Source of the DNA: Blattamonas nauphoetae
Lineage: Eukaryota; Preaxostyla; Oxymonadida
Reading direction: 5' to 3'
NCBI GenBank assembly: GCA_033064195.1
Contig: JARBJD010000334.1
Location: forward strand, 1 to 64,000
DNA length: 64,000 bases
Below, piece after piece: positions 1 to 64,000 of this stretch (the stretch's first letter is position 1; the number at the start of each line of letters is the position of its first letter). The translations under genes and the position numbers were made by a program. Under the pieces are notes generated by a model. It made no database searches and was not told where the DNA came from. It saw only the letters and a program-made list of their open reading frames with translations.

Positions 1-3000
1 TGCATCATAGAATTCCTTTGTCAGCAATCACGTGCCTCAAATTGTTGATGAATTCTACGTCTGGATCTCCACTAATTGCCCAGTATGCAGAGTCAGAATC
101 TCCCTCACAGAAGTGAATCTTGTTCATGTCTAAGCACTTGTACAAAATTGTAGATGAAATTCAGATACCAGAACTTTGCATTGTCGAGTGTGAATACTGC
201 TTCTTGCAGACATGTCTCGTTGCATGCTTCTCTCGATCTTCAATCACGATGTAGTTGTCCTCATTGATCTCTCTTGTCGCCACAAATCCTTTCATCATTT
301 GCTTCAAGTACGTTCTCTCTCATTGCAGATTGTGATTGAGTTGTACTTCTCAGTGTTCATTCCATCATATCCGTAACTTCCATTCAAGTTGGTCTTACAG
401 AACTGTTCCTTTCCTTTGTTTCCAACCTTCATTGCTTCTATTCTGTCATTCATGAATGAGGTCACAAATGGTTCAAATCCAGCATGTCTCGAGAACACCA
501 TCACACTCTTAACGTCATCAATAATGAAGTGGCAATAGTCGATGAGGAACCACAGATGGTATGTCGAAAAGAACATATACTGATCGTGAGTACTCAAGAG
601 TTGGTTAGCTTCCTTTGCTTATCATCAGTCTTCATTCCATGTTTCTTCATCAACGAATAAGTCTTCTCTCCAATGTTTTCTTCTGTCGTATTGATAATGA
701 TGTTTCTGAAGATCGGTGGGAAGTTAATGAAATCATTTATGTACTTCTCGTCGATGTGTCCTTTCAGTTCTGCAACGAAGAGTGTCTTCTGATTCTTGTC
801 TTCGATGATCTTTCGACATTCTTCATCTCCTGTTGCGGTGAACAAACATCTTCCTGGCATGAACATTCTGTGGTTGGTGTATGGATTGTTCTTGTTCTTG
901 ATTGACGAGAAAGCACTTGGATACAGTGAATTAAAGTCAACACCACAGACATGAGTCATTTTATGTTCTGTATCAGTGGAGACAACTTTTCCATCTTCAT
1001 ATGTGAAGTGATTGATTGGTGTCACGTCTTTAATGTTCTGTCGATGTTGAACATTCGATAATCCACCAGTCACAGCTGCTCTCAACTTGTGATATGTTTG
1101 CTCATGTGTCAGAGTCATTGGGAGAGATTTCCAGATGCAATATTTCTTCAGTTGTATTCTCAATCGTGTGAGATGTTCATCTTTGTCTGACTTGTAGGTG
1201 TTGCAGTAGTCACAACAGATCTTCACGTTCTCTTTTGAATGTCCTTTCGAATTGTCGATTCGATCCAGTGTTGGTCGAACTGCTTGTGAGAAGTGACTCT
1301 TGCAGATATAGCACACTCTCCTGCACTGTTGAACAAACCAATCGTAGTCTGCATCAGTGACATTTTTATCAGTACTGCGATGAGCTTTCTGGTCTTGATA
1401 AATGTACGATGCAACTTTGTACTTCCAGTATTGTTTCGTGATTTTTATTTCACCAGATTGATCCACTCCATTGAAATCATCATCGATATCGAAGTCCTTG
1501 TACGCACAGGCATACTTGATTGCAGAAGCATTTGCTGACAGTGAGAGATTATGCAACATATCCACTTTGTATTGGAAGTTCAGATCAATCAGATTGTCCA
1601 GAGGTGCAATCATACATTCGACATCTCTGATGTTGTAGAATTTCAGATAGTCCCAACGGTTCTTGAATCCTTGTTTGTTCCAATCGTCAATATATAATTG
1701 GGAATCACTGTCAGACATCTCACTGTTGTTCAGACTGGAATAGAATTCATATTTGGAGAATGGTTCTTGTTTGCTCAACACTACATCGTAGTCTGATGAA
1801 TCAAATGATTCGTAAGCAAAGAATGATTTCTGAAGAGTGGTCTTTCCTCCAAAAGCCTTCACTGCATTATCCAATGTCATTGGTCCTGTGTACGACATCA
1901 TGTCTATGAATCGAAGTACCTGTTGTGTCTTCTCATGTCTGATCAGAACTTGTTTGTACTTCGTTGTGGATCCAAGGAAGCTTACCACTTTCCAATCCTT
2001 GTCAACGAGATCGCGGAAGATGAGATTTATGTCGAATCTGGAACTGTTGAATCCAATCACACTGACTTCATTCTGTGATGGAATTTCAGGATCCTCATAG
2101 AGGTTGTCCTCTCGAACTGTCTCAGCATATTTGAAGAGTTCTCTGATCCATTGCTTCACGAAGTCCTTTCCATCTCGAAGATCATAATAGATTGACTTCA
2201 CACCTGATTTTGTCTTAATTGCTGATGCAACGGAGAGAGGCTTCAAATATGAGATCAACTGAGTATTCTCATCAGAGAATAGATTATCAAGAATGAGATC
2301 TTCCATCGTTTCGAAATCGTATGTGATGTAGAACTGCGTTGGTTTGAATTCGTCTTGTCTTTTTGTGTGCCATCAGAAATTCATGAGTCTTGTTGTTGAG
2401 GATGTGTGGAACATATGGTCTTGGTGTTTTGTCAAGAGTGATCTTCTTCACATGTTTTCCATCAAGCTCTTTGCACTCTTTGAGATGCTTCTCGTAGTAT
2501 GTCTTGAAGTGAGAATCCTTGACTTGGAATCCTCTTGACTGACAATACGGACAGAGTTTATATCCAGTGATTTTCTCAGGATCAACAATGAACATGACAT
2601 GAACGAGAGTTGCTGTCAGTGGAATCATCAGGATGGGAAGAACACGAGCATCATCATTTTCGTTGACATACGATTGACTTAGGAAATAGCGCTTCTTGTC
2701 TTCATCGTATTCATAAATGTGAACTGTGATGTTGTGTCTAATCATTTCTGTCTCCAAATCACAAGCAATATCAAATCCAGGATATTTTCGCAAGTGTTCA
2801 GTAAGTTGATGTGGCTTCAGGTGGGTCAGATTCTTCGATTCTGCGAACAATCTTTTTGCTTCAACATTTCTCATATTGATTGATATCTTTTTCCCAGGCA
2901 CTTCAGGAAGGGTGAGGAACGACAATGATTGAAAGAAGCAGATGTTGAACTCAGAATCGATGTACCGAACGTTTCTCGTTTTGATGTGTTCAGTGAGAAT

Positions 3001-3948
3001 GGCATTTGCTTTTCCTGCAACTGGGAATCGATAGACTGCAACTAGAATTGAGTGGAAGGCAATGTACATTGTCTTCGTATCCATCAGTGTTCTCTCTTGT
3101 GATTCTTTGATCAGATTGATTGCATACTTGGAATACTCAGTGATGTCTCCTGAACTTCTTATCACTGTGGGGAAACTCTTTGATGTGTTCTCCAATTCTG
3201 GTCTGAAGTCTTTGTATGTTGTCTCATCTTTGTCTTTCCTTTCAACGATCTTGCCGAAATCAATACTGATCTTGAATGGATGATCCTTCTCTTTATCGAA
3301 CACTGCTTTGATGAAGGTTGTGATTTCTTCAACATTTTTCAGATGATTGTGAAAGTACAACTGATATGGTTTTCCATTATCTTCAACCTTCTCGACCTCA
3401 TTCTTTTTGAACTTCCTTCGTGCATTCATGAGACATTCATTGAATGCTGCTTTGTCGCGTGGTTCAGCGAGTAATATACATTCTTCAAATCCATCAAAGG
3501 TCTGCACTTCTCTCTTTTCCATTTGTTCATTTTTCTTTTGAATGATCAACAGATTCTTCATCCAATGATCCATCAACTTCTCTTCAATTGATTTCAGTTT
3601 CCACGTCATTCTGAACACCTGCTTCTTCAGTTCATCTTTATTCACTCTTGGATTTTCTTTCATGTTTTCAACAATCATTCGGTGAGCGAGTCGATCTTCT
3701 GACGCCATCTGTTGTCGAAGTTTAACTTGTTCAATAAAATCTGGAATGAGATTGAGATCGAGATTCTTTGTTGGATGTGGAAACTCGAGATCTGTGTGTT
3801 GAAGCATATTCAGGAGAAATGATCTGTGATGTTGATAATTTGTAGTGTCAGGATTGTACGTTCGACCATCACTAAATTGAAATTGTGTATTCGGAAAGAG
3901 ATCTCGAATTTCTTGAATTCTATTTTTGATTGGTTTTAGCAGTGTCAT
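1..3948 (-). pseudogene. Family B DNA polymerase of the virus-like element (partial, broken)
   Basis: The gene runs leftwards from 3948 and off the window edge. The N-terminal half holds a CPYC...H...C zinc-finger-like cluster near residues 470-500. It also holds an earlier Asp-x(5)-Cys-Phe-Phe stretch that faintly recalls OTU-like cysteine proteases. Next comes an exonuclease-like region, then a Cys/His cluster with RIDN...GH...N...CC..CN that resembles an HNH/zinc-binding insertion. The polymerase palm follows: motif A reads DFNSLYPS, motif B has the NLNGSYG pattern, and motif C reads DSDSAYW close to the left edge. These motifs identify a protein-primed-type (DNA_pol_B_2) enzyme of Polintons, adenovirus-like elements and linear plasmids. 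It would replicate the element. The copy is a fossil, broken in about two places, and cannot act as it stands. Confidence 0.75.
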
Positions 3949-3991
3949 TTACTACAAAATAAAAAATCAGAAAATAAAAAAAGTTGAGCGT

Positions 3992-4381
3992 TTATTTTTG
4001 TTTTCTCAGATGGGGCTTTTTCTTAGCAGTCAGCCATGCATCAAGTCTAATTCTGAACACTTCACTTCCGCCAATCTCTCGATATGTGAATGGAACCAGA
4101 ACTTTCGTGTACTCACCGACGAGCTCACAATTGTATTTCTTCAGTTCATTTTCGACGAATGATTGAGTGTAGTGTCGACGTTTTGATAAGTGAGGTCTGT
4201 TTCCTTGATTCCACAACTTTGGTTTGATTCTCCATTCAACTCCCTCATGAACATACGTCACCGGCACATTATTTCTGACATACTCAGAGACTAGCGAACA
4301 GTTCTCTTCCTTCATCGATTCAATTAATGCTTGTTCTGAACATACTCGACGTCTTTCGTTGTACATCGCAGTTGGATTCAT
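3992..4381 (-). CDS. Small two-repeat protein of the virus-like element
   Basis: A 129-residue protein made of two related repeats of about 50 residues. Each has the pattern (S/E)-x-x-x-(E/K)-x-NC-x-L-(V/I)-x-EY, then a V-x-(V/F)-TY strand, and ends in a basic PHL-(S/R)-K-(R/Q) motif. The gene at 6091-6693 is a paralogue with three repeats. Short repeats of this shape are common in large DNA viruses and virus-like elements, where nucleic-acid binding is suspected; I do not recognise a named family. The start is an ATG at 4381, 43 bases short of the polymerase gene's far side, on the same strand. The frame looks whole. Confidence 0.5.
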   Translation of the reverse strand: MNPTAMYNERRRVCSEQALIESMKEENCSLVSEYVRNNVPVTYVHEGVEWRIKPKLWNQGNRPHLSKRRHYTQSFVENELKKYNCELVGEYTKVLVPFTYREIGGSEVFRIRLDAWLTAKKKPHLRKQK

Positions 4382-6090
4382 TTAATACAAATTAAAAAAT
4401 TCAGAATTAGATTTTCATTCGTTGTTTTCTCAGTTTTGGATTTTTCATCAGAAGCGAGGATCAATGGGTTCGATCACTCATTTCTCACAAGTGATAGTTT
4501 CGTTCTGATTCTTCGCGATTTAGATTCTCCTGAACTCCAGGATCATCATGGTCTGCTCCGTTTTTTGAAGATTCCGGACTTTTGCAGAGATATTTGAGGT
4601 TTCACAACCAGGTCCAGATCTCGGAAAAAGTATGTATTCTTCACCATATCGAGTTCATTTTTATCTTATTTCAGCTTTGTTTTCTCTAGTTTTGATCGAA
4701 TTGTCACCTAATCTTTGCTCATTATTGTTTCGTTTTTGACCTCACTTCCGTCTTCGTTTTCTCGTTGTTTATCCTTTTTAACCATTTCATTCATGTTTCT
4801 TTCTCTGTAACTTTTTCTCAAATACAACACACTAATTCTCGTTTACTGAGTTTTCCGGACTTTTGCAGAGATCCGCCATTCAACGGCTCACTTCATATCT
4901 CGGAATTTTTCCGAAATCTTCATCATTTCACATACATTTTTGAATCATTTTTGTTGTATTTAAGAGAGAAAAACCTGAACACAGACCTAATTTTCACTAT
5001 TGGTGCCACATTTCACACCCTTTTCACGATCGTCAATTTCCCTCTCAGTTTCATACTTGCCCGTTTCATTCATGCTTGTTTCGCTTTCTTTTACTCTGTT
5101 TTTGTGAAAAAAGTGATGAAAATTGCAACAAAATGATGTGCTAGTGAAGTGAGAACGGCCCACAAAATGGAAGTGAATTGAGCAAAATGAAGAGGAATGA
5201 TGAACAGATCATATGTGAAATGGGGAGAGAAAGTGATGAAATGAAAGGGACTACAGTCGGTTTTGAAGTGACAAAAACGGTCAAAAGTTGAGAAGTGAAA
5301 ACATGAAAAAGTGACTTTATGGGAGAACTATCCGACAAAATCTCCTCAAAATTTGAGCACACCTCACTCATACCGTGAGAAAGAAGGATTTGCAGTGAAA
5401 ATCGGATCAAAAAATCCATAGTGTCAAAATGTTGGTGCAAGTGTGTCGTCAGAGGTGTGATCGAAGAACCGACAAAATGAAACTAAGGAAATGCGCTATA
5501 CACCTCGCGTCGACTTATGTTCGTTAAAATGATGTAATAACGGAGTAAATGAAGTGAAAGTAGTGAAATGTGAAAATTCATGAAAAAGTGTCCGAATGTA
5601 GAGGTGTCAAAAGTTTTCAGAGATGAATGACACAAAAAGACGCCAACTAGCGTTTTCACACCCAAAAACACCGTAAGACGACGAAAAGTGATCAAAAGGA
5701 CATAGTCCCGAACGTCCATACCTTTTCTGAAAAAATCTCAAAAAACGCGAAAAAACCTCAATGGGTCGGATCAAACCAAAAATCTCAGAAGTGTTTTTTA
5801 TCGAAAATCCTACCTTTCAAAATGATTTCCGTCACAATCAAACGTGTTTGAACACAATTTGAGCCATAAAGCGGTTCATAGTGGCGAAATCCGAACATCG
5901 ACTTTTTCGTCACTTTTTCGACCTAAGTTCGGTACACAGTTCGACGAATTCTCAACCGATTTTCATCAGGATTGTCTTGATCGAGGACCGACAGTGTCCC
6001 CGAGATTTTAGAATTTTTTTCAGAATTTTTCGAAATGGTTATCATGTTGGATTTCAGTGATTTGTGGTCAAAAATAGATTTTCAGTGTTT
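4382..6090. other. AT-rich spacer of the virus-like element, no gene recognised
   Basis: About 1.7 kb with only short, non-conserved frames. A 20-base string (ttccggacttttgcagagat) occurs twice, at about 4572 and 4853, which suggests an old internal duplication. No recognisable protein motif or RNA gene was found. Confidence 0.4.
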
Positions 6091-6693
6091 TCATGACCTT
6101 TCGTGGTACTTTCTCAAGTGAGGACGGTCTCCAAAATACAACCAATTGTCCAAGCGAACGTAATACTCATTCTTTGTTCGTAAATCGCGATATTTGAATG
6201 GCTCAAGTACCTTTGTGTATGTTCCAATGAGTTCACAATTCTCTTTTTTCAATTCATTTTCAACAAACGATTGTGTGTATCGTTTTCGTTTGTTCTGATG
6301 AGTTCTGAATCCTTTCATCCATTTTGATGGGATTACTATCCATTCAATTCCTTCATGTCGATATGTTACTGGAGTACTTGAATGAGTGTATTCAGAAATG
6401 AGTTCACAATTCTCATTTTTCATTGATTCAATAAGCTTCTCTTTTGTACAACGATTTGCTGGTCGAAGATATTTCTGGCGATTCAGATGTGGTCTGTATC
6501 CTTTGACGAAACTATTGACGTACACTTGATAAGTTTCATCTGGTTTCTCTTCGAGATAGTATTCGAAAGTGCTTCCTGTGAGATATGTTGTTCCTTGTCG
6601 ATTGAGAGTTGGAGGTGATTTCATTTTCAAATCTTCTTTGTCCAAAATTTCCAGTAGTTGTGTTGGTGTCAAGACGCTGCTCATTTTATACAA
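6091..6693 (-). CDS. Three-repeat paralogue of the small element protein
   Basis: A 200-residue protein. Its last two thirds are two repeats that closely match the protein at 3992-4381, including TQSFVENELKK-x-NCEL(V/I)G, TYTKVL and the closing PHLRK. A third, more diverged repeat (around residues 45-80) ends in PHLNRQK. The N-terminal 40 residues are unique. Basic residues cluster at each repeat end. The role is unknown; it probably acts with the element's DNA. The first Met lies at 6693, and an internal Met three codons later would serve equally well. Confidence 0.5.
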   Translation of the reverse strand: MYKMSSVLTPTQLLEILDKEDLKMKSPPTLNRQGTTYLTGSTFEYYLEEKPDETYQVYVNSFVKGYRPHLNRQKYLRPANRCTKEKLIESMKNENCELISEYTHSSTPVTYRHEGIEWIVIPSKWMKGFRTHQNKRKRYTQSFVENELKKENCELIGTYTKVLEPFKYRDLRTKNEYYVRLDNWLYFGDRPHLRKYHERS

Positions 6694-6986
6694 ATTAAAA
6701 AATTGAATAAAAAAAGAAATCGACGTTGTTTTCTAAAAGTACTCAAAATTTGCTTCAAAAAAGACACTTTTCAAGAGGTCCGTTTTTCGCCTTTATTTTT
6801 GAATTTACGGCCAAATATTGACTACTCTGAAATGTCAATATTTTCAGTAGTAAGTGAGATGGAAATTAGAATGAGTCATATTAAAAAAAATCAATTGGCT
6901 CTGAGATTCAAAATGATTTCTCGTTCCAATTCTCCTAGGAGTATCACCTATGCCAGTTTGGTTCCCATTTCGCTTATACCACTACT
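6694..6986. other. Spacer between last element gene and terminal repeat
   Basis: About 290 bp with no conserved coding frame. It joins the repeat-protein gene to the 81-bp terminal repeat. Confidence 0.4.
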
Positions 6987-7067
6987 CAGAACAGTAAAAG
7001 AAGTCCTTTCTGCCGGAACAGATGATTTGTTCGGTTTGAACAACAAGTCCGGGTTATACACGGGACT
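6987..7067. repeat. Terminal repeat at the right end of the virus-like element
   Basis: These 81 bases are identical, in reverse complement, to 30619-30699, the left end of a separate 951-bp element. The outer end reads CACGGGACT and is followed at 7068 by host-like coding sequence. The AG...CT ends fit Polinton habit. Confidence 0.75.
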
Positions 7068-7619
7068 ATGAAAATCGTTTCCAATCCTGTCTGGCTCTCA
7101 ACTCCAACTGGTCTCACACTCCTCGGGATTGAAGATTACAATAGACAACAAGCTGTTCACGAGACAGTTTTTCAACAAGTTCTGGCTCCTTCAGAGAAGT
7201 ATATTTGGCATTTGTGCGTGAACCGCTCTTCGATCATCGATCGGGACACATCCAAGCATTTTCTGACACTTCTCGCGCAAATCCTCAGAATATGTCCATA
7301 TTATCAACCGGCAATGGATTTCGTCCTGAATATGCCTGTCCTTCTTTCAATTCCTGGTTGTCTCACATTCTTCGACGATGATTCTTTAATCTGGAGTTTT
7401 CTGGAAGACATGGTCGATACCCAGCAGGAATGGAACAGAACACAAAGAGAAGTGCGACAGATGTGGAAGACAGTTTGTCAAATGTTGAAAATGGAGGGTT
7501 TTGAAGATGCGATTGAAGCAAAGCTGCGAAACGTCAAAACCCCATCCTTCGGAGTATTAATTGTTGCCTACTCGATCAGATGGAACAACCTGCAGGGAAT
7601 AAACCTTCCACGCCTTTAG
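7068..7619 (+). pseudogene. 3' part of an ARM-like host gene cut by the virus-like element
   Basis: About 180 codons align along their whole length with the C-terminal half of the protein at 9480-10553. Shared strings include ETVFQQVLAPSEKYI, HLCVNR, SIID and SKHFLTLLAQIL. The match begins right at the element boundary, at (S)xxVWxSTPxGL. The N-terminal half is therefore missing here and is expected to the left of the element, outside the window. The ATG at 7068 is formed at the junction and is probably not the native start. Its family consists of helical, armadillo-like repeat proteins; the function is unknown. It ends with a TAG at 7617-7619. Confidence 0.75.
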
Positions 7620-9479
7620 AAGAATCAGAAAGGAACCAGCGACACTTTCGAACAGTTTCTGACTTCTTTTGAACAACAAACGCTGTTTTTGTGTGCTCAT
7701 TGTCGGCTCTGACCTCATTCCGTGGTTTCGTATGCCGGAACGATTCCGATTCTCTCCCCAGTCTCCCTCCATCGTCCCAACACTCTCCCTCACCGTCACT
7801 CTCACACTGTCCATCTGCTCCTTTGTGGAAGGCAATGCATCGATCAATCAATCAATCGCGGATGGTGACGATTGGTGGGATTTGTGATTGCTGGATTGTT
7901 TGGTGATTGTTCTCGTAAATAGAACACTCTTGATTGATTGCATTGATGAGATGCGATTTCCGAATCGATCCCACATCGCGCATCATCCTCCACTGTTCAG
8001 ATGGACCAAACAGCGAAAATGCTTCTTCATCGTCTCCCGAAGGAAGCTATTCAACGATTCGTCGAGCAGCAGAAAGAGATGGATGGACGATCGCACTGGA
8101 AATGAGATTGAAGAGATGCTGAGAACACAATTGACCATCGAATCTCGACAGTGCTGTGGATGGAAGACACTGTGCCCGCATCTCATACACCTTCCTCCGC
8201 CGAATTGGATGGAAGGAGGGGCAAAACGAAAGGAAGAACAGAAGGCCTTTCAACACACATCACACCATCATTCCCCACTCACCATGACAGTGACTCTCAT
8301 TTTCCAATTCCACTCCAATTTCTCTCCATCAACTCCGTCTGCGTGCTGAGAAGGGAGTGAAGAGCGAGTGATGGACAGAACGACAAGCGGGACGATCTGT
8401 CGTCGACTCTGTCGCTCGTGAGAAGTGTGTCGTCTGAATGCCCTCATCTGAACAGAACAAGACACACTTTGGGCGAAGCGAATGACTTTGAAGTGGAACC
8501 TTCGCTGCTCTTCGTGAATCCCGATCTTCTCGACACGCTGGTCACACTATCTGGCGCTCACCTGCTTCTGGTCTCGCCGATCTCGAAGTGGATGATCATT
8601 CTGAGGGTTCCGAATGGATCAGGCTGTGCTCGATCGAGTTCTCCGCATCTCGATTCGCCACCCTTCACTCATTCATCTTCAGCACAGCACACTCCGCTCG
8701 TGTCCGGTCAGTCTCTCCAACTGAAATCATTCGAACACACTCGCGTGTTTGTGGGTGGTTCGTTTTTTGCGATGCAATTGACCATTCGGGATGAGAATGC
8801 CGATTGAGGAACTGCTCCATCTCTCGTCGTGATCATCCTCGTTGGAGGTCTGAGACACTCCACACTCGTCGTGTTCCTTCCCACTTCCCCTTTTCACCCG
8901 CGTGACGCATCCTCTCTCCTAGTCTGCTCCATCAACGCAGCCTTCTCATTGTACTCCATGGCTGTCCACTTGCTCTCTCCGTGCACTGTCTGTTTGATCG
9001 TCACTCGCTCGAACCAAACAAGACTCTTCGCCAGAATGCGACGAGAACACGATACTCGGGTCGTTCACAACTCACCACTCTTCCTCCGCTCTCTTCCTCC
9101 TTCGTCAGTGATGGCGTTGTGTTTGGATTGAGTTGACTAAAGTTGATGGACACATCATCGTGTTCATCGAAGAAGAAGTGCTTTTTCGTCAGTCTGACAG
9201 GAGTCTTCTTGTTATGTCCTTCCACGGAGCGAGACATTGAGATGCACACAAGGGATGCCAGAACCACTCTGTCACACCTTTGCGTCGTGGTTTGAAACGA
9301 CTTTTCCTCATCGCTTGCTCGTTCTCCATCCTACCTTCCTATTAATTCAGCATTAATCTCACTCTTCATAATTTGCTGTTTCTATCATCCTTTTATGCGA
9401 TAATTTCATCTAAATCTCACTGTTTCAGTCATTCTTCGTTCTGCCCCATAACGAGTGATTGATCTCAGCTTCTGAAAGA
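7620..9479. other. Decayed duplicated flank downstream of the ARM-like fragment
   Basis: Many blocks here match 10554-11900, which follows the whole paralogue. Examples are the 'tggaagacactgtgcccgca' block at about 8160 versus 10789, and the 'ctgcttctggtctcgccgat' block at about 8563 versus 11180. In one frame the latter reads like a decayed WCS-x-GLA-LE motif of the same ARM-like family. No continuous frame is conserved. I read it as an old tandem duplication of gene plus 3' flank with pseudogene remnants. The stretch from about 9300 to 9479 is AT-rich and probably holds the promoter of the next gene. Confidence 0.55.
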
Positions 9480-10553
9480 ATGTCCGCACTTGACAAGAAA
9501 ACATTATCCTCCACTGATAGGCCGTACCCTGGTATCTCTTTCCATTGCTTTTCTTATTCAACAGATTGTATTCCTTTCATGAATTGGCAAAACAATCACG
9601 TTAAATCGATCCATGAAAAGGCTGTTATCTATCGGTCTCTCGTTGCCACCGTGAAGTTTCAACCTGCATTGGATGCCTCGTTGGAAGCGAAGGCGGTGAG
9701 ATTCCTGAAAAATGTGGTTACCCTGGATGACGAATCAGCTGATGCTTTTCTCTTCAGCCTTGGGCGAACATCTGACGAATCATTGACAAACTTCATTCAC
9801 TCCATTGTGGTGCTCCTTTCATCGCCCAGTCACGTCATCACCACAGTAGCAATGAAGATGGTCGATTCTCTATTCATTTTCAGTTCAGAAAGTATCCAAT
9901 TTACTCTCGTGAAAGCTGATCTGATCCCTCAACTCATCAACACTCTCAATCCACATTCTCTTTCATTTGCTGAAGCGGTCGATATCCACACTTGCCTCAT
10001 TTCACGCCTCGCCGAGGCTGTCTGGTGCTCAACTCCATTTGGTCTCGCCAATCTCGAAATTGAAGATTACGATGAACAAAAAGATGTTCGCGAGACAGTT
10101 TTTCAACAAGTTCTGGCCCCATCAGAGAAGTATATTCGCCATTTGTGCGTGAACCGATTTTCGATCATCGATGGAGACCAATCCAAGCATTTTCTGACAC
10201 TTCTCGCCCAAATCCTCCAAACATGTCCATATCATCAACCGACAATGGATTTTGTTCTTTATATGCCCCTCTATCTCGCGATCCCAAGTTGTCTCACATT
10301 CTTCGAAAAAGAATACCAAATCTGGAGTTTTCTTGATGACATGGTCGATGGTCAGCGAGAATGGAACAACCAAAGCGATGAAGAGCAACAGACGTGGGAA
10401 ACAATCGAGCGAATGTTGAGAATGGAGGGCATTGAAGATATGATTGAGGAAAAGCTGCAAAACGACAGAAATGGATTCTACGGAGGATGGCTTGGTGCCA
10501 AATCGATTGAATGGAGCAACCTGCTGGGCATGAACCTCTCACAACTTGAATAG
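9480..10553 (+). CDS. ARM-like repeat protein, oxymonad-type paralogous family
   Basis: A 357-residue soluble protein starting at the ATG at 9480 (MSALDKKTLSS). It is rich in alpha-helical segments of about 40 residues, such as EAKAVRFLKNVVTLDDESADAF and the VVLLSSPSHVITTVAMKMVDSLF region, as in armadillo/HEAT-like proteins. The C-terminal half contains a family signature (ETVFQQVLAPSEKYI...HLCVNR...SIIDGD) and ends acidic. There is no signal peptide or membrane span. The fragment at 7068-7619 is its closest relative here, about 2.4 kb away, so the two arose by tandem duplication. Such proteins usually act as protein-binding scaffolds; the partner is unknown and I do not assign a function. 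The frame is intact. Confidence 0.8.
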   Translation: MSALDKKTLSSTDRPYPGISFHCFSYSTDCIPFMNWQNNHVKSIHEKAVIYRSLVATVKFQPALDASLEAKAVRFLKNVVTLDDESADAFLFSLGRTSDESLTNFIHSIVVLLSSPSHVITTVAMKMVDSLFIFSSESIQFTLVKADLIPQLINTLNPHSLSFAEAVDIHTCLISRLAEAVWCSTPFGLANLEIEDYDEQKDVRETVFQQVLAPSEKYIRHLCVNRFSIIDGDQSKHFLTLLAQILQTCPYHQPTMDFVLYMPLYLAIPSCLTFFEKEYQIWSFLDDMVDGQREWNNQSDEEQQTWETIERMLRMEGIEDMIEEKLQNDRNGFYGGWLGAKSIEWSNLLGMNLSQLE

Positions 10554-12418
10554 AAGCAGACAAGAACAAGCGAACTTTTCAAACAGTTTCCGACTTGTTT
10601 TGGACAACAGACACTGTTTGAGTGTGATCGTCGTCGTCTCTAGCATCACCTGATCATTTGCCGGAACGATTACGATTCTCCCGCAGTCTCCCTCCATCGT
10701 CGCCACACTCTCTTTCTCATTCCCACCCTCTCGCACTGCTCCCAAATCGAAGCTGTCCATCCTGAGCATTCGCTGCTGTTTGTGTGGATGGAAGACACTG
10801 TGCCCGCATCTCACACTTCTTCCTCCGCTGACTTGGGTGGAAGGTGGAGCGAAGAGAAGCAAAGAATGGTTTCGTCAGGATTCTCCGCAGAGCAAGCCAT
10901 TCAGCAAGATGACGAGAAGCTCCACAGAGCGTCTGGACATGCGGAGAAAGGGCGGAAAGCAGGACATGGATGAGTTGAGCTGCGGACTGGAAAGTTGGTT
11001 GTGTGTGTTGATTCCGAGCGGATGCCGTCTACCAGGTGACTGTGGAGTGAAGGGAGGAAGAGCCGCTGATGGGCACAACGACACTCTTCGTCAATTACGA
11101 TCTGCTCGACACGCTGTTCACACTCTCTGGTGCTCGCCTGCTTCTGATCTCGCTGATCTCTGGCGCTCGGCTGCTTCTGGTCTCGCCGATCTCGAAGTCG
11201 ACGATCGTTCTGACGGCTCCGAATGGATCAGGCAGCGCTCAATCGAGTTCTCTGCAGCTCGAATCGCAACACTTCGCTTCTTCATCTTCAACACAGCTCA
11301 CAACGCTCTTCTCGGTTCCGCCTCTCCAATCGACATCATTCGAACACACTCGCGTGTTTGTGTGTGGTTGGTTTTGTGTGTTGAGAGGGACAACTCCAGA
11401 TGAGAAAGATTGTGAACGACTCCATCTCTCGTCGTGTTCATCCTCGTTGGAGATTGTGACCATTCCACACACGTCGTGTGCACTTCCCCATTTCCATCTT
11501 CCCCCACTCGCGCATCCTCTCTCCTCGTCTGCTCCATCGGCACTGCCTTCTCTTTTTCCTACATGGCTGTCGACTCGCTCTCTCCGTTCAAGTCTGTTTG
11601 ATCGTCACGCATCTCATCGTTTTCCGACACAGGGCACAACACAAACATTTCAAAACGTCTTTTCTCATCCAGAGTGCGACGAGAAGGAGCAATTAAACTT
11701 CAACCTCACTCGACCCAACATCGTTCCCATTCTCTTTCTTCGGTCTATCAATCGCATCGTCCGTCGCACTCGTGGTGCTCTGAAATTCCGTTCTGTCTGT
11801 CCACACTGGACGAGCTTTGGTGTTACTCGTTGGACAGCAACCTTCTGTCAACTTCTAGTCTTCGTTGTGTTGGAGTGAGTGTCGATGAGGCTTGAATGCG
11901 CATGCGATTGAGCGAAGCACTGGACACTTGAAATCGATTCTGTCTCGTCTTCTAGCTTTGTACGGATCTCGCTCTTCCTTTCTCTACTCCTCCCTCCACC
12001 CTTCAACCTTCGCATCTCTCATTCCCTCGTCGTTCCCACATCGCGGTCGTCTGCAGCTGCCCACTTTGCTGGTTTCCTCGTGCAAACAGCTTCGTGTTGA
12101 AGGATCGCTGAGATTGCTGGATTATATCTTCTTGACATCTACTCGCCACTTCCGACAGACTCTCGTCGAGACACACCTCGATCACTTTTGGCCCAGCAAC
12201 TCCGTACATGCTCTGGCCACTGCCCACATGTTGGACTATTAATTTCAACTTTTGTCTTGCATCTTCTCTTTTCAAAAACCACCAATCCAAGAAGTTGAAA
12301 TACGTTGAATCCCGGATATGTGATCTGAACGGCTCAATTAATACCTTTCACAATGACTTGAGTCTCTGAATTCCGCCTGAGTCGTGATCAAACCATTACT
12401 TGTATCTTAGACAAGAAG
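10554..12418. other. Decayed duplicated flank and intergenic region
   Basis: The first 1.3 kb is the second copy of the flank seen at 7620-9300. It includes a tandem repeat of about 36 bp around 11122-11195, where a Gly-Ala-Arg-Leu-Leu-Leu-like block is doubled. From about 11900 to 12418 nothing is recognised. The last 100 bases are AT-rich and precede the ATG at 12419. Confidence 0.45.
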
Positions 12419-15400
12419 ATGTTCCTTCTCTGTTTTGTGTGGAGCTTGCCAATATGTTCCGCGGTGACTTCACCATCTTCTGTCCCTGGAGCCCGCGGAT
12501 TACTCCACGATTTGTCCAAAGAAATGGATCATCAACAGCACAAAAGATTTCCTGGCTACAACAATGAACCGGCGTTAAATCTGATACCATATCAAACGTA
12601 CTGTGTACGTAATTATCGGATTTCCTCGCGAACACTGAATATTCTCGGAAACTCATCAATCATACTCTGCAGCAACTCTGAGATCCCAAAAGGAAATGAA
12701 CTCGTCACTCTCTTTGATGTGTGGAACAGCACATTTTCGTTGGAAAATGTTGAACTGAGATCGGGAAGTGGCACCTCAGCGTTATGTTTGATCGAAGACT
12801 CGACCTTCTCCGTCTCCACAAGTGTGATCGTATCGTCCCCTCAGATCTCTCCATTCGTGATTATGAATGCTGCCCCTTCGTCACAAACATCCGTTTTGAT
12901 TGTCTCATGTCGACACATCTCGACGACACCCGATAGCTCTCTCCTTCCATTGGTGAGTGGATCAACATCCCTCTCCCAATCACTGGAATCTATGAAGGAT
13001 ACAGGAGCAGCCGAACTGATCCCAGATACAAATTGTCTCTCCGTCACTAGCCATGGCATGGAATACCTCTCAAATGCCTTCCCACTTGGAACTGGTCCGC
13101 TCTTTGACTTTGAGGCTCATGCGCACGCTGATGGAGGTGTGGGTCTCGATTGCTCTGTGTCTCTGACCTCCACTTCGTTCCGAAACTCGACAAGCAAAGG
13201 AAGCCCCAGAACCCCGTCCGGTCATTTCGCATCACTGACGCAACGAATGCTGGGCTGTTCGATGTCCCACAGCACCAACCCTCTGAGCGGGACTAGCGGA
13301 ATGAACCTGAACTGGCGTGGTTCGTCGCTTCTCGTGAACTCGTCATTCTCGACATGTGTTACAAACACAGATCTACCAACAATCTCAGAACCAAACTTTC
13401 CCGATAATGCATCGTCATATATGTACTTCAAAGATGACTCCCCTCGTAACATCCTCTACAATGCCACCACTGTCGAAAACAATCGAATCTACGTGGACTC
13501 CTGCACTTTCATCCATTATGCTCATGCTCGAAGTGGAGGAGCAATCTCGCTGAACGATGTTGGAGCTGATGTCTGGATCAAGAAATCAACATTTCAGAAC
13601 TGCTACTCGGTAGAGGGGTGTGGAGGTGCGATGTACTTCTCCAACAACGACGCTGACCTCTACAACACAGGCTCGATCGAGATCTTCGGTTGCACGTTGT
13701 CGGAAAACACGTGTGTCTTGTCTGGAGGACACGTGTTCCTGGAATACTATGAATCTGTTGTCGTCGCTGAATGCGTCTTTGAGGATTTTTGGATTCACCC
13801 ACATTTAGCAAATGATTTACTGACAGACTCCTTTCACATATCCACCAACTACTTCGTCAGGTTCCACAATTCAACATTTGCTCGAAACAAAGGATATCGT
13901 GTTGGTGGTCTCGCAGTGAACGCGTATGGACATACATCAGATGTCGTCCTCTCCGACTTGCTCTATCTCGAGAATGAGTGTGTCCATCAAACAGAAGCAT
14001 CCAAGCTGTCAGACTGTGCTGCTAATGCTGTGGTAAAAATACAGGCTTTCGATTGCTTCTCAACCTCCTCCTTGCCCCGATCTGGTATGACTGATGGCTT
14101 AGACATATTTCCATCGCTTGTTGGACCAAGCATTTTGAACGTTGCGATGACCGAGAAGCTTAACGACGCGAAGGATGGATTTCTGTTGGAGGTTTCATTT
14201 GAAGGGATGTTCACTGGGACGACCAGGAAATACTCTATGACTTTGGAAGACAAAAGCAGCAATTATGTCAGAATCGAGGGACTCTCGTTTGGAAGAACCG
14301 CCAGTGAGTCATTCTCTCGTCCACTTCTTCTGACAAGCGCTGAGGAGACCTTCCAGTTCAACGCATCTTTCAAAATCGTAACCATGGAGAAAGCTGCAAC
14401 TACCGCCAGCAACGACTACGATGTCGGAGAAGGTCCTGAACCTGAATGGTCACTGTGGTATCACGCCACAACAAGCAAATTCGGCAACTTGATTCCGATG
14501 TCCTTCACAACACCATCACCTCCGACACTCACAAAGATCACTGCCGCTCTCGACACAACCAATTTGAATGCTGTTGACCTCACTCTCACCATCGATAAAG
14601 TCCTTGGCGGTGATTTCAAGCTTATCGTAACAGACACATCAGATTCTTCGGCTGCAGAAATCGATCTCGGAACGTATTCTTTCGAGTCATCGGTCACAGA
14701 AAGCAGTCAGAGCAAGTCAATCACCATCTATCCAACAGGAAAATTAGCGTACGGAAAGACTTACAGAATAAAAACCCTCGAAAGCCCGACCTTACCCATC
14801 GTTCACTCATCACGCACTTTCACAGTCCCTGTTCTTCCTGTTCGAGTGGAATCGACATCGAATCCACAGCTGAACGATGCGAAAACGGAAGTGACTGTGT
14901 CATTGAATGGAATGGGATTCACAAGCACGATCACCTCAATCTCTGTGAAAAGATCAACGCAGACGATTGCAGCCAAATCGGTAACAATCAAATCATTGAC
15001 TCTGCTCGAGTTAGTTGTTCCGGCTGGACGGAGTGAATCATCGACAACTGTTCAATTTGGAGAAGAATATCTGATTGAGTCTGTGACAACATCTGACTCT
15101 TCGACAGTGACAATCAACGGCGAAGTGAAATTCTCAGTTCCTCTCGCTCCAATCGTTTCCTCTCCGTCCACCCGTCTCGATACTACCTCCAACATGCACT
15201 TCAAACTCTCTGTGTCATGTGCTAACTTTCAGTCAGGCACGAAATGGAATGTCTTCCTTCAAGACAGAACTGAACCAATTTTGATCGATATAAGCACATC
15301 ACTCACTGGAGAGTCGGATAGGGTGAAGGCAGGAGGGAACGGTGAACTTAAGTTTGATTCAACTTACGTCATCACATCAATCACACTTCATGGCTCGCCA

Positions 15401-18400
15401 GCAGTTCATGCTCTCTTCACTGATGCGTCCTTCACAACACCGAAAGGACCAACCCTCACCTCCATCTCAAATGCTTCTGTTTCTCCGTCAGACTCGAACT
15501 CGGTTTCGATGACGCTGGTCGGAGAGCGAATGCCATCAGCTCTCTTCTCAATCCAAGTTGTGGAGGTTGGGCAATCATCTGTCACACACACTCTCGATGG
15601 CTCTTTCTCATCGTCAACGAATGGCAGGATCGACGTCGAAGTGCGAAACAAGAACACGATCGAGTACGGAAAGGTCTACCAAATTGAGACGGTCTCAAAT
15701 TTCGACGTTATTGTCGCTCTTCCCTCCACACTCACCTTCGAAGTTCCTGTCTTCCTCACCAAAGTCTCTTCGACTATAAACATCTTGAACAACGAGGAAG
15801 TGTTTGTCAGTGTCTCAGGATTTGGATTCCCTCCATCAACAAACTTTGATCTGACAATTGTTCAAGTCGATACTCAAAACACTGCGATTGGACAGCCATT
15901 TATATTGGGCAGTCAATTCCCTCCAACACCCTCCAACGCTGACATTTCAACTCACAAGATCACAACAACAGTCGAGATAGGAAAGCTGGAACCTGGAAAG
16001 AAGTACAAACTCACAAGTTTTGACATCTCCTCCAAATTGACAGCGATTGAACAGGATTTGGTCTTTGATGTGTTGAGCCCTCCGACGCTCACCTCGATTG
16101 CTCTGATTCCATCAGGAAACTCGAAGCGAGTCTTCAAACTGGAAGTGAATGGCACAGATCTTCCACAAGGAAAAACGTTCGTCATCAAACTGAAGGAGTT
16201 TGATTCAACTTTTGAGATTCTCGTTGAATCGTTGCTTTCTGGTTCGTCGTCGGAGATTGGACTCGGTTTCTCAGATACTCTCCAATTCTCCACCACGTAT
16301 CATCTGGACAAGGCGACACTGAAATCCGATCCTGCCATCTCTCCCACTTTCTCCTCTCTCTATTTCCAAACAGAAGCTCAGCCCCATCCACTCATCCTCT
16401 TCGCCGACACAACCACCCATTCGGATCCATTCTTCTGTGGAGACTTGAGTCTCCCCTGCTCGTCGATGGATGTTGCGTGGAAGATCGTCACAGCATTCTC
16501 AGCAACACAAATCCAACTCAAAATCCCGCTCACCACTACACTCTTCTCGCCAATCGCAATCTCAGAAATGATGACAGTGAGTTTGGAGCGTGGAGGAGTT
16601 CAGACGGCCATCTTTTCCATCCCGCCAACGTTGACAGAGAACTCGAACGGCATCCTCATCTCTATCGCTGGAACTGTTGAAATCGAACACGTCAATATCA
16701 ACGTGGCCGCTTCACCACACGACTTCATCTTGCTTGACGTGTCTTCAGGATCGTTGTCAATGACGGACGTCAAACTCACTCGCGTCATGGCGGAAGTCCT
16801 GCCTGTCGAGAGCTTGGAAGAACTGTGCTCGTGGGAGACAGGTCTGATGCAATTGTCCAATTCCGATGTAACTGTTCACACAACGGTCTTCTCTGGGTTC
16901 GAGATGGGGGTATTATGGATGGAGGGAAGCAACCTCACACTATCATACTGCACATTTGGACAGAATGGACAACAGCGAACATCTTTCCCGTCGGCTCGAC
17001 AGAACATCAGATGTGAGGGAGGAATCGTGTCCATCACACAAAATGCTGAATCCAATGCCAACACAGTCCATCAGTGGATTTCTTCCGAGAATTGTGAAGT
17101 CTCGTTGAACAACCAAACGCTGTCTGCCCCCCTTTTCGTTCCCTCGCTGGATGCAAACAACAGCAAGACCACATTTGATAAGAAGCAATCACACTTCACT
17201 GTTGAGATTGTCGGGTCGATGCTCGTCCCGTGTGGTCTCAGTTTGGAAGTGTTCTCGATCACACCATCTTCATCCACGTCGAATGACAATCCACCTTCTG
17301 TTGTCCTCCCTCTCTCGTTTGATCAGACCTCTCACTGGAGCGAAGACAATCTGTCTCTGATCATTCCATCGTCATCACTCGCTCTCCTCTCTCCAACACT
17401 GCAGTGGGAAGCTCGCCTCCTCTTCGCCGGAAACCAATCAACAGCCTCCTTCCTCTTCCAGCTGAACTCGAAGGACAGAATTGCCCAATCTTTCAAAAAC
17501 TCTCTCCCGTGGTTCATTCCTCTTGTCGTCGGTGTCATTGTGCTCATCCTCGCAATCATTGTGATCATCATCGTCTGTCTCCGCCGCAGAAAACAAAAGT
17601 CGAAGGAAGCTCAATCCAGGAGCCATCTCGCGGAGGAGCTTGAAGATGAGATTCCTGTGAAATACGACCACAACAATCTCGACAATCAAACAACACATAA
17701 TGTCATCGAGTTGAAGGACGATGAAGATGGTCGATTTGCTCTCGCTCAAAAGAACTATCCAAGCACTGAACTGCCAGTTCCTGAGATGGAGGAGAGCAAG
17801 GAAGACACGCCGATGTTGATTCCCGTGACTGCTCTGCGCTGTGAAGGGGACTTCCCTGTGGTTGTTGTGGACGGGGTGAACACGCTCTATCAGCGGATCC
17901 ACCACGGGAACAAGATCGCCGAAATGAAGAAGAAGGAGATGGGGAGTCGAATCGCAGCAGGATTGATCAGAATGGTCGAAGACAAAGTCCATCTCGGAGC
18001 AGCTGCTCGTCTGACCCCACACTGGGTTGTGGTTGACAAAAACGACACCATCCATCTTCGAATTGAAGAACCTCAAAACACCCAAACCCAGAATCCCTCA
18101 GATCACCAGATGCCTCACCATGTTCACGCAAACATGACAAAGGCTCTTGCTGATGGGATTGAAGGGATCAGATGGAGAGCACCGGAAGAAGGAGAGAAGG
18201 AATCTGAAGTGAACGAGAACGTGGACAAAGTGAAAGTATCTGTTTTTCGGCTTGGCCTTGTCTTGTGGGAGATGGAGACTGAACTTGTCCCGTTTGGGGA
18301 GATTGACGCAGTGAGTGCTCATCGCCAGCTGGCGTGTGGTGTTGAGCTTCAGTTGGGAAAGATCCAAGACAGCTCCGTTCGCGAGTTGATCTCTCAATGT

Positions 18401-18517
18401 CTCCACGTTGAACCCGAACAACGACCAACACTGAAGGACATCTTCGCTACACTCGAAACATCCATGAACACCACTCAGAAGCAAGCTGCCAACAGCAATC
18501 TTCTCAATTCCAATTAG
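12419..18517 (+). CDS. Giant beta-helix/Fn3-like transmembrane protein with pseudokinase tail
   Basis: A 2032-residue type I membrane protein. Residues 1-16 form a signal peptide (FLLCFVWSLPICSAV). About 40-560 are short repeats with NSTF, GGA and CxF patterns typical of right-handed parallel beta-helix (pectate-lyase-like) proteins. About 695-1320 are some six Ig/fibronectin-like units of about 105 residues, each opening P-P-x-L-T-x-I and ending LxYGxxYxIxS. A conserved FFCGD...PCSSMDVAWK block near 1335 starts a second beta-helix containing SARQNIRCEGG. The span is at about 1697-1722, followed by RRRK. Residues about 1800-2020 resemble a kinase C-lobe (RWRAPEE, VFRLGLVLWEMET...PFGEIDA), but HRD, DFG and the nucleotide loop are lacking, so it is a pseudokinase. 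It is likely a surface adhesin or receptor. The frame is intact, without introns. Confidence 0.85.
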   Translation: MFLLCFVWSLPICSAVTSPSSVPGARGLLHDLSKEMDHQQHKRFPGYNNEPALNLIPYQTYCVRNYRISSRTLNILGNSSIILCSNSEIPKGNELVTLFDVWNSTFSLENVELRSGSGTSALCLIEDSTFSVSTSVIVSSPQISPFVIMNAAPSSQTSVLIVSCRHISTTPDSSLLPLVSGSTSLSQSLESMKDTGAAELIPDTNCLSVTSHGMEYLSNAFPLGTGPLFDFEAHAHADGGVGLDCSVSLTSTSFRNSTSKGSPRTPSGHFASLTQRMLGCSMSHSTNPLSGTSGMNLNWRGSSLLVNSSFSTCVTNTDLPTISEPNFPDNASSYMYFKDDSPRNILYNATTVENNRIYVDSCTFIHYAHARSGGAISLNDVGADVWIKKSTFQNCYSVEGCGGAMYFSNNDADLYNTGSIEIFGCTLSENTCVLSGGHVFLEYYESVVVAECVFEDFWIHPHLANDLLTDSFHISTNYFVRFHNSTFARNKGYRVGGLAVNAYGHTSDVVLSDLLYLENECVHQTEASKLSDCAANAVVKIQAFDCFSTSSLPRSGMTDGLDIFPSLVGPSILNVAMTEKLNDAKDGFLLEVSFEGMFTGTTRKYSMTLEDKSSNYVRIEGLSFGRTASESFSRPLLLTSAEETFQFNASFKIVTMEKAATTASNDYDVGEGPEPEWSLWYHATTSKFGNLIPMSFTTPSPPTLTKITAALDTTNLNAVDLTLTIDKVLGGDFKLIVTDTSDSSAAEIDLGTYSFESSVTESSQSKSITIYPTGKLAYGKTYRIKTLESPTLPIVHSSRTFTVPVLPVRVESTSNPQLNDAKTEVTVSLNGMGFTSTITSISVKRSTQTIAAKSVTIKSLTLLELVVPAGRSESSTTVQFGEEYLIESVTTSDSSTVTINGEVKFSVPLAPIVSSPSTRLDTTSNMHFKLSVSCANFQSGTKWNVFLQDRTEPILIDISTSLTGESDRVKAGGNGELKFDSTYVITSITLHGSPAVHALFTDASFTTPKGPTLTSISNASVSPSDSNSVSMTLVGERMPSALFSIQVVEVGQSSVTHTLDGSFSSSTNGRIDVEVRNKNTIEYGKVYQIETVSNFDVIVALPSTLTFEVPVFLTKVSSTINILNNEEVFVSVSGFGFPPSTNFDLTIVQVDTQNTAIGQPFILGSQFPPTPSNADISTHKITTTVEIGKLEPGKKYKLTSFDISSKLTAIEQDLVFDVLSPPTLTSIALIPSGNSKRVFKLEVNGTDLPQGKTFVIKLKEFDSTFEILVESLLSGSSSEIGLGFSDTLQFSTTYHLDKATLKSDPAISPTFSSLYFQTEAQPHPLILFADTTTHSDPFFCGDLSLPCSSMDVAWKIVTAFSATQIQLKIPLTTTLFSPIAISEMMTVSLERGGVQTAIFSIPPTLTENSNGILISIAGTVEIEHVNINVAASPHDFILLDVSSGSLSMTDVKLTRVMAEVLPVESLEELCSWETGLMQLSNSDVTVHTTVFSGFEMGVLWMEGSNLTLSYCTFGQNGQQRTSFPSARQNIRCEGGIVSITQNAESNANTVHQWISSENCEVSLNNQTLSAPLFVPSLDANNSKTTFDKKQSHFTVEIVGSMLVPCGLSLEVFSITPSSSTSNDNPPSVVLPLSFDQTSHWSEDNLSLIIPSSSLALLSPTLQWEARLLFAGNQSTASFLFQLNSKDRIAQSFKNSLPWFIPLVVGVIVLILAIIVIIIVCLRRRKQKSKEAQSRSHLAEELEDEIPVKYDHNNLDNQTTHNVIELKDDEDGRFALAQKNYPSTELPVPEMEESKEDTPMLIPVTALRCEGDFPVVVVDGVNTLYQRIHHGNKIAEMKKKEMGSRIAAGLIRMVEDKVHLGAAARLTPHWVVVDKNDTIHLRIEEPQNTQTQNPSDHQMPHHVHANMTKALADGIEGIRWRAPEEGEKESEVNENVDKVKVSVFRLGLVLWEMETELVPFGEIDAVSAHRQLACGVELQLGKIQDSSVRELISQCLHVEPEQRPTLKDIFATLETSMNTTQKQAANSNLLNSN

Positions 18518-19248
18518 ATGGAATATTCTTCGACATCGGATAACAAACTCACACAACTATGTCACTACACGTCGAACATTCACCCTCACATCATCGATCG
18601 CACATTGTCTTTGTTTCCGTCTCTCTTCACAACTAAGCTGAGAGATCCACGTCCAAATCAAGTCTTCATTGAACTCACATCCAGCATTGTGACTTTTCTT
18701 CCTTTGGATGGTTTTTCATTCATTTTCATGTCATCAAAGTGAGAGCAGATGCACTGAGCTGTTTTCTCCAGACAACTCCTGCGCCCACCACACACTTTTC
18801 GCTTTCGTCCATCACTATGTTTTCCTCCACAGTCGTCGTTTTCTTTCTATCTTTTCTGTTTGTGGTCTTCTTTTTTCTGGACTCATCCCACGTTTGCACC
18901 TGGTTATTTCAGTGCCCGTGTCGTTCTCTCCGTTTTCTGTTGTGAGACAGAAAACTCTTGTTTTGGATGAGATTCAGTCACTTCTCGTTGTCTAAGATCT
19001 CACATCATCGTCATTTCACACATCATTGGTCATCATTTTCCATGAATCCTCTTTTTCCCAATTCTCTTCACACAGACCAACAATTTCAATCAATGGGACC
19101 GATCTTCCCAACTTAAACCGAAAATCCCCCAATAACCTTCATCTCATGTCCACTGCTGAAAATACGGACATCCCTTCCACCAAGTCAGGGTACACTGGTA
19201 TTTCTTTTCTTTACGATCACTTCTCCATCAGATGCACAGATCGAAAGA
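18518..19248. other. Intergenic region before CLN3
   Basis: About 730 bp of T- and C-rich sequence with short frames only. An alternative first exon of CLN3 could start at the ATG at 19147: with a GT at 19192 and an AG just before 19248 it would join in frame. This is less simple than starting at 19249. Confidence 0.4.
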
Positions 19249-20938
19249 ATGTGGAAGAAACGCAACCTCCGAAACTGGATTGCCCTATTCTTGATTGTAT
19301 GAATGCATCTATTCTCAGTATTTCGCTTTTCTCCTGCTTATTCAGGGTACCTTCAACAACATTTCTTACGTCGTCGTGAACACATCTGCCCAAGCAATTT
19401 GCAAAGCTTTTGACAAAGAAAACCTTGTTGGACTGATTGTCTGGTTCAATGCAGGCTTCTCCTTTATCATTCGACTCCTCCACTCGTTCTTCATGCTCAA
19501 AATACCATTCACAATTCGACTCGCCATTTGTCTTATCTGCTACCTTCTGGGCCTCATTGGAGTCGCCCTCTCCGTCAAAATCCACATTTCAGTCGCTTTT
19601 ATCTCGATTGTCGTTGTCGGATGCACATATAGTCTCGGAGAGAGGTTTGTCATAATCTTCGCATCCCTTTCTTCATCTTTCAACCATCTGGATCTCTTGC
19701 ATTTCCCTTCATTTATCATCTTATATACGAAATATCTCTCTCCCAGTATCATCATGGGTTATATGCGCAACTTCCCAGCTGACTCGGTCGGAGGTTTCAG
19801 TTCGGGAACAGGCTTCGCCGGAGTGGCAGGGGCGGGACTGGTCTTCCTTCTAAACGCTCTGAATGTGCCAATTATGATCATGTTCTTGTCACTGACTCCT
19901 CTCTGCGTCATCTACTTCCTTGTCTACCTCTTCTTCCTGAAGCCACCAAAGGACCTTCCACCACGCCCGAGCACGGAAGCCCCAGTGCACGAGGATGTGG
20001 CGGAGAAACAGGTCGTTCAGGGTGACTCGAAAGATGCGGAAGGCGTGAATCCGCTGATGAATGAAGGGGAGGACGAACGGACAGATGAAACAGCTCCATT
20101 GATGTTTGGATGGGGTCACGTTGGTTGATTCTTTCATTTGGATGATATATTGCCATTTTTCATTTCTTATTACATTTTGTTCCATCGTCCATCCACATTC
20201 ATCCTCAACATCTCTCTTCTTCTTTCCCGCAGCGCGCGACGTGAAACAGGATGCCAACGGTTCAATCGTGTCCACAAGTCGATCTTCTGGCTGTCCTTCC
20301 AGCTGATGCTGGTGTACTTCTTCGAATACGTCGTGCAGGTCGGAGCAGCTCACTGCGCGTTCCCGAAGAAGGTTCGAGAAGAGAGCACGAACTTCTGGAT
20401 CAAGAACGCGTTCACGTGCATCAATCTGTGCTATCAGATTGGTGTTGTGATTTCGCGGTCGTCGTTGGGGTGCATCAAGATCAAGCGTGTGTGGATCATG
20501 ACGTTGCTTCAGGGACTGAACTTTGTGCTGTGGATGTTTGTGGCAGGGGTATGGACATCTCGATTTCCGCATTTTCGTCCTCTTCCTTCCTTCTTTCTGA
20601 ACTCTTTTCGCATTCCTCACATTCTCTCTTCATTATCCTTTTTCTCCCACTTTCTCCTTCGACCTTCTCTCCCTCTCTCCCTTCCTCCCCTCGCCCAGTT
20701 CCAATTTGTGAAGGGCTACTGGATCTTTGCGCTGTTCGCGCACACCATCTTTGTGGGTCTGATGGGCGGAGGGATGTACGTGAACACGTTCTACCTGATC
20801 ATGCAGAAGAAGGACGCGACAGGCGACGACAAGGAGCTGGCGAGCAACATGACGATGATCTACATCACGATTGGCATCACGCTGGCGTCGCTGTTCTCTC
20901 TTCTGATGACTGAAGTGTTCTTCAAGAAGTTGATTTGA
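19249..20938 (+). CDS. CLN3: CLN3/battenin-family lysosomal or endosomal membrane protein, five exons
   Basis: Exons are 19249-19296, 19346-19644, 19747-20103, 20233-20548 and 20699-20938. They are joined by GT-AG introns of 49, 102, 129 and 150 bp, and all junctions keep frame. The protein (419 residues) shows CLN3 hallmarks: NNISYVVVNTSAQ near the start (human NNFSYVVMLSAA), a GFSSGTGFAGVAGAG segment (human WWSSGTGGAGLLGA), VYFFEYVVQVGA, YQIGVVISRSSLGCIKIKRVW, and LMGGGMYVNTFYLI (human LLGGAAYVNTF). About ten membrane spans are visible. An acidic loop of about 70 residues lies mid-protein. CLN3/Btn1 proteins act in lysosome or vacuole homeostasis, pH and clearance of glycerophosphodiesters. 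The start ATG gives MWKKRNLRNW. Donors read GTATGA, GTTTGT, GTTTGG and GTATGG. Confidence 0.88.
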
Positions 20939-21267
20939 TGGTTCTGACTGTAAATATGATTTCTCACTATATCAATCAATTCATTCGTTTTCGTTGGATA
21001 CTGTTGACTGTTAGTCGTGTTTGATTGCATGTGAATGATCCTTTACCCATAATCTGACTCTTTCCCTGTCCGATTTGAATCAGTGACATTTTCTTTCACC
21101 ACATTCGCATCGAATCATTATCCTCGGTGAGAATTCACATCATGTTTCCAGATCTCAGTCAAAAGATGTGAAAATGAAGACGTTGAGATGACATGATGAT
21201 TTCTTGAAAAGAAGTGGAGTGTTGGCGAACAGAAGATAATTTTGGAGAAAAATGTGCGCGTGATTTA
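20939..21267. other. Convergent intergenic region
   Basis: About 330 bp between two convergent gene ends. It is AT-rich and holds no recognisable gene. Both 3' ends must process here. Confidence 0.5.
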
Positions 21268-22320
21268 TTAATGTGGAAACTCTTTCTTATTGACTCCACC
21301 TTTCAACGTTGGCTTGGCTGTGAAAGTTAGAGATTGGAATGTGACAGAATCAGAGGGGTGATAAAGTTTGATCGCAAATCGGAATGGCAACGGGATATTT
21401 TCGTAAATTTCATCATCAACTCTTCGGCCTGACGAATGTTTGAGTGTTTGTTGTCCAACTCGACAATCTGCTTCCAGCAAGTACTCTCTGGTATATTGTT
21501 GAGGAGGTGCTCTGATCCCTTGAATAACGGCAGGTGACCTGTAAAACGTTGCCCAGCATGCGACACCGTAATATTGGTTCCAGATATCATTTTGTGTTCC
21601 TGTGTCAACAAGATGTGGACTGACGATTCCGTAACGATAACTATCATATGAAGAGGTGATTGTGAATGACAGCTGGGCGACATCGGACGAGATGAGAGGA
21701 GAAAAGAGGGTTTTGGGGATGAAGTTCGTCTTTTCGTTTTCTGGTCGTTCCCGAAGTGTGAATGTGTTGCCTGCTTTGATGAAGAAGTCCTCGTCGAAGA
21801 TTTCAACAGCATCTGCTCCCGTTTTGGACCATCGTTGGAACCGAGATTCGCGAAGAAGGTCGGATTTCCTTTTGTCATCCAGGTGGTTCAGAATGAAATC
21901 ATACTTCATCAGTCGGTTGTTTATAATTCCGAACTGTTCAGCCATCTGCGTTGCCATGTTGCACATCGTTGTGTGAAGTTCGTCAACTTTTGCCTTCTCG
22001 TCATTCATCGGCTTTGTGTTTGTTGATTTGTGTTGTGAGTTGAGATGACGATGTTCTGTTTTCTGTATCTCACATGGTCCGATAGAAATCTGAATCAAGG
22101 CCAATAAATTGGAAGCAATGCTCTGAAAGATAACGGAAGTCGATGATGAGAGGAAAAAGGAGGAGACTCTCAATCCAATCGAGCTGTGAGATGACACAAT
22201 GTCAGAGAGGATCGACACAAGACCACATGATTCTGCAATTGTACAGCGAGTTGCTAGTGCATCCAGATCTGACAGGAAGGGACAACGAGAGATCAAAGAG
22301 TGAGTTGAATGACAAAACAC
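21268..22320 (-). CDS. Reverse-strand protein with coiled segment and possible SPRY-like C-terminal domain
   Basis: The frame gives about 350 residues and ends at a TAA at 21270-21268. From the Met of MNDEKAKVDELHTTM (about 22010) there is a short helical, coiled-coil-prone stretch. A beta-rich domain follows: AVEIFDEDFFIKAG, TLFSPLISSDVAQLSFTI, and a closing LEADCRVGQQTL...NIPLPFRFAIKLY...SVTFQSLTF. That order of strands resembles B30.2/SPRY-like domains found at the ends of many proteins in this type of genome; the resemblance is my reading of the pattern. Sequence before the Met stays open for about 100 codons and looks helical (LISRCPFLSDLDALATRCTI). The true first exon may lie upstream across an intron. 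The function is unknown. Confidence 0.5.
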   Translation of the reverse strand: MFCHSTHSLISRCPFLSDLDALATRCTIAESCGLVSILSDIVSSHSSIGLRVSSFFLSSSTSVIFQSIASNLLALIQISIGPCEIQKTEHRHLNSQHKSTNTKPMNDEKAKVDELHTTMCNMATQMAEQFGIINNRLMKYDFILNHLDDKRKSDLLRESRFQRWSKTGADAVEIFDEDFFIKAGNTFTLRERPENEKTNFIPKTLFSPLISSDVAQLSFTITSSYDSYRYGIVSPHLVDTGTQNDIWNQYYGVACWATFYRSPAVIQGIRAPPQQYTREYLLEADCRVGQQTLKHSSGRRVDDEIYENIPLPFRFAIKLYHPSDSVTFQSLTFTAKPTLKGGVNKKEFPH

Positions 22321-22904
22321 TCAAAAAGACTCATCGAGGAAGAAAACAACGAAATGATGATACAACAGAAAAGGGAGGAGGGATTCTCGGGAATATCAAA
22401 CCCGATTCCAAAAATGTCCGAATCTGAGAAAGAATCGGCAAAGTCTCTTTTTCTGAGCAATTCCGAAGCGATGAACAATATCCCCGAGTCACTTCTTCCT
22501 GCATACACATATACAAAAGATGAAAGAAAGGAGGAATCAATGAGATTCATGAACAAAACAGAGGAAGAAAGAGAAAAAACAACGATGAAGAGAGCGAACG
22601 GGATGACACACAATATCAGACAGTGATGGATCAGAAGAAGACAGAGAATCACACGGGAGATGTGAAGAATCAGATTCAACAGGTTGTGTGCAATAGCGAG
22701 TGAACATGAGATTGATCCATCCCCACAACTTGTCGATTCAATATGCAAAGAACACTGAAAAAATCGTAATCTCTCTCTTTTTAGATCTTGAGATTGTTCA
22801 TCCACTGAATCAAGATTTTTGAACGCTTTTCTTTCTGTTCATATTACAAAATTATGGTCATTCCAGAGTTACGATCGTTCTAGTATCAAACTTGTCAACT
22901 GTCC
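22321..22904. other. Divergent intergenic region
   Basis: About 580 bp between the reverse-strand gene and the forward giant gene. Short frames on both strands are lysine/glutamate-rich or leucine-rich antisense images of each other, and neither is convincing. The last 60 bases are AT-rich and should contain the promoter for 22905. Confidence 0.4.
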
Positions 22905-25900
22905 ATGAACCTCGCCAAACTCTTCGTGGTCGTGCTCCTCTTCAACTCATTATCGACACTCGAAATCAAGACCAACATCAATTGGGACAAATTCATCCAT
23001 TCACAGTCAGAAACTTCACGCTCGGATCATATCAGCAAGAAGATAATCGCCGTCAATCAAAACGTGGTAGTTGCGTCGACAATCAGAGTGACTTCAGATG
23101 AAATCTCGTTGATTGGCCAAGAATCCACGCTTTTCTTCTCGCCACAACCAGAAGAATACAACAGATGGCCTCTCTCTTCACCTGGACAAAAATCAGCAAC
23201 TAATCACATCCCAACAACTGAAAACTCGGACAATACACATGACAGAAAACCGACATTCATGTTTGACATTTGGAATAGCTCGTTTTCGGCGAAAGGGATC
23301 GAGGCCGTCCTGACGTGCGACAACACTGGACTCTGTTCCATTTCTGGCTCATCAGTCGCTGTATCGTCAAGTCTAATCTCTTCAATTGAGCTCATATCCC
23401 CCTTTCTGGTGATAGTGTCTGATTCAGGCCTCGACAATCTTCACTCACGGATTGTTCTCTCCGAAATCACCCACACATCAACCAGCGACTTCCTCCCATC
23501 TTTTGTTGACATCTCCCACCCACTGTCGTCATACTCGCTCCATCCTGCCTCGTCCTCCGATGACCCCATCCACCGCAGTGTTGGTGGAGTGTCTGTCGTC
23601 GGAATTGGCCTTCGACTGTCCGATTCGTGTCTGGCAAGCGGAACAGGCCCTCTTTTCTCATTCGGCCTGAACGGGCATGCATCGCCCTCCCCAACCCTCA
23701 CAAATGACCTGCCGATGGAGACCGCCCTTGTGCAGAGCAGTCTGGTGAATATGAGCAGCAGATCAACCGCCGCTGGAAGGGAGAGCGAAGGAAGCTTGTT
23801 CGGCTCGAATGCGAAGCAGAGAATTGTTGGGAGCGAGATTTCAAAATCCGCAAACCACCAACGCGGGACAGCGATGCTGGATCCGAACATGGGTGGCTGT
23901 CTGGTCTGCCTGAACACCTCGTTCTCGTCCTGCCACACCCACGCCAACACCGGCCAAGCAATCTCCCGCAAAGACCACATCCAAGGCGACCGATTCGAAG
24001 CATCTCAACTCACCTCCACTTCTGTGTCATTCACACTCTGCACTTTCAACGGCATAACCTCCCCCGACACAAATACGGGCGGGGCAGCAATCAGCATCAT
24101 CCAAGCCAACGCCGATCTGACTGTCTCGCAGTGCTTCTTCCACAAGTGCAGTGTCACAGGCTCGGCTAGCCGAGGAGGAGCTATCTGCTTTGAGCCCACA
24201 ATCGAGAATCAGAACAGTATCACAGTCGAATTGTCTTCGTTCACGGAATGCCAGGCTCCATACTCCTTTTTTATGATATACGGTAAGGCATCAGCCATCC
24301 GCGTGAATGGTTCAGCGATTTCAACGATATCGAGGAACTTCTTCCATCTCTCCAACGCAACTGGACGAGGCGGAGCGATTGACTTGAACTCAACCAACGG
24401 GATTGTCTCGAATTGTTCGTTTGTGGAATGTGCCTCTCTCAATCAGTATGGAGGAGGCATCGTCTTCAGCATGATGATCTCGCTCTCGCTGATGCACACG
24501 CAATTCAGAGATTGTTCGGGTCTGTCAGATGGATCGAATGATGTGGGTTATATACAAAACGACAATGAACTGCTTGACTCAACCTGCATCCAGTTTTGTG
24601 ATTCGACATCTGGTTCACCCAATTTACGCTATATCCAACCATACGGCACAGATGCGATACTGATTCCACAGTTGGGGGAAGATGAGAACACTTTCATTGT
24701 CGGATTCGGGATAACCTTTGAAGGGGCGAAGTGTGTGGTGGAGATCTCAACAAACACTCCTCTCAATGGAGCAATGGGCCTTCTGCTGGACGGTGGCAAT
24801 GTTCAGCGATGTGTCCACATTCAGTTCGGATCAGACGGGACGCAGTCGACGACAGGAAGTGTTGAGTTGTCTTCTGACGAACACGGAATCCTTCCAACAC
24901 TTGCTGATGGACGAACCTACTCTCCTCGCCGAGCAGCCATCGCTGGAAAGAGAATCCTGGCAAGCGTCTACCATGTCCAACCTCACCTCACATCGTCTCC
25001 AACGATGTCTCTCAGTCTGTTTGGATGTTTCCTTCAAGATGGAACAATCTCGATGACTGTGAAGAACACAAAAGGAGATTCGTTCACCATCCCTCTCGAC
25101 TTCATTCGGGACACCGAACTGACAGGGACAGTGTCCCTCTCATCAACAGACACAACACGACTGGAATATGGTGAAGAATACACAATCGAGAGTTTCACAA
25201 CAAGCTCAACCGGTATCAACATCAGAAATGGCTACAAGTTCACGACCCCGTCACCTCCTGCCATCCTCACCTCGTCCACTCAGACCGATGGAAACGACTC
25301 GATGACACTCTCGTTTTCGGGAAGTGGGTTGGTCGCTGCATCATACACACTCACTCTGACTGAACAAGTTGTCGAAGGAACACCTCACACAGCAACAGTA
25401 ACACTGCATCCGATCTCAGACACGAAGCTGGAAGAATGGGACATTGCTCTCTTTCCACATCAGTCTGCTCAGCTGAAATATGGATCGGACTACAAAGTGA
25501 CGCAAATGACATCCACAATCAAAGGCCAAATCACCACCATCAACGCTCCAGTCATCACCACTCCCGAGGAACCCTCTCGCGTGGTCGGGCTGTCGATCTC
25601 AGAATACCCTGAGAAAGAGAAGAAAGTCGAATTTGAAGTGGAAGGATTGATGATGAAAGAAGGCGAGACGTACACACTGGTGGTGAACAAAACAGGAACG
25701 ACCACCGAAAAGCAGATCAGTGTGACATTCTCGTCGAAAACATCAGGAAGTGGATCAGGAACTCTTTTCCCGCTTTTGGGAGCTGATCTGGAGTACAACA
25801 CGAACTACACTTTGACGAATGTGTTGGATTCGCAATCGCAAGAGGTGCTGTTCCTAACTGGTCTCACATTCGAAACGAAAGCAGAACCGTCGCGTCTGTT

Positions 25901-28900
25901 GACATTGACTCGAACGGGATATGGGACTGGAAAGAAGACAGTTGAGTTCTCGATGACAGGACGAGTGTTGGACGAGACATCGAAGTATCACGTTGGCTTG
26001 AATGAATCTGGAAACGAGAAGTACAAAGTGTTGATGGGATTCAATGTGTCGACAAGCAGATGGGAAGGATCAGCTTCTCTGTTCCCACTTTTGGGAGCAG
26101 CACTGGAATATGGGAAGACGTACTCTGTGAGCTCGTTGACGAAAGTTGGAGTCGCGACACCTCTTCTGTTCGAAGACCAGACAGTTGGGATCGAAACTGA
26201 ACCTGCTCGTCTGGTTTCGACGTCTCTTTCCGAAATCGGAAAACCGAACTCAGCGACTCTTGTGCTTGAATCGCGAGAATTGACTGTGAATGCGGAATAT
26301 GAGATTTCTCTCTCCTACTCGCCCACATCTCCATCGTCATCGTTGGCTTCGTCGAATTCAGACTCGACGACCTCGCTGAACGTGACAGTGACGTCGAAGA
26401 CCGACAACTCGTTCTTGCTCACTCTTTATCCCGAGTCGACATCAGATCTTGTTTATGGACAGTCATATGTTGTGACATCGATGAAGACAGGATTGGAAGA
26501 TTCGATTCTGATTGAAGGGGCCGATTGTTCGTTTTCAACGCCTTCAGAACCAGCTCGACTTGCTTCGATTGGAGTTGGGGAGATTGTTTCGGATGGAGAC
26601 ACATCAACCATCACACTCTCGTTCTCGTCGTTCTCTCTTCTGGCTTCCACATCGTACACGTTTGAATTTGGTTCGTCTGCCTCTGAAGGTGAAGTCTCTC
26701 ACACCAAAACACTGACGCTGACGACCGAAGCTAATGGCTCGTTGTCGCCTCATGTGATGACGCTATTCCCTCGCGCCTCGAGCGATGGCGAGAAGAAGAG
26801 TCAGTTTGAGTTTGATCAAACGTACACATTGACATCGTTCAAGCAATCAACTGCAGACATCCTGTTTGACACTCCAACGCCACTCGATGTTACAGCGGAA
26901 CCAACCCGAATCAAATCATTCGTTTCCGCATCTTTGAGCAAAGATCGTTCGACGATGACTGTGATTGTCGCTGGAAGTACCTTGTCTTTGTTGACTGGGA
27001 AGCTTTCTCTGACAAATGGAAGCTCAACTTGGGAATCACTCTCAAATGCACTCTGTTCTTCAACACAATGTTCAGCCGTCTTCGATACAGCCAACTCTCA
27101 AACCGATCAGATTCTTCAGTTTGGTCTGACTTATCAAGTGGCCACGCCTGTCTCTGCCGACTACTTTGTTTGCAGTGGAATCTCTGTCCCTGTTCCATTC
27201 CCTCCCCGACTCACTTCTGCCTCATTTGACTTCGCCAACTCCCTCAACATCAGCTGCATCGTCTCGTTCGCTGGACTTGATCTGGAGATTGGGAAGACAT
27301 ACACAGTCGCTCTCTCCGACACCCTCGCCTTCAACATCACCGTTCGGAGCGGGTCCAGCGCAACATCTGACCAACTGCCGCTCGGCTGGGCAGACACTCT
27401 CCAGTTCGCCACAGAATATCAACTCAAATCCATCACCCCAACAAACACTGAAGATGGAACAGTCGATTTCACCACACTCTCGTTCACGACAAAAGCAAAG
27501 CCATCTCGACTCTCTCTCTTTGTCGATTCCGCCGGTTCCGACAGCATTTTCTGTGGAACGGAGGACAGTCCCTGCTCGTCAATCAACGTCGGATGGTGGA
27601 TCGTGTCTGGTCTGCATTTCTCGAAGTCCACACTCTCCATCATCCACAACACGACTCAGACCTTCCAAGTTGCAACAGGATCAGCTGAAGACGAACTTGT
27701 GATCAACGCTGGACCATCAACAAAGCCAGAACTTGTCGTGTCGTCTCCGTCGTCTCCGCTGGGTGAGGGGGAAGGGATGATTGATGTTTCCAAAGGTCGC
27801 CTCTGGCTGAACCAAGTTGACGTTGTTCTTTCCGACTCTCCCTCTCTCGTGCTCATCCGAGTTGTCAGCGGTCACCTGTCTCTCCAACTCTGCTCATTCA
27901 CCCACACCATCACGTCACACTCAAACAATCCCGAAACCTTTTCGTGTTCTTGGACGTCGGGAGTGGTCGTCTTGGAAGACACGGAAAGCACGATTGAATA
28001 CTCAACTTTCTCCAACCTGCCTTTGGGTGCGATCAGTCAGAAGGGAGGGACTCTCTCGATCGTCTCGTCTACTTTCTTCGACAACGCTCCGGTCGACTCG
28101 TTGTTCCCGTCAGCGAGAAGGAACATCCACTGCGAGGGGACGGGGCAGTTGACGATTGGAAGTCTGAATGGAGGCGATGGGCTACAGGCTGGCTCGTCGG
28201 GATGGATTGATGTTGGCGATTGTTCGTTGAGTGGAATGGAATCGCTCATTTCATCTACTCTCTTCGTCCCTGTTCTCTCTTCGGACTCAACGTGCTCGCT
28301 GAACAAGAAAGACAAGTCATTCTCCGTTTCAATCGTTGGAACGACACTGATTCCCTGCGGTCTCTCGCTGGAAGTGTACGAAATCACGAAAAAGGGGAAA
28401 GAAGGAAGGAAGACCCCGTTCGATCTCTCTCAAACCTCAACGCTCTCATTCACTGACGAGAAGATCACACTCTCGCTGCCTCAGTCGAACTTTTCGTCGT
28501 TTGATTCATCGCTGGAATGGCGCGGTCGCTTGATTTATGGAAACAGTGTCCACACAAACACCTCCTTCACCATCCAAATGAACTCGTCCGACAGATTTTC
28601 TCAGCTCTCCAAAGATAACATGAAATGGTGGCTTCCTCTCATCATCATTCTCTGCTGCCTCGCTCTCCTCATCATATTCATTGTTGTCCTCTGCTGGCGT
28701 CGACGTAAGAACCAAAAAACGAAAGATTTGGAGCCGAAAGAATTGGATGAGACGCCGATCGAAGACGAGAAGGTGGAGGATGTCATCACCGACAACAGAA
28801 TCGGCGTGAACCCTGTCAACACCCTCGTCTCCACCAAACTGAACGTCTTTCAGACACACGTCCAGAAACCTGAACCATCTGACGATCCGATGGATTCAAA

Positions 28901-29630
28901 CAACCTCACAGAAGCACTGATCTGCGATGGAGGGGAAATGAAGACGACATTTGTTCGCAATGACAGGACGCTGTTCAACGCTCTGCATTCTGAGAACAAG
29001 TGGGAGGTGCAGAGGAGAGAGGTGGAAAGGCAGATTGTGAAGGGGTTGTCAACGCTTGTGAAGAAGGACAGACAAGCAGCGTTTCTGAAAGCACTGACAG
29101 CTCACAACATTCTATTGGACACAGCAGGCAACGTGTGCTTTCGATTGAATCTCAGCTGCATCACTCAAAGCAGTCTTCCCATCTCCCATCACAACACACA
29201 CCTCACCTCTCGACCAGACTCCCTTCTGGAAACGGGCAAAGCGAATGAAGCACCACCCGCCGAACCCAACTCGCTGTCATCTCAACCAGTGAACGAAGGG
29301 GCTCGCTGGTCAGCGCCTGAAGTGATCGAAAAGAAAGCCAACACAGATGCCAGTCCCGGGGCAGTTTTTAGTCTTGGCCTCGTCTTGTGGGAAATCGAGA
29401 CTGGTCTTGTGCCCTTCGGGGAAATCGATGCTGTGAATGCGTCTCGGCAGATCGTGGCAGGAACGACGCCTCGGCTGGAAATTGTGAAGAACTCGTCGAT
29501 TCGCGAGGTGATCAGAGACTGTCTCGCTCACAACGCATCCGAGCGACCCGAACTGGACGAAGTGTTGCAGAAACTGGAAGAGATTCCGGCAGACGATTGC
29601 AGCAACATCAACGTCTTGTTGAAAGTCTGA
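22905..29630 (+). CDS. Second giant beta-helix/Fn3-like transmembrane protein with pseudokinase tail
   Basis: A 2241-residue paralogue of the protein at 12419-18517. The signal peptide is MNLAKLFVVVLLFNSLSTL. The first beta-helix (about 60-600) has GGAISI, GGAICF, GRGGAIDL and CTFNG/CFFHKC repeats. Some seven Ig/Fn3-like units (about 700-1535) include two near-copies that end FPLLGA-(D/A)-LEY. The IFCGTEDSPCSSINVGWW block is at about 1545, followed by the second helix with SARRNIHCEGTG (about 1734) and IPCGLSLEVYEI (about 1815). The membrane span is at about 1905-1927, then RRRK. The kinase-like lobe (about 2000-2230) keeps LTAHNILLD, WSAPEV and VFSLGLVLWEIETGLVPFGE, but lacks the HRD aspartate and DFG. 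It is probably a surface receptor or adhesin that signals through binding rather than catalysis. The extra length over its paralogue is mainly in the Fn3-like region. Confidence 0.85.
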   Translation: MNLAKLFVVVLLFNSLSTLEIKTNINWDKFIHSQSETSRSDHISKKIIAVNQNVVVASTIRVTSDEISLIGQESTLFFSPQPEEYNRWPLSSPGQKSATNHIPTTENSDNTHDRKPTFMFDIWNSSFSAKGIEAVLTCDNTGLCSISGSSVAVSSSLISSIELISPFLVIVSDSGLDNLHSRIVLSEITHTSTSDFLPSFVDISHPLSSYSLHPASSSDDPIHRSVGGVSVVGIGLRLSDSCLASGTGPLFSFGLNGHASPSPTLTNDLPMETALVQSSLVNMSSRSTAAGRESEGSLFGSNAKQRIVGSEISKSANHQRGTAMLDPNMGGCLVCLNTSFSSCHTHANTGQAISRKDHIQGDRFEASQLTSTSVSFTLCTFNGITSPDTNTGGAAISIIQANADLTVSQCFFHKCSVTGSASRGGAICFEPTIENQNSITVELSSFTECQAPYSFFMIYGKASAIRVNGSAISTISRNFFHLSNATGRGGAIDLNSTNGIVSNCSFVECASLNQYGGGIVFSMMISLSLMHTQFRDCSGLSDGSNDVGYIQNDNELLDSTCIQFCDSTSGSPNLRYIQPYGTDAILIPQLGEDENTFIVGFGITFEGAKCVVEISTNTPLNGAMGLLLDGGNVQRCVHIQFGSDGTQSTTGSVELSSDEHGILPTLADGRTYSPRRAAIAGKRILASVYHVQPHLTSSPTMSLSLFGCFLQDGTISMTVKNTKGDSFTIPLDFIRDTELTGTVSLSSTDTTRLEYGEEYTIESFTTSSTGINIRNGYKFTTPSPPAILTSSTQTDGNDSMTLSFSGSGLVAASYTLTLTEQVVEGTPHTATVTLHPISDTKLEEWDIALFPHQSAQLKYGSDYKVTQMTSTIKGQITTINAPVITTPEEPSRVVGLSISEYPEKEKKVEFEVEGLMMKEGETYTLVVNKTGTTTEKQISVTFSSKTSGSGSGTLFPLLGADLEYNTNYTLTNVLDSQSQEVLFLTGLTFETKAEPSRLLTLTRTGYGTGKKTVEFSMTGRVLDETSKYHVGLNESGNEKYKVLMGFNVSTSRWEGSASLFPLLGAALEYGKTYSVSSLTKVGVATPLLFEDQTVGIETEPARLVSTSLSEIGKPNSATLVLESRELTVNAEYEISLSYSPTSPSSSLASSNSDSTTSLNVTVTSKTDNSFLLTLYPESTSDLVYGQSYVVTSMKTGLEDSILIEGADCSFSTPSEPARLASIGVGEIVSDGDTSTITLSFSSFSLLASTSYTFEFGSSASEGEVSHTKTLTLTTEANGSLSPHVMTLFPRASSDGEKKSQFEFDQTYTLTSFKQSTADILFDTPTPLDVTAEPTRIKSFVSASLSKDRSTMTVIVAGSTLSLLTGKLSLTNGSSTWESLSNALCSSTQCSAVFDTANSQTDQILQFGLTYQVATPVSADYFVCSGISVPVPFPPRLTSASFDFANSLNISCIVSFAGLDLEIGKTYTVALSDTLAFNITVRSGSSATSDQLPLGWADTLQFATEYQLKSITPTNTEDGTVDFTTLSFTTKAKPSRLSLFVDSAGSDSIFCGTEDSPCSSINVGWWIVSGLHFSKSTLSIIHNTTQTFQVATGSAEDELVINAGPSTKPELVVSSPSSPLGEGEGMIDVSKGRLWLNQVDVVLSDSPSLVLIRVVSGHLSLQLCSFTHTITSHSNNPETFSCSWTSGVVVLEDTESTIEYSTFSNLPLGAISQKGGTLSIVSSTFFDNAPVDSLFPSARRNIHCEGTGQLTIGSLNGGDGLQAGSSGWIDVGDCSLSGMESLISSTLFVPVLSSDSTCSLNKKDKSFSVSIVGTTLIPCGLSLEVYEITKKGKEGRKTPFDLSQTSTLSFTDEKITLSLPQSNFSSFDSSLEWRGRLIYGNSVHTNTSFTIQMNSSDRFSQLSKDNMKWWLPLIIILCCLALLIIFIVVLCWRRRKNQKTKDLEPKELDETPIEDEKVEDVITDNRIGVNPVNTLVSTKLNVFQTHVQKPEPSDDPMDSNNLTEALICDGGEMKTTFVRNDRTLFNALHSENKWEVQRREVERQIVKGLSTLVKKDRQAAFLKALTAHNILLDTAGNVCFRLNLSCITQSSLPISHHNTHLTSRPDSLLETGKANEAPPAEPNSLSSQPVNEGARWSAPEVIEKKANTDASPGAVFSLGLVLWEIETGLVPFGEIDAVNASRQIVAGTTPRLEIVKNSSIREVIRDCLAHNASERPELDEVLQKLEEIPADDCSNINVLLKV

Positions 29631-30284
29631 CCACTCCATTTCACATCATCCACACCTTCTTTATTCATCTATCTTCGTTTTCACTTCATTTTCATTTTTC
29701 GTCTCGATGAACAATCATCCTATCACTCAACCACTCCAACACATCCACACACTTACACACAAAATCCAACACCCGTCCACTCCAACAAACATTTCGAAGC
29801 ATCTCTGCGTCTTCTTTTATCAACTATATTCATTGTTGCGTGTGGATCGTCACTCTCATCTCACTCGTCTTTCTTCTCCCTGCCTCCTGATCTCATCTGG
29901 GCAGTCTCGTCCTTCGTCCATCACTTCTGTTCATCCACTTCGCACATCACTGTCCTGATTGTCCTCTTCTCTCTTTTGTCTTCTCTTCGCATTTTGATTT
30001 CTTCTACAATTCACAACGCATTTCGAACATCGATTCACCATCTCACCCCTTCCTCATTTCGCGTCTCCCCGTCTTCACTACTCATTTCGCCTCAGATTTC
30101 ACATCTCACCATCTCGCATCATTCTCCCCCTTTTTTCATCTCACAAACAACTATTTGATCAACCCATTGCCTCTCATCAAAGCGTCGAAGATGAAACGAT
30201 AAGTGAATTTTGTTCGAGTTTCCTCGACATCTTTGTCCTCCTCGCTCAGAAGCACCTCGTCTTGGGACGAAAGTGAATTCCGGT
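29631..30284. other. Intergenic region, pyrimidine-rich
   Basis: About 650 bp, strongly C- and T-rich on the forward strand. No gene is recognised. Confidence 0.4.
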
Positions 30285-30618
30285 TTGGCCACCTGAATTT
30301 CACCCTTTGGACCAGAATGATTGTTGTAAGAGTGTAAGTTGGAAGTGGAGAAGAGACGAGAATGCTTTTGACTAAGTGGCACAATCATGTGAGTAATGAT
30401 TGTGAGAAACGAAAACGATAAGAGGAAGACTTGAGACAGAAAAAGACGAAGAAAAACGAAATAATAGTGTGGATGTGACAAACGAAAGCGAGTGTGGAAA
30501 TCACGAAATCGAAAAAGATCAAAGAAAAGAAATATTGGCAGTGAGGGATGGATCAGAGCGAATTTGACAGAGTTGAGACTGAAAAGAATCACGAAATTCG
30601 AAAAACTGGATTGATGAT
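30285..30618. repeat. Duplicated 3' flank of the beta-helix gene, copy 1
   Basis: This stretch aligns almost throughout with 44985-45325. Shared strings include 'ttggccacctgaatttcac', 'agttggaagtggagaagaga' and 'attggcagtgagggatgga'. Copy 2 runs directly into the stop codon of gene 2. Copy 1 is separated from gene 1 by the 951-bp element. The comparison shows the empty target site and proves that element's boundaries. Confidence 0.85.
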
Positions 30619-31569
30619 AGTCCCGTGTATAACCCGGACTTGTTGTTCAAACCGAACAAATCATCTGTTCCGGCAGAAAGGACTTCTTTTACTGTTCTGG
30701 TGAAGAGGGTCATCTAAACACCCCTTTTTCGATGATTTCTGATCGATCTTTCCATTGATTCCTCTTTTCGTCCAATACTTTCTCAGATTGATAATACACC
30801 TTCTTTTTGTGTCAAATACTCGTGAAGTGAATTATAGAAAAACATTCAGTGCTTAAATTTGCTCTTTGGCCATTCGCAATCGTCATGATGGATTTTTGAC
30901 TGTATCGCTCCTCGTATTCCGAGATGATCGATTGTATGGAAGTGAAGTTGTCTGTTTCAAGTGTTTTTTCCTCCATCGTCCATTTGTGCAAGGCATTTCC
31001 GTTTTCTGAGGATGAACACAGGCCAATGTCGTTGTCATCGAAGTAATGTCCAATTGTGCCTATAGAATCGAACATGAATGATAAAGCACTTTCCCATTGC
31101 TGCAATGTTATTTGAATGTGGGAAGGACCCCTTTGAGATATGATCAACCGGTCTGCATTTCAGTGCGCATGATCAATCCGATAGAAGAGAGTAGATCTTC
31201 CCAGATTAACACCCAGGATCTTTCAAGAAGAATGGGAGGAGGTCTTGTTGTGTGGAAGCTCATAGAATCTTGTCCAAAAGGAGAAGTTGGGATTACCATT
31301 CTTGAACGAAAGCCCAATCTTGAAGGACGAATGGGAGAAATCGAAGTATTTCTGGGAAATAAATCGTGTTTCTGAGCGACTGGAGTTCAGACATGGATCA
31401 TGGAATGTTAGAGAACTTTGAATTTTGAATTGAATCCCATATTCCCCCAAATTCAATCATAAGAACGTAACAATGAAAAAGAAGGCAAGAAAAGGATTGA
31501 AAAATACAGAATAACTCGAAAATTAGTTTTGTTCGGTTTGAACAACATGTTCGTTTTTAGCACGGGACT
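30619..31569. mobile_element. 951-bp non-autonomous element sharing the virus-like element's terminal repeat
   Basis: The ends are AGTCCCGTG...CACGGGACT with imperfect inverted repeats of about 41 bp. The left 81 bp equal 6987-7067 in reverse complement. It is flanked by a direct repeat ATGAT (30614-30618 and 31570-31574). The paralogous site near 45325 has a single ATGAT, so this is a clean insertion, ending just beyond the stop codon of gene 1. It carries no polymerase or transposase. A 111-codon frame on the reverse strand (30812-31147) and a 92-codon frame on the forward strand (31097-31375) look like captured sequence of unknown origin. Confidence 0.8.
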
Positions 31570-31573
31570 ATGA

Positions 31574-32675
31574 TTACTCCTTCGTGTCGGACACATTGAT
31601 CGCTTGTTCGACTGATCTTTCAGTTTCAGGTTGATCACAATCTGCATCTTTCATCTCTGTTGTTGGGGTTTCGTCGGTGGTTTCGATCATTTCTTCCTTC
31701 TTCTCGACTGGTTTCTTCGAGCGACATCTCCAAATCACCAGCAGAGCAACGATCACTCCAGCAATCACGAGAACCACAACAACAATCACAGGAATCAGCC
31801 ACAACATGCTTTGCGGCTTCTCTCGTAGAACAAGTGATTGAGAGGCAATCAAACTGCCCCCGTTCAGAAGACGCACCTTCCATTCTGATTTCTGCGAAAG
31901 ATTCCCAACGTCTTTTGGTGTCACAAAGAACTCAATTCGAGTTTCGGAGAAGAGTGATGCTGTGCTTGTGTCAACAGCCAGAGTCGACGATTCTTCTGAG
32001 TTCCCATCCTCCGACGAAGTGAACACTTCCAGTTGAAGTCCACACGGAAGGAACCCACTTCCAATCAGATACAATAAGTATTTTCCAGATGACTTGTCAA
32101 GAGTGATTTGGGAATGGTAAGTGTCAAGAAAAGGAATCGACAATTTCGTTGTTGTTCCCGACACAGAGCATCCATCACCAGAGATTCCAGATCCAGGGAA
32201 CAGATGGCTTCGACCATCCCCAGTCAGGCCTCCAACAAACAGCGTCCCATCTGAACTGCACATCACGTTTCGACGAGCTGATGGGAAGTCACGGTTCGTT
32301 GGTCCATTCGACTCGAAATACACATCGCGAAGCGACACATTCCCTCCACTTTGCATGATTGCTCCTTGGGCGAGGTTCTTCAGACTGCACGATCGAAAAA
32401 AGGCTGTCGAGTTCACAAGCTCAATCGTTCCTGTCGACCACGAACACAGATCGCTGTCTGCGTTACCAATCTCCGAGTTCGCTGTGGAGGATGGTGTGTA
32501 TTTGATCATTCCATTGCTGAACTCGAACGATCCGGATGACACACGAACCAGCTTCAGGTCGAGTGACGACGAGCGAATCAGGGCATCCACGTCGGTCAGC
32601 GTCAGCGACGAATTCGACACAGAAATCACAACAAGCGGAGTCGACGAGAATGTCTCAGGAACAATCAGCGACGGA
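31574..32675 (-). CDS. Gene 1, block D: second beta-helix, membrane span and tail
   Basis: Continues with PSLIVPETFSSTPLVVISVSNSSLTLTDVD. It holds DFPSARRNVMCSSDG, the GFLPCGLQLEVF motif, the membrane span and a tail rich in Glu and Thr ending NVSDTKE. The stop TAA is at 31576-31574, 5 bp from the 951-bp element. Confidence 0.9.
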
Positions 32676-33439
32676 CGTGCGAGCAGGGCTTTCCACCCAC
32701 GGAGCCGACTTGCTCAATTTGTTCAGATTTAAGATTTTTCATGTTGATATAATTCATGCGAACATTACCCTTGGAGCATTCGAAACAATTTCATCTTGAT
32801 AGCGAGATCAGGGATTGATCACTTCCCCATATTTTTCTCAATGATACAAACTTTCTAATATCACATTCTAGTCATTCCACAATCAGAAATCGGTTCATGA
32901 AGTGATTGAAGAGACAATACTTTGACACAAACTGCCAGGAATGATCTTCTCGATGTCTCTTTTCATCTTTCCCATCTCCCATCGAATAAGAGTGTCCAGT
33001 ATGGAACTGAGAAACTTTCGCACTCTTCTCTTCCTCTGTCACCCACTCCTGATGATTTCATATCCACTTTCAAAGTGCTTCTCGTTCTTCTTCATCCTGG
33101 CTGCGTCTACAGTGAGGACGTCGACACTTCAACAGCATCGAAGGGCAGTGTGTCACCGTTCGACGAGCGCAGGACATGTACGATGTTGATCGCGGCAACA
33201 ACACAATCATGGATGAGTTGCAAAGTGGGCACGCAGTGAGGTGATGTTGTTGTGATCATGATTGTTTTCTGTTCCTTCCCTCTTGCCCGTGATGCGAACG
33301 ACGAGTTGCGAGGTTAGCAAACAGACCGACAATGCGTTGAGAGAGACTGAGGTTCGAAGCGATGAGGTTCTGAGCAATTTGGATGAATAATGATGAAACA
33401 AGCAAATGAAACAGATCACTGATTGCGAGGGAGGAGCGA

Positions 33440-33925
33440 TGTGAACGTTGCGGGCGAGGGGGACGATGCGAAGGATGTGCGCGGAAGGGACGATGTGAAC
33501 GATGTGCGCGGTAGGGACGATGCGAAGGATGTGCGCGGAAGGGACGATGCGAAGGATGTGCGCGAGGGGACGATGCGAAGGATGTGCGCGGAAGGGACGA
33601 TGTGAACGATGTGCGCGGTAGGGACGATGCGAAGGATGTGCGCGGAAGGGACGATGCGAAGGATGTGCGCGAGGGGACGATGCGAAGGATGTGCGCGGAA
33701 GGGACGATGCGAAGGATGTGCGCGGAAGGGACGATGTGAACGATGTGCGCGGTAGGGACGATGCGAAGGATGTGCGCGGAAGGGACGATGTGAACGATGT
33801 GCGCGGAAGGGACGATGTGAACGATGTGCGCGGAAGGGACGATGCGAAGGATGTGCGCGGTAGGGACGATGTGAACGATGTGCGCGGTAGGGACGATGCG
33901 AAGGATGTGCGCGAGGGGGATGATG
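33440..33925. repeat. 27-bp minisatellite in the hAT element
   Basis: About 17-18 units of the type gacgatgcgaaggatgtgcg plus cggaagg alternate with a second form (gacgatgtgaacgatgtgcg plus cggtagg). Because 27 is a multiple of three, long frames stay open on both strands: RGRDDAKDV forward, SSLPRTSFA reverse. At least two units are 26 bp, which shifts the repeat through other frames that also stay open. Confidence 0.9.
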
Positions 33926-34299
33926 AGAAGGCTGTGTACAAACTGAGTGTGACTGGAGTCTGCTTGTTTCCGACGCGCGCGCCTGACTGTGGACTTGTTG
34001 GAGTGCTGAACGAGATGGAGGAGGACTGTGAGACTATTGTGAACGATTTGTTTGTTGAAACGGTGCTATTCTTTTCGTTATTTTTCTTCGACTCAGCCAT
34101 CTTCTTCTGTATGATCAACTCCGTCTGATTGGAGCAAGTTGTGACGAACGTGTTCAATGTCTTGTCGACAAAGTCGTCGAGTATCCCCTGAATGATGTGG
34201 TCGACCGTCACCAACATCAAAATTGTCAGAATGCCCTTTGGGATGAGAGATAAGACGGCGTTGCGAATGAAAGCGAGAAAGCTGATGATATTTTCGATT

Positions 34300-34510
34300 G
34301 AAGTGGGAGTGTGCGTGAGCGTGTGCGCATACGTGTGTGAGTGTGCAAGTGCATGCGTGTGAGTGTGCGTGCGTGAGTGTGCAGGCGTGCGGGTGCGTGA
34401 GAATGTGTGTGGGCGTGCAGGAGTGAGTATGTGTGCGCGTGCAGGAGTGTGTGTGCGTGAGTGTGTGGATGTGCATATGTGCTGGTGCGATTGTGTGTGC
34501 GTAAAGCAAG
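34300..34510. repeat. GT-rich simple-sequence block
   Basis: An irregular (TG)n/(TGTGCG)n run of about 200 bp inside the hAT element. It produces artificial His/Thr-rich frames on the reverse strand. Confidence 0.8.
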
Positions 34511-36221
34511 TAGGAGGGAGATGAGTGTGGATCTCTTCGTCTGTTTCTGGCTCGTAATCAGGATCAGTTGAAGAGGCGTGATACTACCCAATTCCAGAAG
34601 CGTTGGTGCGAACAGAGAACTGGAGAGGAACATGAACATCGTTGAAATGTTCTCGATGATGGTGAAAGCGATGCTGGTTGACGAGGATGAATGAATTTTT
34701 GCGAGTGAGGAATGTGAGGGAGGAGTGGCGTTCTGAATGATGTCCAGGGCTGATTCTTTTATTTCCTTGTTGAGGGTCTTCTCGCTGATATCCAGATGTA
34801 CATTCACGCCATCGCATTCGATCAGCATATCCGAGTCTTGAAAGGAAATGTGGTTGTACCAGGAGAACGAGATGAAGAATCAAAGGAATTGTGTGTTTTA
34901 AGTCGAAGCACATGTCGATGAATCGATCCAGAATGGTGATGAGGAGTTGCATGAGGTTGTACTTGGTCAACAGCGAGTCGTTAGTGGCTTAGAGGATGGG
35001 AAAAGAGTGTTTAACACGTTTTGGGGAATCAATTGACGGAAATAGGCCGTTTATACAGAGTTTGAACGATGGGAGAGCAAGCTGTTTCGGATCCTCCAGA
35101 AAATTCAACGGAATGAATAAGGGCACTAATCCGTCGATAAAATGCGATGAAGGACAAACTGGTGACAAGTGCAATGATGAAGAGCGCGGTTTGAGCGAAA
35201 CGAGGAGTAAATTCCTTGGTCTCTTGTGTGATAACTTGAAGGAGTGGGAGACTGACTAAAAAGATGATCTCATTCAAGGCAGAGTCTTGGAAAGAAAGAT
35301 GTGTGAGCGTATGAAAGCAATATTTGCAGTGGCGAGGGAATGCAGCAGATGAGACCAGTCATCACGAAATATTTGTTGTGATTGTGATCTGCTGTGAGCG
35401 GACCAACAAATATCAGAACACCGTCTGTATCAAACATTGGTTTTTATCCAGAACCTACAATTAAGTGAATTAGAGTGAGAGAAGGTTGACGAATGGAGAT
35501 CACACTTGAAGTCGTTGCTATCGAAGTAATTGGAACCAGAAATTAGTTCTCCATATCTTCGTGGTTCTCAGTATTAATCATCGCCTGAGAAAAGGGTGGT
35601 ATCATGCCAAGTTCGACAAGGGTCAGACGATGTGATGATCCGAGTATTCCAGACGAGAAAAAATTGCACAGTATGGACCTGTACGTCCCTATTTGTGTTG
35701 ACTTCGATTGGATTCATCACGTTTGTCCGTGGATTTTGCCGACTTTGTAGGATCATCGACAATCTGTGAAGAAGAACAAGATCAACATCAGTATCAACAC
35801 TCCCCCACAACAATCCCTAAAAAAGGAACTAGATCAACAACAACACTACCATTATTCCAGACCATTCCTCAACAAGAAGAAAATAATAATTAATACAAGC
35901 AATCCATGCAAACTCTCCTTTTCCTTAAAAACAATGACACGAAGAAGAAAGAAAACATCCTCTCATCTCCTCCGCAATCACCGACAATCGCGCAAAGATT
36001 CACACAACTTTCGCCATTCTTAGTCTCAAATTCAGAAGGACAGATCAAGATTTACCCTTTATTATCTTCTTTTCATTCAATCGGGAGAAACTTTCACTTT
36101 CAGATAATATTATTGTCTATCTTTGATGTATTTACTTTGACAGAGTTTTCTAAAGACAATTTGGTGTTTTCCATTTTTTCGAAATCACCCAGAAAATTAT
36201 GGGTATTTTTGGAAAGCCCTG

Positions 36222-37222
36222 CGTGCGAGGCCTCCCTGTGACAAAATCATCTTACTCTCGTCCGAAATCGAAAATGGCTTGGATATTGTATCGGAGACCA
36301 CAAGGTTCAGCTCAATCGACTTCAGTCTCAACTTCGTCACTGTGTCAAGAGCAGCATCCAACGATCCACAGCTGTTCTCCTCTCCTTGGCAACTTCCTCC
36401 ATCTCCTCCCTTCTTTACTTCGAAGATAAATGGTGTTTGATCGGACGGAAAGGTGAGAGAGAAGTCTGCTGACTCCAGCAGCACTGGCTGGCCACCGGAT
36501 GTGATCTTCTCCATTTTGTACGTCTCTCCGAATTTGAACCGTGTATCTTTTCCGCCCGGTCCAACCGACACTGACGAAGACTTTTGTTTTGGTTTTCCTT
36601 TCTGATCTTCATCGAACGTGACCTTCAGAGTGAGGCTGGGACTCCCTTCGAAGTGGATTGTGTACTCGCCCGCTTCTAATTTGTATCCTTCCAGGGAGAT
36701 CATCTTCTCCCCAATCGTTCCTGGTTGGCAGAGGATCTTGCGAACACGTGGAGCATCGGAAGTGAAGATAGATGGAGGAGGAGAAGGAATGGTGAGAAGA
36801 GTGTTCGAGATTGATGCAGCGATGAGCAAATAAGTGCATGAAGACTGAAGTCTTTCACTGTCTCCGAATGGCAACTCTTCACTTTGTCCAGTTACGGTGA
36901 GAGGAGTGAAGTTGACAACGACAACACGACATGTGGCAGGCGGTACATCTTCCGAATTTGGATTGTTTGGTTTTGTGTTGTCGAGCAGCAGAAGCATCGT
37001 CCCTTTCACAACATCTGCTGTCTCACCTTCAATTGTCCCTTCGGTGTCAGAGCCAGAGATTAAGATTGCAAGATCGATGATTGTTGTTGCAGTCCCAAAT
37101 TGTTCAAAAATATCAGTTTGAGTTTTGTATGTCAAGAAATATAGACTTGTTTCGGGGTTGTCTGTGTGACAGTCCGACACACGCTCCTTCACATCATCCG
37201 GAGTCCCACAGCCAGAGGAGAT
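36222..37222 (-). CDS. Gene 1, block C: linker, Fn3-like region and Cys block
   Basis: Continues with ISSGCGTPDDVKERVSDCHTDN. It includes TSDAPRVRKILC...GTIGEKMISLEGY, a VSVGPGGKDTRFKFGETYKMEKI Fn3-like unit and CQGEENSCGSLDAALDTV. It ends at the 8-bp duplication cgtgcgag (36222-36229) of the hAT insert, after LSQGGLAR. Confidence 0.85.
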
Positions 37223-37231
37223 GTACACATC

Positions 37232-39086
37232 GGGGCCGACTATATCTCATCAAGCATTCCATCTATATCTCATCAAGTTTTGATCAAGGGTTTACTCTTT
37301 CCCTTAATAGTTTTATTTCTTCTTCTGACATCCTTTTTTCCGGACTCAGCACGCAATTCTTTTCATCACCTCTGTGTATTTCTCTCCATTTTCGATATTT
37401 TTGATGCGAAGAACTCGAATATGTCGTTTCTAGTAGAACACGCTGATCCAACCCAAGACTTCTGAATTCCCCTGCTCCAGACTTGGATTTCACATGGTCT
37501 CGCGATGATGATGAGGAGGAATAACGGACGAGGAACCTTTTTTCACCCCTTTCTGGTCCCCGCAGGACAATCAGGCCTTCACACCCCTTCTCCACCCTCT
37601 TTCCCCGCCACAGTCACCCATTCGTGAGCCAAGTTTCCCTGACTAATCACCAAATCGAGATGCTTCTGGAGGAGATGAACACACTCTACGAGCAGATCAG
37701 GGCCTTGTTCAGATAAAGAGAGATCACATCAGTAGCTCTCTCGAGAGTCGAACAGGATCGTTCCGAGAGAGCTTTCCGAAAGAGAATCTCGACGTCATTC
37801 CGCCCGAACGTCCCACCACACCACCGATCTGCATCACCGACGAGGATGCCCAATAATTCATCGACAGTGGGCTCCTGGAAATGTGCTCGCACTTTTCTGA
37901 CAGAGGTTCGTACAGTGACATAACAAGCGAAATGATTCAGATACTTGCGAGAAGAACTGTCGAGATTCGGCTGGAGTGACTGGGAGAGGAAAGGGAGGGA
38001 TGATGGAGCCAGAATGCCAAACCAACCTCTTTCTTGTTCTGATCCACCAGCGTGAGGTTCTTCACCAGCAGGACAGCCTCCTTTGTGACAGACGGAGGGG
38101 CGTGTGGGGAGAGAGCCGCGAGGAGCACACCATTCGAACAGCAGTTTCGGGGTGTGGTGAGAGCAGTGTGGAGGACGGGGATGTGTTGTGGTGTGTGCGG
38201 AGTAATTTGGAAACGGGCCAGACCGGACACGAGCAAGGGAAGCCCGTTGTGCTCCCTCACGTAGCTCTTGTTCTCCGCTGCGAACAGGACAGACAGTTGA
38301 GACAGAAGAAGGAGGGCACACCGTTCACAGTCAGGCTCAACAGAGCGCCGAGAGTGGTCTCGATGGTCTGGAGATCGACTTCGCTGCGGATGGATGCATC
38401 GAGGAGGGTGTCGATGGCACCGACACTGCGCGAGATGTCTTTGATTTCTTCTGAGAGAGAGAAAGATGGGAGGAGGGAGACCATTGCGGGCACAGTTCCA
38501 GAGAGTGGTGAGGGCGTTCTGCGGGATGAGGGAGGGAGCGAGAGGATGGGTGAGCGAGAGAGCAGGCGGACGAGAGTTGGTAGGCGTCGCTCTTTACAAT
38601 CATGATCTTGTTCCCATCTGAAGAGGATGAGCGAGAGGGGGCAGACTGGCAGTGCTGAAGAGGGTGAGGGCAGAGAGGGAGTGGAGGAGAGGATGAAGGA
38701 TGGAAGACACAATTTTGGACGGTACTTCAACGAAAAGCGTGCACCACGCGACGAGCGAGACGAGCCGAGGGATGATCGAGCTGTCTGACGACATGTCTCG
38801 AGTGGCGGCTGGAGGGAAAGAGAAGGGGTTAAACTGAGAGTACGAACAAAAGCGAGGTCGAGTGGCATGAAGAGGAGGAACGGCACAAGAGCACAGAAGC
38901 AGGATCTTCGCATCAATAATATCGAAAATGGAGAGAATTACAGTGAGATGAAGATCAGAATGATGTGTTGAGTCTGAAAAAGAGTGAATTCAGAATAGGA
39001 AAAAAGATTATTAAGGGAAAGAGTAAACCTTTGATCAAAACTTGATGAGATATAGATGGAATGCTTGATGAGATATAGTCGTCCCC
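37232..39086. mobile_element. Mutator-like non-autonomous element with long inverted repeats
   Basis: The ends are GGGG(C/A)CGACTATATCTC, with inverted repeats of about 78 bp that differ at two or three places. The 9-bp target duplication gtacacatc stands at 37223-37231 and 39087-39095. Nine-base duplications with long inverted repeats are typical of MULEs. Each end contains the motif ctatatctcatcaag twice. No transposase is seen. The interior is rich in host-like ARM-repeat sequence, so it resembles a Pack-MULE. It interrupts gene 1. Confidence 0.85.
37720..38480 (-). pseudogene. Captured ARM-repeat gene fragment in the Mutator-like element
   Basis: Reverse-strand reading gives GAIDTLLDASIRSEVDLQTIETTLGALLSLTVN. 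After one frame change comes QLSVLFAAENKSYVREHNGLPLLVSGLARFQ...HTALTTPRNCCSNGVLL...VTKEAVLLVKNLTLVDQNKKEVG. Helix pairs ending in x-x-L-x-x-L and a GLPLLV step are armadillo-like. A forward-strand tail (37660-37715) reads QIEMLLEEMNTLYEQIRALFR and stops, as if a second fragment was captured in the other direction. The fragments are decayed. Confidence 0.45.
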
Positions 39087-39534
39087 GTACACATCAGATC
39101 CACGTTTTGCTGAATTGCCTCGGAACTGCACTGACTCCATGTGAAGCTCGGTTCTCACGACGTACACAGCTCCTCCAGATCCAACCCCATCGCCGGCTGT
39201 ACAATCCATGAACACACAGTCGGTGATTGTGGCTGAGATAGTAGTATCAAAACACACAGCTCCTGCACCTGATCCATCTGTGAGAGTCATGCTTTTGAAG
39301 AAGCATTTGTCGATGGTGTTGAGAGCGAAGCCAAAGCTGTTAAGAGCTGCTCCGGAATTGATTGCGGCGCAATTCACAAATGAGCAGAGCGACAAGGCAA
39401 GACTTGCTTCAGCTGCCTGTCTGCCGTTGATGTAAAGTGCTCCACCATAGCGGCCTTCGATGTCTTTGAAGGAACACTCAGTCATCGTCATTTCAATGAC
39501 GGCATTCACATGTACACAAGCGCCATCTAATGAA
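39087..39534 (-). CDS. Gene 1, block B: beta-helix repeats
   Basis: Continues in frame after the mariner with SLDGACVHVNAVIEMTMTECSFKD. It carries beta-helix repeats with GGALYI, CSFVNC, GAGAVCF and CVFMDC. It ends in the 9-bp duplication gtacacatc (39087-39095) of the Mutator-like insert, within NSAKRGSDVY. Confidence 0.85.
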
Positions 39535-39536
39535 TA

Positions 39537-41143
39537 CAGGGTGGTCACCCAAAACTTGGTCGGGGTGACACTTCTTGGAACATGCTATTCCTAAGTCATT
39601 TCACTTGAATTTAGATGAGATACCTCATTTTGTCTTTGGTTAGCTCGTCGAATCCGAGTGTCACACATCTGAATCTCGAGAATGAGATGGGTGAGAGATG
39701 TCTCGACAGAAGAACTTTCCGAAAAAGTGATAAAAACTTATACAAACACAAAAACTTGTATCTGAGTGTATTCCAATCCTGTTCAGAAATGTTGTCAGAA
39801 CAAAACAGTTCCTGGGGTGAGAAAAACTAAAAAATGACTTTGATGGTCAAAATGAGTGTGCTATTGATAAAATTTGGTCAACCAAATCAAAAATTCCAGA
39901 ATACAACAAAAGTTGAGAAAGAGTACAAAATGCGACGGTTAGATGTACTCGCCTTGATTCTGAATTACCAGTTCACAGCGTCTGATCCAGTTTTCGAATA
40001 CTCGGATTCTTTTGCGGTGGTTTGCTCTGCCATGAATGAATCGATGTGTTTTTGAGTTCTTCGTCTGATTTGACTGTGATACCTTTCAGGCGCATCTTCA
40101 TTTCTCCAAACAGCCAGAAATCGCACGGGGCGAGATCTGGACTGTAAGGAGGATGAGAAATTTTGGAAAATAGAGAAGTCTCGAGAAATGTACGGACCAG
40201 CTTGGAGTTGTGGCAGGGCGCATTGTCCATATGAAGATACCGGACAAAATCGTTGATGTCAAATGTGTCTTGCAAAAGAATCTCTGTTTCCATTTCGTCC
40301 AAAATCTCGTTCACGAACACTTGAGCAGTAATTCCTTTCCCTCTGGGGATCATTCGAAGGAAAGTGAAATCAATTCCAAAAAACGCCACCAACATCGTCT
40401 TCCCGCTGCCGATGTTGATTCGCTCTCTCACCGGTCGAGGGTCGTTTGGGTGAAGCCAAACGAAAGAATGAGGGTTTGTCCATTTGATCCAACTCTCATC
40501 TCCCGTGATCAGATACTTCCATCCTTTTCGTTTCTCTTTGTTGAGAGTGAGTAGTAGATCCTGTGCCAGCTGAATGCGATTGGTTTTTGAGAGTCTGTCA
40601 GAAGATGAGGGACCCATCTAGTGTAGCGTCGGACTAAGCCAAAATGTCCGAGAAGACATTTTTGATTGTTTGTGGATGAAAACCAGTAATTCTCCACATC
40701 GCTCGCAGAGATAATGAAGTGTCTTCAGCTAAAATTTGAGAAAGGGCGTTGATTAGAGTGAGGTTGCTTCTGACGTGATTGGGAACCTTTCCAGTAACTG
40801 AAAAAGTGCCGTTCTCCAAGTCCTTCATAACTTTTCTGCAGGTTTCCAAGCACGGTTTATCGTCTGGGTAGTAGGATGCAAGCAGAGAATGAGCTTCTTT
40901 GTAATGAAGCTGCATTCTCCAGCAAAATTCTATTAAAGTCCGATCTCGAATACGAAATTCAGTTGAGGACATATGATGGGAAGGATCAAACCACAAAAGT
41001 CTAAGTTGAACCATTTTTTTCAAAAAAATGAAAAACAAGCATAGAATGCAAAATGATGAAATGAACAGTCACAAAAAGAATCAAACCATGATTCCTGTTG
41101 AAACGCGAGACAATGTCCGACCAAGTTTTGGGTGACCACCCTG
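39537..41143. mobile_element. Mariner-family transposon, 1.6 kb
   Basis: There are 27-bp inverted repeats beginning CAGGGTGGTCACCCAAAACT at both ends. A TA duplication stands at 39535-39536 and 41144-41145. Inside is a DD34D transposase on the reverse strand. It interrupts gene 1 exactly at a TA within a Tyr codon. The identical terminal repeats point to a young insertion. Confidence 0.95.
39973..41014 (-). pseudogene. Mariner transposase, frame-disrupted
   Basis: Reading starts MVQLRLLWFDPSHHMSS at 41014. The N-terminal part has the two helix-turn-helix DNA-binding regions. Then WVPHLL appears, followed by TGDESW (first Asp), MDNAPCH (second Asp) and HPPYSPDLAPCDFWLFG (third Asp). There are 34 residues between the last two Asp residues, so it is a DD34D mariner. 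The frame changes at about 40640 and again near 40600, around the WVPH linker, so this copy is probably inactive although all three catalytic Asp codons remain. Confidence 0.85.
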
Positions 41144-42246
41144 TATGTCATGCTGGTGAATGTGCAGAGGTGGAAGGAAAGAGTGTGTGGAGTTTGGGAG
41201 TATTCTTTGTATTCGTAGCGAGTTCCCTGTTTGAAGTGGTAGCGATTGTATGAGGTCGGATCTTCGTTCGATGAACAGTGCGAGAATGTGGTGTTCACAC
41301 AACCAAAACTACCAAAGGCGTTGATGTCAAGACACCCTGTTCCAGACAGATGCGATGTGCTCAACGTCACGTCATTGGCAACCAACTTTTGAGAAAGGCC
41401 ACGAGCAACAACAAGTCCACAACGAGAGCATCCACGCGACGTCATATTTCGAAGAACACTCCCAACAAGCAATGTCGACATCTCCCCCAAACCAATCTCA
41501 TCTGATCGTGTCGAATCGTGGGAGAGCAATCCAAAGTCCAGCAGAGGGCCTGTTCCCAAAATCAGGGACACATTCGACAAAACAAGTCCAGCTCCACTCA
41601 CGGAGAGGAATGGAGATGCATTGTCCGAGTGGGGTGTGTCCGTTGATGATGAATCGCGTGGGGGTGTTGGGAGACACGTGGATGTCCGAACCAGCGGAAG
41701 AAGAACCATCGAAAAGGATGAGATGTGAGAACAATCAATAACACTGATCGAACTCCCAACCCCATCCAGTCCTGTTCCCACCACAAATGCTGTCTGTTTC
41801 GAGTTCGACACAATCTTGCTCGAGGACACAACCACTTCGGACGATGATACTTTCGCCAAAGCCATCCCGTCACTTCCACAGTCAAGTATCAGCTTGTTCA
41901 GTGACACTGTGGAGTTATCAAACAAGAACAGTGAATGGGACGTGTCCATGTGATCTTTGACAAAGTGGTTGAGATGTTGCGAATGATCGTTTTTGAGTTC
42001 GTTCGTGACTACTGTTTCTTCAGGGTATGCATGAGAGATTGTGGATGTGGTTCCCTCCAGTTTCAGCATCGTGGATGTCACTGGGTAATCCAGGAGATCG
42101 AATACGCCCTGAGAGAGATGGAGGACATCATTGTTTTGTTCTCCGTTTCTGATATAGCGATAAAGATGGTTATCCATGATTTCAGACAGAGAGGTTGCTT
42201 TAAGTGATGCAACTATGAATAGGATGAGCCAAACAGCTTTGAGCAT
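41144..42246 (-). CDS. Gene 1, block A: signal peptide and first beta-helix part
   Basis: Starts at the ATG at 42246. It encodes the signal peptide, an FDNSTVSLNKLILDCGSDGMAL strand typical of the family, and the SGTGCLDINAFGSFGCVNTTFSHC motif. It stops at the mariner target TA (41144-41145) inside the codon for Tyr in TSMTY. It is about 90% alike to block B of gene 2 in protein sequence. Confidence 0.85.
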
Positions 42247-42483
42247 TCTGAGATGATTGATTGATTGATTTCAAAAAGAAGTCAAACCCATTTTTTTCAA
42301 TGATCAAAAAAAAGTCGTAGACAACTCATTCAATTTCGCGCAGGAGAGACTAATGTTCTCTGATGCTGTTGATGAAATTTGAATAGTCTTCTTCGCATTC
42401 AATTCACATCTGAAGTCATTCTCCTTGTCGGGAGAGAATCCATAAAAGGGGCCTGATCCACATCTTTCCCTCTCTCTCGAATT

Positions 42484-44230
42484 GTGTTGACACTTCCCCT
42501 TTCATATTTTTCAAATGCAAACATTCTGATGTCATTGATGGATACTTTGTCTTCATTTCTGTCCTCTGGATCTCTTACCACAATCAGGACGTATACTCGC
42601 AGCCACAAGAAGCATTTCGTTGTGAACTATTTCACATATCGCAATATCCGATCAAGTCATCATATATATCTGACAGGTCTTGACACAACAACTATCTGCC
42701 AAGATATCCACAAACATGAAAACGATGAAAACTGGAGATCTCCGATCACCACAAATTATTGCCCGGAAACCTTCCCAACAGATGTGTTTCTGTTCTTCAA
42801 CTCCACTTTGTCATTAATGCACATCGAAGTGGACAACGCTCAACGTGAAAGTCGACTTCGATCTTTGTCCTCCTCAAGCTTGACCCTGCGATGCTATCAG
42901 ATCTTGTCGAACAACGAGTACCCGCCGTTTGCGGTGGGAGATTAATTTGGGGCAGATGGCTCTTCAATCTTCCTTATTGATTCGTCCCATCGCTGTCCAA
43001 CATCAAGCTCGCTTCCCCGTTGGTCTCTCTGTGCCCTATCCAGCCACGCCACCCAATCAATTAGGTGCACTTCAATCTGATGCTCCTGTTTTTGTCTCAG
43101 CACTTGCCCTCTCCATCACAGACGTGAACGTTCATTTTGAAACAGGCCCTCTTCTCGATTCTGACACACTCTGAAAAGGAGAAGCAGAAAACATTGCCCC
43201 CAAAAACCCACTCAGCTCGTGTATCCTCTCAAACATGGCATCTTCACCTTCGAAACTTGCCAAGGCGGGTCTTTTTCCAAGGGGACCCCTGTGGAGACTG
43301 CCTTGGCCGCTTGGAACCTGACTTGAAAATGACTTGAAGGGATTGAGTTCGTATACACCGCGAGTATTTCTCGAGATATACTGCCTCGAACCATCTCTTC
43401 CGCATTTCTTCATTTCATTACGCAATTTTTCAGTACTTTTTCTTCAAATTCTGACCTAAAAACAGCCAAAATGGGCAGATCTCCGATTATTTCAAAATAG
43501 TGTCATGATCCTGCTTGTTGAAAGAAACTACTCGTGTCCGTCTTCAATCGACCCCGGAGTGTTCGATACGTGTCAGAATTTTCGATATCCCCCACATTTC
43601 CAACTTGTCACTTTATCTCGGCGTTTTCTCTGTAAATTACAAAGCGAAAGAGGTAATTCTCTCCACTTTATTGATCAAGTCTCTCTTTTTCAGATAAATC
43701 CGACATAAAATGCTCTTCTACGCTTCAGTGTTTTGTTTTTTGTCACATTGTGATTGTCATCACCTGATCTCGTAAATTCAAATGATCCATTAAAAATCGT
43801 GTCATAATCATAATCAAAACGTTGTGCTCGGTCATTCTTCACACTTTGATCAAAATGCAGGATGAAATGGTCGTTTCAGACAAAAGACGACTTTTTTTCA
43901 CTATCACATCTTTTTGATTTGAAAATGGATTCGTATTCACTTAAAAATACGTTTTATGTGAAATGATCTGAATAAAACGAGTATTCAGATGTGAATGACA
44001 GTCTTGGTGAATTTGGAACCCTGCTTCTGGAACATCCACAAAGATCATTGACTGTGGAATATGAGCCAAGTCCGACCATGTTTTCAGCACAAACTGCGAC
44101 CACATGAGTTTCGGTGGCTTCTTCCTCGCAAGCAACATCTCCTTCGCCGTTGGCTCCTCCACTTCCACCTCGAAGCTCTTCACAGCCCAAACAACCCTCA
44201 AAACTCCCTCCCTTCCGAAGAAAAAGTGAT
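42484..44230 (+). pseudogene. Decayed beta-helix gene A, divergent from gene 1
   Basis: It matches the 5' half of the decayed gene at 53200-54100. Shared blocks are the SSSLTLRCYQILSNN region, the 'tgggagattaatttggggca' block and the PATPPNQ...GALQSDAPVFVSALALSITDVNVHFETG segment. The frame is broken repeatedly. From about 43250 to 43990 it holds about 740 bp absent from copy B, starting with a CCAAGGC/GCCTTGG palindrome. That piece may be another insert. After it, the family resumes (SFGGFFLASNISFAVGS-like) and then fades out. Confidence 0.6.
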
Positions 44231-44984
44231 TGTCCGACGGGATATTGGTTACTTCATGTTGATTCTTCCTTCACAAAAGCCAATCCCATCATCTCGCCAT
44301 GTCTCAGTTCTTTCAGCCCAATGTCGATCAACATCGTGATTCGCATTCAGAAGATGAGAAAAGAGGAGATCACTTCCGAACGATAATTATCGACGATCCT
44401 AACAGAAATCCCACTTACGATCAATCAACTCGGTCAGCAAGTTTCTCATCTCATCTTCGAACTGAAGAATCTCTTGTGCATTGAGAACGTCCAACACAAG
44501 TGCGATGACGTTCTGTGAAGCCGCATGACTGATTGGGTATTATCATCGACAGGATGAGTTTGATGATATCTGACTATATCAGTATTTTTGGATGCACGGT
44601 CAAATTGGGCAGAAATATTCCCTCTTGGAACATCATTTATCAATGCGAATGCAAATGGTCTAAATCTAACGAATGGAACACTGTGGAAGACACTTCGAGA
44701 CAATTCACCAATATTGTTGGGAAGAAGCACGTATTTCCCACATGTTGCTCATTCAATGATATCTCATTGCACAAAAGATCGATGAACCGCTGACGAAGAG
44801 GAAACCCTCCCAAATCAAGACGCGTCTCAGATGTCTCTTCGTCAAACCCTTGACTTTGTCTCATTTGTTACTCCTTTCATCACTGGGCTGTGTCCGTCGA
44901 AAACTTTGCATCTTAGTTCGGTCGTAACGACTCTTGGAGATCACGATGAGAAAGAAGCACCTCGGCTGAGGAAGGAAGGGAAAT
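44231..44984. other. Region between the duplicated units, unassigned
   Basis: Short frames occur on both strands, including a reverse one (44640-44864) reading FDEETSETRLDLGGFPLRQRFIDLL and continuing FRPFAFALINDV in another frame. It could be remnants of an SPRY-like or ARM-like host gene. I cannot support a gene here. Confidence 0.3.
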
Positions 44985-45321
44985 CTTGTTTGGCCACCTG
45001 AATTTCACGCATTGGACCAAAATGATTGTTGGAAGAGAGTAAGTTGGAAGTGGAGAAGAGACGAGAATTCTTTTGACTTGTCGGCACAATCACGTGAAGA
45101 CTGATTGTGAGAAACGAAAATCTGAAGCTACTGGAACCTGAAACGGAAGTCGATGAAGAACAACGAAAAAATGTTGATATGACGAACGAAAGCGAGTGTG
45201 GAAATCACGAAACCGAAAAAGAACAAGAAAAAGAAATATTGGCAGTGAGGGATGGAGAAGAGCGAATTTGATAGAGTTGAGACTGAGAAGAATCACAAAA
45301 TTCGAAAACCTGGATTGATGA
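44985..45321. repeat. Duplicated 3' flank of the beta-helix gene, copy 2
   Basis: The partner of 30285-30618, here joined directly to the stop codon of gene 2. It supplies the uninterrupted reference for the 951-bp insertion. Confidence 0.85.
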
Positions 45322-46977
45322 TTACTCCTTCGTGTCGGACACATTGACTACTGGTTCGGCTTCCCTTTCAGTTTCCGTTCGATCAGAGGCCGCTTCTTTC
45401 ATCTCGGTCGTTGTGGTGTCGTCTGCATTTTCGGTCTTTGCTTCTTTCATCTCGGCTTGTTTCTTCGAGCGACATCTCCAAATCAGAAGAAGAGCAACAA
45501 TCACTCCAACAATCACAACAACAACCACAACAATGATCACAGGAATCAGCCACAACATGCTTCGTGGTATCTCTCGAAGAACAAGAGCTGTCCTTTCCAG
45601 CTTGTTGTCTCCGTTCAGTAGCCGCACTTTCCATTCTGATTTCTTCGAAAGATTCGCAACGTCGTTTGGTGTCACGATGAACTCGATTCTCGTTTCGGTG
45701 AACGACAATGCTGTGCTTGTGTCAACATCCAGAATCGATGAATCGACCACGCTCCCATCCTCCAATTCTGTGAACAGTTCCATTTTCAGTCCACATGGAA
45801 GGAACCCACTTCCAACCAGTTCCAGTTCGAAATTGCCTGTTTTCTTGTCATAAGTGATTTGAGAATCGTGAAGGTCCAGTGATGCCAGGGTCATTTTCGT
45901 GGTATTTCCAGACACGGAGCATCCCTCACCAGAGATTCCAGATCCAGGGACGTTGTAGCCGCTCCCATCTCCATTTAGTACTCCCACAGACAGCGTTCCA
46001 TCTGAACTGCACATCACGTTTCGACGAGCTGATGGGAAATCAGTGATTGCTGGTCCATTCGACTCGAATCTCACTTCTTCGAGTGTGACATTCCCTCCAC
46101 TTTGGATGATTGCTCCTTGGGCGAGGTTCTTCAGACTGCACGATTCGAACACGGCTGTCGAGTTCACAAGCTCAATCGTTCCTGTCGACCACAAACACAG
46201 ATCGCTGTCTGCGTTACCAATCTTGGAGTTCGTTGTGGAAGATGTGTCGAATGCGATGGTTCCATTGCTGAACTCGAACGATCCTGATGACACAGAAACC
46301 AGCTTCAGGTCGAGTGACGAAACGCGAATCTGAACATCCACGTCTGTCAGCGTCAGAGACGCACTCGACACCGAAAGCACAACCTGTGGATCCGACGAGA
46401 ATGTCTCAGGAACAATCAGCGATGGGGGGTTGATGTCGCCTTTCGTCACAAACACCTTTTTCTCGTCCGAAATCGTATGTGTCGTGGATATAGTGTCGGA
46501 GCTCACGAGTTTGAGCTCAATCGGTTTCGTTTTCAAGTGCGTAACTGCTTCAAGTGCTGCGTCCAACGATCCGCAGCTGTTGTCATCTCCTTGGCACTTT
46601 CCGTCTCCTCCCTCCGCTTTGTTCACTTCGATCACAAGTTGTGTTTCGATTGGATGAAAGTCAAACGAGAATCCAACGAACTCCATCATCACTGGCGTGT
46701 CTTCGAATGTGATCGTTTCCACTTTGTACGTCTCTCCGAACGTGAATCGAGTGTCTTCTCCGCCTGGTCCAACTGACACTGACGACGACATCTGATATGT
46801 TTTTCCTTCTTGATCTTCATCGATTGTGATTGTCAGAGAGAGACTGGAACTCTCTTCGAAGTGGATTTTGTGGTCGCCCACTTCCATTTTGTATCCTTCC
46901 AGCGAGATCACCTTCTCGCCAATTGTTCCTGCTTCACAGAGGATCTTGCGAACACGAGGAGCATCAGAAGTGAAGAT
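45322..46977 (-). CDS. Gene 2, block D: Fn3-like unit, second helix, membrane span and tail
   Basis: Resumes IFTSDAPRVRKILCEAGTIGEKVISLEGY and is open for about 550 codons to the stop TAA at 45322-45324. It contains the Cys block, the second helix, the span and a 50-residue cytosolic tail with basic CRSKKQ next to the membrane. Confidence 0.9.
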   Translation of the reverse strand: MFTSDAPRVRKILCEAGTIGEKVISLEGYKMEVGDHKIHFEESSSLSLTITIDEDQEGKTYQMSSSVSVGPGGEDTRFTFGETYKVETITFEDTPVMMEFVGFSFDFHPIETQLVIEVNKAEGGDGKCQGDDNSCGSLDAALEAVTHLKTKPIELKLVSSDTISTTHTISDEKKVFVTKGDINPPSLIVPETFSSDPQVVLSVSSASLTLTDVDVQIRVSSLDLKLVSVSSGSFEFSNGTIAFDTSSTTNSKIGNADSDLCLWSTGTIELVNSTAVFESCSLKNLAQGAIIQSGGNVTLEEVRFESNGPAITDFPSARRNVMCSSDGTLSVGVLNGDGSGYNVPGSGISGEGCSVSGNTTKMTLASLDLHDSQITYDKKTGNFELELVGSGFLPCGLKMELFTELEDGSVVDSSILDVDTSTALSFTETRIEFIVTPNDVANLSKKSEWKVRLLNGDNKLERTALVLREIPRSMLWLIPVIIVVVVVVIVGVIVALLLIWRCRSKKQAEMKEAKTENADDTTTTEMKEAASDRTETEREAEPVVNVSDTKE

Positions 46978-46983
46978 CGATGG

Positions 46984-49292
46984 ACAGACCTTTGATACAT
47001 GAGATCAATCAAGCAGAAACTGAGATCGATCGATCTCAGTTCCGGTTTTTGGGACTGAGATCAATGACTTAATTAAGCGTATCTATAATTGTCTCAATGT
47101 TGTGTCAAATAGTCAAAATAAGAATCTTGAAAAAGCGAAATGGTTGTAGTGTGATAGAATAAACACTGAAAAGAGGAAAACCCACTCAACTTTTGCTTTA
47201 GATTGTCTGTCGTGTTGGCCAATGCTACGTCATGATCTCGGCATTCCACTGCATCGTTGCTGAATTCCTGGTGTTCATCAGATGGCTTTCGTCGATTCCG
47301 TGCAGCCTCTCCTCCTCATCTTCCTGTTCCATCCCCCAGTATTCGCTCTCGGCATCATTCGCATGTTCCACCTACTTGACTTCCTCTTTGCGCAATTTCT
47401 GCGTTTGCCTGCTCAGCTTCAGCTTATCGTGTGAGTCGCTGGTCTGTTTCTCGGCCTTTCTTCCATCGTCTGCTGGAACTGCGGCTTCGATCGCTGTGGT
47501 CGGCCTCGTTGTGGTTGCACTCTTCTGAGGGAGTGTCTTCTCCAGATTGGTGGTTGACGAGAGCATCGACTCTAACTTCGGCCGAGCGAGGAGAAGGAAC
47601 GGCTGAGGAGCGTCGCTTTTGGGGAGTGTCGGCATGAGAATCGACGACTGCTTCAGAAACTGCTTCATCTTCAGCACCACGTCTCGCAAGGAGCTCTCCC
47701 GCAGTTGCTGCTCGAAGGCGACAGATGTGTCGACAGCGTCGACTGCGAGTTCGTCGAGCACTTCGGTTTCGATGTGTCGCTGGTTCTCTTCAGCTGCCCT
47801 CGTCCCTTTGTCGACCTCATCCACCTTGTCCATCCTGTTCTTGAAATGCTGATTCTGACAGAATTCGGTGGAACTTCGTTGTCGCTGTGCTGCTTATCGA
47901 GGGTGAAGGTGGGGTTGTTCAAGGACGGCACAGTGACAACCTGAGTTGGGGCTCCATTCTGTCGTTTGGAGTGAAATGGACGGCTATATGAAGAGAGCGA
48001 CGACAGTGTTGAGAAGAGAGCTCGTTTGGAGGAGTGTTGGCGTGATGGAGTTCCTAATCGTCGGTAAATGTGATTCAACGCATGCACAGTCCAAAGGACG
48101 AGAAATCGGAGGGATCATTCAGCCTTCAAAAAGTGTCATCTTAACATCTCCTCGTGGATTGCTTCCGATCCTTGCTTTCCGGTCATTGATGGTCAAACTT
48201 GGGTATTGTCCAGAATCGGCATCAGAGAGGTGTTTGATGGACCTGATGACAATCCTATTCGCTTCGGAATGTGAGCTCGCTGTTGAACGGCCGAAACATG
48301 TTGCGCAACAAGTTGTTCCATCTCTGACGATGTTAGTTGCAGAGCTAACCTTGTGTTGACCAACGGAGTTGTCTGGAGTTGTTTGTATTCTTTGATTTCG
48401 GATGGCTGTTTGGGCTTGGTTGCAGGAACGAGATATAAGACTGAGTGGATAGTCAACGGACTGGATGATCATGAAACAGATCGGAGGTGGCTGTAGAATG
48501 GCGGGAATGCGGAATGCATCCCATTTCGACAAGTAAAACGAGAAGTGTTTCAGAGATGGTTGAAAAGTCGAGAATGGGAAAGATAATCTGGTCACAATGT
48601 GTTGTTCAGGGACACCAGGAATTGTTTGGAGAGAGGACGGTTGACGATGGGACAGTCAAAGACAGCCGCGTTGAGAACGACGAACCCAAAAGAGCAAACC
48701 ATTTCTGGACAATTGGAGGTGATTTCAGAATCTGTTCGCCTGCACCAGCAATCAGCGCATTCCCAACATACGAGGAGAGTCCGCAGAAACGAGTTGGGGT
48801 CATTCGAGAGGCGGCTTCGAAGTGTCATTTGAGATCTCACTGGTCACTGACAGATTATCTGAGAGAGATGGAAATAAAGAGATAAATTTTGGAAAGGACA
48901 GATTAACCAAGTCTAAATAGGACTGAAAATCGTGATAAAGAGAAGAAATCTCGAAGACTAATATACAATTAAACAACGAATGGTAAGCTGCAGAATAAAT
49001 CACTCTAAGAGAGAAATAATCGTCGAGAAATGGTAGAGGAGATCCGTCGCGGTGGAATTAATAAATTATTGGATAAACAAGCGTGATTCATCCAGTTCTT
49101 CAATCGGATCGGGATGAAGAATTATTGTGGGACGATTCATCTCGAGATTTCAATGAAAGTGCTTATAAACAAAATTCTACACGGATAGCGGGTCTTTTAC
49201 TTCGATATTTCGAGTTTTATGAGAATTTGAACACTAGTTATTTTCTGAGATCGAAAAAGCTGAGATCGATGAGATCAATCTCAAAGGTCTGT
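46984..49292. mobile_element. Unclassified TIR element with 6-bp duplication and captured genes
   Basis: The ends are ACAGACCTTTGA...TCAAAGGTCTGT (12-bp inverted repeats). The direct repeat cgatgg stands at 46978-46983 and 49293-49298. Gene 1 shows the empty site. Both subterminal regions are full of the motif GAGATC(A/G)AT in both orientations. No transposase is seen. A 6-bp duplication does not fit hAT, MULE or mariner; Dada-like or a new group is possible. The interior is host-like coding sequence. Confidence 0.75.
47372..48456 (-). pseudogene. Captured multi-exon host-like gene fragment in the 6-bp-duplication element
   Basis: Read right to left, the pieces are YLVPATKPKQPSEIKEYKQLQTTPLVNTRLALQLTSSEMEQLVAQHV...SSGPSNTSLMPILDNTQ (48430-48195), MHALNHIYRRLGTPSRQHSSKRALFSTLSSLSSYSRPFHSKRQ...NNPTFTLDKQHSDNEVPPNS (48087-47850), and MDKVDEVDKGTRAAEENQRHIETEVLDELAVDAVDTSVAFEQQLRESSLRDVVLKMKQFLKQSSILMP...LRKEEVK (47833-47372). 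The first piece stops at a GTTTGA, which looks like a splice donor. The last is a strongly helical, coiled-coil-prone stretch. The composition is that of a real soluble nuclear or scaffold protein. I do not recognise it. Confidence 0.5.
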
Positions 49293-49938
49293 CGATGGAG
49301 GAGGAGAAGGGATGGTGAGAGGAGTGGTCGAGATGGATGCGGCTATGAGCGAATACGCGGATTTGGCTTGAAGTATTTCACTGTCTCCGAATGACAACTC
49401 TTCGCTGGTTCCTGTTGTGGAGGAATCGGGGAAGTCGACAACGACAACACGAAAGGCAGCAGGCGGAGAGGAGCCTTCATCTTTTGGAGTGTACGTGTCA
49501 GAGTTGTCGAGCAGCAGCAGCATCGTCCCTTTCACAGCAGCTGCTGTTGTAACTTCAATTGTCCCTTTGGTGTCAGGGTCAGAGAATGCGATTTCGAGAT
49601 TGGTGATTGTTGTTGCTTTTCCAAACTCGACTATAATCCCAGCAATTTGACCAAAAGGATAGACACACAGACTTGATGGGCGGTTGTCGGTGTGACAGTC
49701 CGAAACAAACTCCTTCAGCTCATCCCAAGTCAGAGTGTTATTGAAAAAGATATCCTTTCCACGTTTTGCAGAATTGTTTCTGAACTGCACAAAAGTCATT
49801 GAAAGCGCCGTATTCCAGACCCAAATAGCTCCTCCCCGTCCATCTGACTCGTTGGTGGTGCAGTTCATGAACACACAGTTGGTGATCGAGGCTGTTGTTG
49901 CGACGCTGACTGTCACGGCTCCTCCACAACCATAGACA
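49293..49938 (-). CDS. Gene 2, block C: beta-helix and linker
   Basis: Resumes (GY)VYGCGGAVTVSVATTASITNCVFMNC. It includes NSAKRGKDIFFNNTLTWDELKEFVSDCHTDN, and ends at PSPPPS, where the 6-bp duplication cgatgg (49293-49298) marks the next insert. Confidence 0.85.
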
Positions 49939-49940
49939 TA

Positions 49941-50789
49941 CCCTCCTTCCAAAACCCGTCACTTTCCAAAACCCGTCACACTTTTGACGGGTCATCTTTT
50001 TGTTGTTTCCACCTCTCATTTTCATCTCAAAATTGTTTTTATTCAACTTTTTTTTGAAATGAAATCAATTGAAAACAAATCGAGAAAAAAGTCAACATAG
50101 TAATACCTCCTTGTTCTGGTCAAGGTGATCAACCCTGAATTTTGTTGTGGGTGATCCTCCTCGACCAGTCATCGTACAGACCTCTCGTTTTCACTGAATC
50201 GAATGTTTTGGTGGAATTGAAGCTTTTCTGCCATTTTCATTCTTTTCTGAACAACTCTTAATTCTCATCTTTTTCTAAAAACTCATGTTTTCGACAGTTT
50301 TCACACAAATTTGGCATCTATCTAAACTTTTTTGAAGAAATTATCATTTGACCAAGAGAATGATGCTCTCCGAATGATTTTTACAAAAATTTGTGACAAG
50401 TGAAGAAGTTGTAGTGACGGAAAGGTTGCATTTTTGATCGTTGGGCGCAAAATGATGAAATGACGGAAATGTCTGTTGCATAAACAAGATTGAAAATGAC
50501 AGAAAAGCTTCAATTCCACCAAAACATTCGATTCAGTGAAAACGAGAGGTCTGTACGATGACTGGTCGAGGAGGATCACCCACAACAAAATTCAGGGTTG
50601 ATCACCTGGACCAGAACAAGGAGGTATTACTATGTTGACTTTTTTCTCGATTTGTTTTCAATTGATTTCATTTCAAAAAAAAGTTGAATAAAAACAATTT
50701 TGAGATGAAAATGAGAGGTGGAAACAACAAAAAGATGACCCGTCAAAAGTGTGACGGGTTTTGGAAAGTGACGGGTTTTGGAAGGAGGG
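49941..50789. mobile_element. 849-bp palindromic (foldback) TA element, copy 1
   Basis: The ends are CCCTCCTTCCAAAACCCGTC and its complement. The arms of about 300 bp are almost perfectly complementary, so the strand can fold back. A TA duplication stands at 49939-49940 and 50790-50791. Just inside each end the string CCAAAACCCGTCAC occurs twice. Copy 2 (57436-58284) has the same length, with the centre in the opposite orientation and about 99% identity. There is no transposase. It interrupts gene 2. Confidence 0.92.
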
Positions 50790-51896
50790 TATCCTGAGGT
50801 CATGTTTTTGAAGACGCACTTGGAAACGGTGGAAGAAGTCGAATAGGAAAGATAAAGAGCAGCACCGTAATTATGTGAGGAGCAATTTACAAATGAGCAG
50901 AGTGAGACCTTGTTTGATAGTTCCGTGGTCGTGAAGCTGAGAACGGAAACTGCCCCTCCATTGCTTCCTACGCTGTCTTTGAATGAACATTCAGTTATCT
51001 CGACTGAAACAGATTTGGCTTTGATATGCACACAAGCACTGTCAAAAATACTGGGAACTGTCATTTTGGTGAATGTACACCGGCGGAAGGTGATGGGGAT
51101 TGCGGCGGGGTTATTTTCAGATTCAAATTTGTCGCCCTGTTTGAAGTGTTTGTCAATGAATGAGATCGGTTCGTCGTTTGATGAACAGTGCGAGAATGAC
51201 GTGTTCACACAACCAAAACTACCAAAGGCGTTGATGTCAAGACACCCTGTTCCATATAAATGCGATGTGCTCAACGTCACGTCATCGCCAACCAACTTTT
51301 GAGAAAGGCCAGTTGGAACAAGAAGTCCGTCAGGAGAGCATCCACGCGACGTCACATTTCGAAGAACACTCCCAACAAGTAGTGTCGAGGTCTCCCCCAA
51401 ACCAATCTCATCCGATCGTGTTGAATCGTGCGAGAGCAATCCAAAGTCCAGCAGAGGGCCTGTTCCCAGAATCAGCGACACATTCGACAAAACAAGTCCA
51501 GCTCCACTCACAGACAAGAATGGAGATGCTTTGTCCGAGTGGGGTGTGTCCGTTGATGATGAATCGCGTGGGGGTGTTGGGAGACACGTGGATGTCCGAA
51601 CCAGTGGAAGAAGAACCATCGAAGAAGATGAGATGTGAGAACAATCAATAACACTGATCGAACTCCCAACCCCATCCAGTCCGGTTCCCACCACAAATGC
51701 TGTCTGTTTCGAGTTCGACACAATCTTGCTCGAGGACACAACCACTTCGGACGATGATACTTTCGCCAAAGCCATCCCGTCACTTCCACAGTCAAGTATC
51801 AGCTTGTTCAGTGACACTGTCGAGTTGTCAAACAAGAACAGTGAATGGGCTCCGTCTGGATGATCTGTGGCAGAATGGTTGAGATGTTGCAGATGA
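50790..51896 (-). CDS. Gene 2, block B: first beta-helix
   Basis: Resumes NHLQHLNHSATDHPDGAHSLFLFDNSTVSLNKL. It carries beta-helix repeats up to SSTVSKCVFKNMTSG, where the palindromic element is inserted at TA (50790-50791). It is nearly identical to block A of gene 1 over more than 250 residues. Confidence 0.85.
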
Positions 51897-51899
51897 TTA

Positions 51900-52634
51900 C
51901 AGTGCTCCGAAAAACCCGATAAGCACTCAAAACCCGTTTTTATTCGATTACATTCTGATTTTCAACTATCGTGCTACAGTTGTTGGACAATTTTGATAAT
52001 TTGGAAACTTTGTTGATTCCATGCGCGTTCTTGGGCCGATTGATGACCACTCTCAACAGCAACTTCCTTCCACAAAGTCGAGTCCTCCCATCCACCAACT
52101 CCTTCTCCATCTCGTCATCAGCACGCTCTATCCAACAAAATCTGATTCAGCCGATCAATTCAGTAGGTCTGACAGTCCAACACATTTTCTGACATGGGAT
52201 CAACTGCTGATGGTCTGTCGTTCTCCCAGAGAACTCCCAACATCGCGACGAATGGAAGGGTCGTACTGTGACATGACACGATTTGGAGCTGGAGAAAAGG
52301 TTCGCATTTTGTTTGTCTTTTTTCCGGCATTTTCCAATTTCCCAAAATTGTCCAACAATTGTAAAAATTTGTTTTCTAATCTCTTAAAAACATGTTTTCA
52401 ATCGTTTATTGAGAGAGAGAATTACCAGAAATCACTCTAAACAATGACGCAGTTGATGAAGAATGGGGAACAGTACTAACTCTCCGCCGCTTCTTGATTG
52501 TTAAAACCAGGCTAGATCATGGTGTTTATGTCCATAAAGTCAAATTTCAAAAGGTAGCTTAAAATGAAATGATAATAGAGTATATTTCGGTTTATTTCGG
52601 GTTTTTCGGCAGAAACGGGTTTTTCAGAACACTG
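51900..52634. mobile_element. PIF/Harbinger-like non-autonomous element, 735 bp
   Basis: The inverted repeats are CAGTG(C/T)TC(C/T)GAAAAACCCG. The 3-bp direct repeat tta stands at 51897-51899 and 52635-52637, the TWA target typical of PIF/Harbinger. AAACCCG is repeated in the subterminal region. No transposase is seen. A forward-strand fragment (about 52070-52300) with LPTSRRMEGSYCDMTRFGAGEK followed by GT may be captured coding sequence. It interrupts gene 2 after codon 86. Confidence 0.75.
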
Positions 52635-52894
52635 TTATTGTCAAGTTCGTTCGTCACTGCTTGTATTTCAGGGGATGCATGAGTGATTGTGGAAGTTGTT
52701 CCCTCCAGTCTCAGTGTCGTAGATGTCACTGGGTAATCCAGGAGTTCGAATACGCCCGGCGAGAGATGGAGGATGTTGTCCTTTGGAGTGTTTCTTCGGT
52801 TGTCGCCACCAAGATGATTATCGATGGTGCCAGACAGAGGAGTTGCTTCATGTGATGCAATTGTCAATAGAATCAGCCACATAGCTTTGAGCAT
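52635..52894 (-). CDS. Gene 2, block A: signal peptide
   Basis: ATG at 52894. It encodes MLKAMWLILLTIASHEATPL and the VFELLDYPVTSTTLRLEGTTSTITHASPE stretch shared with gene 1. It ends at the TTA duplication (52635-52637) after VTNELDN. Confidence 0.8.
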
Positions 52895-53390
52895 TCTGAG
52901 ATGATTGACTGATTGATTTGGAAAATCAAACCCATTTTTGAAAATGTTTGAATTTAAATTGGATTTTCGACTCTCAATTTCGCGCAAACCAGAATGATAC
53001 CGTCAGATGGTGTTTATGAAATTTGACTAGACTTCTTTGAGTTTAATTCGCATCTGAAGTCCGTCTCCTTCACTTTTGATCATCGTTAAAAGGGGCTTGA
53101 TCCGCGTGCTTCCCTCTCTATAGAATTGTGTTGACAATTCACATATCGTATTTTCGACTCCTGAAATCTTGATGTCGTTAACAGAAACGTTGTCTTCATT
53201 TCTGTCCTCTGGATCCCATACCACCATCATGACGCATTCTCGCAGCCACAAATAGCATTTCATGGTGAACATTTTCACATTTCGGACTCTCTAATCCAGT
53301 CACTATTTTAAGCTGACTGGTCTCGAAACAACAACTATCTGCGAAGATATCCACAAACTTGAAAAGGTTGAAAACTGGAGCTCTTCGATA

Positions 53391-56300
53391 TTGAAACATC
53401 ATCGCCCGGAAACATCCCCAATAGTCACGTCTATGTTGGCCAACTCCACAGTGTCGTTCCTGGACATCAATGGGAACAACGCTCGACGTGAAAGTCGATT
53501 CCGATCTTTGTCGTCCTCAAGCTTGACCCTGCAATGCTATCGGATCTTGTCGAACAAATTGTGTTCGGCATTTGCGGTGGGAGATTAATTTGGGGCAGAT
53601 GGCTCTTCAATCTTCCTTATTGATTCGTCCCATCGCTATCCAACTTCAAGCTCGCTTCTCCCGTTGTTCTCTCTGTGTCCTATCCAGCCACGCCACCCAA
53701 TCAATTCGGTGCACTTCAATCTGATGCTCCTGTTTTTGTCTCAGCACTTGCCCTCTCCATCACAGACGTGAACGTTCATTTTGAAACAGGCTCTCTTCTC
53801 GATTCTGACACACTCTGGAAAGGAGAAGCAGAAAACATTGCCCCCACAACCATATCCAGCTCGTGAATCCTCTCAAACATGACATCTTTACCGTCGACAC
53901 AAACTTCTGGGGGTCCTTCTGGACTATCCCAAAAGATCATTAGATGTGGAATATGGAGCGACACAGACCATCTTTCCGGCCCAACCTGCAACGACAGGAA
54001 TCTTGGTGGCTTCTTCCTCGCCAGCAACACCTCCTTCGTCCTCTGCTCCATCACTCACAAATCGAAGCTCTTCTCAACCCAAACAACCATCACCGCGTCC
54101 ACAACCTTCGACACATGCACATTCAAACAGTGCCGAAGCTATCCCGGCTGTGGCGGGACCTTATTTATGAACGACTCGTCGGGTGCCGTCACCATCACAC
54201 AATGCAGCTTCCACTTGTGCTCCTCGTCGGTGCAGGCAGGAGCGGTATATTGTGAGTCCGCTGGCAACACCACGCCTGTTGTTCTCAAAGACTCGTCGTT
54301 CGTTGAGTGTGATTCCACAACCGCGGGGAGTGTCGAGCTGGTTCATGTCAGCCCCTCCGTCTCTGGCTATATTACCTGCATCTTATTGAGAAAATATTCT
54401 ACTGGTGCCCTTCTCTTGTCCAATTACATCTTCCAAACAGCCATCACCACCCTTCTATTCCACAACTGAACACTCAACAAGTCAAGCAATGGCAGTCCAA
54501 GGAGGGTCGATTGAAGTGTTGAATGGGGAAGGCTCTCTCTCGTTTTCGGGAGTCATTTTTCGGAGATTTCGGATGTCCACTAGCACATGACACAACGTAT
54601 CCTTCAACAGGTTTAGCTTCGCAGATACGACTGAGAAAGATTGGGATACGAATGCAACATTGGACCAAATTATCACAGATTGGAACGGGTCGGATCGCAC
54701 ATCTGCAATATCCCTTCCAGCCAACGGAGCGAGAGTCCTTTCGCTGACAACAACGAAGAACGGAAACTCAGCCGAACTCTCTCTCACACTCAACACATCC
54801 GCAACTGGCACATTCCTCGCACTTCTGCACAACACATTCGGACCTACAAGGACTGACCCAGCCCTTCGTCCGAACACTTTTCGGTTGGTCGCATTCACGT
54901 TCTCGGGCTCTGAATCAAGCACCATTTCCTTCACAACAGGCAACAATTATCCTCTCCAATCGCCCCTCCACGAGTACATGTTGCATACTGTGTCCAGTCT
55001 GGGATGGGTTGTGGATTTTCCATTCATCGACACGATTCGAGTTTATCGCGAAGAGGACGGTGTTTTCAATCGATTCCCACTGAAAGGCTATGACGTTCCA
55101 AATGACAAATACGCAATCATTCTCAGCAACGGGAAGCGATTGGTCGTCGATGTGAACAACCACGGCCAGGTTGAGCCAGAATAATCACCGTTCATTCCAT
55201 CGAGTCTGCTGTTCGACAAAGAGGACTCCATACCATCTGCCACAATCGAGACAGTGTTGGGGAACTCTGAGAACTCCCTCCACATCATGAAGTGGTCCAG
55301 TCTTCGCTACAACTCCCTCGACGGTCCATCCACTCTCGGAAAGCTGAAGAGCGCTTCATTTGTTAATGATGAAGTACACAGGAAAAGACGATTATTCAAT
55401 CAGGATTGTGGATTCAGACTTCAAAATGCCTGATATCTGCCGTGCAGCTGAAGTCAATTCAACCACTCTGAACAAACAGAAGACAGAGCTGACTTTCGCA
55501 ATTGAGGGCAAGCTGTTCAACTAGTCCATGTCGTCCGCATCTCTGCTGCGAGAAGATCGAGACGTCCAAGCATGTCCGTTGACTTCATCTCTACCCGAAA
55601 GATCGAAGCTGTTTTGGGCGTTACCTTTGATGCGACGGACCACACACTCTCCTTTGATGAACAATTCACACTCGTTTCAGTGTTGAGAGATAACGAAGTG
55701 CTTGTGTGTGGGGGTCTTGGAGTTGCTTCTCCTGCTCCTCCCTTCATCTCGTCCATCACCCATTCTCTTCACCCTTCCTCACCCTCTCAGTTCTCTCTCA
55801 TCTTCGAAGGACTGAATCTTCCGAGCGGTCTCGTCTTCATCGCCCGCGTCGACTTCTTCCCGCCCATCCCTGTCACAATCTCCGCAGACGGCACACGTGG
55901 AACGACACCTTTTCTGAAAACTGGCGACACACCATTGATGCAATTGTCAAAAACATACACTGTGAGCTCGTTGACAAAGGAAGACCGTGTTTGTTGTGAA
56001 CTCTGAATGGATTTACACAAGTTGGGAGTGTGAAAGCCCAACAACCCTTTCCAGTTTGTGGATGTTACGTGGAAATTGTGTCTGAGTTTGGCGTACGCCA
56101 TCCCACAATCTCCATCCAAACAGCATCCATCCTCGAATCATCCCTTCTATTCGCCGAACAGATGAAAATAACGATTTCTAAAGAGGGAAGTGACACAGCG
56201 ATACTCTCCATTCCTTCCACAACTAAACAAAAGGCGGACGAGGGACTGATCGCTGTGGAACGAGGAAATCTCAAGAGTGAGGAAGTTTAGGTCTTGATTG

Positions 56301-56850
56301 AATCTACTGACGTCTCGTTCGTGTTCGTCTCCGCACACAAAGCGACAATTTCATTCAGAGAATCATTTACTGGACACACCACACACGCCAACTCTATCTA
56401 CGACAACGAGGGAAGAGCAGGAAATTTGCTCGTGGCAGAGTGGAGTTTTGCAGCTGAACAATTGTTCGACTTCTCTGACATTCATATCCTTCTCCCATCT
56501 TTCGCAAGGAGCGATCCAAATGAGAAAGGGGAGTCTGAACATCGACACAACCGCATTCCACGACAACTCTCCGAACTCGACGTCGTTTCCCTCGTTCCGA
56601 CGGAACATCCACTGCAGCGACGGAGGGAAGGTGATTGTGGGGTCGCTGGGTGGGGGAGATGGGGTGCAGACACACTCGCCGTGGTTCTCACTGGACGGAT
56701 GCTCGTTCGATGCGAATGAAGAAATCAAGAACACGCCGTTCTTCGTCCCAACGCTGTCGAACACGTCGACGAGCACGCATTCAAAGAAGGAGAAGGCATT
56801 CGAAATCGAAATCGCTGGAACGACGCTGGTTCCTTGTGGTGATGATACCA
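53391..56850 (+). pseudogene. Decayed beta-helix gene B, divergent from gene 2
   Basis: Family motifs occur in order but in changing frames: an FLANSTVSFLDING-type start, SSSSLTLQCYRILSN, TFDTCTFKQCRSYPGCGGTLFM (about 54100), GAVYCESAGNTTPVVLKDSSFVEC, TISFTTGNNY, an Fn3-like unit FISSITHSLHPSSPSQFSLIFEGLNLPSG (about 55745-55840), SQGAIQMRKGSLNIDTTAFHDNSP, SFRRNIHCSDGGKVIVGSLGGGDG and EIEIAGTTLVPCG. It is cut off right after LVPCG at about 56838; the membrane span and any kinase lobe are missing. At least six frame changes or stops are visible. The order is that of the large proteins at 12419 and 22905, so this was probably a kinase-type member. Confidence 0.75.
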
Positions 56851-57385
56851 TTGATCCTTTGGGTATCCAAGAAAATTCTGAATGAGAGATTGAAAAAGAA
56901 CCCGAAAAAATACAGTGCCGACGAGGAGATTTGGAATTGTGAGATTTCAGATGAAATTATCAACTTCAGATCGAACGAGCAGGCTGGTTGGGTCTTTTTT
57001 GCCATTCCTTCCCAGCTATCATCAATATATCACAAATTATTGAGAAAATAAGGGTTTGCGATGGTCTGTGTGCATGATCAGGACTTTTTCGCTGAAAAAA
57101 TGACTGAATCGAAGAGTCACACCTTCGTGACGGAGAAGCTGAGAGTTCGGCCTTTGATTGTTTCAGGTTGAAGGCGAACATGCGTAGTGTCAAGGGAACA
57201 TGTGTTGGTTGTTTTGAAGAGATCCGTGCTGTTCACACGAGGAATGCTTTGAAGACATGGGTCAGATCCTAATGAAAGAATCTGTTCGATTGGCCAGTGC
57301 CTGATGATTGAAGCAAAAAGGGAAATTTTCGGCAAGGGTGGACTTTCTGGGCCAAAAAACTCTAAGTAGTGGCAAAAAAGTTGTG
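56851..57385. other. Unassigned stretch downstream of decayed gene B
   Basis: No clear gene. A reverse-strand frame ends LDTTHVRLQPETIKGRTLSFSVTKV with a stop at 57117 and could be a 3' exon of an unknown gene. A 23-bp string (ggcaagggtggactttctgggcc, about 57333) is repeated in inverted, slightly changed form near 58635, on the far side of the tRNA-like sequence. Confidence 0.3.
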
Positions 57386-58318
57386 CTCGGCGGGAGTCGA
57401 ACCCCGAGCACAACAGTCGACAGAGGGGTTGGCTACCCTCCTTCCAAAACCCGTCACTTTCCAAAACCCGTCACACTTTTGACGGGTCATCTTTTTGTTG
57501 TTTCCACCTCTCATTTTCATCTCAAAATTGTTTTTATTCAACTTTTTTTTGAAATGAAATCAATTGAAAACAAATCGAGAAAAAAGTCAACATAGTAATA
57601 CCTCCTTGTTCTGGTCAAGGTGATCAACCCTGAATTTTGTTGTGGGTGATCCTCCTCGACCAGTCATCGTACAGACCTCTCGTTTTCACTGAATCGAATG
57701 TTTTGGTGGAATTGAAGCTTTTCTGCCATTTTCAATCTTGTTTATGCAACAGACATTTCCGTCATTTCATCATTTTGCGCCCAACGATCAAAAATGCAAC
57801 CTTTCCGTCACTACAACTTCTTCACTTGTCACAAATTTTTGTAAAAATCATTCGGAGAGCATCATTCTCTTGGTCAAATGATAATTTCTTCAAAAAAGTT
57901 TAGATAGATGCCAAATTTGTGTGAAAACTGTCGAAAACATGAGTTTTTAGAAAAAGATGAGAATTAAGAGTTGTTCAGAAAAGAATGAAAATGGCAGAAA
58001 AGCTTCAATTCCACCAAAACATTCGATTCAGTGAAAACGAGAGGTCTGTACGATGACTGGTCGAGGAGGATCACCCACAACAAAATTCAGGGTTGATCAC
58101 CTGGACCAGAACAAGGAGGTATTACTATGTTGACTTTTTTCTCGATTTGTTTTCAATTGATTTCATTTCAAAAAAAAGTTGAATAAAAACAATTTTGAGA
58201 TGAAAATGAGAGGTGGAAACAACAAAAAGATGACCCGTCAAAAGTGTGACGGGTTTTGGAAAGTGACGGGTTTTGGAAGGAGGGTACCGCTAGGCCAAAC
58301 GCGCCGCACGTTCATTTC
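57386..58318 (-). tRNA. tRNA-like sequence interrupted by the palindromic element
   Basis: Read on the reverse strand and ignoring the 849-bp insert, a tRNA-like D arm (GGCCTAGCGGTAGCC) leads to a CTGTCGA loop and then a T arm (GGTTCGACTCC). The insert sits at the TA of the conserved D-loop GGTA. The outer ends GTGCGGCG and CGCCGAGCAC pair only with a bulge, and the anticodon stem is weak. It may thus be a tRNA-derived repeat or a pseudogene instead of a working tRNA (GTC, Asp, if real). A 10-bp hairpin also surrounds the T arm. Confidence 0.35.
57436..58284. mobile_element. 849-bp palindromic (foldback) TA element, copy 2
   Basis: The same ends, length and arms as 49941-50789, in the opposite central orientation. 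A TA duplication stands at 57434-57435 and 58285-58286. The 88-codon frame in its centre is identical in both copies, but nothing shows that it is translated. Confidence 0.92.
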
Positions 58319-58712
58319 CAAAAAATTGGTGTCTTGAAGGGAAAACGACCATAGATCGTCACTTCACGATACATCATGATTAATCGCAATGTTTTGATAA
58401 ATTTTGTGAAAATACCAGTCATAATAGTGAAATGATTCAAGATAGCGAAAAGGTGAAGTGATATAGTTCGCCGATCGCCCACATCAAACATGATCGAATG
58501 AGCGTGACAGTCTCTGAGACGATCTTGACACTATTCTCACCATTTTGAAACGAATACCCGTTTTCAACTTTATATGCCACATTATTTCGAGAGAATAGCC
58601 TAGTTAAACAATAAAGTCACAACGCACCTCGATCACCTGTGGCCCAGAAAGTCCACTCGTGCCAAATTTTCATTCTGTTTCTTCCGAAGTGGATGCCACA
58701 TTTCGATTGTAA
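58319..58712. other. Unassigned stretch
   Basis: About 390 bp of AT-rich sequence. Near 58635 it contains the inverted partner of the 23-bp string at 57333. Nothing else is recognised. Confidence 0.3.
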
Positions 58713-58926
58713 TAGTCCTCGAATCAGACCGGACTTGTTCATCAGGCCGTACAAATGAAGCGGAAGATGGGTCGAATGGTGTTTTTTCATGACATTGATT
58801 GTTAATTCTGAATCTTCCATCAGTGAAGAGTTCCTGAATGATCAAACCATTTCATGTATTGTTTCGATTGCCGATGTTCACCTTGCATTTTCACACAATA
58901 ATCAATCGTTTCGAGACATAAAGTGA

Positions 58927-61423
58927 TTATCCAAACTGAATATACCATTCAGGAGAGTGTTTGGCTCGTCCTCCCTGATCCTTTGACGAACATTCTGCTT
59001 TCGAAAACCCCAATGAAGGTGATGACCGTGGATGCTTGTGCCTCGGAATCAACTTCTCAGAAGGGAGGAAGGTTGATTTGGTCGATTCTTGTCGCTTAGT
59101 TTTTGTTGGAAGTTGGGGAATCGGATCCTCTTCATCGTCGTCTCGAATCATTTTGAGACGAGCGCGTGGTACAGGCCTCTGAGCGTTGTCCTTCGTCGAG
59201 GGTTGCTGTGCGGATGAAGGAGGAGTCTTTTCGTCGCAGGTCGGATTGAGTTCGCACCGTGCCTCTGTTTCAGTAATCAACAGATGATCAGTGTCATCAT
59301 CATCCTGATCTTGTGTCGGAAACATGAGACGTTTTCGAAGAGCGAGTTGATGCGCCTCGAGAAAGGGGTCTGCCTCATCGATTTCCGCCTGAATTGAAAT
59401 TGGACGTACAGTTTCCAGTTCTTGATCATCATCGCCTTCCGGAAGTTTGAGATGACATCTCCACCCACTTTGAACCAGTGGATCTGAAAGGATTTTTGAT
59501 CCTAGTGGAAAGCTTCGTCTGGCTTCCTCAGCAAGCGATCCATCTCTCAGTTGTCCTGTGATGAGATGGGAGTTGAACGGATAAATACCAGCTTCTCTAA
59601 AACTTGCAACTATCTGCTCAGAATTGTCCAGTGCTGTTTTTGCAGCGGATTCCACCTTTAGTAGCCATGAGATGAGCTCAGTACGCTGTTTTGTTTTGGA
59701 AGGGAGAGGTGGGAGTTTTTGCAGGTTTCTTTTGAATGCAGAGTTTACATACAGATCACAGGGTTGGAGGATCGACGAACAATTTGACGGGAGACATATG
59801 CTGTCGATCCCTTGGTCCGCAAGCTGCTTCCAAAGATTTGGCTGATTGGGAGAAGAATGGCCGTCGAAAATTAACAGAGCTCTAGAAGTTGGTTTTTTTT
59901 ATTTTCGTTTTCCTGTCCTGTATTTCTGGCGCTAGTCCCTTCAGGAGAATATCTGATAGAAGTTCCTTATTCATCCACCCTTTGGTTGAGGTGTGGAAAG
60001 AAAATCGTGAAGGGAAATGCCTCGACAGAGATTCCTGATTTATTTTTGCGGGGATGATTAGATGAGATGTCAACGCCTCGCCATCGGCTGCGATCGTGAA
60101 AAGCATCGTATGACTGAAGATCATCGAAGGAGGGGTAGAATAGACAACAGAACTGTGAAAGGTTGTGATCTTCTTTTCATGTATGAATTGAGTAGATACA
60201 AGTGAGGTCTCATCGAAGTTGTATATGAGTTCGGGAGGATAGTCGTACTTGTCAAACAACGATTTCAAATTGTCGAAGAACGGTTGTGTGTGAACTTTTG
60301 TCATGGCATTTTGTCTCCTCTGCTCCATGCAAATGGGTTTCAGGGCTTTGAAGAGTGGATGCTTCTTTATCCAATCCCTGACCCAACTGCGACACGGTTC
60401 GTGTATTTCGACGGAAACGTATCTTGTTCTTGACATTCGAATCGAACAGGCCTGAATGACAATAATTTTGTAAGATGAGGGGAATACCATGACCAGGGTT
60501 TGGATCGGGTCCTCCCCTGACTCACCCTCAAAAGACCTCACCTCTATTCTAATTTATGTTTTTGGTTTAATTTTCACGAGGATTCTCATTTCATGAAAAA
60601 TTGATTATAGATTGAACAAAATTTCTAAATATGAGATGGATAGTGGAAAAAAATGAGGTGCTGTTTTTCGCTTCGATTATCTCAATAAGCTCTATCAAGG
60701 AGAAATTTCCTCTTTTTTTTCATTAAATGGATTCGAGAAGCTCATTTCACATCTAAAATCAAATTGAAAGTCTCGTTGGATCACTCGATGGAAAAACTGA
60801 GAATTGATCCAACCCACCAACTTTTATGTCATCTGGATCAAGTGACAATTTCTGTGTTTTTTGCGAAAAAAAGAGAAATTCAACTGTGTCCGGTGAAATT
60901 GAAGGAAATTTAAGGTGCGAAATGGTGTCGGAGAGTCGTGATGTGGTCGATGATCTCACTTTTTTCACATTTGAGTGTCCTAATTTGGACACCAGGAGAC
61001 CTCACCTCCAAAATGGGGAGGTGAGGTCTTTTAACCTCACGTTCTCGTGTAAAGTGTCAGACAACTATAAACCCTGACCATGACTCCAACATCCTTGTAG
61101 GTTGGATGCAGACCATTGGAAATCAATTCCAGAATGTCTCTCTGCAGTTGCTTAGATTCACCTTCATTAAGATACAACCGTGTTCCAGTTCTCCCTATTT
61201 CTTCACCTTGAAGAAATGCAGTTAAATGTCGAAGTCTTGTTGGTCGGTGGAGCCCTTCCAGAAAAGGAAGTTTAAATTGTGACATCCTCACCACTGCCCC
61301 ATCCAGGAGGATAACATGTGGTGAGCGCGGATGAATGTCTTTTTGATCTGTGCTGATGAACTCATGCAGCTCTGAGAGTGTCAATGGCTGTCCATCCTGC
61401 ATTTTCGATTGAAAATGACCCAT
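58927..61423 (-). pseudogene. DDE_1 (pogo/Tigger/jerky-like) transposase with intron and frame change
   Basis: A likely start is the ATG at 61423 (MGHFQSKMQDGQPLTLSELHEF). The CENP-B-like helix-turn-helix follows (LNEGESKQLQRDILELISNGLHPTYKDVGVMVR). A GT at 61072 (GTTTAT) and an AG at 60452 bound a 621-bp intron that keeps frame into ACSIRMSRTRY...PCRSWVRDWIKKHP. The catalytic core follows: NFDETS (about 60215), then LLIFDGHSSPNQPNLWKQLADQGIDSICLPSNCSSILQPCDLYVN (about 59880-59740), giving the three Asp residues. A run of eight A residues (reverse strand, about 59892-59899) puts the second half one base out of frame. That could be decay, an assembly error or slippage. The acidic C-terminal tail ends at 58927. 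Confidence 0.8.
60527..61034. repeat. Palindromic-ended insert inside the transposase intron
   Basis: The string aaaagacctcacctc (60530-60544) and its complement gaggtgaggtctttt (61018-61032) bound about 500 bp within the proposed intron. A further gacctcacctc lies just inside the right end. It looks like a small nested TIR element, though I find no clear target duplication. Confidence 0.5.
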
Positions 61424-61553
61424 TGATTTCGTCTCATTCACATAAATGACGTAGAACAGACAATAGACACGATATGAAATGGAGAAAATGTGACTGAACG
61501 TGGAGTGGTTCTCGTACGGCCTGATGAACATGTACGGCCTGATTCGAGGACTA

Positions 61554-62800
61554 TAAGCTCCATTCCATCCAGAAACCTGGTTTGATTTATGGCAAAAGGT
61601 GAAAATTAAGAAGAAGTATGCATTTGGGTGACCTGGCTGGAAACGCAATTTATTAATCGCACCCCTTTAAATGGAGGTGTTGCCAAAAGATCTCACTTCA
61701 TGGATCACAGAGTCTCATCATTCCGACAGAAGAGTCACTTTCCATCAAGGACCAAAAGTTGCTCAACGTTCATTGGATCTCTGGAGCTGCTGCCATCCTG
61801 GAGAGCTCTTCCTCCTAGGAGTCCATCTTCCTGTGCAACGTCTCATTCAACTGTTAATCGTCTTCCAGTGGTGTTTCCTTCGTGTTCGATAGCCGTTCCA
61901 CCGAGTTTCCAGAAGAATCAGCCACTACAGAATCGTTTCATAATACAATTTCCGTGTATGATGATTTCACTAAGGGCCATATTCTCGCCTTTCAACGTGG
62001 GGAACTTGATGGTCGCGAACTACTTCGTCCCCGATACTCTCGCCCAGACCGTTCCACATTGCGGGCAATGGTTGAGAAATCGAGTGGAAATGAACGGAGT
62101 TGATGATTAAATTGCATCTGATGACATAGTGGGAGGCGCACCCTAACTACTTGGTCATTAAGAAGAATGGTTGATCCGAAACCAACCCACAATTTTCTAA
62201 CTGACATTTCGTAATCAATCGAACATTCCATTTTTAGTGAAATGAATCGACTCAAAAAACAAGTAGATCTGATCAAAAGGTTTCCTGTTGCTTTTGGCAG
62301 TACAGAGTTGGAATTTCGGATGGAAGATGGAGAAGGAATCTTGTGCAGCGCATGCAATGCCTTTTATAAAGATAAGCTGAAAACTTCAAAACTGTTCATC
62401 AATACACCTTCAAAAACGATAAATGGCAACAATCTTTCCAGACACCTCCAATCAAACCGACATTTGTCGATCTCACACAATGATATCTACCCTAAAACAG
62501 ATAACCAACCTCAAATGTCTCTTCCACAACTGTCTCATACTCTCCAACAAAATCTCTTTCGATCAACATATTTCATAGCAGTAGTATAGAAGGCGATTTG
62601 GGAACCCCCGCTCCTTAGACACCACTACGATAGCTTTTTCTCCATGCCGATTGACAATTCAGAAAATACTTGAAGTAAAAGTCATTTTCATTTCAGAAAG
62701 TTGTCAATCTGAGAGAAATATTCTCTTCCAGAGTTCAGTTCCTTCAAACTTTCAAGTTGAAGCAAAATTTTGACAATTTTCAAAAAAGCAAAAACCTTGA
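61554..62800. other. Unassigned region right of the pogo-type element
   Basis: Forward frames of 70-160 codons overlap in all phases and show no family motif. One stretch (62242-62589) starts MNRLKKQVDLIKRFPVAFGSTELEFRMEDGEGILCSACNAFYKD and includes CxxC...H-x(5)-H (LSRHLQSNRHLSISH). This spacing fits a BED- or C2H2-type zinc finger, as at the N-terminus of some transposases. See the separate entry. Confidence 0.35.
62242..62589 (+). CDS. Possible zinc-finger fragment (BED/C2H2-like)
   Basis: A 115-codon frame with ILCSACNAFYKDKLKTSKLFINTPSKTINGNNLSRHLQSNRHLSISH: CxxC followed after about 30 residues by HLxxxxH. This is the layout of the zinc fingers that open hAT-type and other transposases and some host proteins. 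There is no catalytic domain after it, so it is either a first exon or a remnant. Confidence 0.35.
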   Translation: MNRLKKQVDLIKRFPVAFGSTELEFRMEDGEGILCSACNAFYKDKLKTSKLFINTPSKTINGNNLSRHLQSNRHLSISHNDIYPKTDNQPQMSLPQLSHTLQQNLFRSTYFIAVV

Positions 62801-62977
62801 TTTTGGCGGAAGCTGGTGTATTTTTTCAAGGTTCCGAAGGTTGCGACCCTTCTCATCGGTCCCTTTTAGACCGGCATCGGAACTCATTTTTATCGGTTTG
62901 AGTTCCGGAGACGTACGTTGGTCTTGCCAAGGGCCTAGACCATGCCAAAGGGCAGTGATATGTGAAATTTAATGCTT

Positions 62978-63060
62978 CCGCCAGGAATTGAACCTAGGAC
63001 CTTCAGCTTAGTAGTAGTAGTGCGTGCACTCACCATTACCACTAGACTATCCGGTCCTGA
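62978..63060 (-). repeat. tRNA-like sequence with boxes A and B
   Basis: The reverse strand has TAGTCTAGTGGTAATGG (D arm, box A) and GGTTCAATTCC (T arm, box B) with a good T stem (CTAGG/CCTGG). A TACTACTACTA run fills the middle, and the acceptor strands do not pair. It is probably tRNA-derived (SINE-like) or a decayed tRNA. Confidence 0.45.
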
Positions 63061-63154
63061 AATTATCCCGGAAAATCAGAAACTTTATATCCGAAAAAAA
63101 GACACTATAGCAGATTTAAAATTTGAAAACTTTGTCAATAAATTCAAAATATAG

Positions 63155-63310
63155 CAAAATCGCTCCCGTGAAAAAGTCATGCTTTTTAACGAGGGTAACA
63201 AGTGGCCAAGAATTAAGATTTAGCAGATCGCTCCCGTGAAAAAGGCATGCTTTTAATCGGGGGTAAAAAAGTCGTTCCCGTGATAAATCCATGCTTTTTA
63301 ACGAGGGGAG
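63155..63310. repeat. Three hairpin repeats
   Basis: The unit cg(c/t)tcccgtgaaaaag plus tcatgctttttaacgaggg occurs at about 63163, 63229 and 63273, spaced 66 and 44 bp apart. Each can fold, pairing CCCGTGAAAAAG with CTTTTTAACGAGGG. The function is unknown. Confidence 0.6.
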
Positions 63311-63391
63311 ATAGGTAGACGATAAAAGGAATATATAGCAGATCTGAACATTCGAGGTATAAGGCACAGGTCGAAACTAACATTTTCAGGA

Positions 63392-63463
63392 GCTAGTAGC
63401 TCAGTGGGTATGTTCCAGTGTCCACCCGTTTCTAGGGGGTGGTTCGATTCAGGCGAGGGGCAA
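63392..63463 (+). repeat. tRNA-like sequence on the forward strand
   Basis: AGTAGCTCAGTGGGTATG resembles a D arm and GGTTCGATTCA a T arm, with about 45 bases between. The acceptor strands do not pair. It is likely tRNA-derived. Confidence 0.4.
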
Positions 63464-63467
63464 TCTT

Positions 63468-63580
63468 AATTTCAAAAAAATGAAAAAGTTTCAAAATGCC
63501 AAAACAATTTCAAAAATTTTAAAAAAAAATTCAAAAATTCAAAAAATTCAAAAAATTCAAAAATTCAAAATTTCCAAAAA
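63468..63580. repeat. A-rich low-complexity tract (aaattc)n
   Basis: Runs of A and the repeated unit aaaaattc directly follow the tRNA-like sequence, as an A-rich tail follows a SINE body. Confidence 0.7.
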
Positions 63581-63614
63581 AGTTGAAGTATGATACCTCG
63601 ACGGAATTTCCCTT

Positions 63615-63865
63615 GATACTCAGGCAAAATGGTGCCCTCGTGGCTAATGCGTAGAACGAATTGAAGGTTGAATTGGAGACGGTGGATTTCTAGGAATCCG
63701 CCCCGGGGTTCATGTTGGCTTCAGATTCTCGATAGAGAGTTTGACCGTAAATCATGCCCACCCAAGACTTAACCCTTCAAGGAATTCGCCAGCAGTAGTC
63801 ATTGAGAAGGATCACGATAGAATGATCCCCAAAGGAGTATCGGGTTGTCCTACGGTACAATCATA
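63615..63865 (+). repeat. Possible second tRNA-related SINE-like unit
   Basis: GTGGCTAATGCGTAG (box-A-like) is followed by GGTGGATTTCTAGGAATCCGCC (a hairpin) and GGGGTTCATG (a poor box B). About 150 bp of unrelated body and a low-complexity tail come next. The resemblance is weak. Confidence 0.3.
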
Positions 63866-63874
63866 CAAACTTGA

Positions 63875-63945
63875 AAAATTGAATGATGAATGATTGAAAG
63901 ATTGAAAAATGAATGATTGAAAAATTGAATGAATGAAAAAATGAA
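63875..63945. repeat. Low-complexity tract (gaatgattgaaa)n
   Basis: An irregular run of gaatgattga and ttgaaaaa units that closes the window's repeat region. Confidence 0.65.
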
Positions 63946-64000
63946 ACAAAAGAAGCACGATGAAAGCTGGCACAACAGGGAACAAAAAATAAAAAGTTCT

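Follow-up and report, generated by a model that had tools for sequence, protein, structure and literature searches.

Two adjacent putative surface-protein genes of Blattamonas nauphoetae split by six young transposon inserts: a probable case of early gene loss

Introduction

Transposons can be spliced out of mRNA, as is known for Tc1 in C. elegans and Ds in maize, and inverted-repeat-dependent splicing has recently been described. In ciliates, the internal eliminated sequences are removed segments flanked by short duplications, and the reading frame is whole without them. In Arabidopsis, alternative splicing has reportedly been observed after a retrotransposon burst. Two further systems are the Tc1/mariner insertions of Trichomonas vaginalis, Tvmar1, a single family found in many isolates (PMC4021607), and the insect P450 genes, which carry transposon insertions in flanks, exons and introns (PMC1852546). 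A literature search on transposon removal by splicing found nothing on the point, and one on Blattamonas and transposons found only work on Monocercomonoides.

Here, we describe two split genes from the genome of the oxymonad Blattamonas nauphoetae, a single-celled, amitochondriate gut symbiont, lying in a window of 64,000 nucleotides (the whole stretch of DNA that was analysed). We put at roughly 0.9 the probability that the locus represents members of an expendable multigene family freshly knocked out by transposons. It gives a clear picture of genes dying in an amitochondriate protist through the roughly simultaneous activity of several transposon families.

The Two Genes and Their Reading Frames

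Gene 1 (42246-31574) and gene 2 (52894-45322) are tandem paralogues, both on the minus strand, and belong to a large family of putative surface proteins of Blattamonas nauphoetae that is characterized by a signal-like N-terminus, a beta-helix region and one membrane segment. Both are homologous to uninterrupted Blattamonas beta-helix proteins, and the second piece of gene 2 matches Beta_helix PF13229 at 1.1e-05 and 25.5 bits, slightly below the curated cut-off of 25.9. The host pieces of the two genes, and two distant relatives in the same window, are as follows.

41144..42246, minus strand: gene 1 host piece A, 367 codons; start codon, signal-like N-terminus, stop-free
39087..39536, minus strand: gene 1 host piece B, 150 codons; stop-free, in the predicted phase
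36222..37231, minus strand: gene 1 host piece C, 336 codons; stop-free, in the predicted phase
31574..32683, minus strand: gene 1 host piece D; membrane-spanning segment and short tail, the sole stop being the terminal one
52635..52894, minus strand: gene 2 host piece A, 86 codons; start codon, stop-free
50790..51899, minus strand: gene 2 host piece B; beta-helix region
49292..49940, minus strand: gene 2 host piece C, 216 codons; stop-free, in the predicted phase
45322..46984, minus strand: gene 2 host piece D, 553 aa; membrane-spanning segment, the sole stop being the terminal one
12419..18517, plus strand: distant relative, uninterrupted, 2032 aa; membrane segment, kinase-like C-terminus
22905..29630, plus strand: distant relative, uninterrupted, 2241 aa; kinase-like C-terminus

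At the amino acid level, piece A of gene 1 is 63% identical to piece A of gene 2 and 78-84% identical to its piece B. With the target duplications counted once, the host sequence amounts to 10673 - (1609+1864+3546) = 3654 nt in gene 1 and to 7573 - (738+851+2315) = 3669 nt in gene 2. When the eight pieces were translated separately, no stops were met other than the two terminal ones, and the frame of each piece was the one predicted from the insert lengths, with continuous phase. The initial annotation had described two adjacent genes, each cut by three different transposons, with 3654 and 3669 nt of host sequence free of any other stop; we recovered all six inserts where it had placed them, with exact target duplications, and its frame arithmetic was reproduced. 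Every insertion site is empty in the opposite paralogue.

The Inserts

With six inserts of several kinds, the two neighbouring genes carry a dense cluster of insertions; a seventh element lies just behind gene 1 and an eighth inside one of the inserts of gene 2.

39537..41143, minus strand: Tc1/mariner-like element in gene 1; TA duplication, 30-nt perfect inverted ends (flanking bases included)
37232..39086: Mutator-like insert in gene 1; 9-bp duplication GTACACATC, imperfect inverted ends of about 180 bp
32684..36221: hAT-like 3.5 kb insert in gene 1; 8-bp duplication CGTGCGAG, ends CAGGGCTTTCCA
30619..31569: extra 951-bp insert, 4 nt past the stop codon of gene 1; ATGAT at both ends, ends AGTCCCGTG
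51900..52634: TTA-flanked (PIF/Harbinger-like) insert in gene 2; TTA duplication, imperfect CAGTG ends
51975..52363: 389-bp miniature inverted-repeat element nested in the TTA insert; 33-nt inverted ends
49941..50789: palindromic 849-bp insert in gene 2; TA duplication, 318-nt arms
46985..49291: hAT-like 2.3 kb insert in gene 2; 8-bp duplication TCGATGGA

The mariner copy of gene 1 retains a DDE transposase fragment (DDE_3, PF13358) at 39976-40617, scoring 30.3 bits against a cut-off of 28.6, in a transposase frame that is broken into at least two parts. All 20 full-length matches of this element, the gene 1 copy included, show the TA duplication, and they represent 14 independent sites; the gene 1 copy differs from the nearest compared copy at 1 of 1607 positions and has one private substitution against 12 copies. 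For the Mutator-like insert three other full copies were found, each flanked by its own 9-bp duplication; it differs from the nearest compared copy at 6 of 1855 positions, and from the three together by two private substitutions and one private gap. Since no Pfam match to a MULE transposase was obtained in the two frames tested, the element is named only Mutator-like.

Both hAT-like inserts have 8-bp duplications and CAG-type ends; no Pfam match to a hAT transposase was obtained in any of the frames tested (two in each element, four in all), so that they are named only hAT-like, and they are probably non-autonomous. The one in gene 1 holds a 27-bp tandem array (about 33397-33972) and differs from the C85 copy by 5 mismatches in 3538 positions and 34 gap positions; the one in gene 2 has a single mismatch in 2307 positions to each of two copies and no private substitution. 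A 6-bp duplication had been assigned to the latter in the initial annotation; the junction is the same, with two more bases that had been given to the element, and the duplication is the 8-bp TCGATGGA.

The TTA insert, with the 3-bp TWA-type duplication of PIF/Harbinger-like elements, is about 350 bp long once the nested element is removed, too short to encode a Harbinger transposase. This outer element differs from three other fetched copies, all lacking the nested one, by 1 to 3 mismatches (1/350 to the nearest), and many copies of the nested element are listed elsewhere at 100% (rounded) over 389 bp. The palindrome has 0/849 mismatches to the nearest compared copy; the full-length C213 copy scores the same as the query itself, and a second copy lies within the window at 57436-58284. 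Three full-length copies of the insert behind gene 1 are listed elsewhere at 99-100%. The nested element, the 951-bp insert and the second palindrome copy are additions to the earlier description of the locus.

That the inserts are joins made by the assembly is extremely improbable. Uncorrected long-read errors do seem to be present somewhere, as some mariner copies combine many gaps of a single base with few mismatches (46 gap positions against 10 mismatches in one case). Against such joins, exact ends and duplications border each insert, and the corresponding position in the homologous paralogue is empty. The mariner and the Mutator-like element also recur in full elsewhere, again between duplications of their own, and the remaining inserts have copies elsewhere too.

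Age of the Inserts and Expected Damage

All six inserts are 0-6 mismatches away from the nearest compared copy. Their age would be underestimated if the local copy were the parent of its near-identical relatives, but this can hardly hold for six kinds at once. At such an age only 0.08-0.48 new stops per gene are expected since insertion, and the probability of seeing none is 0.62-0.92; under neutrality since the gene duplication, in contrast, about 28 and 26 stops would be expected. The absence of stops is strongly non-random since the gene duplication, but not since the insertions, and it is uninformative on any rescue of the product, since with inserts this young no lesions would yet be expected. 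The lack of other lesions, which the initial annotation had considered notable, loses its weight as evidence with these numbers, and frame intactness was rejected as a sign of rescue on the same ground. The dN/dS between gene 1 and gene 2, a check proposed there, is 0.59 (bootstrap 0.50-0.72, 1215 codons) and reflects selection acting before the insertions. A lesson for dating follows: the age of the inserts has to be set against the lesions expected, rather than relying on the intactness of the frame.

Relatives and Other Split Members

Eight relatives were fetched: three are intact as single frames (L064, L068, L070), one (L069) is open except for a stop near codon 9, three are frameshifted (L065, L066, L067), L065 also having about 575 bp of extra sequence, and one (L071) is truncated. 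Five further members (L076-L080) were chosen from the hit tables, and in each the homologous coding sequence contains an additional 0.3-0.9 kb. Inverted ends and a short duplication can be clearly fitted to this extra stretch in L076 and L079; the fit is suggestive in L077 and L078, and in L080 such features were looked for and not found. A calculation that made the six-insert cluster a rare event (about 1e-4) was discarded, as it assumed insert-free relatives, which L065 and these five members contradict.

Among the 14 independent mariner sites, 8 lie in frames that stay open for 99 codons or more to either side, compared with 7/182 mismatched flank pairs; the comparison points give 158/340 elsewhere in the window and 94/358 inside the flanks. 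An older mariner copy (L023, 94%, both ends), the single diverged copy tested, lies outside any long open frame. The undepleted sites are compatible with inverted-end removal in Blattamonas, and frame continuity and the 8/14 figure would also be expected if inserts were removed.

The inserts could have been removed from the DNA in part of the cells or nuclei, or the assembly could lack an allele that is intact. Alleles may be collapsed in it, and near-identical copies of one locus (L013/L014, L003/L015/L016/L020, L009/L019 and L012/L017) indicate that alleles or recent duplications are sometimes assembled separately. We consider this explanation very unlikely, as no nearly identical empty allele was seen among the best 40 of 53 candidates for the gene 1 5' region, where no copy exceeded 92%, nor among the best 40 of 43 for the last piece of gene 2, where none exceeded 85%, nor 81% over more than 200 bp. 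Furthermore, the duplications measure 2, 3, 8 and 9 bp and belong to elements of unrelated types, which is unlike the work of a single excision system.

Splice Sites and Predicted Proteins

A product could also still be made if the transcripts lost the inserts, whether by splicing as GT-AG introns or by a process acting on their paired inverted ends: all six have inverted ends, the frame is continuous across each, and the mariner sites in open frames (8/14, against 158/340 and 94/358 points) give no sign of purging. We regard this as very improbable. The intact frames are explained by the youth of the inserts without any rescue, and the search for spliceosomal introns or introners found a frame-keeping GT..AG pair within 12 nt of both ends at the TTA insert and none at the other five. 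No annotated protein spanning the inserts was seen among the protein matches examined. The 6 matches listed for the 553-aa piece D of gene 2 (lengths about 304-967 aa; 7995 candidates scored) included no identical protein, and none of 29 relatives exceeded 88% to any piece of either gene. As these are predicted proteins, such absences are weak evidence; the deposited L067 model bridges a frameshift, and such models are therefore no evidence of splicing. If rescue were true, genes split by several families would stay functional, and the organism would have a novel means of coexisting with transposons. That Blattamonas tolerates transposons in coding sequence by removing them from transcripts or DNA via inverted ends is, likewise, very doubtful.

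Gene Loss in a Multigene Family

The initial annotation put forward two alternatives, a very recent burst of insertions or continued production of the protein. The burst is supported by the 0-6 mismatches per insert, and nothing seen favours splicing or excision. The locus looks like ordinary gene loss at a very early stage, in a family whose members are expendable. Selection acted on both genes until very recently; six elements of several kinds then inserted, with one more nested and one just behind gene 1, all in so brief a period that hardly any neutral change has followed. These points are observed, as are the intact paralogues and the other family members split by other elements. Gene 1 and gene 2 have most likely died only recently, and the remaining intact paralogues make their loss tolerable. 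We infer in this way both the loss of the product and the reason why six inserts fell here, as the first insert would kill a copy and later ones would be cost-free.

Comparison With Known Systems

Splicing of the Tc1 and Ds type would let a gene interrupted by inverted-repeat elements still give a product, but the splice-site geometry is unfavourable at five of the six Blattamonas inserts. Like the internal eliminated sequences of ciliates, the inserts have short flanking duplications and the frame is whole without them; unlike these, they are young multicopy transposons with mixed duplication sizes. In comparison with Tvmar1 (PMC4021607), the Blattamonas case involves several families, two adjacent paralogues and one assembly. 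The insect P450 genes (PMC1852546) resemble it in that different transposons are retained in and around members of an environment-responsive family, and differ from it in that all six Blattamonas inserts lie within coding sequence.

Insertions dividing two tandem genes

Gene 1 (42246-31574) and gene 2 (52894-45322) are tandem paralogues, both on the minus strand, whose homology runs on into both flanks. The initial annotation described each as split by three different transposons, and this was confirmed, with corrections, once borders, duplications and frames had been verified; each gene lies in four host pieces (A-D):

39537-41143, mariner-like insert in gene 1, TA duplication
37232-39086, Mutator-like insert in gene 1, 9-bp duplication
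32684-36221, 3.5-kb hAT-like insert in gene 1, 8-bp duplication
51900-52634, TTA-flanked insert in gene 2
51975-52363, 389-bp element nested in the TTA-flanked insert, also present alone at many other places
49941-50789, palindrome insert in gene 2, TA duplication
46985-49291, 2.3-kb hAT-like insert in gene 2, 8-bp duplication
30619-31569, further 951-bp insert, starting 4 nt past the gene 1 stop

The 2.3-kb insert had first been given a 6-bp duplication, which the exact borders extend to 8 bp, while the host sums of 3654 and 3669 nt were correct. All eight host pieces have the phase that adding one duplication to the insert length predicts, and four of the six inserts have frame-shifting lengths (remainders 1, 1, 0, 0, 2, 2); as already cautioned, simple insertion with duplication keeps continuity automatically. 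The nested 389-bp element is missing from all three other fetched copies of the outer TTA element, in which the outer parts join with a 2-base overlap. Within the 3.5-kb insert lies a tandem array of 27-bp units (33397-33972).

Age of the inserts and the question of their removal

Compared with the nearest copy examined, mismatches number 1/1607 for the mariner, 6/1855 for the Mutator-like insert, 5/3538 for the 3.5-kb hAT-like insert (copy on contig C85, with 34 gap positions over the element), 1/2307 for the 2.3-kb hAT-like insert, 1/350 for the outer TTA element and 0/849 for the palindrome, where the score equals the query's own. Private substitutions, counted for three inserts, are one in the mariner (against 12 copies), two plus one gap in the Mutator-like insert (against three) and none in the 2.3-kb hAT-like insert (against two). 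At the pooled divergence, a neutral gene of such length would be expected to acquire 0.08-0.26 new stops, and 0.40-0.48 if the largest single divergence is used instead; therefore the stop-free frames are as expected. An insert parental to its relatives could be older than estimated; a parental copy for all six kinds together is unlikely.

Two explanations of the whole frames had been proposed, a recent burst of insertions or continued production of the protein through removal of the inserts from RNA or DNA. The near-identical copies support a recent burst into genes 1 and 2. Removal, although conceivable, is unsupported: a frame-keeping GT..AG pair within 12 nt of both ends occurs in one of the six inserts, no protein identical to the last piece of gene 2 is among the matches listed, and no nearly identical empty allele is found among the best 40 of 53 candidates for gene 1 and 40 of 43 for gene 2.

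Selection before insertion

The dN/dS comparison of the two genes, suggested initially as a check, was run on seven blocks aligned piece by piece (1215 codons, 52 gap columns) and gave dN 0.223, dS 0.376 and a ratio of 0.59 (bootstrap 0.50-0.72, 100 replicates); the YN00 ratio is 0.72. In the absence of selection the two genes would be expected to contain about 28 and 26 stops, and they contain none. Constraint before the inserts was real but relaxed. Individual blocks differ in dS, with values between 0.19 and 0.96, and identity of gene 1 to copies on contigs C832 and C19 is 80-88% in piece D and only 52-55% in piece C, which points to sequence exchange among paralogues.

The gene family and its other interruptions

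The assembly searched, from a species whose host is a cockroach, comprises 88.31 Mb in 837 contigs. According to PMC10703272, the published assembly has 88.5 Mb, 879 contigs and 44.96% G+C, and oxymonads are described there as gut endobionts. The translations of both genes have a hydrophobic, signal-like stretch at the start and, at the end, a single hydrophobic, membrane-like segment followed by a short tail, and it is reasonable to regard the products as putative surface proteins. The match to beta-helix domain PF13229 is marginal (25.5 bits, cut-off 25.9); the source's precomputed table gives this domain in 10 of 29 relatives. Protein BLNAU_11863 is 100% identical over 98% to one uninterrupted paralogue. 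The window also holds two distant relatives:

12419-18517, uninterrupted, kinase-like C-terminus
22905-29630, uninterrupted, kinase-like C-terminus

Kinases are among the largest gene families of the related oxymonad Monocercomonoides, whose DNA transposons amount to 4.5%, according to PMC8767320. DNA searches with one stretch per gene returned, among the best 40 of 53 and 40 of 43 candidates, at least 48 (gene 1) and 47 (gene 2) match rows, counting self and several rows per gene, at 68-92% identity, self excepted.

Eight relatives were fetched via DNA matches, a choice biased to genes uninterrupted in their first third. Three (L064, L068, L070) are intact single frames, and L069 is a single long frame apart from a stop close to codon 9. 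One frameshift is present in each of L066 and L067; L065 combines a frameshift with about 575 bp that L064 lacks, and no clear duplication was found for this extra sequence. The frame of L071 stops at about 489 codons and does not resume within the following 8.4 kb; a matching candidate 3' part lies farther on (C832:169327-171717). Assembly error may account for some of the frameshifts, given that in several mariner copies single-base gaps are many and mismatches few. The deposited 1789-aa model of L067 spans the frameshift by omitting about 70 bases, and predicted introns of the same annotation therefore call for caution.

Five further places, picked from match tables where the genome has a gap and the query is nearly continuous, all carry 0.3-0.9 kb extra, so that with L065 six other members have such sequence, attributed to elements unlike those of the window, inside homologous coding sequence. 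Two are transposon-like: L076 (857 bp, 6-bp duplication CACTTG, end bases matching 14/14) and L079 (521 bp, 8-bp duplication ATGATCTG, CAGGC ends). In L077 and L078 the inverted ends are good and the duplications unclear, and in L080 neither was seen. None of the five matches any of the window's seven inserts. The family is thus recurrently split by various elements.

Insertion into open frames elsewhere

Twenty full-length mariner matches represent 14 independent sites, and at 8 of these the host frame stays open, in matching phase, for 99 codons or more on each side, compared with 7/182 mismatched flank pairs, 94/358 points within flanks and 158/340 points elsewhere in the window. Young insertions within open frames are thus general, and the mariner shows no sign of avoiding them. 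Identical mariner insertions occur on two to four contigs (L003/L015/L016/L020; L013/L014; L009/L019; L012/L017) with flanks about 92-99.8% identical, as alleles or recent duplications assembled separately. Another family member, distantly related, is divided by a near-identical mariner at L002 (C668:153383-154999): its match to the 12419-18517 protein is interrupted after residue 619 and resumes at residue 620, and the flanking frames are open for 248 and at least 501 codons.

Six inserts per 7.3 kb of host sequence is dense, likely through relaxed constraint after the first insertion together with local insertion bias. The surroundings are rich in elements:

57331-58663, element with 8-bp duplication AAATTTTC, holding a palindrome copy
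57436-58284, nested 849-bp copy of the palindrome that splits gene 2
58713-61553, 2.8-kb element with 41-nt inverted ends (TAGTCC...)

The ends of the last somewhat resemble those of the 951-bp insert, and its two frames tested gave no Pfam match. At 594-3948 (minus strand) are two long frames, one weakly matching B-family DNA polymerase (E 0.0025), with a still weaker HNH-like match; they may be part of a Maverick/Polinton-like element. At C690:234472-239356 (L035, L036) a Mutator-like copy that is interrupted by about 3 kb adjoins sequence related to the 22905-29630 relative, perhaps another family member struck by nested elements.

Comparison with known systems

A literature search on Blattamonas and transposons found no paper on elements of the B. 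nauphoetae genome. PMC1852546 describes insect P450 genes with different transposons inside them and nearby. Genes 1 and 2 show an ordinary process at an early stage.
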